DNA of 64,000 bases, taken from contig NC_134677.1 of assembly GCF_024713945.1 (NCBI RefSeq), positions 1,057,001-1,121,000 of the forward strand, given 5' to 3'. The notes beneath the pieces are model-generated. The model was not told where the DNA came from and made no database searches. It was given only the letters and a program-made list of their open reading frames with translations. This DNA comes from Dermatophagoides farinae (Eukaryota > Arthropoda > Arachnida > Sarcoptiformes > Pyroglyphidae). The translations under genes were made by a program, and so were the position numbers. Positions 1 through 64,000 of the stretch are shown piece by piece. The stretch's first letter is position 1, and every line of letters starts with the position of its first letter.

Positions 1-3000
1 GAACAGAAAAAATCAGATTTCGGTTATTGTTGTTGAAATCTGATATATTCATCATTATGAACGGTATTATCCGTCATCATCATTGAATTTTTATTTTTTT
101 CTGTCTGTCTGTTTGTTGTGTTTAAACAAAAATGAGTTATGAATTTCAACACACAATGCAAATAACAACAACAACAACAACAATAAATAATAAATAAATG
201 ATGCTAAATGTTGCCATCTTTGTCGGATTATTTTGACTTTGCAATCAATATCAATTTACGTGAATCCATCACCATCATCAGCAGTTGGTTGGCTGAAAAG
301 TTTTACACGGTAATTATTCGGTCGATTGGTCATTATTTTGGTTATAATCGTTTTTTTCTTCATAACCTGTAATTGATGTAGACATTTTAATGGTGGACAA
401 AGATGGAAGCCTTGAAAAAAAACGAACGAATAAACAAACAAACAAATAAAATAAAATTAAGACAAATTTACAAATTATAAATGGATATAAAACGTCAATA
501 AATAGCCAAGTAAAATGGATAGATTAATGGCCATAGAAAAAAACGGTTGCTTTTTTTTGGTGATGTTTATGGCTCCACAATTTGTGTGTGCGTGTGTGTA
601 TTTCCTAAATCATTTATTCAATTGGTTAATCAAATTGTTGACGACTGTATTATTTTTTCGTTTTTCGCTTCTATACTTAAACAAACTATAATCGTTTGAT
701 AATGTTTTCGTCTTTTTTTTTCTTGTTTGTTTGTTTCTTCATCATTGTCTATCATCAAAATAAAAATGATCTTTTAAGCTTTGAAAAGCAGTTTATTTTA
801 TTTATTTTTTTTTCAGCCGGAAAATGGAAAAAAAGACAAGAAAAAAAAGAACCAATATGTGTGTGTTCTCAGTATTTTTTTTATAGCAATAATTTTCATT
901 GGAATTTTAAAATGAAATGCGATTATTTATTCTTGTTGTTATTGTTGTTGTTTTTTTTTGCTTGCCGATACAATCATTTGATCCATCGATCGATGATTAT
1001 TTTTTTTTGGTAAATACTGGCCATATTCTTTTTCTTCTTCTTCTTAGTTTTTTTTTGACATTCTTTCTTGTTTATCGATGAAAATTTTTTCATTCATTAT
1101 TTATTCTCGAACCAAAAAAAAAAAAAATGGAGAAGAAAATTCTTTTCAACTACCAAATATAACTGATTCCAATATTGATGTTGAATTTTTTTATTTTTTC
1201 CTCTCCATTCTCTATAGTGTTCATTGAATTTTTCTTAATTTCTTGAAATTTTTCTGAAATTTGTCATAAAAAAAATGTGAACGTCAACTTTGATATTTTT
1301 CCTGTTTAAAAATGTATATTTTTTTTGCAGTGATCATAAATAAATTTTTTTCGTACGGGCCGAATTTCCGATAAAATGTGAAGAATGGTGAGAATTTAAA
1401 AGCGTAATTGAATGGAAAAAAAATTCTTGCAGTGAATTTCATTTTCATTTTCATTTTTTTTCACTTTTAAAATACATAGAAATAACCTTTTTTTTGGTAT
1501 TGGTGCATAAAAATTTTTTTTAGACCGTAATCATCATCATCATCATTCTGAAATTGTTTTGGATCAACATTCAATTTATTTGTAAAAATTGTGTAAATGT
1601 TTATTTTTTTTTTTGTGTAAATTTATTTTCTTCTCTTCCCATTTTTATTCATTGTTTTTTGTTTTCATTGAATCAGTTGAATTAGCTTTTGTTGTTGTTG
1701 TTGTTGCTGCTGCTGCTGTTGTTATAATTGAATTGGATTCATTCAATCATGAACATCGTGGTATCATCATCATCGTCGTCGAACAATGTAGCCTGTCAGA
1801 AGCTCCGATTCATTGCGGTTTATTCTGTTTTGTTTTGTTTTGTTATGGTTGTCGGCTTGCTTATAAATATCGTTGAACGGAAAAGAAAAAATTATTCTTG
1901 TTTTTTTCATTTCATTCATGATATTCAGATTGAATTTAAAATTGCTCATTGATATGATGTGAAAATGGAAAATTCCCTATTTTTTCCATTTGGCCAATTC
2001 TCGGTGGCGATGGAATTTTTTTTCACGGATAAAGTAATAATAAATTCAATGGAAACAAGAATTTCATTACAAATTCTGTGAATTTTCATGAAAAAAAAAC
2101 AACAACAACAACCAAATTATTATTTGAATGAAAAATTTTACAATTTCAAATTCCATTGTATTGATTTTTGTTTTTTTTTTTTTGCTTTCATCCAAAATCC
2201 ACCTGGGTTTTTGTTTATTTTTCAAGCCAGAAATCGAATAAATCGAATCAAATCAATCGAAATCTGAAATCAATATATATTCTAATCAATGTGTTTTTTT
2301 CATTCACCAAATCAAACAAAAAAAATTCAATGTAAATGCAAATCATCATCATCGTCATTACTGCATGTTAGAAAAATTGTTACATTCATATACAATGTAA
2401 TCATTATGATTTGGAAAACAACTTGATTGTAAATAATGATGTTTGGTGAATGGAATGAAAAAATTATCAAGGTAAAAATTTTTCGCTCTCACTTGTCAAT
2501 TATTGTACAAATTATTATTACGCATCATGATCATTTTCAATTTTTTTTTTGTTTCATTAGATGAACGAATTGTTTGTAATGTTCAGAATGTCAAACAAAA
2601 AATGTCATATATTGATCAAAATTCATTAATATTCACAGCGTTAATGATAATGATGATGATGATGATGAAATGAAAAGTTTTGTTTTTAGATCTTGATTAT
2701 AGTTAAAAAAACGGAATAAAACAGAATGGCAAGAGAGAGAAAACGAGCAATATGGTATAGAAATTGACAAGTTTTTTTTTGGAAACAAAACAGAACTACA
2801 TGAATGTATTTTTTCCACCTACCCACCTGGTTTATAGTTGGTGACGTTTTTTCATATTTTTTTTATCGAGAATATTCTTTTGAAAAGAATGACAAAACAA
2901 CAACAGCAAAAAACATTAACCATCAACTACCTACCTACACACACACACACACAGTCAAGTAAAAACATAAAAATTTTTGTCATTTTTTTTTTGTATTTCG

Positions 3001-3020
3001 CAAGAATTTTGCTGTTTTTT
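1..3020. other. Non-coding, low-complexity flank
   Basis: I see no convincing exon here on either strand. The stretch is dominated by A/T homopolymers, GTT/CAT trinucleotide runs (for example 1688-1720) and a CA run near 2938-2953. Open frames in it are short, made of Phe/Ile/Lys/Asn runs, and have no domain-like pattern. It ends exactly where the long segmental duplication begins (3021). Confidence 0.6.
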
Positions 3021-4834
3021 GTTTTTGTTGTATTTTGCATTTCATCTCGCGATTCTTTTTCCCCCACCCATCTAAACGAAATGGCATAGAATTTTTTTTT
3101 TATTTAGAGAATGAAAAATTATTCCAATATTGTGGCCATCTTTTTTTTCGTTGTTCATTTTGACAATTTTTTTTTTTTTTTTTTGCAAACAACATGAGCA
3201 ATTTGTCGCCATCATCATTTGTTGTCGTTGTTGTTGTTGATGATTATGATTTACTTCCGTTTATTTTTTTTTTCTTAAAGACATACACATGAAAAACATC
3301 TTTACACCCTTGGGAGAGAATGTATCCAGAGAGAGAGAGAGTCCAAACTAAAGAAATAAAAAAAAAAATTACCAATTTATGTACCGAAACGCAAGCAAAA
3401 CAAAAATATAAAAAAAACGAAAACATTGAATAACAAATGGCCAAACTAATCAACCGAATATTACAACAAACAAATATTACATACAGCCTAAAGAGATTTT
3501 TCTTTTCTTTATTTCATCATTACTTATATTGACTAGCTCACAGTCTTTTCTGTGTGTGTGTGTGTGCGTGTGTACTTATTTATCATCGTAATCTTTGTTT
3601 TTTATCTTCTTCTGTTATCATTCTTAATTTTGAGCTGTTGTTGTATTGTGGGGCTATATGAATATGATAATCGCAATATATCCATGATGAGATGATCGAT
3701 TTGAAATCGATATTTTTTATTTATTTTTTTATTCTTTTTCTTTGAATCAATGACATTATTATTTTGGAAGCCGAAAATGAGAGAGAGAGAGTTGTTGAAA
3801 TTGAATTCTTATTATAATCATCCAGAATAATTTTGTTTGTTGATTATTCCTGATTATTGATTAATTTTGCATATGAAACTAGAGTGTAAAATTCCTCACT
3901 CAAAAATTCTTATCTATGATATTGGAATTTATTCTCATCTATGAAAGTTCACTATTCAATTATTGGATCAATATCTTCAATATGATGATTTTTTATGGCA
4001 AAAAAAAAGAAAAAAAAATTCACTGAATTTCCATCTGTTGTTTGATGGAAATTTTTATGCTCCTTTTTTTTGGTTCGACGATATTAGATTCTTTTCTTCA
4101 TTGATGCTAAACACTTTAATTTTTCTCATTTTTTTTTTGTTTTGTTCTGTTTTTATTATCATCATCATTATCATTATAATAATGATGATGATGATGATGA
4201 TAATGATAATGGCAACAACAAAAATTGCAGGAATATTGTTGATATAATTTATTTATTTCATATTTTTGTTTTATTCTTTAGATATAATCATCATCATAAT
4301 AATAATGATAGCCACCATTGATCACATGACCCATGGGTGTGCGTTGATTGTATAATTTTCATCGTCAATGATGGTGTTCCTTGTTGTTGTTGTTGTTGTT
4401 GTTGCGTTTCTTTATTATTTTCTCAATTTTGTTTCCATTTTATTCTTCGTTTCATCATCTTTCATTCATTCACGCACGAATATTTCTTTTTTTTCATTTT
4501 AAGCTTTTTTTCCATTTTTATAATGATAAAAGGAAACGTTCACAATGCTTGCGTGTGTGATATTGATCACATAGGCCGAAAGAGAGAGAGATAGATATGA
4601 TTGTTGGAAAAAACGAATTGAACAAATTTTTTTTTGTTTGTTTCATTGGTTTCATGTTTCCTTTGTTGTTTGTGAATCCTATTTTGGTGCGTGTAGATCA
4701 CTTTAGTTGTTTTTTATCATATCATTGATTATCAATATGATTGATCCATTATGTAAACGGAAAAAATGTGTATAGAAAATCAAATCTGTAGCTTTTCAAG
4801 ATTTTTTTTTCATTTCATTTCGTTTCTTTAGTTC

Positions 4835-4876
<42 letters not shown>

Positions 4877-5596
4877 GCATGCAAAATGAACATTTTTCTT
4901 CATCATTTCAAACACTGTAATCCTCACTTTTTTTCCATTTTTTTGTTTGGAAAGATTAATCATCAAAAGATTTTCAATCATCGATTTGTGGTGTTGATGA
5001 TTTATAGGCTATCACATTCAGATTTTTTTTTGCGTAAAAAAACAATCATATGATTGATACGAAAACCAATTGAATGAATTTTGTCGATGCCAAATGGAAA
5101 TTTTTGTCAACCTTGCTATGGATATAGATTAGATTATTATTATATTAATCTTCACACAGATTCAACTGAAATGCTACTACATTTATTGAATGAAAATGTT
5201 TGTTGAGTCGATTACAAAATTGACCTCCATTGAAGTATATTGACTAAATGAATCTGGAATCAAGTGAATGTAAACAAATATCGAACAAATGGAACAATCA
5301 AGAATTTCTCTTGAATCATTCACTCACACACACACACAGTCATCACATGATGACGTATGTTCAGAGGAAAAACAAAATCACTGAACTAAGCAAGCAAGAA
5401 AAAAAAAGAATCAGAATCTTGTTTCATTTATATATTCTCTCTGTTATCTTGTTATATGATGAACAAGATTGTTGGTGTTGTTGTCATGTAATGATGATGA
5501 TGATGATGATGATGCCAATAACAAAGATGATGTTCGTTCATCTTGTTGATGACGAAAAATTGATTAAGTTAATTTAGTTTGTTTTTTCTTTCATGG

Positions 5597-5628
<32 letters not shown>

Positions 5629-6713
5629 ATTGTTATTATTGGATCTGAATGAACAAAACGACAAAAACCGACAACAATTTGTGATTGTTTCATGGTTAAC
5701 ATGAAGAAGAGAAAAATAATATTAGTTTTTTTTTTAGTCTGGTTGCTGATGATGACATATCCGGATGCCATGATGATGATGAAACATATCAAGTGGTTGC
5801 TTAATGTTTGACGGTTTTTTTATATATATATACATTCACATTCGCAAAAATTTTTCTACGCAATCGAATCATTCATCATTATCATTGATTGAAATTCTTC
5901 ACTGTATATAGGACTAATTCAATTTAAACATTGTCTCTCTCTCTCTCTTTCTCTATGTAGTTTTCACAGCATTATCAAATTTTTGTCGTTTATTTTCTGA
6001 CGGTTTTCTGTGAAAATTTAATGTGAAAAAAAACAAAAAAACAAACAAACGAATCCGTGAAATTTTTTTTCAAACCAAAAAATCAATGTGAATACAATGT
6101 TACCATTAGAGATAATAAAAAAAAAAATTTCATCATTATTCTGTTGTTGTTTACAAAAAACGAAAAAAAAAATTTCAAATTCAATTTTTTTTTCGTTATT
6201 CTTTTCATTTTGAAGTTTTGATCAAAATTGGATTATAGAATACAAAAAATAAAATTCTTTAAATATCTAAATTGACGACTGGTGTACCATACCAATTTGG
6301 TTCCAATGCATATACCACAAGCATCACATTTTTTTTTTTTGATCCATCTGTAATTCACTGAAAAAAAACTGAAATGAAATAAAATTCTAGCTGTTTTTAA
6401 TAATATCTAATAAGATTATTACAAGTTATTTTTTTTCATTTGATTGAAATAATAAATTTTTTTTTTGTTATTAATCTACAACAAAAACTACAAACTTTTT
6501 GAATTTTTTTTCAGTGCAAAAAAAGAAAAGATTATCATTCTCGTCCAAAATTCTGTGAAATAAGAAAGAAAAATGTACTAATATTGACTAGAAATGTAAT
6601 AAATGTATATGATGTGATAGTCACGCCGTTACCGAGCTGAAATCCTGATGGTCGATTTAATTGAATATTTGTTATTGTTTCAAACTAATTTCAAATGATG
6701 AGAAATAAATTAA
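3021..6713. repeat. Segmental duplication, copy 1 (about 3.7 kb)
   Basis: This block matches 9190-12862 almost base for base. Differences are mainly microsatellite length (GT run near 4838-4870 versus 11015-11034; GTT run near 5594-5628 versus 11761-11780) plus scattered single-base changes (for example 4330 versus 10510). Homology starts at 3021/9190 and stops at 6713/12862, inside intron 2 of a receptor gene. Apart from one orphan receptor exon at its right end it holds no gene; it is poly-T, GATGAT and CA/GT repeats. Copy 2 leads into a receptor gene, copy 1 does not, so copy 1 is the truncated duplicate. Collapse of two haplotypes into one contig is the main alternative. Confidence 0.9.
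6535..6684 (-). pseudogene. Orphan last exon (TM7) of a subfamily-A receptor
   Basis: A 150-bp exon with an acceptor AG at its upstream side, an open frame of 49 codons and a TGA stop. It encodes the TM7 segment with the motif GNGVIITSYTFV seen in all subfamily-A genes. Exons 1 and 2 are absent: the sequence above 6713 switches abruptly to retroelement DNA. It is the duplicate of A1 exon 3 (12684-12833). The frame is still intact, consistent with a recent duplication, but alone it cannot make a receptor. Confidence 0.85.
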
Positions 6714-7608
6714 AGCAAGGAGGCTTGGAAAAATTCAATAGTTAGCAGTTGATGAATATGTGTTTTAATCATTAATAAATAACTGGTTAAACAAACTCAT
6801 ATATATACAATATGTCACATTATTGAACATACTTTAAATATACTCAACAGCATGTCGACTAATTCAATATTTCTTTTAACAATTCCAACCATACTGTTGA
6901 AATAAATATTGAAACGTCACAAAAACATCATAACAAAACGACGGCCATGACTTGCTCATGTCGTATTGCCAAACTTGCCAAAACATATTCAAAGACATTG
7001 ATTCAACCAATGAATCCTCTACCATTACAGTAATTCTCTCGTCTTTTTCATGAATATTCGAACTTCCTTTTTCTTCATATCTCTTGTTCTTTGCACAATA
7101 AATAACTTTTGGTACGATTTTCTAAACTTTCTTCTTCTTCTGTTTTCAAACTGATTTACCAATTCCATTTGGTTTTAAATTGTGAACGTCTGCACAAATG
7201 CCTGATCGATCGGCAACCCTGGTGACTCTACCATTCAAATAACTAATGGTTCTTTCGTAATCACCATCAAAAACAACCGTTTTGATCACATGCCAAAATC
7301 ATCAGATGATATCATTTCCATTGACGAAGATTCAACGAATGAATCCGCTAACAAATGTGTTACCAACGTCGTCTTCCTAAATGATTATCCACTTTTCCTG
7401 TGCCAGAAGAAACGCCAGATGAAACAATTCCATCATTTTCGTATGTATCGTCACCAAATTAGTTTCTAATAAACGTCTGCAAAGACATACTCTGAAATGC
7501 TCTTTAGCACTTCTCTTGATTCCAGTTTACCATCCAATCTACGAATCATGCTAAGCATCGATTCCACGTCTCCAGAACATTTCTGTGAAAGACTTCCTGT
7601 AGATTTGC

Positions 7609-8799
7609 TTGAGCTTTCGCTATGGAACTGAAACAATCTTTCCGAAAAGAACGTCAAAATTTACGTATCTGCAATTCAACACAAATAATCGAAATAAAAT
7701 ACAAGTAAAATTCTTTATTGTTGACGGATTGGAGGAGGCCTTAGGATATTCATCGAATCCTAAGGAATTAAATCACTTGATACCAAAAGAAATAATGAAA
7801 AATTTGGCTGATCGATCTAATAATAAATTATCAGCATTAATTGGACTAGATCAACGTTATAAAATATATCGACCAAATAACATTCAAATAATAGAAAAAT
7901 ACGTTGTAATTGATACAATATTTGGTTTCATGATCTCCGGTAATGAATCAATAAATGCACGAACAACAAGAACATTTGCATGTGAAATTGAAGAAGATTA
8001 TGAATTCAAATCATCTGATGAAAAATTTAAAAATGTCATTCAGCCAGAAATGCAAAAGAATAAATATGTCAAAGATCATAAAACAAATAACATAATAATG
8101 GGTGAAAGCAACAGATATGTGGAATCATTGCGTTTGATCATGAAAAAAGGTCAAACAATAAAGAATTCGTGCAAGACATGTCGAGTATTGAAAGAAAAAC
8201 AATTTGATGTTCCCGTGGGAGGTTCACTTATTGCAAGAATATGTCAAGGTGTGTCATATGCAACGAATGGTATAAATCATTTTGGACCTATGCGCGTGAA
8301 AATTTCGGATTTTAAAAGAAAAGTGTACATACTTTTGATCATATGTTTGAAAATTCTGAACATTTTCCTTAAAATTGTTAAATCATCAACTATTGAAGAA
8401 AATTGGAATGCGATAAAAAGATTCATGAATGATTCTGGATACCCGACAGCGGTATTAAGTGATAATTCGAAAGCCTTTATAGTCACCGAAAAAATGTATA
8501 ACAAGCATGTTAACGAAAATAAAGCGGATCAAAATATTTTATCGAAATGGCATCATATAACGGTTTACTCTCCATATCGTGGTGGTCTTTGGGAGCGAGC
8601 TGTCAAAACAGTTGAAAAAACGATGCAAGCAATGACGTTTGGAAAATCGTATAAATTTGAAAAATTCGTATCGTTAATATCAGATATACAATACATTGTA
8701 AATTTTAGACCTGTGGCTAGTGATTCTGGTTTGTCTATAACCCCTTTGATGAAGTTAAAAAATCGCATTGTCAGAATGGTAATCGTAAAACAAAGATGA
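7609..8799 (+). pseudogene. BEL/Pao pol remnant: protease-like end joined in frame to integrase
   Basis: A 396-codon open frame. Residues about 30-115 resemble the C-terminal part of the BEL aspartic-protease/DUF1758 region (LIGLDQ, then FGFMISG). Residues about 185-390 are integrase-like: a Cys-x-x-Cys pair (KTCRVLKE region), GINHFGP, AVLSDNSKAF and GGLWERAVKTVEKTM. The second Asp and the Glu of the D-D-E set are present, but the first position, normally Asp in the G-x-D-x-x-GP context, reads Asn. Reverse transcriptase and RNase H, which should lie between the two parts, are missing, as is the integrase C-terminal domain. The frame stayed open across the deletion. Probably a dead non-autonomous copy; the ATG is simply the first in frame. 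Confidence 0.65.
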
Positions 8800-8923
8800 T
8801 ACGCAACGAAGGTCAATCCAAACATTATTAAAGATCGACGATGAATGATTTCAAAAAAAAAAATATAATTCTGCTTAATCTTATCTTATTTATTTATTTA
8901 TTTTTCTTTATAGGCGCGGAGAA

Positions 8924-9189
8924 TGTTACAAAAAATGTAACTTCATTTATGAAAAAGAAAATATTATAAAAGAGAGAAAACACGTGAGTGTTTTTTTCTT
9001 TGTCTTTTCTTCTTGCTTTTTTTTTCTTGTAGTTTTTTTTATGTTAAGTTTTTTTTTCTCTCTGAAAACATTGACAAAACTTAAAATTTTAAAATAAAAG
9101 AAAATAAATTCTTTAAAAATTGTTTGAAAGTGTTCTAAAACCAAATTCGTTTTCTCAATTATAAACTGTTGTTAATACTTTTTACAACA
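8924..9189 (+). repeat. 3' LTR of the BEL/Pao-type element
   Basis: It begins TGTTACAAAAAATGTAAC, which is itself an inverted repeat, and ends TTTACAACA, so it is bounded by TG and CA, 266 bp long. A purine-rich tract (GGCGCGGAGAA) lies directly in front, as expected of a plus-strand primer. The base after it is the first base of duplication copy 2. No second LTR is in the window, so the target duplication cannot be verified. Confidence 0.65.
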
Positions 9190-12100
9190 GTTTTTGTTGT
9201 ATTTTGCATTTCATCTCGTGATTCTTTTTCCCCCACCCATCTAAACGAAATGGCATAGAATTTTTTTTTTATTTAGAGAATGAAAAATTATTCCAATATT
9301 GTGGCCATCTTTTTTTTCGTTGTTCATTTTGACAATTTTTTTTTTTTTTTTTTGCAAACAACATGAGCAATTTGTCGCCATCATCATTTGTTGTCGTTGT
9401 TGTTGTTGTTGATTATGATTTACTTCCGTTTATTTTTTTTTTTCTTAAAGACATACACATGAAAAACATCTTTACACCCTTGGGAGAGAATGTATCCAGA
9501 AAGAGAGAGAGAGAGTCCAAACTAAAGAAATAAAAAAAATTACCAATTTATGTAACGAAACGCAAGCAAAACAAAAATATAAAAAAATACGAAAACATTG
9601 AATAACAAATGGCCAAACTAACCAACCGAATATTACAACAAACAAATATTACATACAGCCTAAAGAGATTTTTCTTTTTCTTTATTTCATCATTACTTAT
9701 ATTGACTAGCTCACTGTCTTTTTGTGTGTGTATGTGTACTTATTTATCATTGTAATCTTTGTTTTTTCATCCATTTTTTTTCTTCTTCTGTTATTATTCT
9801 TAATTTGAGCTGTTGTTGTGTTGTGGACCTATATGAATATGATAATTGCAATATATCCATGATGAGATGATCGATTTGAAATCGATATTTTTATTTATTT
9901 ATTTTTTTTATTCTTTTTCTTTGAATCAACAACATTATTATTTTGAAAGCCGAAAATTAGAGAGAGAGAGAGAGAGAAATTGAATTCTTATTATAATCAT
10001 CCAGAATAATTTTGTTTGTTGATTATTTCTGATTATTGATTAGTTTTGCATATGAAACTAGAGTGTAAAATTCCTTATTCAAAAATTCTTATCTATGATA
10101 TTGGAATTTATTCTTATCCGTGAAAGTTCACTATTCAATTATTGGATCAATATCTTCAATATGATGATTTTTTATGGCAAAAAAAGAAAAAAAAATTCAC
10201 TGAATTTCCATCTGTTGTTTGATGGAAATTTTTATGCTCCTTTTTTTTGGTTCGACGATATTAGATTCTTTTCTTCATTGATGCTAAACACTTTAATTTT
10301 TCTCATTTTTTTTGTTTTGTTTTGTTCTGTTTTTATTATCATCATCATTATCATTATAATAATGATGATGATGATGATGATAATGATAATGGCAACAACA
10401 AAAATTGCAGGAATATTGTTGATATAATTTATTTATTTCATATTTTTGTTTTATTCTTTAGATATAATCATCATCATAATAATAATGATAGCCACCATTG
10501 ATCACATGATCCATGGGTGTGCGTTGATTGTATAATTTTCATCGTCAATGATGGTGTTCCTTGTTGTTGTTGTTGTTGTTGCGTTTCTTTATTATTTTCT
10601 CAATTTTGTTTCCATTTTATTCTTCGTTTCATCATCTTTCATTCATTCACGCACGAATATTTCTTTTTTTTCATTTTAAGCTTTTTTTCCATTTTTATAA
10701 TGATAAAAGGAAACGTTCACAATGCTTGCGTGTGTGATATTGATCACATAGGCCGAAAGAGAGAGAGATAGATATGATTGTTGGAAAAAACGAATTGAAC
10801 AAATTTTTTTTTGTTTGTTTCATTGGTTTCATGTTTCCTTTGTTGTTTGTGAATCCTATTTTGGTGCGTGTAGATCACTTTAGTTGTTTTTTATCATATC
10901 ATTGATTATCAATATGATTGATCCATTATGTAAACGGAAAAAAATGTGTATAGAAAATCAAATCTGTAGTTTTTCAAGATTTTTTTTTCATTTCATTTCG
11001 TTTCTTTAGTTCGTATGTGTGTGTGTGTGTGTGGGTGTGCATGCAGAATGAACATTTTTCTTCATCATTTCAAACACTGTAATCCTCACTTTTTTTCCAT
11101 TTTTTTGTTTGGAAAGATTAATCATCAAAAGATTTTCAATCATCGATTTGTGGTGTTGATGATTTATAGGCTATCACATTCAGATTTTTTTTGAAGTAAA
11201 AAAAAAACAATCATATGATTGATACGAAAACCAATTGAATGAATTTTGTCGATGCCAAATGGAAATTTTTGTCAACCTTGCTATGGATATAGATTAGATT
11301 ATTATTATATTAATCTTCACACAGATTCAACTGAAATGCTACTACATTTATTGAATGAAAATGTTTGTTGAGTCGATTACAAAATTGACCTCCATTGAAG
11401 TATATTGACTAAATGAATCTGGAATCAAGTGAATGTAAACAAATATCGAACAAATGGAACAATCAAGAATTTCTCTTGAATCATTCACTCACACACACAC
11501 ACAGTCATCACATGATGACGTATGTTCAGAGGAAAAACAAAATCACTGAACTAAGCAAGCAAGAAAAAAAAAGAATCAGAATCTTGTTTCATTTATAAAT
11601 TTTCTCTGTTATCTTGTTATATGATGAACAAGATTGTTGGTGTTGTTGTCATGTAATGATGATGATGATGATGATGATGCCAATAACAAAGATGATGTTC
11701 GTTCATCTTGTTGATGACGAAAAATTGATTAAGTTAATTTAGTTTGTTTTTTCTTTCATGGTTGTTGTTGTTGTTGTTATTATTATTATTGGATCTGAAT
11801 GAACAAAACGACAAAAACCGACAACAATTTGTGATTGTTTCATGGTTGACATGAAGAAGAGAAAAATAATATTAGTTTTTTTTTTAGTCTGGTTGCTGAT
11901 GATGACATATCCGGATGCCATGATGATGATGAAACATATCAAGTGGTTGCTTAATGTTTGACGGTTTTTTTATATATATATACATTCACATTCGCAAAAA
12001 TTTTTCTACGCAATCGAATCATTCATCATTATCATTGATTGAAATTCTTCACTGTATATAGGACTAATTCAATTTAAACATTGTCTCTCTCTCTCTCTTT

Positions 12101-12862
12101 CTCTATGTAGTTTTCACAGCATTAACAAATTTTTGTCGTTTATTTTCTGACGGTTTTCTGTGAAAATTTAATGTGAAAAAAAAACAAAAAAACAAACAAA
12201 CGAATCCGTGAAATTTTTTTTCAAACCAAAAAATCAATGTGAATACAATGTTACCATTAGAGATAATAAAAAAAAAAATTCATCATTATTCTGTTGTTGT
12301 TTACAAATACGAGAAAAAAAAATTCCAAATTCAATTTTTTTTTCGTTATTCTTTTCATTTTGAAGTTTTGATCAAAATTGGATTATAGAATACAAAAAAT
12401 AAAATTCTTTAAATATCTAAATTGACGACTGGTGTACCATACCAATTTGGTTCCAATGCATATACCACAAGCATCACATTTTTTTTTTTGATCCATCTGT
12501 AATTCACTGAAAAAAAACTGAAATGAAATAAAATTCTAGCTGTTTTTAATAATATCTAATAAGATTATTACAAGTTATTTTTTTCCTTTTGATTGAAATA
12601 ATAAATTTTTTTTTTGTTATTAATCTACAACAAAAACTACAAACTTTTTGAATTTTTTTTCAGTGCAAAAAAAGAAAAGATTATCATTCTCGTCCAAAAT
12701 TCTGTGAAATAAGAAAGAAAAATGTACTAATATTGACTAGAAATGTAATAAATGTATATGATGTGATAGTCACGCCGTTACCGAGCTGAAATCCTGATGG
12801 TCGATTTAATTGAATATTTGTTATTGTTTCAAACTAATTTCAAATGATGAGAAATAAATTAA
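9190..12862. repeat. Segmental duplication, copy 2
   Basis: Near-identical to 3021-6713. This copy continues without a break into exons 2 and 1 of receptor gene A1, so it is the ancestral arrangement at its right edge. From 9190 to 12683 I see no gene: only poly-T tracts, GA, GT, GTT and GATGAT repeats. Small open frames within it (for example 10095-10427) recur in copy 1 and consist of Ile/Met/Cys runs from trinucleotide repeats. Confidence 0.9.
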
Positions 12863-14093
12863 CAGTAAAAAAATACACAAATTCGCAATATCTTACCTTG
12901 AATAATTGATAATTATGAAAAAATTTCCTTTCACATGTCGACGACAATGTTAAACATTTACGTTGTAATCGCAATATTTTCACATTATTCTGTTTAATCA
13001 TATTGCAACCAATGATCAATACTGATAATGACATAAAATGTGCCTGTGTTCCCGCAATATACAGTGATAGAAATATAAAATTCTGTTCTGTCATCAAGAT
13101 CAGATAAACTAAATATGTTATTAAAACCGTTATTAAAGTGAAAATGACCGATATATAACGTTTTAATTGTTGGTTATAATCATGAATTTCACGTTGTAAC
13201 ATAGCAAATGATTGATAATAATTTCCAATTATTTTTTCTAATAAAAATTGACGAGAATTTCGATGAATTCTCTGTTTACGCTCATAACGTACTAATTGTT
13301 CATAAAATTGTTGAAATGCACGACCTCGTGATTTTTGTCGCAAATTAATATAATATTGGGACATAAATATAATCGATGACATATGATATAAGCCTTTGAA
13401 TTATTAATAATTATTCGAGATGAATCGATTAATGTGTACACTTACCTCCCATTACATTAATTCCGAATAGTGGGAAGATAAATATCCAGATAAATGTCCA
13501 GAATATTGATATTTGCCATGATGAATTTTGTATAGCCATTGTTATTATACCTAAAAGAAACAATATGCCAATGATTGATGATCCTATGCGTACCAAAGAA
13601 AATATACGATCTCTAATCAAAGCATATTTGTTGGAATCTCTTGTGGTCAATTTACGATATCTTCGATGTTGCATTGGTAATATAAAATAGTACTGTTGAT
13701 AATATCTAGATGATGCATAAAAACCATTCAATAGACCATTTATTGTCCATATGATGAATGCAGTCATCAGATAATGTAATCCTTCGTTGGGAAATAGTCT
13801 AATCATTGCTTGATAAAATCGATAACTTTTAATCCATTCAAATTGTTCAATATAAATAAAAGCCATAACCATAACTGATATGAATGGGACGAAAAAAATT
13901 GGATGATGATGTGGTGGATTCATTATCTTGCCAATTGGTTTCTTATCGATTGGATAATTATTTTCAATGATTTGTTTTTGCATTAATTCATCATAAAAAA
14001 AATGTAAAAAAATTGATTATGAAATTTCCGATAATAATTGAATTTCATCAATTTTTTCCACAAATTTATCTCTAAATCGAGAATGGCATTCAT
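12684..14093 (-). pseudogene. Receptor A1, subfamily A (frameshift in exon 1)
   Basis: Three exons by splice-site reading: 13446-14093, 12897-13393, 12684-12833. Exon phases match all other A genes (exon 1 ends one base into a Gly codon before GTAAG; exon 2 ends in phase 0 after Leu-Phe-Lys). Exon 1 has a 1-nt deletion in a homopolymer: only eight A at 13995-14002 where the frame needs nine, so the reading frame is lost after about 34 codons and an in-frame stop follows. The rest of the gene is clean, so this is either a young pseudogene or a sequencing error in a homopolymer. If the frame were continuous the protein would be about 431 residues. A conserved upstream block lies at about 14144-14171. 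Confidence 0.7.
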
Positions 14094-14946
14094 CGTTGTT
14101 GTTGTTTTTCTCACCAAGTGATGATACTTGATGATGATGGTGATGATTGTTCATCAACCGAATGCAGATATGGAATTGTTTTGTTTTATGGACAAAAAAA
14201 GAATATTCATTTTTTTTATTGTTTCAGATTTAATATTGCAATTCACACGGAAACACTGTTCAGGTGTGAGTTTTTCAACGGAAAAAATTATCCTGAAAAT
14301 CTCATTAAATTTATTGCTTTACATTAGGTTTTATTTTTCTTCATTTCGATAATAATAATATCATTGACAGCTACGATAAAAATATTATTGATTTCAAATT
14401 GCAATCAAATTATGTGCCATAATGGTTCTAATAATGATGATGATAATAGAAAAAATAAAAAATCATAAAACGTTGTCATAAATTGATTCAAAATAAAACC
14501 AATAATTGTTGTAATGGATGATCGTTTTTTGGGATGATTTAAAAAAAAAATTTTTTTGCCAATAACAATCGTCAGTCAAGTTGTTGTGAAATGGGAAAGA
14601 AAAATTGACGGTGATGAATGTATACCGTTAACCTGCTCGAAATCCATTTAACTTTTTTTTTATTTTTCAAACGAAAAATCATGTGAATACAATGTTTCCA
14701 ATGGAGAAAAAAAAATTTCACAATAAAAATTTCATCATTATTCTGTATTTGTTTACAAATACGAAAAAAAAATCAAATTCAATTTTTTTTCGTTTTTCTT
14801 TTCGCTTTGATCCCTCTGTAATTCACCGAAAAAAATAAAATGAAATGAAATTCTAGCTGTTTATAATATAATAATGTCTAATAAAATTATTTACAACAAC
14901 GTACAAACTTTTGGAATTTTTTTTCAGTTCAAAAAAGAAAAGATCA
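14094..14946. other. Spacer A1-A2 with decayed subfamily-B last exon
   Basis: Next to A1 it carries the upstream block shared by A genes (14144-14171) and a second shared block around 14255-14285 (gtgagtttttcaac). At about 14571-14650 is a fossil of a subfamily-B exon 3 read on the minus strand: the TATACATTCATCACC (Tyr-Thr-Phe-Ile-Thr) core and the terminal Gln-Gln-Leu-Asp-stop codons survive, but an internal deletion destroys the frame. Nothing else coding is visible. Confidence 0.6.
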
Positions 14947-16342
14947 TCATACTTGTCCAAAATTCTGTGAAATAAGAAAGAAAAATGTACTAATATTGAC
15001 TAGAAATGTAACAAATGTATATGATGTGATAATCACGCCGTTTCCGAGCTCAAAACCTGATGGTTGATTTATTTGGATACTTGTTATTGTTTCAAACTAA
15101 TTTCAAATAATGAGAAATTGATTAACAGTAAAAAAATAAACTAATTCACCATATCTTACCTTGAATAATTGATAGTTATGAAACAATTTGCGTTTACATG
15201 TCGACGATAATGTTAAACATTTACGTTGTAATCGCAATGTTTTCACGTTATTCTTTTTGATCATATTGCAACCAATGATCAATACTGATAATGTCACAAA
15301 TTCAAAGTATGCTATCACAATGTATAGTGATAGAAATATAATATTCTGTTCTGTCATCAAGATCAGATAAACTAAATATGTTATTGTAACCGTTATTAAA
15401 GTAAAAATGACCGATAGATAGCGTTTTAATTGTTGGCTATAATCACGAATTTCACGTTGTAACATATCAAATGATTGATAATAATGTCCAATCATTTGTA
15501 GTAATAATAATTGATGAAAATTCTGATGAATCCTCTGTTTACGCTCATGACCTAATAATCGTTCATAAAATCGTTGTAATTTACGACCATGTAATTTTTG
15601 TCGCAAATTTAAATAATATTGGGCCAAAAATATAATCGATGATATATGATTTATGCCTTTGAATTAATAATAATTATTAGAAATGAATCGATTAATGTGT
15701 TCTCTTACCTGCAATGACATTAATTGAATAAATTTGCATGATAAATATCCAGATAAATGTCCAGAATATTGATATTTGCCACGAAAAATGTTGTATAGAA
15801 ATTGTTATTACACCTAAAAGAACCAATATGCACATGATTGATGAGCCTATGCGAATCGACGAAAATAAACGATTTCTAATCAGTGTATATTTATTGGAAT
15901 CTTTTGTGTTCAATTCACGATATCTTCGATGTTGTATTGGTAATAGAAAATGGTAATGTTGATAATATCGAGATGATGCATAAAAACCATTTAATAGAGC
16001 ATTTAATGCCCATAAAATCATTGTAACCATCAGATAATGTAATCCTTCGTTTGGAAGTATTTTTATTAATGTTCGATAAAATTGATAATTTTTAATCCAT
16101 TCGAATTGTCCAATATAAATGAATGCCATAATCATAACTGATAGGGATGGAATGAAAAAAATTGGATGATGAGGTGGTGGATTCTTTATCTTGCCAATTG
16201 GATAATTATTTCCAATGATTTGTTTTTGAATCAATTCATCATATTTGAAAATATAAAAAATTTGATTATGCAAAGTTCGATAATAATTGAATTTCATCAA
16301 TTTTTTCCATAATTTTATCTCTAAATCCAGAATAGTATTCAT
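14947..16342 (-). CDS. Receptor A2, gustatory-receptor-like 7TM protein, subfamily A
   Basis: Exons 15709-16342, 15160-15656 and 14947-15096 join to 426 codons. The protein has an N-terminal cytoplasmic-style stretch, seven hydrophobic helices (four in exon 1, two in exon 2, one in exon 3), no signal peptide and a very short C-tail. The conserved TM7 exon, with GNGVIITSYTFVTF and ending SQNFGQV, resembles the 7tm_7/gustatory receptor C-terminus (Ser/Thr-Tyr then an aliphatic helix), and total length is typical of that family. No amine- or peptide-GPCR motifs (DRY, NPxxY) occur. Likely a membrane ligand-gated chemoreceptor; ligand unknown. It lacks six codons after PIG relative to paralogs (a second DKKPIG copy is absent). 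Family assignment is by architecture, not by search. Confidence 0.65.
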
Positions 16343-16397
16343 CGTTGTTGTTCACGTAGTGTGGTGAGACTCGATGATGGGGATGGTGATTGTTTAT

Positions 16398-16444
16398 CAA
16401 CCGAATGCATATATGAAAATCAATTTCCTATATGCATTCGGTTG
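16398..16444. promoter_or_regulatory. Palindromic upstream block of A2
   Basis: About 56 bp upstream of the A2 start codon, CAACCGAATGCATATA is followed by 15 bases and then the reverse complement TATATGCATTCGGTTG, giving a 47-bp hairpin-capable palindrome. The left arm lies within a block found at the same distance upstream of nearly every A gene (core TCATCAACCGAATGCA); the full palindrome occurs only here and at A3, with a weaker one at A7. The role is unknown: transcription-factor site, core promoter or 5'UTR are all possible. Confidence 0.5.
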
Positions 16445-16618
16445 TTATATGTAATCAGACGTATTGAAAAAAAATATGAAGAATATACATTTTTTATTGT
16501 TACGGATCAAAAACACACCCATACAGTTCAGAAGTGAGTTTTTCAGCGAACATTATATAAAATTTATGACTTTACTTTGAAAAGGTTCTATTTTTTATTG
16601 TCACGGATTAAAAATTAA

Positions 16619-16759
16619 CCAATTCACTACCAAAAGCGGCACATATGTGTGCCGCTCAAATTTTCCACAATAGACCAGCGGCTCATATATGAGCCAAAAA
16701 CACATGAAAAGTTGGTCTATTTTGAGACCTTTTTTCTGTCTATGGCGGTAGTGAATGGG
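16619..16759. mobile_element. piggyBac-like MITE (TTAA target)
   Basis: A 141-bp element flanked by TTAA on both sides (16615-16618 and 16760-16763). The ends are inverted: CCAATTCACTACC on the left, and CCCATTCACTACC as the complement of the right. The inside is partly palindromic (GGCACATATGTGTGCC; GGCTCATATATGAGCC). Paralogous spacers, for example near 18965-18980, have the flanking sequence without the insert. No coding capacity, so it needed a transposase from elsewhere. Confidence 0.75.
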
Positions 16760-17159
16760 TTAAAGTGCAAGTTTTTCAACAAAAAAAAAAAATTATTTTG
16801 AGAATCTCATAAAATTTAAGACCTCACTTTGAAATGGTTTTTGTTATCTTTCTTTGAATAATAATGAAAAGTTGAAGTCTTCGATAAAAAAAGAAATATT
16901 GATTTTTATTGATTTAAAATTACGATCAAATTATCTGCAATGATGATTCTAATGATGATGATAACAATAGAAATGAAAAAAATAAAAAAAAAGTTGATGA
17001 ACTGATTCGAATGAAACCAGTGATTGCTACAATTTCAACTACTATTTAGCAAATATTTAGAGGAAGGATCTTTTTTTTAGGATTTTTTTTTTGAATTCTA
17101 ATTAAAATAACAATCTTCAGTCAAGTTGTTGTGAAATTCATCAAATAAAATCATCATTA

Positions 17160-18567
17160 TCATCCAAAACCCTGTGAAATAAGAAAGAAAAATGAACTAA
17201 TATTGACTAGAAATGTAACAAATGTATATGATGTGATAATCACACCGTTTCCGAGCTCAAAACCTGATGGTTGATTCATTTGAATACTTGTTATTGTTTC
17301 AAACTAATTTCAAATAATGAGAAATTGATTAATAGTAAAAAAATAAACCAATTCACCATATCTTACCTTGAATAATTGATAGTTATGAAACAATTTGCGT
17401 TTACATGTCGACGATAATGTTAAACATTTACGTTGTAATCGCAATGTTTTCACGTTATTTTTTTCGATCATATTGCAACCAATGATCAATACTGATAATG
17501 ACATATAATGTGCATTTGCTATCACAATGTATAGTGATAGAAATACACTATTCTGTTCTGTCATCAAGATCAGATAAATTATATATGTTATTGTAACCGT
17601 TATTAAAGTGAAAATGACCGATAGATAACGTTTTAATTGTTGATTAAAATCACGAATTTCACGTTGTAACATAGCAAATGATTGATAATAATATTCAATG
17701 ATTTTTCCAAATAAAAATTGACGCGAATTTTGATGAATCCTCTGTTTGCGCTCATAACGTGATAATTGTCCATAAAATCGTTGTAATGTACGACCGTGTG
17801 ATTTTTGTCGTAAATTTAAATAATATTGGGCCAAAAATATAATCGATGATATATGATATATGGCTTTGAATTACAAATAATTATTAGAAATGAATCTATT
17901 AATTTAATCTCTTACCTGCAACAACATGAATTGAATATAATAGCAAAGTAAATATCCAGGTAAATGACCAGAATATCGATATTTGCCACGTTAAATGTTG
18001 TATCGACATTGTTATTATACCTAAAACAAGCAATATGCACATGATTGATGATCCTATGCGAATCAACGATAATAAACAATTTCTAAACAATGTATATTTA
18101 TTGGAATCATTTGTGTTCAATTCACAATATCTTTGATGTAATATTGGTAATAGAAAATGAAAATGTTGATAATATCGAGATGAGGCATAAAAACCATTAA
18201 ATAGAGCATTTAATGCCCATAAAATCGCTGTAACCATCAGATAATTTATTCCATCCTTGGGAAGTAGTCCAATATATGCTCGGTCAAATTGGTAATTTTT
18301 AACCCATTCGAATAGATACATATAACTATATGCAATAAACATAACCACTACTAATGGGATGAAAAAAATTGGATGATGATGTGGTGGATTCATTATCTTG
18401 CCAATTGGTTTCTTATCGATTGGATAATTATTTTCAATGATTTGTTTTTGCAATAATTCATCATAAAAATAAATGTAAAAAAATTGATTATGAAATTTCC
18501 GATAATAATGGAATTTCATCAATTTTTTCCATAATTTTATCTCTAAATCAAGAATGGCATTCATCAT
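17160..18567 (-). CDS. Receptor A3, subfamily A
   Basis: Exons 17916-18567, 17367-17863 and 17160-17303 give 430 codons with no break. Layout as in A2. Helix 1 is more divergent than in its neighbours (FIAYSYMYLFEW). The exon 1/exon 2 junction makes Ala rather than Gly because the acceptor is followed by CC. The C-tail ends early, Gly-Phe-Gly-stop, two codons before the usual position. Upstream it has the full palindrome (18617-18663). Confidence 0.65.
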
Positions 18568-18616
18568 TGTTGTTGTGGTTCACACAAAGTTGTGATACTT
18601 GATGATGATTGTTCAT

Positions 18617-18663
18617 CAACCAAATGCATATATGAAAGTCAATTTCGTATATGCATTCGGTTG
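18617..18663. promoter_or_regulatory. Palindromic upstream block of A3
   Basis: CAACCAAATGCATATA, 15 bases, then TATATGCATTCGGTTG; one mismatch between the arms. Same size, spacing and distance from the start codon (about 50 bp) as at A2. Adjacent spacer sequence is also similar between A2 and A3, so the palindrome may simply have been inherited in the duplication that made the pair. Confidence 0.5.
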
Positions 18664-19430
18664 TTATAAGTAATTAGACACATTTAAAAAAAAATATGAA
18701 GAATATACATTTTTTATTGTTACGGATCAAAAACACACCCATACAGTTCAGTAGTGAGTTTTTCAACGAACATTACATAAAATTTATGACTTAAATGGAA
18801 AAGGTTTGAAAAGGTTTTATTTTTAATTTTTTTTTTTGTTGACTGCTACAATGAAAACGAAAATTATTGATTCAAAATTTCGATCAAATTATATGTGTGT
18901 AATAATGATGATAATAGAAATGTAAAAATAATTAAAAATGTAAAAAAAAATATCCATTTTTTTTATTGTCACGGATTAAAAGTGCTAGTTTTTCACAACA
19001 ACAAAAAAAAATTATTCTGAGAATCTCATAAAATTTATGACTTCACTTTGAAATGGTTTTCGTTATCTTTCGTTGAATAATAATGAAAAATTGAAGGCTC
19101 CGGTAAAAAAAAAAATAGAAGTACAATAATACCCCGCTTAAAGCGAGGGGGTTATGTTCCAAAAATTTTTTACCGTAAAGCGAAACAGCGCAAATCGGAA
19201 CAGCATTAAGCAGGGTTTTACTGTATTGATTAAAAATTTTGATGAAATTAAGTGCAATAATGATTCTAATGATGATGACGATAATAGAAAATAAAAAAAA
19301 AGTTGATGAGTTGATTCAAATGAAACAAGTGATTGTTGCAATGAATTTCAACTACTATTTATCAAAAAGATCGTATTTTTAGGATTTTTTATTTTGAGTT
19401 CTTACTAAAATAACAACCGTCAGTCAAGTT
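18664..19430. other. Spacer beyond A3
   Basis: Repeats the A-gene upstream layout (gtgagtttttcaac block near 18755-18770), then poly-A/T and a small TA-flanked MITE at 19124-19223. It ends at the target site of the Mutator-like element. No coding exon is visible. Confidence 0.5.
19124..19223. mobile_element. TA-flanked MITE (Tc1/mariner or pogo type)
   Basis: A 100-bp element with TA on both sides (19122-19123, 19224-19225). Inverted ends: CAATAATACCCCGCTTAAAG on the left and CAGTAAAACCCTGCTTAATG as the complement of the right end. CAGT...ACCC-type ends next to TA are usual for pogo/Tigger-like elements. No open frame. The paralogous spacer at 16865-16900 lacks it. Confidence 0.6.
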
Positions 19431-19652
19431 GTTTGAAAAGGTTGTAGGTCAAAACCCCGAAAAAAAATTACCCCGAAAACAAAAACGTAGAAAATGGCTT
19501 GTTTCCTTAAACTTTAAAGCTTAAAGAATTATTCAACCAAACTGAATAGAATCAAAGATAAATGAGTGAAGTTTGGATTTAAATTTCAAATTTTAAACGA
19601 ACAAATGGTGATAATTATATAATATAAATGAATAATATAATAATATAATTGC

Positions 19653-21066
19653 TTGTCAAGAAATCGATACGATGATATTAAGCGTTTTCTTCATTTTAAT
19701 GACAATGATCGTTTGAGTGCTATTCCTCCTAATGAGAGAGACAAATTGTTCAAAATACGACCTTTATTGAAACATCTTAACAAGAAATTTAAAGAATTTG
19801 GATTCCTGTCCGAGAAAGTTAGCATTGATGAACAAATGGTTTCTTATTATGGTTCTAATCCATTTAAACAATTTATTCCAAATAAACCAATCCGCTTTGG
19901 ATTCAAAAATTGGTGCATGTGCGAATCTAAGTCCGGTTATTGTTATACGATTGATACTTATACGGGAAGTCACATGGTGGATCCGAATTGGGTTTGGGGC
20001 CCTCGGTTATAATGAGCATGATCGAATCATTCGGGAAGGACAAATTCAAAAATATAGAATTATATTTTAAAAATTTTTTTTCTACGTTAAAATTGCTTGC
20101 AGTTTTGAAGAATTTGTCCATAAGGGCAACAGCAACTTTACGAAAAAATAGATTGCTAAACTGCCCGTTGAATATCGGAAAAGAAAGGGGAAAATTCGAC
20201 TATAGATTTGAAATGAAAAACAAACTATTTCTAGTCGGCTGGAACGACAATAAAACAGTAAATGTTGTTTCAAACCATAATGGAATTGACCCACAATTAA
20301 ATTTAAAGCGGTGGTCAGAGGAAGGAAAAAAAACATATATCAATCAGACAACCAAAGCTTATAAATGATTATTCAGTCAATATGGGAGGTGTGGATTTGC
20401 TAAACAATAACATATCAAATTATCGCATCTCAATAAAATCCAAGAAATGGTATTTTTCGCTATTTACGAATTTAATCGATATAACTATTGTGAATTCATA
20501 CATTTTATACAATATGGTCAACCCAGGAAAAAAAATCTTCTTGAATACAGGAGATCCATTGCCAAAAGTTATCTATCCTTGGAATCAATTTCGAATCCAA
20601 AAAATTTTGGTCGGCCGCGACATTTGAGAATCGGCAATGAACTATTAAACACAACAAATCATTTTATTATCAAAATTCCTGATCAAAAACAATGGACCTG
20701 CCATTTATGCAAAAAGAAATCCAGATTCCAATGCGATGTGTGTAATAAAGGCTTTTGTATGAATGATTTTAAATCATTTCATAATCAATAATTAAATCAA
20801 AATTAACATATTTTTAATTAATAAAATAATTTCTGACAGAAAAACTGAATATATCAATTGTATTTGATAAAATAACAATAATATCCAATATATGCAATTT
20901 TTGTTGTCTGTGTGCCCATGATCCTATATATAGGATGGAAGTTCAAAGTTCAATTTCTCGAAATATAAAAATTTTAAAAATAAATAAATGTCATATTTAT
21001 TACTTGTAGCCATCAAATTTTCATAATTGATAACTTTTTTTCAAAAAAAATTTGGGCATTAATGGG
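19653..21066 (+). pseudogene. piggyBac-type transposase, decayed, nested in the Mutator-like element
   Basis: Coding remnants in shifting frames: 19653-20012, 19988-20368, 20382-20627 and up to 20791. The first part has NRYDDIKRFLHF and SIDEQMVSY followed by FIPNKP and FGFKNWC, the classic piggyBac DDE block with its first Asp. The second catalytic block, normally Asp-Asn-Phe-Phe, reads Lys-Asn-Phe-Phe (about 20076), so that Asp is lost. The third block GGVDLLNN keeps its Asp. The C-terminus is a Cys-rich zinc-binding segment (WTCHLCKKK, CDVCNKGFC). The right end CCCATTAATGCCC (complement) plus TTAA at 21067-21070 matches piggyBac ends; the left end is missing. Several frameshifts make it certainly inactive. 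Confidence 0.8.
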
Positions 21067-21306
21067 TTAAGATATCACACCGACCATGCTTTTTAAACAG
21101 CTGATTTTCAACTGATTGTTTCATATTGTGGTATAAATATTTTTTATTTTTTGTTTATGTTAAATTATTCTAGGACTCCTAAATAATTAAATAGTTAAAT
21201 TTCAAAAATTTCGGAGGTTCCATAAAAGAGCAATCATTTAACAAAAAATGTGTTTTTTTTGCGCCCTCTACAGTTCCTAAGTTTAAGGGAACAAGCCATT
21301 TTCTAC

Positions 21307-21480
21307 GTTTTTGTTTTCGGGGTTTTTGTTTTCGGGGTAATTTTTTTTCGGGGTAATTTTTTTTCGGGGTTTTTGTTTTCGGGGTTTTTGTTTTCGGGAT
21401 AATTTTTTTTCGGGATAATTTTTTTTCGGGGTTTTTGTTTTCGGTCATTTGGTTTTCGGGGTTTTTGTTTTCGGGGTTTT
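21307..21480. repeat. Minisatellite inside the right TIR
   Basis: Tandem 15-16-bp units of the type GTTTTTGTTTTCGGG and TAATTTTTTTTCGGG, with one variant unit (cggtcatttggttttcgg). Long minus-strand open frames of Lys-Pro-Lys-Thr repeats here are artefacts of this repeat. Confidence 0.85.
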
Positions 21481-21500
21481 GACCTACAACCGTTTGAAAA

Positions 21501-21580
21501 TGAAATAGAAAAATTTAGGAATATTAAAGATGATGGTGATGAATGTATACCGACGATCTCGATCAAAATCCGTGGAATTT
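21501..21580 (-). pseudogene. Decayed subfamily-B exon 3, split by the Mutator-like insertion
   Basis: The sequence right of the target duplication (agatgatggtgatgaatgtatac) aligns with the intact B exon 3 at 37849-37992; the sequence left of the element (19421-19430) supplies its last codons. Frame is destroyed. The element therefore landed in what was already, or then became, a dead receptor exon. Confidence 0.55.
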
Positions 21581-21905
21581 TTTCCTATTTATCAATGTGA
21601 ATACAATGTTTTTTTTTCTTGAAAAATTTCATCATTGATCTGTTGCTGTTTAGTAATACAAAAAAAAGAAAGAAATTCCAAATTCAATTTTTTTTGTAAT
21701 TCTTTTCACTTTGAAGTTTGGATCAAAATTGGATTATAGAATAGAAAAAAAATTCTTTTAAATTCTTCTAGCTGTTTTTAATAATATCTAATAAAATTCT
21801 CATAGTTTTTTGTCTTTTAATTGAAATAATATTAATAATACATGATTCGTTAATCTACAACAACGACAAATTTTTTGAATTTTTTTTCAGTGCAAAAAAA
21901 GATCA

Positions 21906-23319
21906 TCATTCTCGTCCAAAATTCTGTGAAATAAGAAAGAAAAATGAACTAATATTGACTAGAAATGAAACAAATGTATATGATGTGATAGTCACGCCGT
22001 TTCCGAGCTGAAAACCTGATGGTTGATTCATTTGAATACTTGTTATTGTTTCAAACTAATTTCAAATAATGAGAAATAAATTAACAGTGAAAAAAAACAC
22101 AAATTCACAATATCTTACCTTGAATAATGAATAATTACAAATCAATTTCCGTTCACATGTCGATGATAATGTTAAACATTTACGTTGTAATCGCAATGTT
22201 TTTGCGTGGTTCTGTTTGATCATATTGCAACCAATGATCAATACTGATAATGTCACAAATTCAAAGTATGCTATTACAATGTATAGTGATAGAAATATAA
22301 AATTCTGTTTTGTCATCAAGATCAGATAAACGATATATGTTATTGTAACCGTTATTAAAGTGAAAATGACCGATAGATAACGTTTTAATTGTTGGTTATA
22401 ATCATGAATTTCACGTTGTAACAGAGCAAATGATTGATAATAATGTCCAATCATTTTTCCTGTAAATAATTGACGAAAATTTTGGTGAATCATTTGTTTA
22501 CGCTCAAAACGTGATAATCGTTCATAAAATCGTTGTAATGTACGACCATGTGATTTTTGTCGCAAATTTATATAATATTGGGCCATGAATATTATCGATG
22601 ATATATGATATATGCCTTTGAATTAGGAATAATTAATTAGAAATGAATCGATTAATGTCTCTCTTACCTGCAACCCCATTAATACCCCCTATTTGCAGAT
22701 TAAATATCCAAAAAAATATCCAGAATATCGATATTTGCCATAATGATTGTAGAATAGTCATTGTTATTATACCTATAAGAAACATTATACACATGGTTAA
22801 TGTTCCTATACGATTCATTGAAAATACACGATCTCGAATCAATGTATATTTATTGGAATCTTTTGTGGTCAATTCACGATATCTTCGATGTTGTATTGGT
22901 AATATAAAATAGAAATGTTGATAATATCGAGATGATGCATAAAAACCATTCAAAAGACCATTTAATATCCATATAATCATTGTAGTCATTATATAATGTA
23001 ATCCTTCGCTGGGAAATAGTTTAATCATTGCTTGATAAAATTGATAATTTTTAATCCATTCGAATTGTCCAATATAAATAAAAGCCATAATCATAACTAA
23101 TATGGATGGGATGAAAAAAATTGGATGATGATGTGGTGGATTCATTATCTTGCCAATTGGTTTATTATTGATTGGATAATTATTTTCAATGATTTGTTTT
23201 TGCATTAATTCATCATATTTGAAAATATAAAAAAATTGATTATGCAATTTCCGATAATAATCGAATTTCATCAATTTTTTCCATAATTTTATCTCTAAAT
23301 CGAGAATGGCATTCATCAT
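21906..23319 (-). CDS. Receptor A4, subfamily A
   Basis: Exons 22668-23319, 22119-22615, 21906-22055; 432 codons, frame continuous. Four helices in exon 1, two in exon 2 and the TM7 exon ending NFGRE. Two tandem Met codons begin the protein (MMNAILDL). Exon 2 starts its cytoplasmic loop with MAQYYINLRQKSHGR, shared with A5 and A7. The exon 1 donor is GTAAG and the exon 2 donor GTAAG. No defect seen. Confidence 0.68.
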
Positions 23320-24059
23320 TGTTGTTGTTGTTCACACATAGCGATGATACTAAATGAAGATGATGGTGATTGTTCATCAACCAAATGCAGATATGAAATT
23401 GATTTTCATGGACAAAAAAGAATGAAGAATATTCATTTTTTTATTGTTTCGGATTTAAAATTACATTTCGCAAACAGACACTGTATAGGTGTGAGTTTTT
23501 CAACGAAAAAAAAAATTATCCTGAAAATAACATAAAATTTATGACTTTACTTTGAGAAGGTTTTATTTTTCTTTATTTCAATAATAATAATATAATTTGA
23601 TTGACAGCTACGATAAAAACAATATTGATTTAAAATTACAATCAAATTATGTGCAATAATAATGGTTATAATGATGATGATAGAAATAAAAAAAAATAAA
23701 AATCATAAAACATTGATAAATTGATTCAAATAAAACCAGTGATTATTGAAATGAATTTTTAAAATACTATTGAAATGATTGATCGTTTTTTTTGGAGGAA
23801 GGAGTGGGGTTTTTTTTAAAAAATTTTTACTGATAACAATCGCCAGTCAAGTTGTTGTGAAATGAGAAAGAAAAATTGATGATGACGGTGATGAATGTAT
23901 ACTAGCCGGCTAACTCGATCGAAATCAATTAAATTTTTTTCTTATTTTTCAAACCAAAAATCAATGTGAATACAATGTTTTGATTGGAGAAAAAAATTTT
24001 TGTTAATCAACAACAACAACAAACTTTTTAAATTTTTTTCAGTGCAAAAAAAAAGATCA
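23320..24059. other. Spacer A4-A5 with B exon-3 fossil
   Basis: Contains the upstream block of A4 (about 23369-23396), the gtgagtttttcaac block (about 23491-23505) and, at 23836-23930, a decayed subfamily-B exon 3 (gccagtcaagttgttgtgaaatgag ... gatgaatgtatac). No intact exon. Confidence 0.55.
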
Positions 24060-25475
24060 TCATTCTCGTCCAAAATTCTGTGAAATAAGAAAGAAAAATG
24101 TACTAATATTGACTAGAAATGTAACAAATGTATGTGATGTGATAATCATGCCGTTTCCGAGCTGAAAACCTGATGGTCGATTCAAGTGAATATTTGTTAT
24201 TGTTTCAAACTAATTTCAAATGATGAAAAATAAATTAAAAATAAAAAAAAATACACAAATTCACAATATCTTACCTTGAATAATTGATAATTATGAAAAA
24301 ATTTCCGTTCACATGTCGTCGATAATGTTAAACATTTACGTTGTAATCGCAATATTTTTACGTTATTCTGTTTAATCATATTGCAACCAATAATCAATAC
24401 TGATAACAATACGTAATGTCCATGTACTACCACAATGTATAGTGATAGAAATATAAAATTCTGTTTTGTCATCAAGATCAGATAAACTAAATATGTTATT
24501 AAAACCGTTATTACAGTGAAAATGACCGATAGATAACGTTTTAATTGTTGGTTATAATCATGAATTTCACGTTGTAACATAGCAAATGATTGATAATAAT
24601 GTCCAATCATATGTCGTAAGAATAATTGACTGAACTTTCGATTAATCTTCTCTTTACACTCATAAAGTAATAATCGTTCATAAAATCGTTGTAATGTACG
24701 ACCATGGGATTTTTGTCGCAAATTTATGTAATATTGGGCCATAAATATAATCGATGATATATGATATAAGCCTTTGAATTAGAAATAATAATTAAAAATG
24801 AATTGATTAATTTGTTCTCATACCTGAAATTGAATTAATTGTCCATATTTGCAGAATAACTATCCAGATGAATGTCCAGAATATCGATATTTGCCATGAG
24901 GGTTGTAGTATGGTCATTGTTACTTTACCTAAAAGAAACATTATGCAAATAATGTATGATTCTATGCGAATAATTGAAAATACACGATCTCTAATCAATG
25001 TATATTTATTGGAATCTTTTGTGTTCAATTCACGATATCTACGATGTTGTATTGGTAATATAAAATAGAAATGTTGATAATATCGAGATGATGCATAAAA
25101 ACCATTTGATAGACTATTTAATGTCCATATAATCAATGCAGCCATTAGATAATGTAATCCTTCGCTGGGAAATAGTCTGGTCCATGTTCGATAAAATTGA
25201 TAACTTTTAATCCATTCAAATTGTTTAATGTAAATAAAAGCCATAATCATAACTGATATGAATGGGACGAAAAAAATTGGATGATGATGTGGTGGATTCA
25301 TTATCTTGCCAATTGGTTTCTTATCGATTGGATAATTATTTTCAATGATTTGTTTTTGAATTAATTCATCATATTTGAAAATATAAAAAAATTGATTATG
25401 AAATTTCCGATAATAATCGAATTTCATCAATTTTTTCCATAATTTTATCTCTAAATCGAGAATGGCATTCATCAT
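24060..25475 (-). CDS. Receptor A5, subfamily A (reference copy)
   Basis: Exons 24824-25475, 24275-24771, 24060-24209; 432 residues. Predicted helices: TM1 about 66-84, TM2 106-126, TM3 171-190, TM4 195-216, TM5 298-318, TM6 322-346, TM7 about 402-425. Conserved landmarks: KPIGKIMNPPHHHPIF before TM1, GFYASSRYYQ after TM2, RELNTKDSNKYTLIRDR before TM3, a long basic loop between TM4 and TM5 (residues about 230-295), and IIGCNMIKQNN after TM6. The exon 1 donor is GTATG rather than GTAAG. Loop 230-295 (CKEKINRKFSQLFLRHM) is closest to A7. Seven helices of this spacing with a long loop before TM5 and a TM7-only last exon fit gustatory receptors. Confidence 0.68.
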
Positions 25476-28136
25476 TGTTGTTGTTGTTCACACATAGCGA
25501 TGATACTAAATGAAGATGATGGTGATTGTTCATCAACCCAATGCAGATATGAAATTGATTTTCATGGACAAAAAAGAATGAAGAATATTCATTTTTTTAT
25601 TGTTTCGGATTTAAAATTACATTTCTCAAACAGACACTGTTTAGGTGTGAGTTTTTCAATGAAAAAAAATATCCTGAATATCACATAAAATTTATGACTT
25701 TACTTTGAAAAGGTTTTATTTTTGGTTTTATTTTCAATAAAAATGATATGGTTAACTGCTACAATGAAAACAAAAATTATTGATTTAAAATTTCGATCAA
25801 ATTAAGTGCAAAAATCATTCTAATGATGATGATAATAATAGAAATAAAAAAATAAAAAATCATGAAACCTTTGTTTAAACATTAGCGATTTTTTTCACTT
25901 TCAATTTCATTTAATAAATAATTTGTTTATCTAAAACAACAAAAATTGTCCACAATTAGTGATTTCTTTCTAAGTTTAACAGAGCAGTGAAAGTTTATGT
26001 CTTCAATTTTCGGTTCTTACATTTTAATCTGGTATTATCGCCGCTAACAACTTTAATATAAAACGGAAAGAGTGATAGAGTGAGAGAAAAAGAGAGAGAG
26101 AGAGAGAGAGAAACTGGCCAACACACTAATGACGACGGAATTATTAGATTTTTTTTCTACCCAAATTGAATTCTCGATGTTTGTTTGTCTATTTTCTCTT
26201 TCTGTTTATATATCGTTGTTTTTTTTCATGTGTGATTGTTGAGTATTGTTGACATCACTTTCTCACACACTTTTCGAATCATTTGATTATAAAGATTCAT
26301 CGGAAATTCTTTCTTACTGATCCTTATTTTTCTGTGATTGGAATTTTTTTTTGTATTCTTTTTTTTCGCTTTTGGAATCTTATTCTTGCCAATTCCAATA
26401 TTAGTGATGGTTTATGCAAACTATCAACGATAGATTGATTTATAAAAATTTGATTTTGGAAATGTTGCTGCTGTTGTTGTTTTGTGTTTGTGAAATATTC
26501 ATGCCAAAGCATAAAGCATGTAGAATTTGATTTAAATTTTTTTTCTCGTTCGTTCGCTTCAATGAATACATGAATCGATTTTATTTGATGAAATTTTGTT
26601 CAAAAAATTTTTTTTTCTTACCAAGAAAATTTATTGGAAATTTTTGAAAAAAAAAATTTGTCACTTTTTCCCGAAAAAATTGCTCGACTATGAATTTACA
26701 TGTATAATCAATCGATCGATTGATTTATAGATAGATATGATCATGCAATTTACAAATTCTAAAAAACGTTCCATATCGTTTGTTATTTGTTGTTAAATAC
26801 TTATCTAACTGCCTTGTTATGGAAAACCGAAATTCAAGTTTTTTTTGCATTTATTTTTTTTCTGTCAACTTTGCATTCCGCCAAAATGAAGAAAAAAAAA
26901 CAGAAATGCTGATGATGATTAGATTAGATTAGATTAGTTTGCAATGCCGCTGATGATATGAATATTTTGTTTTTCTGCACAAACAATCACTTTTTTCATC
27001 ACATTTCTTCTTTGTTTTGATGTATCCAGAGAATTTTCGCAAATGATGATAAAATTTATTACCATATTTGAGAACAGTAAAAGAAGAAAATTTGATTAAA
27101 ATAACTTCGTGATGTCATTTTTTTGGTCTTGTTCTTGAAATTCATGAATTCTTGAAAGTCATCATCATCTTCATCATTGAAAACCATTTGTTCAATGCAC
27201 ATTTGATCTTTTGCTGTCATCATTAGTTTTTTTTTTGAAAAAAGGAGTTTTCACTTTTTTATTACTGCAGATGATGATGATGATAATGATGCCATGATCG
27301 AGTGTGTTGGCCTCTGTTTGTCAGTGTTATTATTTTTTTTGTTGTTTCAAATTCAATTTTCTAGAATTACAAAAACAAAAAAAAAACTTGTCTGTTTTTT
27401 GTTTTCTTTGGTCTAATTCTAAATTTTTCCATTAGTTTTGCTTCATCCTAGTGGATATTATCAATTTATAATCGGAAAAATTTTTCGAATCAAAATGAAA
27501 AAAAAACATTGATCCGGTTAAACACACGCACACACACAGACAAAATTTTCAACAATCTCGGATATTGAACTGTAGAAAAAGTTTTTTTTCATTTAAAAAT
27601 GGCTTTCCAATTCGAAAATTCTAATTGAAAATGAACATAATTCTTATTTTTCCGGAGAAAATCATTTTATTTTTGTGTGTGTGTGTGTGTGTACCACAAC
27701 AATTCTATATCGGGAAATCAAACTGATTGATTGATTGATTGATTGATTATTTCAACTTAAATATTGTACACATTTTCTTATTACCAGACAAATATCATTT
27801 AGGATTTTCTTTTATTTTATTTGAAATTTCTTTGTTGTTGTTTTGGACTTGCTGACTGTATTTATAAATAACACTTTGTTGTTATTGTTTTTGACAGAAA
27901 CCAGATGATAATATTATTTCGAGTTAAGTAAAGTGAGAGAGAGAGAGAGAGAGAAGAAATACCGGATAAGAAAACTTTCAGTCAACATCATCATCATGAT
28001 TCACCTTTTCACTGTATTTTTTTGACAAGAATTGATTTTTTATTTGGCTATTTTTAAGTTTATTTCAATATTTTTTCAACAAACACAATTGCAATTTTGA
28101 TTTTTGAATTTTTTTTTTCAGTGCAAAAAAAGATCA
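25476..28136. other. Long spacer A5-A6 (2.7 kb), microsatellite-rich
   Basis: After the A5 upstream blocks (about 25525-25660) there is no recognisable gene. GA runs (26087-26111, 27934-27952), CA/GT runs (27521-27538, 27676-27692), GATT runs (27726-27748) and AGATT runs (26916-26937) occur. Pieces reappear at 45535-45900 and 47865-48250, so this spacer is the source or sister of two shorter spacers further right. Confidence 0.6.
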
Positions 28137-29660
28137 TCATTCTCGTCCAAAATTCTGTGAAATTAGAAAGAAAAATGTACTAATATTGACTAGAAATGTA
28201 ACAAATGTATATGATGTGATAATCATGCCGTTTTCTAGCTGAAAACCTGATGGTCGATCCAATTGAATATTTGTTATTGTTTCAAACTAATTTCAAATGA
28301 TAAGAAATTGATTAACAGTTAAAAAAAACATAAATTCACCATATCCTACCTTCAATAATTGGTAATTATGAAACAATTTTCGTTCACATGTCGAAGATAA
28401 TGTTAAACATTTACGTTGTAATTGCAATATTTTCACGTTATTCTGTTTAATCATATTGCAACCAATGATCAATAATGATAATGTCCCATAATGTGCCTGT
28501 GCTAACAGAATGAATAGTAATAGATATATGAATTTCGGTTTTGTCATCAAGACCAGATAAACTAAATATGTTATCATAACCGTTATTAAAGTGAAAATGA
28601 CCGATAGATAACGTTTTAATTGTTGATTATAATCATGAATTTCACTTTGTAACATAGCAAATGATTGATAATGATGTCCAATTATTTTTCGATGTAGAAA
28701 TTGACGAAAATTTCGATGAATTATTTGTTTACGCTCATAACGCAATAATCGTTCATAAAATCGTTGTAATGTACGGCAAAGTGATTTTTGTCGCAAATTT
28801 AAATAATATTGGGCCATAAATATCATCGATGATATATGATATAAGCCTTTGAATTAGAAATAATTATTAGAAATGAAGATTGTGGGTTGAAATAGCCAAA
28901 ATGAAAATAGCCAAGGCAGAAAATATTTGGCTATTTTCTGCCTTGGCTATTTTCAGTTTGGCTATTTCATATCGCAACCGAAATGAATCGATTGATGTGT
29001 ATTCATACCAGCCATTGTATTAATTGTCCATATTTGCAGAATAACTATCCAGATAAATGTCCAGAATATCGAAGTTTGCCATGATGATTGTAGAATAGTC
29101 ATTGTTATTTTAGCTAAGAGAAACATAAAAGCAATAATCAATGATACTATGCGAATCGATGAAAATAAACGATCTCTAATCAATGTATATTTATTGGAAT
29201 CTTTTGTATTCAATTCACGATATCTTTGATGTTGTATTGATAATAGAAAATAGAAATGTTGATAATATCGAGATGATCCATAAAAACCATTTAATAAACC
29301 ATTTAATGTCCATATAATTAATGCAGCCATCTGATAATATAATCCTTCGTTGGGAAATAGTCTAATCATTGTTTGATAAAATTGATAATTTTTAATCCAT
29401 TCGAATTGTCCAATATAAATAAAAGACATAATCATAACTGATATGAATGGGATGAAAAAAATTGGATGATGATGTGGTGGATTCATTATCTTGCCAATTG
29501 GTTTCTTATCGATTGGATAATTATTTTCAACGATTTTATTTTGCATTAATTCATCATATTTGAAAATGTAAAAAAATTGATTATGAAATTTCCGAAAATA
29601 ATTGAATTTCATCAATTTTTTCCACAAATTTATCTCTAAATCAAGAATGGCATTCATCAT
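28137..29660 (-). CDS. Receptor A6, subfamily A (MITE in intron 1)
   Basis: Exons 29009-29660, 28350-28846, 28137-28286; 432 codons, frame continuous. The start is taken at MMNAILDLEI by homology although six in-frame codons (MRTTKA) precede it, also in A9. Intron 1 is 162 nt instead of about 52 because of a 102-bp foldback MITE; the splice donor (GTATG) and acceptor remain intact, so the gene may still be expressed, with a strong hairpin in its pre-mRNA. Intron 2 uses GTAGG. The exon 2 region LCRTLQRFY has Cys for the usual Gly. Confidence 0.66.
28878..28979. mobile_element. Foldback MITE with 8-bp target duplication
   Basis: A 102-bp element flanked by GAAATGAA (28870-28877 and 28980-28987). 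It is almost one hairpin: GAAATAGCCAAAATGAAAAT with AGCCAAGGCAGAAAATA on the left arm and the complementary copy on the right, while the outermost 12 bases pair poorly. The paralogous introns (for example 15680-15695) show the uninterrupted site. An 8-bp duplication suggests hAT-type mobilisation. No other copy is in the window. Confidence 0.75.
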
Positions 29661-30114
29661 TGCTTTTGTTGTTCGCACAGAGTGGTGATACTTGATGATA
29701 CTGATTGTTCATCAACCGAATGCGGATTTAATTTTCATTGAAAAAGAATGAAGAATATTCTTTTTTTTATTTTCATGTATAAAAAAATTGAAAATTACAT
29801 TTCACATTCAGACATACATACAGTTCAGGTGTGAGTTTTTCAACGAATTATCCTGAAAATCAAATAAAACTTATGACTTCACTTTCAAACTTTTTTTGAT
29901 TATTTTTTTTTCATTTTTTGTTCATAACAATCGTCAGTCAATTTTTTCAATTGATAAAATTTATTACCATATTTAAGTGCAGTAAAAAAGAAAATTTGAC
30001 TAAATTAAATTCGTGGTGCCATTTTTATTGTTTTTTTAAAGTTTATTTCAATATTTCTACAATAAACACAATTACAATTTTTATTTTTGAACTTTTTCCG
30101 TGCAAAAAAAATCA
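29661..30114. other. Spacer between A6 and the orphan exon
   Basis: Holds the A6 upstream block (about 29703-29725), gtgagtttttcaac near 29831, and T/A-rich sequence nearly identical to 37070-37440 upstream of A9. So A6 plus this spacer and the orphan exon, and A9 plus its spacer and orphan exon, are copies of one duplicated block. Confidence 0.55.
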
Positions 30115-30382
30115 TCATTTTCGTCCAAAATTCTGTGAAATAAGAAAGAACAATGTACTAATATTGACTAGAAATGTAATAAATGTATATGATGTGATAA
30201 TCATGCCGTTTTCGAGCTGAAAACCTGATGGTCGATTCAATTATTATTATTATAAACTATAACAGACACACTGCCATACCGGCACTTGTGTCATATACGA
30301 ATAAACGAAAGAACTATTAATAAAGTTAATATAATAAAGTTATAAATGGTCGATTCAATTGATTATTTGTTATTGTTTTAAA
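30115..30382 (-). pseudogene. Orphan subfamily-A exon 3, interrupted by a retroposed fragment
   Basis: Subfamily-A TM7 exon: stop TGA at 30115-30117, acceptor side near 30382. It has no exon 1 or 2; beyond it the intron sequence changes after about 40 bp. A 103-bp insertion plus 15-bp duplication (30243-30360) splits the exon about 20 codons from its start. Its sister at 37469-37602 lacks the insertion. Confidence 0.75.
30243..30345 (-). mobile_element. LINE-like 3' fragment with TAA tail
   Basis: 103 bp flanked by 15-bp direct repeats ATGGTCGATTCAATT (30228-30242, 30346-30360). Read on the minus strand it ends in a TAA-type repeat (ATAATAATAATAAT), the kind of tail known from I-clade LINEs, and it looks 5'-truncated. 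A long target duplication plus a simple-repeat tail implies target-primed insertion. Too short to name the family. Confidence 0.6.
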
Positions 30383-30547
30383 CTAATTTTAAATGATGAG
30401 AAGTTGATTAACAGTAAAAAAAACAAGAAATCGCTATATTTTGGTTTGTCCGGATGGTTTCTGGTCAAAAAATGGCCCAAGTTTTCAGTTTTTGTTTTTT
30501 TTTTTTTTAGTTTTTTTGATTTTGAGATTTTTTAAAAATCATTTTTG

Positions 30548-31950
30548 TCAAAAATCCTGTGAAATAAGAAAGAAAAATGTACTAATATTGACTAGAAATG
30601 TAACAAATGTATATGATGTAATAATCATGCCGTTTTCTAGCTCAAAACCTGGTGGTCGATTTAAATTGATGCCAGTTATTGTTTCAAACTAATTTTAAAT
30701 GATGAAAAATTGATTAACAATGAAAAAAATGCACAAATTCACAATATCTTACCTTGAATAATTGATAGTTATGAAACAATTTCCGTTCACATGTCGAAGA
30801 TAATGTTGAACATTTACGTTGTAATCGCAATATTTTCACGTTATTTTGTTTAATCATATTGCAACCAAGGATCAATACTGATAATGTCACATAATGTCCA
30901 TATGCTGCAACGATAAAAATTAATTGAAATATAAACTTCTGCTTTGTCATCAAGGTCAAATAAACTAAATATGTGATTAAAACCGTTATTAAAGTAAAAA
31001 TGACCGATAGATAACGCTTTAATTGTTGATTATAATCACGAATTTCATGTTGTAACATAGCAAATGATTGATAATAATGTCCAATCATATGTCGTAAGAA
31101 TAATTGACTGAACTTTCGATTAATCTTCTCTTTAGACTCATAAAGTAATAATCGTTCATAAAATCGTTGTAATGTACGACCATGTGATTTTTGTCGCAAA
31201 TTTATATAATATTGGGCCATGAATATTATTGATGATGGATGATATATACCTTTAAATTAGGAATAATCATTATATATAAATTGATTAATGGGATTTCTTA
31301 CCTGCAACGGTATTAATTGTATATATTTGAAGAATAAATATCCAGATAAATGTCCATAATATTGATATTTGCCATAATGATTGCAGAATAGTCATTGTTA
31401 TTTTAGCTAGAAGATAGATTATGCAAATGGTTAACGATTGAATACGGATTATTGAAAATACACGATTTCTAATTAGTGTATATTTATTGGAATCTCTTGT
31501 GTTCAATTCACGATATCTTTGATGTTGTATTGCTGACACAAAGTCTAAATGTTGATAATATCGAGATGATCCATAAAAACCATTTAATAATGCATTTAAT
31601 GACCATATAATTAATAAAGCCATTATATAATGTAATCCTTCGTTGGGAAGTAGTCCAATCCATGTTTGATAAAATTTAAAATTTTCAATCCATTCAAATT
31701 GTTCAATTGTAGTAAAAGCCATAATCATAATTAATATTAATGGAATGACAAAAATTGGATGATGATGTGGTGGATTCATTATCTTGCCAATTGGTTTATT
31801 ATCGATTGGGTAATTATTTTCAACGATTTTCTTTTGAATTAATTCATCATATTTGAAAATGTAAAAAAATTGATTATGAAATTTCCGATAATAGTTGAAT
31901 TTCATCAATTTTTTCCATAAATTTATCTCTAAATCGAGAATGGCATTCAT
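30548..31950 (-). CDS. Receptor A7, subfamily A
   Basis: Exons 31302-31950, 30753-31249, 30548-30688; 428 codons. Starts at a single Met (MNAILDLEINLW). TM1 differs (IMIMAFTTIEQFEW, as in A10). The C-tail is shortest but one: Gln-Asp-Phe-stop. Upstream, at about 32001-32048, is a weaker version of the A2/A3 palindrome (aaattcagttatg / catatttgcatttgg). The exon 2 acceptor is followed by GT instead of GC, preserving Gly at the junction. Confidence 0.66.
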
Positions 31951-33140
31951 TGCTGTTGTTCACATAGATAGAGTGGTAATACTTGATGATGGGGAAGGTG
32001 ATTGTTCATCCACCAAATTCAGTTATGAAATCTATTTTCATATTTGCATTTGGTTGATATACGTTATTTGACACATTGAAAAACAATATTTTTTTATTGC
32101 CAAAGATTAAAATTTACATTTCACATACACAGTTCAGGTTTAATTTTTTTCAAAAAAACAAAAAAAAAAAAAAAAAAAAAAAAAAAAACAAAAAAAAAAC
32201 AAAAAAAAAACAAAAAAAATAATCTGAAAATCAGGTAAAAATTTTGACATTACAAAGAAAAGGTTTTATTTTTCTTTCTTTTTTTCTTTTATTTTTCTTT
32301 TCTTTTGTTGCATTCACCATGATTTCATACCGTCTTTTTTACGATATAGATCGATCGTTTCTTACTAGATATAATTTGATTAGTTAGCAAAAAAAAAAAA
32401 AAAAAAAAAAAATTCTTTCGAAATCATAGTTTGAGTATTTTTTTTATTCGGTTCTTACTTTTGTAAGAAAAAAAAACTTTTTTTTTATATATAAAAATAT
32501 CATCAATAGGAAATGCAATTGAATAGAAAAGAAAAACAATAATGTCAACAATTCATAATAATGATAAGTTGAATATCACGATAAAAAAAGAACTATTGAT
32601 TTGAAATTTTTATTAAATTATGTGCAATAAGGATTCTAATGATAACAATAAGATGAATAAAAAAAAATTAAAAAAAAAATCAAAATAAAAAGTGGTTAAA
32701 TTGATTCAAATATAAAAAAAATCAGTGATTGTTGAAATGGATTTTTCAATTACCATTCATTCAAATATTGAAATGAAGGATCGTCGTCGTTCTGGGATTT
32801 TTTTCCTAATCCTTGTTCATAACCAATATTCAGTCATGAAAATTGTAATTTTTTTTTCTTGTTAATCGATAAAATTTAACACCATATTTGTTGCAAAGCA
32901 AGAAAAAAAAAATTTTTGATTAAAATAACTTTATTATTCATGTTATGTTCTGTTATTTTATAATAGTTTTATTATCAATAAGTGTAAAAAAAATTCTAAT
33001 TAATCTATGAGTTTTATCAACAATATTGTTTATATGTGATGAAAAATTTAACTTTAAATGATATCGATGGTTATTTTCGGTCATTATATGCAATTGTAAA
33101 TTTGATTTCTGAATTTTTTTCAGTGCAAAAAATAAAATCA
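31951..33140. other. Spacer A7-A8, A-tract rich
   Basis: Contains the A7 upstream blocks, a 60-bp almost pure A tract (32156-32219) and another at 32391-32412. Around 32795-32840 a very eroded trace of the usual B exon-3 end (attcagtcatgaa) may remain. No exon can be supported. Confidence 0.45.
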
Positions 33141-34545
33141 TTATTCTCTACCAAAATTCTGTGAAATAAGAAAGAAAAATGTACTAATATTGACCAGAAA
33201 TGTAACAAATGTATATGATGTGATAATCACGCCGTTTCCGAGCTGAAAACCTGATGGTCGATTCAAATTGATGGAAGTTATTGTTTCAAACTAATTTTAA
33301 ATTATGAGAAATTGATTAACAATGAAAAAATACAAGAATTCACAACATTTTACCTTGAATAAATGATAGTTATGAAACAATTTCCGTTCACATGCCGCCG
33401 ATAATGTTAAACATTTACGTTGTAATCGCAATGTTTTCACGTTATTCTGTTTAATCATATTGCAGCCAATGATCAATATTGATAATGCCACATAATGTGA
33501 ATGTGTTACCACAATGAAAAGTAATAGAAATATAAAATTCTGTTTTGTCATTAAGATCAGATAAACTAAATATGTTATTGTAACCGTTATTAAAGTGAAA
33601 ATGACCGATAGATAGCGTTTTAATTGTTGGTTATAATTATGAATTTCACGTTGTAACATAGCAAATGATTGATAATAATGTCCAATCAATTGTAGTAATA
33701 ATAATTGACGCATCTGTTTACTCTGTTTACGTTCATAATGTAATAATCGCCCATAAAATCGTTGTAATGTACGACCATGTGATTTTTGTCGCAAAGTTAA
33801 ATAATATTGGGCCATAAATATAATCGATGAAATATGATATAAACCTTCGAATTAGGAATAATTATTAGAAATGAATTAAACAATGTGTTCTTTTACCTGC
33901 ATTTGCATTTAATGTCCATATTTGCATGATAAATAACCAGATTAATGTCCATAATATTGATATTTGCCATGATGATTGTAGAATAGTCATTGTTATTTTA
34001 CCTAAAAGAAACATTATGCAAATGGTTAATGATTCTATACGAATCATTGAAAATACACGATCTCTAATCAATGTATATTTATTGGAATCTTTTGTGTTCA
34101 ATTCGCGGTATCTTCGATGTTGTATTGGTAATAGAAAATAGAAATCTTGAAAATATCGAGACGATGCATAAAAACCATTCGATAGAGCATTTAATGTCCA
34201 TATAATGAATGCAGCCATCAGATAATGTAATCCTTCGCTGGGAAATAGTCTAATCATTGTCTGATAAAATTGATAATTTTTAACCCATTCAAATTGTCCA
34301 ATATAAGTAAAAGCCATAATCATAACTAATATGGATGGGATGAAAAAAATTGGATGATGATGTGGTGGATTCATTATCTTGCCAATTGGTTTCTTATTGA
34401 TTGGATAATTATTTTGAATAATTTGTTTTTGAATTAATTCATCATATTTGAAAATGTAAAAGAATTGATTATGAAATTTCCGAAAATAGTTGAATTTCAT
34501 CAATTTTTGCCATAAGTTCATCTCTAAATCGAGAATGACATTCAT
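33141..34545 (-). CDS. Receptor A8, subfamily A
   Basis: Exons 33897-34545, 33354-33844, 33141-33290; 429 codons, no defect. Exon 2 is two codons shorter than usual in the loop before TM5 (YERKQSKQMRQLLLLQ). Both donors are GTAAA, weaker than the GTAAG of most copies. The stop is TAA (others use TGA). The upstream block lies at about 34586-34615. Confidence 0.66.
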
Positions 34546-35561
34546 TGTTATTGTTCATACAGAGTGATGATACTAAATGTTAATGATGATTGTTCATCAA
34601 CCGAATGCAGATATGGAATTGATTTTCGAAGGAAAAAAACAAAATTCATTTTGTATTTTCACGGATTAAAGATTTCTTTTCACCCACGAGCACACACGCA
34701 ATGTTCAGGCGTGAGTTTTTCAACGGAAAAAATTATCCTGAAAATCTCATTAAATTTATGTCTTTACATCAGGTTTTTGTTTTCTTTTTTCAAATAATAA
34801 TAATATATGATTGATTGCTGCAATGAAAACAAAAATTATTGATTTCAAATTTCCATCGAATTATGTGCAATAATGATTATAATGACAAAAATAATAATTT
34901 TATTTGCTAAAAGCGGGTTGCTCCATTTTAGCATTTGCGTTTAAAAAAAATTCTAATGATGATAACAATAATAATGATAATTTTATTGACTACAAAGTTC
35001 TATATAAATTGCATGTTAAAAAATTTAGCCATGGATGGTGAAACAGGGAAATATTTGAAAATCGTGTTCATATGTCATTACAATATTTTTTTTTCTTTGT
35101 ATAAGCTTCATATAAGGATCTGAAAAATATCATTTGTAAGTTGGTGAGATTGAAAATAATACACAACATGTTAATAATAGTTAAGTAGATACTAATAAAT
35201 CAAACAAAAACAAAATGACGTGGACCATATTTTGAGAGACAGTGCAGCGTGGTTTGAATTGATTTGGCTAAAATTTTATATTGTAGCGAATCGATTTTGT
35301 TTTTTTAATTTGTGATTAAACCGTATTTTGATGACCATAAGATATTCCATTATATAAGTTTATTCTCTTTTTTCACACGAAATTCTTCATGTATTACCAA
35401 TAAGTGTAAAGAAAATTCTACATAATCTATTAATTTTATCAACAATATTGTTTATATGTGATGAAAAATTTAATTTTGAATGATATCAATGGTTATTTTC
35501 GGTCATTATGTTCAATTGCAATTTTGATTTTTGATTTTTTTTCAGTGCAAAAAAAAGAAAA
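34546..35561. other. Spacer A8-A9
   Basis: A8 upstream blocks (34586-34615; 34700-34725), then at about 34888-34942 a short fragment with a TAA-type tail on the minus strand (complement of ataataattttatttgc ... agcatttgcgttt). The same fragment recurs at 49905-49962, which suggests another LINE-like 3' end. The part 35200-35345 is unique in the window and has no recognisable frame. Confidence 0.5.
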
Positions 35562-37048
35562 TCATCCAAAATTCTGTGAAATAAGAAAGAAAAATGTACT
35601 AATATTCACTAGAAATGTAACAAATGTATATGATGTGATAATCATGCCGTTTTCGAGCTGAAAACCTGATGGTCGATTCAAATGAATACTTGTTATCGTT
35701 TCAAACTAATTTTAAATGATGAGAAATTAATTAACTTTTAAAAAAATAAACAAATTACCTTGACTAATTGATAGTTTTGAAACAATTTCCGTTCACATGC
35801 CGCAGATAATGTTAAACATTTACGTTGTAATCGCAATATTTTTTCGTTATTCTTTTTGATCATATTGCAACCAATGATCAATACTGATAATGTACTATAT
35901 AATGACTGTACTATCAAAATGAAAAGTAATAGAAATATAAAATTCTGTTCTGTCATCAAGATCAAATAAGCAAAATATGTTATTATAAGTGTTATGAAAG
36001 TGAAAATGACCGATATATAACGTTTTAATTGTTGGTTATCATCATGAATTTCACGTTGTAACATAGCAAATGATTGATAATAATGTCCAATCATTTGTCG
36101 TAAGAATAATTGACGAAAATTTTGATGAATCCTCTGTTTACGCTCATAATGTGATAATCGTCCATAAAATAGTTGCAATCTACGACCATGTGATTTTTGT
36201 CGCAAATTTAAATAATACTGGGCCATGAATATAATCGATGATATATGATATAAGCCTTTGAATTAGGAATAATTATTAGAAATGAATCGATTAATGTGTT
36301 CTCTTACCAGCAATTGTATTAAGTGCGAATAATTGCAGAATAATTACCCAGATAAATGTCCACAATATCGATATCTTCCATGATGGTTGTAGAATAAACA
36401 TTGTTATTTTACCTAAAAGAAACATTGTGCAAAGAGCAAATGATATAATGCGAACAAATGAAAATACACGATTTCTAATCAATGTATAATTATTGGAATC
36501 TTTTTTGTTCAATGCACGATATCTTTTATGTTGTATTGGTAATAGAAAATAGAAATGTCGGTAATAGCGAGATGATGAATAAAAACCATTAAATAGACCA
36601 TTTAATGCCCACATAATGAATCCAGCCATCAGATAATGTAATCCTTCGCTGGGAAGTAGTCTAATCATTGCTTGATAAAATTGATAATTTTTAATCCATT
36701 CGAATTGTCCAATATTAATGAATGCCATAATCGTAACTAATGTGGATGGGATGGAAAAAATTGGATTATGATGTGGTGGATTCATTATCTTGCCAATTGG
36801 TTTCTTATCGATGCCATAATCGTAACTAATGTGGATGGGATGGAAAAAATTGGATTATGATGTGGTGGATTCATTATCTTGCCAATTGGTTTCTTATCGA
36901 TTGGATAATTATTTTCAATGATTTGTTTTTGCATTAATTCATCATATTTGAAAATGTAATAAAATTGATTATGAAATTTCCGAAAATAATTGAATTTCAT
37001 CAATTTTTTCCACAAATTTATCTCTAAATCAAGAATGGCATTCATCAT
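35562..37048 (-). pseudogene. Receptor A9, subfamily A, broken by an 89-bp duplication
   Basis: Exons 36308-37048, 35759-36255, 35562-35705. Exon 1 is 741 nt instead of 652 because an 89-bp segment (36722-36810) is repeated perfectly at 36811-36899. 89 is not a multiple of three, so the frame shifts just before TM1 and runs into a stop. Exons 2 and 3 are clean, and the exon 2 donor is GTAAT. The duplicated piece covers the KPIGKIMNPPHH region. The exactness of the two copies means a very recent event or an assembly artefact. Without the second copy the gene would encode about 430 residues. Confidence 0.75.
36722..36899. repeat. Perfect 89-bp direct tandem duplication in A9 exon 1
   Basis: Two identical units, 36722-36810 and 36811-36899, each starting atgccataatcg and ending ggtttcttatcg. 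No other A gene has it. A 3-base overlap (atg/att context) at the junction is the only microhomology I see. Confidence 0.95.
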
Positions 37049-37468
37049 TGCTTTTGTTGTTCGCACAGAGTGGTGATACTTGATGATACTGATTGTTCAT
37101 CAACCGAATGCGGATTTAATTTTCATTGAAAAAGAATGAAGAATATTCATTTTTTTATTGTCATGGATTAAAAAAAAAATTATCCTGAAAATCAAATAAA
37201 ACTTATGACTTCACTTTGAAACTTTTTTTGGTGATTTTTTTTCATTTTTTGTTCATAACAATCGTCAGTCAATTTTTTCAATTGATAAAATTTATTACCA
37301 TATTTGAGTACAGTAAAAAAGAAAATTTGACTGAAGTAACTTCGTGGGGCCATTTTTATTGTTTCTTTTTTAAGTTTATTTTGATATTTCTACAATAAAC
37401 ACAATTACAATTTTGATTTTTCAATTTTTTTCAGTGCAAAAAAATCGTTATTATCGTACAATATGCTG

Positions 37469-37602
37469 TCAAATAAGAAAGAAAAATGTACTAATATTCA
37501 CTAGAAATGTAATAAATGTATATGATGATGTGATAGTCTTGCCGTTTCCGAGTAGAAAACCTGATGGTTGATTCAATTGAATACTAAAGTTATTGTTTCA
37601 TA
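37469..37602 (-). pseudogene. Orphan subfamily-A exon 3 upstream of A9
   Basis: A TM7 exon with an extra in-frame ATC/GAT codon (tgatgatgtg near 37522-37531) and an early TGA (37469-37471) from a Ser codon, so it is a few residues short. There are no matching exons 1-2. It is sister to the orphan at 30115-30382; both are followed by the same intron stub (caagaaatcgcta). Confidence 0.7.
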
Positions 37603-37848
37603 CTAATTTCAAATGATGAAAAATTGATTAACAGTAAAAAAACAATACAAGAAATCGCTACAATAAAAACAAAAATTATTGATCCAAGAAAATCCGATCA
37701 AATTATGTGCAATAATAATTCTAATGATAACAATAATAAAAATGTAAAAAAAATTAAAATCAATAAAAGTTGATAAATCCGTTCAAATAAAACCAGTGAT
37801 TGTCGAAATGAATGATCGTTTTTTTTCAATTCTTGTTCATAACAATTG

Positions 37849-38256
37849 TCAATAAAGTTGTTGTGAAATGAGAAAGAAAAATGAAGTAATATTAAAAGTG
37901 ATGGTGATGAATGTATACGATGTAATAGTGGTGCCGTTTGTTAACCGGAAACCCGTTAGCTGATTCCACAATGTATTTGTTAACGAATCAAACTGTTTTT
38001 TGCATCAATTAATCAATCAATCAATAAATTGGATTAGATTATCATTTTGATTTATACCTTAAAGTTTAAGGCTTAAACAATTGTTGAATGATGAAATTAT
38101 TCTTATATTCACATGATGAATGAACAATAGCAATCATACATTAAATACATTGATAAATAAAACGTTGTTTAGTCATAAACAATAGATATGATGAATATGT
38201 TGTAACCATTGTAGACATTGCAAATATTATCGTTATATAACGTGACAATTGTCGGC
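37849..38256 (-). pseudogene. Subfamily-B receptor remnant: intact exon 3 and part of exon 2
   Basis: 37849-37992 is a complete 144-bp B-type TM7 exon (acceptor CAG, motif GFRLTNGTTITSYTFITIT, stop TGA). 38139-38256 is nearly identical to the central part of B2 exon 2 (44139-44256), encoding RQLSRYITIIFAMSTMV; the 3' part of the exon is eroded (38095-38138) and its 5' part is deleted. From 38257 on, the sequence matches the upstream region of B2 (45383-45520). So this is a B2-like gene that lost exon 1 and half of exon 2 by one deletion. Confidence 0.75.
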
Positions 38257-38640
38257 TAAAAAAAATGATTTTAATTTATTCAAAACACATGCAAAGCAAA
38301 TAAATCAAACCGGATTCTAATCGTTTTGGTTTTCTCATTGTTCATTTTGTAATTTAAAATGAAATGCAAGAAAAAAAATTTTCCATTATGTTTTGTTGAG
38401 TTATTTCAAATTAACAAAAAATGAAAGAAAGAAGAAATAACAAGATAAGAAAATTTTTTTGTTGATCATCATCATCATCAAGATTCACACATGACAGGAT
38501 CACCTTTTCATTATATTTTTTTTTTTAACAAAAATTGATTTTTTTTTGCTATTTTTAAGTTTATTTTAATATTTTTTCAACAAACAAAATTGCATTTTTC
38601 ATTTTCCATTTTTTTTTTCTTTGCAAAAATAAGAAAATCA

Positions 38641-40035
38641 TCATTTTTGTCCAAAATCTTGTGAAATAAGAAAGAAAAATGTACTAATATTGACTAGAAA
38701 TGTAACAAATGTATATGATGTGATTATCATTCCGTTTCCAAGCTGAAAACCAGGTGGTCGATTCAATTGAATACCAGTAATTGTTTCAAACTAATTTCAA
38801 ATGATGAGAAATTGATTAACAGTAAAAAAATAAACAAATTCACCATATCCTACCTTCAATAATTGGTAATTGTGATAGAATTTCCGTTCACATGCCGCCG
38901 ATAATGTTAAACATTTACGTTGTAATCGCAATGCTTTTTCGTTATTCTGTTTAATCATATTGCAGCCAATAATCAAAACTGATAATGTAGCATAATGTGC
39001 CTGTGCTGCCACAATATACAATGGCAGAAATACAAAATTCTGATCTGTCATCAAGATCAGATAAACTAAATATGTTATTAAAGCCGTTATTAAAGTGAAA
39101 ATGACCGATAAATAACGTTTTAATTGTTGGTTATCATCATGAATTTCGCGTTGTAACCTAGCAAATGATTGATAATAATGTCCGATCATTTGTCGTAATA
39201 ATAATTGATGAATCCTCTGTTTACGCTCATAACGTAATAATCGTTCATAAAATCGTTGCAATCTACGACCATGTGATTTTTGTAGCAAATTTAAATAATA
39301 TTGGGCCATGAATATTATCGATGATATATGATATAAGCCTTTGAATCAGAATAATCATTAGAAGTGAATCGATTAATCTGTCTTACCTGCACATGCATTA
39401 ATTTGCCATATTTGTAGAATAACTATCCAGATAAATGTCCAGAATATCGATATTTGCCATAATGATTGTAGAATAGTCATTATTATCTTACCTAAAAGAA
39501 ATATTATGCAAATCATGTATGTTTCTATGCGAATCATTGAAAATACACGATCTCTAATCAATGTATATTTATTGGAATCTTTTATGTTCAATCCGCGAAT
39601 TCTTCGATGTTGTATTGGTAATAGAAAATGAAAATGTTGATAATATTGAGATGATGAATAAAAACCATTTAATAGAGCATTTAATGACCATATAATGCCT
39701 AAGGTCATTATATAATGTAATGCTTTGTTGGGAAATAGTCTAATCCATGTTTGATAAAATTGAAAATTTTCAATCCACTCAAATTGTTCAATCGTAGTAA
39801 AAGCAATAATCATGATTAATATTAATGGGATAAAAAATATTGGATGATGATGTGGTGCTTTCGTTATCTTGCCAATTGGTTTCTTATCGATTGGGCAATT
39901 ATTTTCAATGATTTCTTTTTGCATTAATTCATCATATTTGAAAATGTAAAAAAATTGATTATGAAATTTCCGATAATAATCGAATTTCATCAATTTTTTC
40001 CATAATTTTATCTCTAAATCGAGAATGGCATTCAT
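38641..40035 (-). CDS. Receptor A10, subfamily A
   Basis: Exons 39387-40035, 38854-39338, 38641-38790; 427 codons. Exon 2 lacks four codons in the loop before TM5 (KQRIHQLLLRQM). Residues before TM1 differ (GKITKAPHHHPIF, with Thr-Lys-Ala for Met-Asn-Pro). The C-tail ends FGQK. Its 3' flank (38400-38640) parallels that of A11, and its 5' side runs into the solitary B exon B1 only about 210 bp away. Confidence 0.66.
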
Positions 40036-40247
40036 TGTCGTTGTTCACACAGAGTGGTGATACTTAATGATGATGATGGTGATTGTTCATCTACCGAATG
40101 CAGATATGGAATTGATTTTTATGGGGCAAAAAAGAATAAAGAATATTCCTATTTTTATCGTCTCGAATTAAAGATTGCATTACACACACGAACACGAACA
40201 CTGTTTAGATGTGAGTTTTTTATCTCATAAAATTACCTGAATCATAC

Positions 40248-40914
40248 CTGAACATATATGATATGACCATATATGCATAATGCATAGCCAGAATAATGTC
40301 CAAAACAATGATATTCGCCATAATGATTTCAATATTATAATCATAATCATTGCAATTAGAAACAGTTGACCAATCGAAAATATTAGATATCTTGCAATGA
40401 AAAATGACCAATCTCTAATCCATTCATAATGTTTTGAATCCTGTTCATTCAGATTACGCCATTTAACATATTGAATTGGTAATAAAAATTGAAATTGTTC
40501 ATAACGTGTTGATGTGGCATAAAATGCATTCAACAATGTGTTTATTGTACATAAAATTATAGCTGTCATCAGATATGTTAGACCATCAGCTGGAAATAAT
40601 TTTGATAATACATCAAAACAATCATAATCATTAATCCATTTTGGTTGTTTGATCAATATGATCGATGCTAATGTGACCGTAATGTTTATTATGCCCAATA
40701 ATAGATTATGAATGTATGGCCATGGAATTTTACCGAAAGGTTTCATCCGTACAACCTCATCATCATCATCATCATGATGGACATTGAATTTTCGTTGAAT
40801 CAATTCATCATAATAGAAAAGATAAAATATATGATTATGATATCTACGAAAGTAAAAATTTTTCATAAATTTTCTAAATAAAACAATCTCCAAATTCACT
40901 ATTGAATTGATCAT
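40248..40914 (-). pseudogene. B1: solitary exon 1 of a subfamily-B receptor
   Basis: 222 codons matching exon 1 of B2 (start MINSIVNLEIVLF, a run of Asp residues after KFNVHH, then GKIPWPY, four helices, RYEQFQFLLPIQ and ISLFWTLFWL) and ending in a good GTATG donor. No exon 2 or 3 follows: 40036-40247 is the upstream region of A10. The nearest B exons on this strand are the remnants at 37849-38256, beyond A10. The frame is fully open, so decay is recent or the exon is still used. An upstream extension to 41100 is open but is Thr/Lys-rich and unlikely coding. Confidence 0.65.
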
Positions 40915-41343
40915 CATCATGTTATTGTTGTTAAATGTTTTCACCTGTAATGCACAAACAACATTGATGAAATGAACCACTGTTGTTGTTGTTGTTGTTG
41001 TTGTTTTTGTGTTTGTGTTTGTTTTGCGGATCAATTGATTTATACACAATTTTTTCTCTTTGATTTTTTTGTTGTCTATATTATTTTTTTTTATTATCAT
41101 GGTTCCAAACGATATAATCCAATAAAAAGTGAAAAATAAAAAAATTTACGATTGTATCGATTGTTTTTTAAAAAATGAATTTTTTGTTTTCATATGTTTT
41201 CTCACATCAAAATAATGAATGTGTTTTTTTTTGTGTACAAATGTGTTTGTCAGGGCCGGCCCAGGCGCCTGTGCAGACTGTGCACCGCACAAGGCCTCGC
41301 GCTACTGAAGGCCTCGCGCTGCCGGAGGCAGCGCGGTTCCGGA

Positions 41344-41461
41344 AACAGCTCGCAGTCCCAAAAGCCTCGCAGTTCCAAGAGCCTCGTAGTACTAAGAGCC
41401 TCGCAGTTCCAAGAGCCTCGTAGTACTAAGAGCCTCGCGGTTCCAAAAGCCTCGCGGTTCC
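41344..41461. repeat. 17-bp GC-rich subterminal repeats of the hAT element
   Basis: About seven direct units of the form AAGAGCCTCGYAGTWCY. The GCCTCG core recurs at the other end (43507-43550) and in the small relative at 50090-50176, so it is probably the transposase-binding motif. Overlapping open frames on both strands are repeat artefacts. Confidence 0.75.
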
Positions 41462-42146
41462 GAATTTTGGATGATTTAATAAAATGAAAATGTTTTTTGT
41501 TTTGATACATTTGAATATTATGGTAATCCTGAATCAAAAACATGTACTTCATCTAGTCAAATATCTATTAATAGTTGTGCGAATTGTTTGTAGTGGAACC
41601 AATATAGGAAAAATAAATAAACAAACAATGTCGATGGCTAAATATCTAACCTAGTAAGTGATAAATCATCAAAGGAAAATGAATAATGAATGCATTGCCT
41701 GACTTCTTTAAGATGGATTTATCAATAATTCCAAATTAAACCGATTTTCAATGGATCATGGATCATTTATCCCAAAAATTTGGTGACGAATAGGGTATGC
41801 ACAATCCCGTTTGTTCACCAGTCGCCTCATAATTTAAATTCTTGTCTAAAATTCTAAAATCACAAATCAAAAAATTGACTGATTGATTGATTATTTAAAT
41901 TGGAGAAACAATTAAATGAAAAAAATGTTGTGTCGACAAATTTCCAACAATCAACATCATAAGCGATTCCAGAAAAAAGAAGTACAGTTGATTCTGTTGA
42001 ATCAATATTCAAACAATTGGAATATATAAAACAACTTTCAGAAGAAATACTGGAAATCTTAGAAAAAGATTATTCGTTGGCGAAGCAAAAATATCCAAAG
42101 GATGATGATCCTTTTAAAGCTGAAAGCCAAAGAAAGATAAATGAAA

Positions 42147-42806
42147 TGACCAGTTCAAAATCGGGAAAATAACAAGTCCAAACTAACACGACCAGTTCAG
42201 AATCGAGAAAATAACAAGTCCAAACTAACACGACCAGTTCAGAATCGAGAAAATGACAAATGTCCAAACTAACACGACCAGTTCAGAATCAAGAAAATGA
42301 CAAATGTCCCAACTAACACGACCTGTTGAGAATCGAGAAAATGACAAATGTCCAAACTAACACGACCAGTTCAGAATCAAGAAAATGACAAATGTCCCAA
42401 CTAACACGACCTGTTGAGAATCGAGAAAATGACAAATGTCCAAACTAACACGACCAGTTCAGAATCGAGAAAATAACAAGTCCAAACTAACACGACCAGT
42501 TCAGAATCGAGAAAATGACAAATGTCCAAACTAACACGACCAGTTCAGAATCAAGAAAATGACAAATGTCCCAACTAACACGACCTGTTGAGAATCGAGA
42601 AAATGACAAATGTCCAAACTAACACGACCAGTTCAGAATCGAGAAAATAACATGTCCAACCTAACACGACCTGTTCAGAATTGGGAAAGTAATCAATAAA
42701 GCATTGTCAACCAATTCTGAACTGGTCGTGTTAGGTTGGATTTGCCATTTTCTCGATTCTGAACTGGTCGTGTTAGTTTGGACATTTGTCATTTTCTCGA
42801 TTCTAG
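42147..42806. repeat. 44-bp minisatellite with inverted terminal copies
   Basis: About 13 direct copies of a 41-44-bp unit (ACCAGTTCAGAATCGAGAAA, then ATGACAAATGTCCAAACTAA, then CACG), 42147-42690, followed by about two copies in the opposite orientation (42712-42806). Variants alternate (CCAGTTCAG / CCTGTTGAG), suggesting a dimeric 88-bp higher-order unit. The direct and inverted blocks can fold back on each other. Confidence 0.85.
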
Positions 42807-42908
42807 TAAATCTTTGAAAGAACAACTCTTTTGCTATGCACTGGTGAAATATGTGTGTATGTATTTTTGATTTAAATGAAATAAAAAGATTAAATGTACG
42901 TATACGTA

Positions 42909-42965
42909 TTTAACCCATTCACGACCAAGCGTCACACATGTGTGAGGCTCAAATTTTCCACCATC
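42909..42965. mobile_element. Single end of a TTAA-type (piggyBac-like) MITE
   Basis: TTAACCCATTCACGACC followed by gcgtcacacatgtgtgaggctcaaattttccacc, clearly related to the left end of the MITE at 16615-16680. No matching right end is found in the hAT element, so this copy is truncated. The right border given is only where similarity fades. Confidence 0.6.
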
Positions 42966-43702
42966 TCAAATACATTTATCGAGAGCCACAAATAATCTTT
43001 TAAAGAGCCGCAGGTTGGCCGTTGGTTGCGGTTGGTTGGTTGGTTATAGTGATTTAGAATCAAAAATGACACAAAAATCTTAATGCACTTCAGAATAGAG
43101 ATTGAAAAATTCTTAAAACAATTTCCTTTGTTGAACGATCATGGCAATAGTTTTACTTGGATTGAATGATTGGTAATGTTATTAATTTCATGAATCTGAA
43201 ATTTTCAACGCATTTTATAATCAATTTATAGAAAGTCCAAATAAAATCTAAAATAACCAAAATAGAGTCGAGGTGACATTACTGATTCGAATGACGTTGA
43301 TGATTTGATGATCATTAGAAAAAATTTAAATTGATTGATACAAGCTTTTGGAAATTTTTTCGGTCATAAATTGCTGCACAGACTTTATGAACGATCGCAG
43401 TTTTTTGCCAGTTGTTTTTTAGCGCGCTTCAAATTAACAATCAAGATTTTTAACGCTTCAAATTTTTTTTAAGCAATCATTTTTTGAAAATTCCTTAATT
43501 TTTTTAAGGCCTCGCGTTTTTCAAGTTGACTTTGCACAAGGCCTCGCGATTTTCCGGGCCGGCCCTGGTGTTTGTCATTGAAAATGTGAATGTTTGTGCA
43601 AAAAAAAAAAGTTGAATCGATTCATTCACATTCAATTTATTTAGATTCTGGATACAAAAAAAAAAATTGATTTTCTTTCATTTTATTTCATTTCAATTTA
43701 CA

Positions 43703-45169
43703 TTATGTGTTGTTTATGGTTGTCAATTGTTTTGTAGCAATAATATTCTGTGATATTAGAAAGAAAAATGTACTAATATTCACTATTACAGTGATGAATG
43801 TATATGATGTAATTATAACGCCATTTGTTAATTGAAAACCCAATGGTCTATCAAGCAATGTGGTGGTCAATGCATCAAACTATCAAATTAGTATAGTTTA
43901 ATATATATATAAAGAAAATTAATTGACATTGTTAAATTACACTGTTATATTCAAAAAAAAAAATAATAATAATTACCTTCAATAATTGATGAGTAGTGAA
44001 AATTTTCTTCTCACAAATGGACAGCATTAGACATTTTTGTTTTAAACGTAATAATTTTTCATTATTATTACGTACTTTAGCACAGCCAATAATCATTACA
44101 GATAATGTATTGATCTGTGCATGAGCAATCATACAATAAAGACATTGATAAATGAAACGTTGTTTAGTCATAAACAATAGATATGATGAATATGTTGTAA
44201 CCATTGTTGACATTGCAAATATTATCGTTATATAACGTGACAATTGTCGACTATGTTCATCAATATCTTTTTGTAATCTTTCAAACATACGATGATGATG
44301 TTCAAAAAAATGTTTTAACAATGTTATCGATGTTATATGATTATTATTATAGGCAAACAATAATAAACGTTGCATTATTCTTAAAAATGATTGTTGTCGT
44401 AGATTTAGATAATATTGTAATATAAATATGAATGATGTAATATGCAAAAATGCTTCATTTTTTTTTGTATGAAAAAGAAAATTTTTTGAAATTAAAATCA
44501 ATAATGAATATTTAAAATCATACCTGAACCTGTATGATATGTCCAAATATACATGATAAATGGCCAAAATATTGTCCAAAATATTGAAATTTTCCATAAT
44601 GATTTCAACATTATCATCATAATCATTCCATTTGCAAATAATGTACCGATCGATATTATTGCACATCGTGCTATAGAGAATACATAATCTTTGTTCATTT
44701 CATAACGACCGGAATCTTGTTTATTCAAATTACGCCATCGTTCATCGTTTATTGGTAATAAGAATTGAAATTGTTCATAACGTGTTGATGTTGCATAAAA
44801 TGCATTCATCATATTGTTTATTGTACACATAACAATTGATGCTGATAAATATTTGATACCTTCTGTGGGAAACATTCGTGTTAATATACACAATGAAACA
44901 TAATTTCGTATCCATTGTGGTTGTTGTATCATCAGAATAGAGACCAATGTGACCAAAATTGATGTTAATGCCAATAGAATTTTATTCTTATGTGGACGTA
45001 CAATTCTGCCCATAGGTTTCACATGAACGTTATTGATTAACATGAATTTTCGATGAATTAATTCATCATAATAAAATAGATATAAAATCTGATTATGAAT
45101 AGTTCGATAATACGTATTTTGCATTAGATTTTTCCATATTTTTATTTCAAAATTCAATATTGTAGCCAT
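43703..45169 (-). CDS. Receptor B2, the only complete subfamily-B gene
   Basis: Exons 44524-45169, 43977-44452, 43703-43879; 432 codons, frame continuous, same intron positions and phases as subfamily A, so the two subfamilies share ancestry. The sequence is strongly diverged: MATILNFEIKIW start, KPMGRIVRP, FYATSTRYEQFQFLLPI, loop HHHRMFERLQKDIDEH, and TM7 exon GFQLTNGVIITSYTFITVIV. The C-tail is longer than in A genes (ends TTINNT). Its introns are short and A/T rich. Start chosen at the Met aligned with A genes; an upstream in-frame Met at 45226 gives an unlikely Thr/Lys-rich extension. Probably a chemoreceptor with different ligand specificity. Confidence 0.65.
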
Positions 45170-46007
45170 TTTTTTTGTGGTTTTTTTTCTCGTAATGATG
45201 AATGTTGTTTCAATTAATGTTAACAACGAAATGAAATTATATAAATCATTTTAATGATTATGTTGAATTGGGTCGAGTGATTATGTTGAATTGAATGCAA
45301 TTTAAATAATAAAAAATCTTTCCCCTTCCATATTCTTGAAAATGTTTTTGTTTTCGATTGAATCAATCAATTTTTTTAACAAAAAAAATGATTTTAATTT
45401 ATTCAAAACAAATAAAAAAGCAAATGAATCAAACCGGATCCTAATCGTTTTGGTTGTCTCATTGTTCATTTTGTAATTTAAAATGAAATGCAAGAAAAAA
45501 AAAATTCCATTATGTTTTGTTGAGTTTGTAACAAAACAAACACAGCATTTCTCTATATCGGGAAATCAAACAGATTGATTGATTATTACAAATTGAATTT
45601 TGTCCACATATTCTTATTATCAGACAAAAATTAGTCATAGATTTAGGATTTTTTTTTATTTGAAATTTTTTTGTCGTTGTTGACTGACTGACTGACTTGA
45701 TTTATAAATAACACATAATTGTTAGTGCCCTTGACAGAAGCCAGATGATAATAATATTTTAAATTAACAAAAAAAAAAAGAAATAAAGAAAGAAGAAATA
45801 ACAGGATAAGAAAATTTTTTGTTGATCATCATCATCAGGATTCACACATGATTCACCTTTTCATTATATTTTTTTTCGACAAAAATTGATTTTTTCTGTT
45901 CTTTTTAAGTTTATTTTAATATTTTTTCAACAAACACAATTGCATTTTTGATTTTCCATTTTTTTTCTTTGCAAAATAAGGAAATCGTCATTTTTGTAGA
46001 ATATATT
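45170..46007. other. Spacer B2-A11
   Basis: 45370-45530 matches 38257-38410, and 45535-45900 matches parts of 27690-28060 (cattcatatatcggg-type block, tgactgactgactt, then gttgatcatcatcatc). No coding exon. Confidence 0.5.
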
Positions 46008-47402
46008 CTATGAAATAAGAAAGAAAAAAGTACTAATATTGAATAGAAATGTAACAAATGTATATGATGTGATAATCACGCCGTTTCCGAGCTGAAAACC
46101 TGATGGTTGATTCAATTGAATACTAGTTATTGTTTCAAACTAATTTCAAATGATGAAAAATTGATTAACAGTAAAAAAAGCAGAAATTCACAATATCTTA
46201 CCTTAAATAATTGATAATTATGAATAAATTTTCGTTCACATGTCGACGATAATGTTAAACATTTACGTTGTAATCCCAATATTTTTACGTTATTCTGTTT
46301 AATCATATTGCAACCAATGATCAATATTGATAATGCCACATAATGTGCATGTGCACCAATAATGTATAGTGATAGAAATATAAAATTTTGTTCTGTCATC
46401 AAAATCAGATAAACTAAATATGTTATTAAAACCGTTATTAAAGTGAAAATGACAGATAGATAACGATTTAATTGTTGGTTATAATCACGAATTTCACGTT
46501 GTAACATAGCAAATGATTGATAATGATGTCCAATTATTTGTCGGAAAAATAATTCACGAAAATTTTGATGAATCCTCTCTTTACGCTCATAACGTAATAA
46601 TCGTCCATAAAATCGTTGTAATCTACGAACATATGATTTTTGTCGCAAATTTATATAATATTGGGCCATAAATATAATCAATGATACATGATATAAGCCT
46701 TTAAATTAAGAATAATTATTAGAATTGAATCGATTAATGTGTTTTCTTACCTGCAATTGAATTAATTGCCCATAATTGAATAATAAATAACCAGATAAAT
46801 GTCCAGAATATTGATATTTGCCACGATGATTGTAGAATAGTCATTGTTATATTAGCTAAAAGAAACACTATGCAAATGGTTAATGTTTCTAAACGAATCA
46901 ATGAAAAAAAATGATTTCTAATCGATGCATATTTATTGGAATCTTTTGTGTTCAATTCACGATATTTTTGATGTTGTATTGGTAATAGAAAATAGAAATG
47001 TTGATAATATCGAGATGATGTATAAAAACCATTCAATAGACCATTTATTGACCATATGAAGAATCCAGTCATCAGATACTGTAATCCTTCGTTGGGAAAT
47101 AGTCTAATCATTGTTTGATAAAATTTATAATTTTTACTCCATTCAAATTGTTCAATATAAATAAAAGCTATAACCATAATTGATATGAATGGGATGACAA
47201 AAATTGGATGATGATGTGGTGGATTCATTATCTTGCCAATTGGTTTCTTATCGATTGGATAGTTATTTGCTATGATTTGTTTTTGAATTAATTCATCATA
47301 TTTAAAAAGGTAAAAAAATTGATTATGAAATTTCCGATAATAATTGAATTTCATCAATTTTTTCCATAAATTTATCTCTAAATCGAGAATGGCATTCATC
47401 AT
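46008..47402 (-). CDS. Receptor A11, subfamily A
   Basis: Exons 46751-47402, 46202-46698, 46008-46139; 426 codons. The last exon is truncated by a TAG in place of the usual Gln codon after LIS, so the C-tail is six residues shorter but TM7 is complete; probably still functional. Exon 2 has SYVRRLQRFYGR in the loop before TM5. The upstream block lies at about 47446-47473. Confidence 0.66.
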
Positions 47403-48302
47403 TTTTGTTGTTGTTCACACAGAGGGGTGATATTTGATAATAATGGTGATTGTTCATCAACCGAATGCAGTTATGAAATTGATTTTCATTGAAAAAAAAG
47501 AATGAAGAATATTCATTTTTTTATTGTCATGGAATAAAGATTCTACTTCACACACGAACACAATGTTTAGATGTGAGTTTTTCAATAGAAAAAATTATCC
47601 TGAAAATCTCATAAAATTTATGACTACTTTGAAAAGGTTTTGTTTTTCTTTCTATCAATAATAATGATATTGTTGACTGCCTACAATGAAAACAAAAAAT
47701 TATTGATTCAAAATTTTGTCCAAATTATGTGCAATAATGATTCTAATGATGACAATAATAGAAATAAAAAAATAAAAATCAATAAAACGTTGATAAATTG
47801 ATTCAAATAAAACCAGTGATTGTTGAAATGAATTTAAAATACTTGATACTAATTGATTGATAGATAGATAGATGCAATCAATTTACAAATTCCAAAAACG
47901 TTCCATATTTGTTGTTATCATGTGTTTTTTTAATGTTTTGTTTTCATCAATTCTGACCATTTATTTGGCTGGCAATTTCAAAATTGTCTTCATCATGGAG
48001 AATGCTGATGATGATTAGAATAGATTAGTTTGCAATACCGCTGATGATATGAATATTTTGTTTTGTTTTGTTTTTCTACACAAATCATCACTTTTTTTCA
48101 TCACTTTTATTCTTTGTTTTGAGGTATCCAGAGAATTTTCGAAAAATGATAAAATTTATTACCATATTTGAAAACAGTAAAAGAGGAAAATTCGATTAAA
48201 ATAACTTCGTGATGTCATTGTTATTGTTTAAAGAATATTTCTACAATAAACACAATTACAATTTTGATTTTTCAATTTTTTTCAGTGCAAAATAAATCAT
48301 AA
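47403..48302. other. Spacer A11-A12
   Basis: A11 upstream blocks (47446-47473; 47570-47583), then GATA repeats (47859-47872) and a block (47875-48240) matching 26730-27130 of the A5-A6 spacer (gctgatgatgattagaatagattagtttgcaa). No exon. Confidence 0.5.
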
Positions 48303-49715
48303 TTAACGTATGATATGTTGTGAAATAAGAAAGAAAAATGTACTAATATTCACTATAAGTGTAACAAATGTATATGATGTAATAGTCATGCCGTTTTCTA
48401 GCTCAAAACCTGATGGTCGATTTAAATTGATGCCAGTTATTGTTTCAAACTAATTTTAAATGATGATAAATTGATTAACAATTGAAAAAAGTTCACAAAT
48501 TCCCAATATCTAACCTTGAATAATTGATTATCATGAAAAAATTTCCGTTCACATGTCGACGATAATGTTAAACATTTACGTTGTAATCGCAATGTTTTCA
48601 CGTTATTCTGTTTAATCATATTGCAACCAATGATCAATACTGATAATGTCACAAAATGTGCCTGTAATACCCCAATGAAAAGTAATAGAAATATAAAATT
48701 CTGTTCTGTCATCAAGATCAGATAAGCAAAATATGTAATTGTAACCGTTATGAAAGCGAAAATGACCGATAGATAACGATTTAACTGTTGATTATAATCA
48801 TGAATTTTACGTTGTAACATAGCAAATGATTGATAATAATGTCCAATCATATGTCTTAACAATAATTGACGAAAATTTTGATGAATCCTCTGTTTACGCT
48901 CATAACGTAATAATCGTCCATAAAATTGTTGCAATCTACGACCATGTGATTTTTGTAGCAAATTTAAATAATAATGGGCCATAAATATTATCGATGTTAT
49001 ATGATATAAACCTTTGAATTTGGAATAATTATTAGAAATGAATAGATTAATATGTTCTCTTACCTGCAGTTGCATTAAGTGCGAATAGTTGCAGGATAAA
49101 TACCCAGCTAAATGTCCAGAATATTGATATTTGCCATAATGATTTTAGAATAATCATTGTTATTTTACCTAAAAGAAACATTATGTAAAGAACTAATGAT
49201 CCTGTGCGAACCGATGAAAATACACGATTTCTAATCAATGCATATTTATTGGAATCTTTTGTGTTCAATTCACGATATCTTCGATGTTGTATTGGTAATA
49301 GAAAATAGAAATGTTGATAATATCGAGATGATGCATAAAAACCATTCAATAGACCATTTAATGTCCATATAATCTCTGAGGTCATTATATAATGTAATCC
49401 TTCTTTGGGAAATAGTCTAATCATTGTTTGATAAAATTGATAATTTTTAATCCATTAAAATTGTTCAATATAAATAAAAGCCATAATCATAACTAATATG
49501 GATGGTATGAAAAAAATTGGATGATGATGTGGTGGATTCATTATCTTGCCAATTGGTTTCTTATCGATTGGACAATTATTTTCAATGATTTGTTTTTGAA
49601 TTAATTCATCATATTTGAAAATGTAAAATAATTGATTATGAAATTTTCGAAAATAGTTGAATTTCATCAACTTTTTCCACAAATTTATCTCTAAATCAAG
49701 TATGGCATTCATCAT
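48303..49715 (-). pseudogene. Receptor A12, subfamily A, nonsense codon in exon 1
   Basis: Exons 49064-49715, 48515-49011, 48303-48449, all in the standard phases. A TAA at 49455-49457 replaces the Glu codon in the conserved GQFEW/EQFEW motif just after TM1, stopping translation at about residue 86. No other defect is seen; exon 2 uses a GTTAG donor. The single change suggests a very recent loss, a polymorphism or a base-call error. Otherwise it would make 431 residues. It is the outermost array gene on this side. Confidence 0.75.
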
Positions 49716-50666
49716 TGTTGTTGTTGTTCACACAGAGGGGTGATACTTGATGATATTGGTGATGGTGATTGTTCATCAACCGAATGTAGATATGGAATTG
49801 ATTTTCATTGAAAAAAAAGAATGAAGAATATTCATTTTTTTATTGTCACGGATTAACGATTCCACTTCACACACACACTTTGAATCACGAAAATCAATTG
49901 ATAATAATAATAATAATTTTATATTTACTAAAAGCACGTTGTTCCATTTGAGTATTTGCGTTACAAAAGATTAATACAAATTTTTTTATGACTTTATTTT
50001 GAAAAGATTTTTTTTTGTTTTTTTTTCTTTCAATAATAATGATAATCAGGGCCGGCCGAGGCGCCTGTGCAGACTGTGCACCGCACAAGGCCTCGCGCTG
50101 CCTTCGCCCTTTCCGCTGTACAACACAGGGCCTCGCAGCTCCAACTTTTCAAGCTATTTTTGCACAAGGCCTCGCGATTTTCTCGGCCGGCCCTGATGAT
50201 AATGATGATATATGGTTGACTGTTACGATTAAAAAAAACGAATAAATGATTTAAAATTTCGACACGATCGAAAGAAAAGAAAAACATTATGTTTACTATT
50301 TCAATCAATAAATAATGAATTATCCGATCGGTCGATAAATATATTTAGTAGAAAGAATTCAAAATTGTAATGAAAAATTAATCAATTTCTTTGTTCATTT
50401 ATCTTATTTGCATAAAAATTGAAATTGATCTATCCATTTGGTAAAATCTTACGAAATAAAATCCGGTTTCTGACTCCAAAAAAAAGAATGGTTTGATAGT
50501 TTCAAATTTCCAAAAATAAATTAGTCGTCATTTTCAAATGAATGAAAAAAAATAAAAATAAATCAATTGTTACACATCGATCCACTGTATGGCGTTTTTA
50601 TTATCAATTTTTTTTGCTAGTTTGGTTGCAACATTTTCAAAATTTTCTGCTTTCAATATTTGCAAT

Positions 50667-50702
<36 letters not shown>

Positions 50703-51389
50703 TCAAAAATCAATCAAGACCGGAAAAAAGAATTTATTCAATTAACCATTATGTCTATTCTGTTTTTCTTTGTGTTGAAAAAAATAATCAAAAAAAAAAT
50801 CATGAATCGGAACAATGGTCGATATTGTTGAATGTAAACGCAAAAAAACTCCCGGATTCCATTATTTAATCGATTTTTTTTCAAAAATTTTTTTTTTCGT
50901 TGGCCGATTTCAATTCAATTTTTCGTTAACGATCGATTGGTCGATCAATCGATTAAAAGTTTTAGTAGCCGGGTGTATGTTTCAGTTAATTTTTTTTCTT
51001 TCAATTTTTAAGACTTTTTTTCGTTAATCTTTTTAAATTTTTCACATTCAAACACAAAATGAACAAAAATTATTAGGAAAAAATATCATTTTTTTATTGA
51101 TTCACATATATCGTATTTCGCTGTGTGTGTGTATGTGTGTGAACAGAATCGAATAGATTTGTTGTTTGTTTGTTTTTTCATGCACATTCAAATGATAAAA
51201 TGTTTTTGTTGAAATAAAAGAATGATGATGATGTTGATGCAGTGAATGATGAATAAATTCCAATCACGAAATGATTCGATTAATCATTCAAAGTTAATAG
51301 GTTTGTAGTTAAATTTTGTATTATCGATGAATATTTTGAAAAAAGAAAACCAAATGGCAACAAATAATGAATTTTTTTCGATATCATCA
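49716..51389. other. Spacer between the receptor array and the ETS gene
   Basis: A12 upstream blocks (49765-49795), a LINE-like tail fragment (49905-49962) and the hAT MITE (50047-50195); then AT-rich DNA with a 29-bp A run (50670-50698). Beyond about 50,200 no similarity to the array spacers is seen, so the array ends here. No gene found. Confidence 0.55.
50047..50195. mobile_element. hAT-type MITE, 149 bp
   Basis: Flanked by ATGATAAT (50039-50046 and 50196-50203). Ends CAGGGCCGGCC and its complement; inside are AAGGCCTCGCG motifs. Its first about 55 bases equal those of the 2.3-kb element at 41251, and its right 30 bases match as well, so it is a deletion derivative or a member of the same family. 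Confidence 0.8.
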
Positions 51390-52376
51390 TCAATATAATG
51401 ATCCTCTACGTTTATCATAAACTTCACGTACTAAATCATTCAATTCAAGTGCATCATAGCCAATAATTGATTTAAGATCGCATACAAATTTATATACGAA
51501 ACGTTTACCATGTACTTTAGCAATCATATCACCATCATAATAATAACGTAATGCTCGTGATAATTTTTCATAATTCATTGTTGGTTTATTTTTACGTTGT
51601 CCCCATAATTGTGCAACCATTTCTGGATTACATAGTTTGAATTCACTTTCGAAACCAGTCCATTGAATAAATTCACGATAATCAGCATCGGTTAATAATT
51701 CAAGTAAAAATTGCCATAATTGAATCTGGCCATTATTACCAGAACGATTACCAGGTGAAACAACTGCCGGTGAATTGACCGAATGATTTTTAAGGCCACC
51801 AATCAAACGTTTTGGTTGAATTGATTCACGTTTAATCTGTTTTGATGGTCCACTTGATGGTGTAGATGGCATCATATCACCATCATCCTGATCCATACTA
51901 TCGGCATTTTCATGTGGTTTCAATATATCAATAATTTCTATACGTTTATCATCCGGTTGTATGACCAATTTTATATTGATCAATTGTGTTTGTTGTCGTG
52001 CACCTTCCACCAATTTACATTGTGATATTATCGATGTTTGGCTTTCTAATTTTAATCCTTGTAGAAAAAAATCAAATTCATCCAAATTGATATTCTGATC
52101 AACAATACGATTGGTTTTTAGACATTCCAACACTTGTACAGTGGTTGCTTCAATATCGATTCCATCAATGGTTATAACACGACGATCATCATCATCATCA
52201 TCATATTCTTCTTCTTCAGAATTAATAAAATCTTCCAATGTTTCCATATTCATTGAATCATAATCAATTTTAGGCATTTTATTGAAATCGTTTTCGTTGT
52301 TGTTGTTATTGTTGCTGTTGTTGTTGTTGTTATTATTATTCAATTTGTTTATATTCGATGTTAATTTGGCCATCAA
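51390..52376 (-). CDS. GABP-alpha-type ETS transcription factor
   Basis: A 328-codon intronless frame. After an Asn-rich N-terminus and an acidic stretch (residues 53-65), residues about 67-153 match the N-terminal ubiquitin-like OST domain of GABP-alpha ([20 protein letters not shown], then QCKLVEGA and IIDILKP). Residues about 218-300 are an ETS domain: [29 protein letters not shown] with both DNA-contacting Arg, [20 protein letters not shown]. It binds GGAA sites in the nucleus; in other animals it pairs with GABP-beta to drive mitochondrial and housekeeping genes. The family normally has a Pointed (SAM) domain between these two, but only about 65 low-complexity residues are present. The second Met is equally plausible as start. 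Confidence 0.85.
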
Positions 52377-53974
52377 TTTTCAAAACAACAGGATTTTGTT
52401 CTATAATTATTTCGTTTGATAAACGAAATTAAAAAAAAAAAATTTCACAATATAGCTAATAAACAGAAAAGAAAAACATTGAAAAGATTGAATGAAAAAT
52501 CAAAAAACAGGAAATAATTATCAATCAATCATAATCATTTTGTTCAATTCAATAAAATGTGATAATGATCAATGAATTTAATTTAATTTTTTTTTTTTTT
52601 TTTTTTAAAGAAAAACGAAATACACAAGAGAAACACAATGAGAGAAAGAAAAAAAAAATGTGTGTGTGTTTTGTTTGTTTGCTCAGCTCAATCGTTGTAG
52701 TGGCGTAGTCACTCACAGTGTTTTATATATAAACATGTGCTTTTGGCATAAAGCTTGTTCCAGTACCGTACATATAGTACGTGTTGTAATGAAATGAAAT
52801 TCTTTTTTTTTATTCTTCTTTATTTTAATGATGATGATGATTCAAATTGGAACCATTTGATGCTAAAATGATTTAAATTTTTTTTTACATAATGTTTTAT
52901 CATTTATCATTTTTTTTATGGGGAAAAAAAATTTTTTTTCTCATAACTTACGTTTTTTTTTTACCAATTCGAATATGTAAAAATTCCATGGCAATATGAT
53001 AAATGGTTTTTTTCTATGTTGCTGTTCCACCCGCTGTCCAATTTTTTTTCTGATGATCATGAAATCGGATCGTGAATGTTGAATAGATAATTGTTCCAAT
53101 ATCCCGGGTATCGTTAAAGTGTGTATGTGGCGTGTCTACTGAGAATCGGAAACTAAACTGCTGTAGTTTCTGTGCACAACAACAACAACAACAACAACGA
53201 CAACGCATCATCATCATTGACTTTTTTTTTGTCTATTTCCTGTATTATTATTTTTCACCACTTCCCAATTTTGTTTTATTTCACTTTTCTTTTTCCTGCT
53301 ACTACTACATTTATTTCGGTTATGTTCCTAGCATTTTTTAAATATATATATTTAGTAGTGGTCGTTTTTTGTTGTGTATATAACAGGAAAGCCACTACAA
53401 CTTGGCACAAGAAGAAGAAAAAGATGTGCGCACAACATTTCTATATACAAAAAAAACAACAACAACAGGAAACCGATTTTATACGATTTACGTTTGACTA
53501 CTATAAAACAACACTTCCGATAGCCGATTCTTATCGTGTTGATGATGATGATGATGATGATGACCACCACTACAGAATCGTGAAAATTATTATTATTTTT
53601 TTTATCATCATTCAAAAAAAAAAACGATAACGAAAAAAAAAAGAAGAATGATGATGATAATATTCTAAAATTCATAATAAATTATAACTACTACTACTAT
53701 GGTATATAAATATATGATGATGAAATATGATTCGTGTAATATATATTATACATTTAACATCTATAATGTGATGTGGTCCAAAATGATGTGTGTTCGTTTT
53801 CTCTTTTTTTTTTTTTTGGACATTTGAGACAATTTATTACCATGATTATTTTACACATATTGCACCCACACACCCACCCCACAGCACATATGAAAAAAAA
53901 TTTTACGCGCGCAGTATTTAATGATGTGAATTTGTATTATTTTTTTTCCATGTGTGCACATGTGTGTATAATGA

Positions 53975-54008
<34 letters not shown>

Positions 54009-55546
54009 CATCACCATTGGTAGGAAATAAAATCGATTTTTTTTTTTTTTTGAAAAATTGATCATGACCGTATAATGAAAAAATGTGACACACACAGAAA
54101 AATATTTCATTTTTTTTTTTTTGAATTTATTGAAAAAACAAACAAACAACAGATTGATAGATTTTTTTTAAATCATCATAATAATCATAATCATAATAAT
54201 CGAGGTTTGTGTTCATGTGTGTATGGCAAAATGACATTTTGCTTTTGTTTTCACGTCCGTTACTCAAAAACACTTTCCATTCACATGTGTGTGTGTGTGT
54301 GTATAAAGATGTTATCATTGATTTTTTTTTCATATCAAAACTTTTATGTTTTGTATAGATGATTATTATGGTAAATATATATAGTATATATTCAGTATGG
54401 TCACCGGCCTATTTCATATCATTTCATGGTTATGTGGATATACATTTTTTTCGTGAAAAACACGCCATTATACTATCAATTTTTTTTTTTGGCCGTTGTT
54501 TGTCATTTTTCGTTTATCTATCTTGAGCTTTTTTTCAGTGTTTTGTGTGTGTTTGTGCGTCTGTGTATGTATGGGTGTGTAATCCCCTCTCCATCTCCCT
54601 CGATGAATTTCGAATAAATTATTCAAGTTGAATAAAACAAAAAACAAATCGATCCCAATCGAAAAACTGATCACTAAGATCGATCAATAAGATTGAAATT
54701 GATTTTGTTTTTTTTTTCATTCTCTCATTCGTTGGATTTGACAAAAATGATTGTTTTTTTTTCTGTGGAGTTTTTTAAAATCTTTTGAAATTTTTTTTTT
54801 CATTATTTCGATCATTGACGACCACCACCATGTATTCTATTGGATGATCTAATTTTATATATTCATCACAACATTCAGACAAAAATCATTTTATTCAAAA
54901 AAAAAAACAAAAAACAGAAAGAAGAAAAAAAAGGAAAATTTAATCGAATCAGATCAGATTATTATGTAATGTGGAAAAAAATCAATCACAAACATTGTGA
55001 AATTGGTTTTTTTCATCCTCTCACACAGGGAGATTCAGCCAAAATCTGAGAAAGTTTCTTTGAATTTCCTAAAATCCGATTTGATTTGTTTGAAATCAGA
55101 ATAAAAAGAATAGAATGGAAAAAAAAAATTTTTTTCGGATACATGGATTATGATGATTACAGCGATTTATATAGATTGAAATTATGAAATAATTTCTTTT
55201 TCATCATCTGCAAATGACGATCGATGTAATCGTGGAATCGATGGAAAGCAAAGCAAAGCAAATCAAAACGAAAAAAATGCTGAATGAATGAATTTGTATG
55301 GAAAAGAAAATCCTCTTACTACTATTATGGATAAAATGTCCAACGCATCGGATTTTTGGTTGTATTCGATTTGGCATCGATGAATTTCATCACCATCATC
55401 ATCATTATACACTACATAGACCAATAAACCACCCACACTTGAAAATAACAATTTCTTTGTAAAACATGGTGAAAAAACCACAAATTTTGTTTGTAATAAT
55501 AATAATTTTTTTTTTTTTTTTTGAAAACAGAATGTTATTTGGTAAC

Positions 55547-55594
<48 letters not shown>

Positions 55595-56460
55595 GTAATA
55601 ACAATAAAATGTATCAAAATCATTATTATTCTTGTTCGTGATTTATTTCCATCATTCCAATTTTTTTTTTGATTGTTATTGCCCGTTAAATTAAACACAC
55701 ACACACACACACACAAACGCACAACTTATGAATTGATTATAAATCAAAATTTTGTTGTTGTTGTAAGAAATTCATATGATGATGATCGTGGGTGATATAT
55801 ATATATAAATTGAATTTTCATCAATAAAAATCACAGTTTTTCAATCATAAATAATAATTAAAGCAATCGATGATGATGATGATGATCATCATATGAGTAA
55901 TCGAATGGCAATAAAAATAAAAAAATCTTTCAACTTGATTAGTTTGAATGTTTTCTCATTTGTTGTTGTTGTTGTTGTCGTTTTTATTGTTATTGTTATT
56001 TTTTTTCTTCTGTATCAAAATTCATTATTGCCGGTTTTTTTTCTCTTTACTGCATCTGCTGCTGCTGCTGCCTGTTGTGCAATTTGATTTGATGAAATTC
56101 TTTTTCACCGATTCATTCATTCATTCACAGCAACAACAACATTGACAACATGATCGATATTTATTTTTGGTGATGCACCGATAAACATACACACACACAC
56201 GCACATGATTTCTCCGTAATTATTTGTAAATCAATTTTCTCATCATTTTTTTTTAAATTTATCATTTCTTTATTCTAGGATGAATAATGTCAACGAATCG
56301 AATTGATTTGATGATTTGATTGAATCAATGGATCAATTTTACAATGACTTTATCATCATCATTATCATCATTCACATCATTAATATCAAAAAATCTATAC
56401 GATTCTACATAATTCTTTTGGAATTCTATCAATTCATCACTAACAACAACAACGGCAACA
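52377..56460. other. 4-kb intergenic region, microsatellite-rich
   Basis: Upstream of both the ETS gene (leftward) and the GPCR (rightward), so it must hold both promoters, but I cannot locate them. It has CA/GT runs (55550-55588, 55695-55714, 54288-54302), GAT/GGT runs (53975-54007), CAA runs (53178-53198) and poly-T. A TTCTAG acceptor-like site at 56273-56278 may end a 5'UTR intron of the GPCR. Open frames here are repeat-driven. Confidence 0.5.
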
Positions 56461-58682
56461 ATGTCCACAACATCAACATTATCAAATCAACAAATTTTAG
56501 ATCTTTTAAAACAATTACAACAAAGATCAACAACAACATTGATGAATCCAGTAAACAATCAATCGTTGATAAATTCATCGATAATACAGCAAACAATATT
56601 GAAATCAATTTATCCAGATCATCAATTTAATAATAATTTCATAAATCTAACTGATGATCAATTAATTTCACGTATATCATCAATCATTATGAATCAATCT
56701 GGATCATTTGATCATAATTTTGATTTATTCAATCATGCATTGAATGGCGACAACAATGGATCATTATCATCAGGATCATCAACATCATTTGATGAACAAT
56801 TTTTAGGCATCGATAATGAAGATTTTATCGATAATGAACAAGAGATACCATTAAGTTTATGGATCAAAATCATATTCTATGTTGTTTATTTAATCATTTG
56901 TTTGCTAGGCATTTGTGGTAATCTAATTGTTTGTTATATTGTTGCACGTAAATCTACAATGCATACAGTGACCAATGTATTTATTGCCAATCTTGCATTG
57001 TCCGATATTCTATTATGTTTATTTGCCGTACCATTTACACCATTATATTTGATAACATTTAAAAATTGGATATTTGGCCGTGCACTTTGTCATCTAGTAC
57101 CATTCGCTCAAGGTAAAAATATTAATATTTCATTTGTTGATTATTTATTCATTTTTTTGTTTTGTTTTGTTTTCAAATTTTTTCTCCATCTAGGTGTATC
57201 CGTATACATTTCAGCATTTACATTAATGTCGATTGCCATTGATAGATATTTTGTCATTTTACATCCATTTAAACCACGAATGTTAATGAAAATCTGTATA
57301 ATGATCATTATTGCTATTTGGATGTCGGCAATATTTTTAACATTTCCATATGCACATTTTATGGATTATGTAGAAACAACCAAACTGGATCAACGACCAT
57401 CATCATCATCATCATCATCATCATCGGAAGAGCAATTGATGGAATTGAATGATAATGGTGAAATTATCGATATTAAAACCATAGATAATAATAATGATGA
57501 TGATGATAGTGGTGATGGTGATGGTGATGGTATTGTTTATCTTTGTGCTGAACAATGGCCACATGAAGAATTAAGTAAAATGTTTGGTATAACCACTACG
57601 GCATTACAATTTGTCATTCCTTTTTTAATAATAACATTCTGTTATGTGAAAATATGTGCCAAATTAGCTGATCGTGCACGTACCATTCCAGGTAATGTTT
57701 CAGCCAGACGTGAAGAACAGGAACGTGAACGTACACGTAAAACGAATGGTATGCTTATATCGATGGTAGTCATATTTGTTATTTCATGGTTACCATTGAA
57801 TATGGTCAATTTATTGGCCGATTTTTATGATGAAGCTAGTCATTGGCGTAATCAACGTGCCATATTTTTAATATCACATGCTATTGCAATGTCATCGACA
57901 TGTTATAATCCATTTTTATATGCATGGTTAAATGAAAATTTTCGTAAAGAATTCAAAGAAGTGTTGCCTTGTTTTGGTCGTAGTACGAAAACAAATCATT
58001 CATCTAATATTGTTGGCGCTGGTAGTGGCGGGGGCGGTGTCGGTGGTGGTACACTAGTTGAATTACGACAAAATAATCAAACGAATAATGACAACGACCA
58101 AACTGATAATACACAACAAGCTATTAATGTTAATAATTCTTTAAATTGTCCATCAGTTATTTTAGCTATGAATGAAAATCATCAAAATCATCATTCTCAT
58201 TCAAATCAATCAATTAATTCATCTAGTAAAAAATTAGTAATGAAACTTTATTCAAAAGATGATGGTTCCAATACACATTGTAAAATATCTATTAATCATA
58301 ATCAAACTACCGGTAATTATCATCATCATCATCATCATCATGGTATAATTGATTCGATTAATAATAATAACGATGAAGAAGAAGAAGCGAGGCAGGTATC
58401 TATTATTATTGCAACAAAAAATTATTATTATTATTGATTTCTCAAATAATTTTTTCATGTTTTCTCTGTTTTCTTATCATTCAAATTCTTTATTAGACTT
58501 TAATATCGAAAAATGAAAAACATTTACGTTATGATTCTGGCCGTGGACGAGAATCAATCAGTGCCATACAAAATAGTAGTAACAGTAGTAGTGGTGGTGG
58601 TGGTGGTGACGGTGGTTGTGGTGGTTGTGGTGATGGTGGTTCTTCAAGTAATATTACTGTTACTACAAACCGTTCCGATTGA
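56461..58682 (+). CDS. Peptide GPCR, short neuropeptide F receptor type
   Basis: Rhodopsin-class receptor, 679 residues when spliced: exons 56461-57112, 57194-58395, 58497-58682. Extracellular N-terminus about 130 residues with Asn-x-Ser/Thr sites; TM1 about 135-160 (CGNLIVCYIVA), TM2 with NLALSDILL, Cys210 before TM3, TM3 end SIAIDRYFVI, TM6 WLPLNMVNLL, TM7 NPFLYAWL. The string PFAQGVSVYIS at the start of TM3 is typical of sNPF receptors. Extracellular loop 2 carries Ser and Asp runs. The C-tail is long, with Asn, His and Gly runs. Intron 1 is 81 nt with no stop, so retention would insert 27 codons in TM3; intron 2 retention would replace the last 61 codons with a short Tyr-rich tail. Poly-A signal AATAAA at 58797. 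Other NPY-family receptors are the alternative. Confidence 0.72.
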
Positions 58683-59074
58683 TCATATTTGAATCAAAGA
58701 TTGTTTTGTTTGTTTGTTTGTTTTTTTTGTCGTTGTTGTTGATATCATTAATATCATGTTATTATTTGTTATATCATATCATCAAATGCAATTGAAAATA
58801 AAATCTATCTATCTATATATTATATAAAGAAAAAAAAATTTGACCATTCAAACATTTATTTTTCAAATTGTCCATTAGTTCTTTGCTCTGTTAATAGATG
58901 GCACTGCACTTCACATAAATTAAAATTAAATACCGGCAATTTTCGCACACAATTATCACTGAAAAAAATGATTGACAACTGTTGAAACTGATAAACAATG
59001 CATTTTATTGGATAAAATAAATTTCTGTTGGTTAATAATCATATTTCAAGGTAGGTGTGTGTGGATGCGGATTT
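58683..59074. other. Convergent 3' intergenic region
   Basis: The 3' ends of the GPCR (+) and the coiled-coil gene (-) face each other here. Apart from the GPCR AATAAA at 58797-58802 and T-rich sequence I see nothing. Confidence 0.5.
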
Positions 59075-60665
59075 TCAAACAGAAACTTCTGGTTTATACA
59101 TAAATGAATTACAAATAACACAATCATTATCATGACATTCAATTGAACGTTCAAGAACACCGGCAAGATTATGTAATTCACAAAGGGCAACATTTTTATC
59201 TTGTGCAAATATTGTATCATCTTTTGAACAATCAATTCCATTCAATTCATTCATTAAAATGGATATTTCGTGATCTAATTCTTTATATACACGAAATTTA
59301 TGTTCCGATTTATAATGCATAATACGTGGTCGTAATAATTCAATTCGTCGTAAACAATGTTCAATGATTGGATGTTCTGAACGTATTCTTGATGACATAT
59401 TTATATAGACAGGATGTTCAATCGTTGTTATTTCGTCCACAGATTGTATTGGTGATAATCTTTTCGTAGAAAATGATGATGATTGTTGTTGATTCATTGA
59501 AGGAGTCGAAGTGTAAAAAGCTGAAGCATTTATAGGAATGAATTCGGCATTCGTTGTATTGTATGAATTATCACCACCATCATTTTCATCATCATCATCA
59601 TCATTAACTATAGCATATTTAGCACGTGCTACCGTATAAACGGGACGTGACGCAGGTGGAATCATCATTCCATTTAATGTGACCAATACACGTGTTGGTG
59701 ATGGAATCGATGTAGACGTTGTAATTGTTGTTGTTGTTGTCGTTGTTTTTTGATCATATTTATTCTGTTGTAATTGTGATGTTGATTTTATTTTTCCAAT
59801 TGGTGATAGATTTAATGTTTTAGGTCTTGTTTGTTTGGCCATTGTTGTTTGATCATGATGTAATAATGCTATTGCATTTGGTTTATCAACAGTATCAGTA
59901 TTGGTCATAGGCGGCTGTGGTGTTTGTGGTAACGGTGGTGGTGGTGGTGGTGATGATGGTGATAATGATTGATTATTATAATCATCATTTATTTTAAATG
60001 AATCCAATTTCGCCAATATACGATCACCAATTTCAACAACATGTTTATTCTTTTTACCATCACTAATATCATCATCATATTCATTTTTAAATTCTTTTTG
60101 AATCAAATTTAAATTTGTTCGTATACTATCCAATTCATCGGCAATTTCATTATATCTGGTAATATAACTGTCGATTTTATTTTCCAAACGGCTAAGTCTA
60201 GTGAAATCATCAACATCATTGAAATAATCTTGTTTTCCTATAGATTTTTTTTTTGTTGAAAAAAATAGATTTTTAAAATCATAAACAATATATATAATTG
60301 AATGGATCATTCAACTTACTTGGATCATTTGTACTATAATTTTTATTAATTTTTGGTCGAATTTTTCGTTGATTATACGACAATGATCTTCCATGTGTAT
60401 TGAAATCATCGGGCAATGCTGAATCTTTATTAACATGTGTAATTGTTCGTTGTTTATGATGGCCAGATGGTGTAGAACCTGGTGGACCATAACCAGGACG
60501 TCTATATTGTTGTTGTTGATGATAATGATGATGGTGATGGTGACGAGGCGGAGGTCCGCTGTGAATTTAAAAAAAAATCATGAATTCTTGATTTTAAAAA
60601 AATTCTTTTACCATCACTCACCTTTTAGAACGTGGTGATTTGTATAGAAAATCAAAAACACCCAT
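59075..60665 (-). CDS. Coiled-coil protein with BAG-like C-terminal region
   Basis: Three exons: a 44-nt first exon (60622-60665, MGVFDFLYKSPRSK), 60320-60558 and 59075-60237, joining in phase to 481 codons. Exon 2 encodes a His/Gln-rich, Pro/Gly-rich segment. Exon 3 begins with a heptad-like helix (RLSRLENKIDSYITRYNEIA, residues about 105-165), then Pro runs and low complexity, then residues about 385-465 with IEHCLRRIELLRPRI, VYKELDHEISILMNELNGID and LCELHNLAGVLE. That spacing of helices and the Leu-Asn-Gly-Ile-Asp turn recall BAG domains (Hsp70 nucleotide-exchange co-chaperones such as BAG3/starvin), but I am not certain. Gly2 could be myristoylated. Start chosen because it is the only Met whose exon splices in phase; the function is otherwise unknown. 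Confidence 0.5.
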
Positions 60666-61356
60666 TTTTTTCATACAAAAATTTTTTCAAATTGAATGGA
60701 AAATTCTCGTTTACAAATATAATGATGATCGGGTGATTTCATTTTCATTTTTTCTCATTCATAATTGATAAGAGATGATTGTTTGATTTGATTTTTTTTT
60801 GCATGGATTTCAACCAAAGCAATATAGAGAAAGATAGATTGTCGCTAGGTGAAAACAGGTATGTGTCGATGGATAATAATAACTGATGATAAATCAATAC
60901 AACACACACACACACATCAACAACAATCTAATTGCATTTTTGCTTTCATAAATATAAACTGTTGTGTGGTATGCAAAAAAAACAACACCCATGAAATGAT
61001 ATTTTTTTTTGTCGTTGTCGATAAATTTGCCGAAAAAGTAAACTCAATCCAATCATCAAACCGTTTTGATTGTAGAGATCAGTATGGTATGATGTCTATC
61101 AATCGAGCAATATATACTTGTGTTTCTGCCGTTACCATTATCGTTATAATAAATGAAATGATCGTCTTGGATACTGGTTAGTTCCATGATTACGATATAT
61201 CCATATCATGTATTGTTATTGTTTACATTGAAGTTATAATCGTTTGTTTTGTTTTGTTTTTTTTTTGGGAATTTCATCTGATTTTTGGTTGAACATTTCC
61301 GCTAAGCAACATATTGAATTTGTTGTATTTTTAATAAATAAAATCGAGGTCATCAT
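60666..61356. other. Intergenic region upstream of the coiled-coil gene
   Basis: About 690 bp between the start of the coiled-coil gene and the stop codon of MED24, both on the minus strand. Contains CA (60902-60917) and poly-T runs. It should include the coiled-coil gene promoter and the MED24 3'UTR; no clear signal for either is visible. Confidence 0.45.
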
Positions 61357-64000
61357 TCAATGTTGTTGATTATTATTATTAATTGCTATGGTTGATTGTT
61401 GATTGATTGATGTGGTTTGTTTGGATTTCATAGTCATCATTAATCGTTGCTGTACATTACGGTGGTTATTATGACTACCATTCCGTTGTCTATCAACATA
61501 TTGACGAACCAATTCCAGTTGGCAGATTAATTTTGCACCAATTTTTCTTGAACGTGATGTATCCAATACTAGATAGGCTAATAATTGTTCAATACAAGGT
61601 GATTGACAATGACCCAAATGAATCATTGCTTCAAGTAGATTGAATGAAATGAATTGTAAAAATTTCGGTGCATCTTCACGAAGATTCAATAATATTTGCT
61701 CCATCAAGGAAATAGGTACTAAAAGCCATGGACTAAATTCATATTCAAATGATTGTTCCATAATAAATTGAAATAAATGCACTAATTCAATATATAATGG
61801 TTCTTTTAGTATCCATTGATAATCAGTTGTATCAGAATCAATAGAAAATGACCATGAATTTTCATCAATTGGATTGTCACCAACATCCATCGGATTACCA
61901 TTACCATTGGTTACTACATTTTGATTGGAGGAATTTGATTGATGTTCACGACGTTTATAATAGAAAGCCGTATTTTCCAATAGATTGTCATTCAATTCTA
62001 ATGATTCATCTGGATAAAGTTCATGAATTTCCTATAGTGCAGAACAAAACAGAAAAAGTTATTATAAAATTGAATTATGAACTAAGATACTTGCCTGATA
62101 ATTATGTCGATGTCCAGTACGTTTTTTCATATTAAACTGTGAAAATTTCACCAATTGTTCCAATGCTGAATACGTGGTTATTACTGTCAATCGAATCAAT
62201 GCACTGATTATTGGTTCAGTCAAATGTAATTCATTTGATTTTGATAATAAAAATTTCGGTAACGTGTGACGAAGTAATACCAATGCACATTGTTCAAGAT
62301 CAATATGAAATAGACCATATGCTAAATCAACGCTGTCCTGAAGACAGACGACAGTTTTATCGCAGAAATTGAATAAATATCTGAACACTTGTGTAACGAA
62401 CCATCTAGGACCGCCCAATGAATAAAGGCCATCAAAATCATAAATTAATTTCAATGTAAAATGTTTACGAGTCATATGTAAACATTGATCAAGCATTGTA
62501 TTCAAAGGAGATTTCGATAAACGTATTGGTAATGTTGTGCCGGTTTTCGTTGGAGAATTATTCATCGTTGACAATTTTGTATGCGGTACATATTTAGTTA
62601 ATAAACGTTTCAATGTAGTTGACATTAACAGGAATCGTTGTTTATAACCAAATGCTAGATTCGTTTCATTGGCATCATTGGAAAATGATTCCGTACTGGA
62701 ATTTATCATCGATGTTGATGGTGTTTGTAGTTCCTGTAACATCATCATTATTTTTGATTGATGTTCAGCCGATATTGTTTCAAGTTTAGCAAATAACCAA
62801 CAAGCAGCCGACAAGCCTAATGAACACAGTCGAGATTTAAGACGATCGATAAATATACGAACATCATCTTCAGTGATTTGATCATGTATCCATGCATTCA
62901 ATATTTCTGCAGTTGCAAATTGTGTAGCAATACACATTTCATCCCAACTAACTAATGATGTACGAAATTCAGTCATATCATTTGTGGTGATTAATTGTGG
63001 CAAAAGATGTTCATATTTGCTCTCATCTTTATATGAACTTAATATAACATTCGGTGCATAACAGGCATTTGTTGATGGTATATTCCAACGACACCAATTG
63101 ATAAAAAATGATGAATTTGAATTATCCGATTGATTATTTGTCGGATTTGATTCAAGAAGAACATCTGAACGATATTGTTCGATTAGTGAACATAATGATA
63201 TGAATGTTATATCAAATATTACGGCACGTATCTGTGATGAACGTACATTTTCACCACGTGATACAATATTCGAACGATTTAATTCCATTAAACGTTGAGC
63301 AAATTTAGGTAAAAGACCATTTGATGCAGCAGCACAAAGAATAACATCGAATGAATGTTGCATACGACAAATAATACCGGCAACTTCTTCAATTTTACAA
63401 TTTTCCATATACAATGGTGCCAATATTGAAGTGACTGTATGTTCAGCACGGAATATGAGAATATTTGATGATAAAGCATCCAATGATGATGATGATGATG
63501 TAGATTGTTGTTGGCAATCTGTTTGTTGTTGTTGTTGTTGCTGATCACTACCAGTATCATTATTATATAAATTATTTTGCATTGAATCATTAGATGCTGA
63601 TAATGCCATACGATTAATTTCACGCATATAACGATCAACTGATGTAGCAGATAATAGATTCATTTGAGGTTCTTTAAATGAATCGAATAATTTTTGCAAA
63701 TGTTCAGTTTTATATCGAAGTAAAAATTGATCAATACATGGTCCCAAATCCATCAACATATCGATACCAGATTCAAGATCTGAATGATGATGATTATCCA
63801 CCACTGATGATTGATCTTCTGATTGAAATCGAATTTCTTTCCGAAGTTTAATACGATGATGTGATAGTTGTAAAAATATCTGCGGTATTTTAAACAATAA
63901 GAATGCAATCCAAGCATGATAATTGATATTTTTACGATCTTCATTGGCCAGATTATGTGTATCGATAAGACCGACTAAGCATGTATGTAATATTTCACAA
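61357..64000 (-). CDS. MED24: Mediator complex subunit 24 (partial; N-terminus beyond window)
   Basis: Two visible exons, 62095 to beyond 64000 and 61357-62031, joined through a 63-nt intron with a GC donor (CAG/GCAAGT) and TATAG acceptor; 859 residues are seen, of a family near 990 in human. Matches to MED24 are spread along the protein: SFFINWCRW, VSWDEMCIATQFATAEILNA with W, LGLSAACWLFAKLE, YSLGGPRWFVTQVFRYLF, FHIDLEQCALVLLRHTLPKF. It is a tail-module subunit of Mediator, linking DNA-bound activators to RNA polymerase II. Insertions of Gln and Ser (residues near codons 63480-63545 of the window) are lineage-specific low complexity. The C-terminus is Asn/Gln-rich. Upstream codons continue in frame to the window edge, so the apparent internal start is not real. 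Confidence 0.85.

Follow-up and report, generated by a model that had tools for sequence, protein, structure and literature searches.

The window, 64,000 nucleotides of Dermatophagoides farinae DNA (contig NC_134677.1, positions 1,057,001 to 1,121,000, forward strand), carries an array of related seven-segment protein genes which probably arose through the recent, local expansion of a highly divergent gustatory receptor (GR)-like family, most likely of the seven-transmembrane ion channel (7TMIC) type (GR/OR/Grl). Its members are very plausible candidate GR-like proteins on the strength of their architecture and are not filed here as proven GRs.

Organisation of the array

The existence of the array was confirmed and its description is sound. 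Gene modelling revealed 12 subfamily-A loci, all on the minus strand, between a first ATG at 49715 and a last stop at 12684, which is exactly the one-strand array of about 37 kb of the original prediction; plus-strand members were excluded, none being found among the family matches within the window (Table 1). The three-exon frames are intact in 9 of the 12 A loci, and the intact window genes encode 426-432 residues. Subfamily-A proteins share 69-84% identity with each other and 40-45% with B2. Frames of about 215 and of 158-165 codons reappear at successive loci and the median dN/dS of the 9 intact A genes is 0.57 (36 pairs), which argues that the array is not due to chance. Subfamily B turned out to be smaller than the three or more loci initially announced: one intact gene (B2), with fragments alongside, namely exon 1 of B1, an exon-2 scrap and a B-like TM7 exon, the two latter being separated from B1 by A10.

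Table 1. Loci and exon remnants of the array (window positions; all on the minus strand).
Feature	Span (strand)	Exons	State
A12	48303..49715 (-)	exon 1 49064-49715, exon 2 48515-49011, exon 3 48306-48449	broken: one in-frame stop, codon 87
A11	46008..47402 (-)	exon 1 46751-47402, exon 2 46202-46698, exon 3 46011-46139	intact, 426 aa
B2	43703..45169 (-)	exon 1 44524-45169, exon 2 43977-44452, exon 3 43706-43879	intact, 432 aa; sole intact B gene found in window
B1	40248..40923 (-)	exon 1 only	additional in-frame ATG at 41100
A10	38641..40035 (-)	exon 1 39387-40035, exon 2 38854-39338, exon 3 38644-38790	intact, 427 aa; between B1 exon 1 and B fragments
B exon-2 fragment	38129..38258 (-)		96% identity to B2 across 130 nt
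B-like TM7 exon	about 37850..37985 (-)		without neighbours
Stray A-type TM7 exon	37400..37642 (-)		damaged; between A9 and B-like TM7 exon
A9	35562..37048 (-)	exon 1 36308-37048, exon 2 35759-36255, exon 3 35565-35705	broken: 89-nt tandem duplication, exon 1
A8	33141..34545 (-)	exon 1 33897-34545, exon 2 33354-33844, exon 3 33144-33290	intact, 429 aa
A7	30548..31950 (-)	exon 1 31302-31950, exon 2 30753-31249, exon 3 30551-30688	intact, 428 aa
Stray A-type TM7 exon	30084..30242 (-)		between A6 and A7
A6	28137..29660 (-)	exon 1 29009-29660, exon 2 28350-28846, exon 3 28140-28286	intact, 432 aa; intron 1 of 162 nt
A5	24060..25475 (-)	exon 1 24824-25475, exon 2 24275-24771, exon 3 24063-24209	intact, 432 aa
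A4	21906..23319 (-)	exon 1 22668-23319, exon 2 22119-22615, exon 3 21909-22055	intact, 432 aa; weak 7tm_7 match (E = 0.31)
A3	17160..18567 (-)	exon 1 17916-18567, exon 2 17367-17863, exon 3 17163-17303	intact, 430 aa; weak 7tm_7 match (E = 0.12)
A2	14947..16342 (-)	exon 1 15709-16342, exon 2 15160-15656, exon 3 14950-15096	intact, 426 aa
A1	12684..14093 (-)	exon 1 13446-14093 (frameshift), exon 2 12897-13393, exon 3 12687-12833	broken
Stray copy of A1 TM7 exon	6504..6713 (-)		at end of a 3.7-kb segmental duplication, 96.5% identical: 3021-6713 / 9190-12862

As had been claimed, the intron positions and phases are identical and TM7 lies on a separate exon: two predicted GT-AG introns are common to the 12 A loci and B2, the phase being assigned from position in the frame-broken A1 and A9. 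Intron 1 is in phase 1 and measures 48-162 nt, a length of 52 nt being shared by 7 of the 9 intact A genes. Intron 2, in phase 0 and 53-97 nt long, is followed by a TM7 exon of 43-58 codons. Tandem retrocopies were rejected because introns are retained. Relatives were detected at four further places in the same 62-Mb genome, giving about 27 loci in total, broken ones included; the locus at C3:4065183-4066191 is known as a match alone and C1a, C1h, C1i, C4a and C4b are partly modelled. A phase-0 intron placed immediately ahead of the TM7 exon, given as a GR criterion in PMC9998090, is predicted in 13 window loci and in 6 of the 7 modelled relatives (C1c-C1g and C4c), the only exception being C10, in which the intron before TM7 is absent. 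The same junction was seen in C4a. Elsewhere in this genome, of 7 loci resembling group-2 allergens, 3 were translated and 1 was compared with known proteins; its best matches were Der p 2 and Der f 2, from which it differs.

Relationship to known receptor families

Fourteen family proteins (C1f and C1g being incomplete at TM7) and two consensus sequences were scanned against Pfam, with A6, A8, A10 and the broken loci outside the scan. None of these 16 sequences reached the curated 7tm_7 cut-off of 26.6 bits and 14 of them yielded no 7tm_7 row. A3 (E = 0.12, 12.1 bits, residues 72-371) and A4 (E = 0.31, 10.7 bits, residues 74-368) gave weak matches, colinear with the profile across most of the protein length and far below the cut-off. 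No 7tm_7 match appeared in reversed (0/6) or locally shuffled (0/10) controls, nor in C-terminal pieces scanned alone (0/10). Since shuffled controls yield chance matches to other Pfam families with E values of 0.007-0.3, the A3 and A4 matches are only suggestive. In an exon-by-exon search, the 7tm_7 cut-off was passed by two exons of conventional GRs from this genome, which served as positive controls.

A family-profile search of solved PDB structures (alignments A1 and A2) returned short helical matches, with best E values of 0.41 and 0.04 (potassium channel), judged to be chance because they cover one or few helices. In the library control, L001, a conventional GR, retrieved Gr64a (E = 1e-4) when its exons were joined, so that GRs are within reach of this library; the first exon of L002 gave no match. 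The comparison by hhalign of an eight-sequence family alignment with L001 and L002, both 7tm_7 proteins, and with the weak candidate L004 (L074) found nothing (probabilities of 0.2-0.4%); the GPCR of the window, taken as a control, likewise gave 0.2-0.4%, thus this comparison does not discriminate. Structure prediction, which had been proposed as a check, supplied two AlphaFold models (pLDDT 51.1 and 47.1) too poor to be used for a fold verdict, and for the first one (pLDDT 51.1) Foldseek and VIA-align returned no meaningful match; the fact that they listed no GR or OR is not evidence against the fold.

The hydropathy profile displays seven hydrophobic segments and positive-inside counts place the N-terminus inside: the loops 1-63, 129-163, 237-297 and 348-400 are net positive whereas the intervening ones are near-neutral. 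By length, hydropathy and charge counts, the window genes thus agree with the GR definition of about 400-450 residues, seven TM helices and an intracellular N-terminus. With arthropod GRs (7tm_7; BmGr9, Gr64a) the family shares its size of about 430 residues, the seven segments, the N-inside charge, the phase-0 intron adjoining the TM7 exon and a TM7 stretch which may keep the TYhhhhhQF spacing. As described for BmGr9 in PMC11100771, the S3-S4 connection is short and S4/S5 long, within the same helix pattern; the same source gives 28 residues for the S3-S4 connection of MhOr5. In contrast with GRs, the array family stays under the Pfam cut-off, has [TS][FY]x5[ND][IM] in place of TYhhhhhQF and shows a conserved GFxLxN(G/N)-like sequence leading into TM7; the pocket walls of BmGr9 are S2-S5, whereas S5 is conserved and S6 variable in the array family.

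The strict TYhhhhhQF motif was found in none of the 24 TM7 rows, 21 of which read far enough. The dipeptide [TS][FY] occupies one fixed position in 22 of the 24, and [TS][FY]x5[ND][IM], which has the GR-motif spacing, occurs in 18 of the 21 rows read far enough, this pattern having been defined after viewing the rows, most of which are close paralogues. It is missing in C4a and C4c, which are devoid of [TS][FY], and in C1c, which is one residue out of step. The original prediction designated TSYTFVTF as the TM7 motif lacking the Gln-Phe ending: the strict QF ending is indeed absent, but TSYTFVTF is probably the wrong counterpart, because TFVTFLVNI (T-F-x5-N-I), starting three residues after its start, fits the TYhhhhhQF spacing. 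A counterpart eight residues after TSYTFVTF was rejected, the +3 register fitting better. The register proposed for TFVTFLVNI from sequence is unsure because the conserved Phe lies 12 residues from the motif T in the array family versus 17 between the first Phe and TY in Orco. Variant TM7 motifs have been accepted in some insect Grs, according to PMC9998090.

Insect Grl proteins offer a comparable case: PMC9998090 describes them as having GR-like length and topology almost without sequence signature, and Grl36a and Grl43a as keeping the phase-0 intron before TM7 with variant TM7 motifs. The Grl proteins were recognised via predicted folds (PMC9998090), whereas the array family is known from sequence and is a recent multi-copy expansion. 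Insect ORs (7tm_6, Orco) share the proposed channel architecture, but no 7tm_6 row was obtained in the 16 scanned sequences. The resemblance to Tetranychus urticae, for which PMC6275457 and PMC7738191 cite 689 GRs in all, 447 of them intact, lies in lineage-specific expansion in a mite.

The GR assignment of the original prediction consequently holds at the level of architecture (size, seven segments, N-inside charge, BmGr9-like helix pattern, phase-0 intron, apparent motif spacing and paralogue variation) and falls short of the 7tm_7 cut-off. The lack of significant 7tm_7 or 7tm_6 similarity, of the strict TYhhhhhQF and of a fold match would also be expected of a tandem-expanded seven-helix family of the mite lineage that has no kinship with GR/OR channels, such as one of GPCR-like proteins or transporters that had so far escaped recognition. 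This explanation should be considered unlikely: the N-inside charge pattern is opposite to that of GPCRs, the pre-TM7 intron is of GR type, the TM7 stretch has apparent GR spacing and no Pfam match other than 7tm_7 was seen to span most of a family protein. Furthermore, Pfam recognises the neighbouring rhodopsin-like GPCR at 56413-58437 (7tm_1, 171.6 bits), but identifies no such protein in the array, no 7tm_1 row being present in the 16 family sequences scanned. A cluster of rhodopsin-type GPCRs was rejected on topology and on the absent profile match.

Paralogue variation and a putative mechanism

Changes between paralogues are concentrated in helices 2, 3, 4 and 6. The entropy is 0.81 in S2, S3, outer S4 and outer S6 versus 0.34 in S1, inner S4, S5 and S7 (P = 3e-7), a contrast equalled by 0.5% of circular shifts, and dN/dS reaches 0.72 (bootstrap 0.53-0.99) in the pocket set versus 0.40 (0.27-0.59) in the pore/anchor set. 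In a GR-like channel, each protein would be one of the four subunits of a ligand-gated cation channel in which the outer helices would form a ligand pocket differing from copy to copy, while helix 7, together with the inner portions of helices 4 to 7, would provide the common pore and anchor. The copies were probably generated by unequal crossing-over, some of them having then decayed, as is usual for chemoreceptors.

GR-derived proteins working outside external chemosensation, such as channels that sense internal nutrients or that signal in reproduction or in the cuticle, could also carry altered pore letters, which would fit an altered function. We regard this possibility as quite improbable since numerous similar tandem copies, variable in the presumed pocket helices, are better explained by ligand diversification. 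That the cluster is decaying with little function left, mostly as relics that recent duplication and gene conversion maintain, is hardly credible: 3 of the 12 A loci are broken, B1 is reduced to exon 1, several exons are stray and codon periodicity is weak (0.133, 0.100 and 0.149 at positions 1-3), but the other A loci and B2 are intact and the bootstrap interval of the pore/anchor dN/dS stays below 0.6.

Returning to the GR-like channel, we tentatively propose, as a reading of real but not preponderant likelihood, that a hidden 7TMIC lineage, diverged beyond the reach of Pfam and of single-sequence comparison, may constitute most of the chemoreceptor set of this astigmatid mite (about 27 loci versus two places over the 7tm_7 cut-off in the exon-by-exon search). 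In its pore helix, Asn (or Asp) and Ile/Met would stand at the positions of the Gln-Phe/Leu of GRs and Orco, and gating or ion selection may differ, or these proteins may be ligand-binding subunits in need of a conserved partner, like ORs with Orco.

Significance for chemosensation in mites

Scabies mites respond to host odour. The receptor-like family described here would have gone unnoticed in routine counts for mites to which one to four GR-like genes are attributed: PMC12105342 mentions four KEGG-labelled GR-like genes in Dermatophagoides pteronyssinus, and PMC4930577 one named GR-like protein and several 'sweet-taste receptor-like' ones in Sarcoptes scabiei. If the family is GR-like and common to astigmatid mites, the low published counts would be artefacts produced by profile cut-offs, and candidate genes would become available from the array for testing host, food and conspecific sensing in parasitic and dust mites. 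Through its altered TM7 letters, the family would also allow a test of what the GR gate actually requires, and the chemical senses of such mites may be richer than reported.

Array organization and gene models

The original prediction of a one-strand array was confirmed by gene models of the 12 A loci and B2, whose rebuilt limits match the predicted coordinates. A three-exon gene is present in twelve copies (A1-A12) on the minus strand, with a second subfamily, represented by one intact member (B2) and pieces of other B genes, amid them. As long frames repeat at successive loci, the array is more than chance. Where intact, exon 1 (211-217 codons) encodes the N-terminus through the first half of transmembrane segment 4, exon 2 (158-165 codons) the remainder of that segment, followed by an intracellular part and segments 5 and 6, and exon 3 (43-58 codons) segment 7 (TM7). 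In the predicted models of 13 loci, intron 1 (phase 1, 48-162 nt) and intron 2 (phase 0, 53-97 nt) are both GT-AG; most A genes have introns of 52 nt and 62-65 nt, respectively.

Nine of the 12 A loci are intact (A2-A8, A10 and A11), A1 being broken by a frameshift, A9 by an 89-nt tandem duplication and A12 by an in-frame stop. At least three B loci had been proposed; B genes are indeed present but only B2 is intact, the rest being exon 1 of B1, an exon-2 scrap (96% identity to B2) and a B-like TM7 exon. A10 sits between B1 exon 1 and the B scraps, and stretches of its 3' flank match the 3' flank of A11 and the sequence preceding B2 at 87% and 94% identity, which probably reflects copying and later trimming of an A-B unit. 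Identity is 69-84% between A proteins and 40-45% between A and B2. Over the 36 pairs of intact A genes, median dN/dS was 0.57 and median dS 0.20. The difference rates at codon positions 1, 2 and 3 (0.133, 0.100 and 0.149) point to fast evolution under mild overall constraint.

Features of the window, its flanks and related loci (unprefixed positions refer to the window)
Feature	Position	Strand	Remarks
Segmental duplication, left copy	3021-6713		direct, 3.7 kb, 96.5% identical to right copy; holds stray TM7 exon
Segmental duplication, right copy	9190-12862		ends within last exon of A1
398-codon frame	7603-8799	plus	retroelement integrase-like by eye; no Pfam match at 0.001
A/B array	12684-49715	minus
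piggyBac-like transposase pieces	19644-20791	plus	between A3 and A4, differing frames; 19644-20012 and 20307-20627 match Pfam DDE_Tnp_1_7
Dispersed repeat	41179-41487, 50016-50344		adjoins array genes
Same repeat, second cluster	L068, about 970-1200	reverse	seems to interrupt C1a (translation read by eye)
Short direct and inverted repeats	42180-42780		~0.6 kb between B1 and B2, GGTCGTGTTAGTTTGGAC type, read by eye
GABP-alpha gene	51393-52379		flanking ordinary gene; Ets and GABP-alpha domains
Rhodopsin-like GPCR	56413-58437		flanking ordinary gene
MED24-like match	61360-62031		flanking; below curated cut-off
Second cluster	C1:2845786-2863010		at least 8 genes by our reading (C1a, C1c-C1i) and unassigned TM7 exon C1x
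C1x	L069, about 8370-8510	minus	Thr-Tyr at motif place; no in-frame splice site found by eye
C4 genes	C4:598000-603561		three family genes
C10 gene	C10:2795159-2796462		one family gene
C3 match	C3:4065183-4066191		one match to family
L074	G000:C3:3893501-3898000, 1716-3098	minus	single-exon membrane protein, 460 residues

Relatives elsewhere in the genome

The genome (62.4 Mb, 22 contigs; the window is C1:1057001-1121000) was searched with B2, A5, C10 and C1e as queries, large-family counts being lower bounds. About 27 loci were counted as a lower bound, broken copies and the window's own (12 of subfamily A, two or three of B) included. Seven relatives were modelled (C1c, C1d, C1e, C1f, C1g, C4c and C10), intactness being mostly checked inside the window. 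A phase-0 intron precedes the TM7 exon in six of them, and C4a shows this junction too; C10 lacks an intron at this position and carries one within TM7, as C1f and C1g, whose models end at that point, also seem to do. Intron 1 is kept in C1f and C1g and missing from the other five. Thirteen columns are invariant across eight diverse members, including Thr-Tyr in S5 and G-F-x-L directly ahead of TM7. In a tree of 17 proteins, the nine A genes cluster as a single clade, B2 is their sister, and the chromosomal neighbours A2, A3 and A4 group together; the deeper order, on long branches, is unsure.

Proposed gustatory-receptor assignment

Fourteen real proteins (A6, A8 and A10 left out) and two consensus sequences were scanned against Pfam. 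The gustatory-receptor (GR) profile 7tm_7 was matched by residues 72-371 of A3 (profile 39-315, E 0.12) and residues 74-368 of A4 (profile 40-312, E 0.31), by none of the other 14 sequences, and by none of 6 reversed and 10 locally shuffled controls; the controls matched other families by composition with E down to 0.007. As A3 and A4 are 75% identical, their matches count as one suggestive observation. Two conventional GR exons from this genome exceed the 7tm_7 cut-off of 26.6 bits (L001, 32.3 bits; L002, 30.1 bits) and L001 retrieves Gr64a from the PDB, indicating that the failure of the array family is not a tool failure. C-terminal-piece scans, PDB profile searches and hhalign of the family gave no GR similarity. 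Another membrane protein, L074, scored a weak 16.4 bits for 7tm_7 in the genome search yet gave no row in the Pfam scan; it is possibly another divergent GR-like gene.

TSYTFVTF had been taken as the counterpart of the insect TYhhhhhQF signature; a strict QF ending is indeed lacking in the 21 rows that extend to it, but TFVTFLVNI is probably the better-spaced register. When 24 TM7 rows are indexed on their conserved G-F, 22 (all but C4a and C4c) carry [TS][FY] at an identical position. The pattern [TS][FY]x5[ND][IM], defined after the rows were seen, occurs in 18 of the 21 read far enough for the full motif, 14 of the 24 rows being window paralogues or their scraps; examples are TFVTFLVNI (most A genes), TFIVVFYNM (C1d), SYIYIFHNI (C10) and TYFTIMSNI (C1x). 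Strict TYx5QF was found in none of these 21. The spacing equals that of the GR motif; rows with the pattern carry Asn/Asp where the GR motif has Gln and Ile/Met where it has Phe, and array genes have Phe in place of Tyr. The corresponding BmGr9 residues are described as pore-lining, lipid-contact, gate-ring and plug residues (PMC11100771). In Orco, TY lies 17 residues past the first Phe while the family T lies 12 past the conserved Phe; this offset, the after-the-fact pattern and the large share of window paralogues all count against the register, which is unsure.

Family-averaged charges place loops 1-63, 129-163, 237-297 and 348-400 inside and the intervening loops outside, a pattern read as N-inside, as in GR/OR channels and opposite to that of GPCRs. 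A first AlphaFold model was poor (pLDDT 51.1, pTM 0.29); its helices (~65-81, 103-138, 151-188, 193-248, 260-313, 317-375 and 403-426) were renumbered without intron residues and adjacent pieces merged by hand (S4 across intron residues). Their layout is alike in pattern, no fold comparison being implied, to that given for BmGr9 (S1 52-79, S2 90-135, S3 141-176, S4 178-229, S5 287-339, S6 345-389, S7b 424-444, with an S3-S4 loop of one residue; PMC11100771). Foldseek and VIA-align with this poor model found no meaningful match, and a second model (exons 2-3 of A4; pLDDT 47.1) was no better. Since the family falls below the profile cut-off and lacks the strict TM7 motif, the two defining features tested, it is not filed as GR; what stands of the assignment is a partly supported candidate GR-like 7TM channel family.

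Variation among paralogues and chemoreception in mites

The pocket helix set (S2, S3, outer S4 and outer S6) was taken from insect ORs. Among nine A proteins, mean entropy was 0.81 bits in this set and 0.34 in S1, inner S4, S5 and S7 (P=3e-7, or 1.2e-5 with whole S4 in the variable set; equalled by 0.46% of circular mask shifts), the helix limits and S4 split having been chosen after viewing hydropathy. dN/dS was 0.72 (bootstrap 0.53-0.99) in the pocket set and 0.40 (0.27-0.59) in inner S4, S5, inner S6 and S7, and no region of the A genes had dN/dS significantly above 1. The BmGr9 pocket is described as walled by S2-S5 (PMC11100771), in partial agreement with the array, where S5 is conserved and S6 variable. 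In the simplest mechanism, the genes would encode candidate channel subunits with ligand pockets differing per copy and a common pore and anchor.

Published accounts give D. pteronyssinus four KEGG-labelled GR-like proteins (PMC12105342). For S. scabiei, 13 chemoreception proteins are predicted, one of them named GR-like, yet this mite responds to host odour (PMC4930577). T. urticae has 689 GRs and two trombidid mites have 42 and 105 (PMC6275457); another account compares 447 intact T. urticae GRs with two in A. lycopersici (PMC7738191). An astigmatid GR array was not reported in the titles or abstract beginnings of the matches listed, from a search mostly outside subscription papers. The interest of the array lies in a chemoreceptor-like family overlooked by standard profiles.
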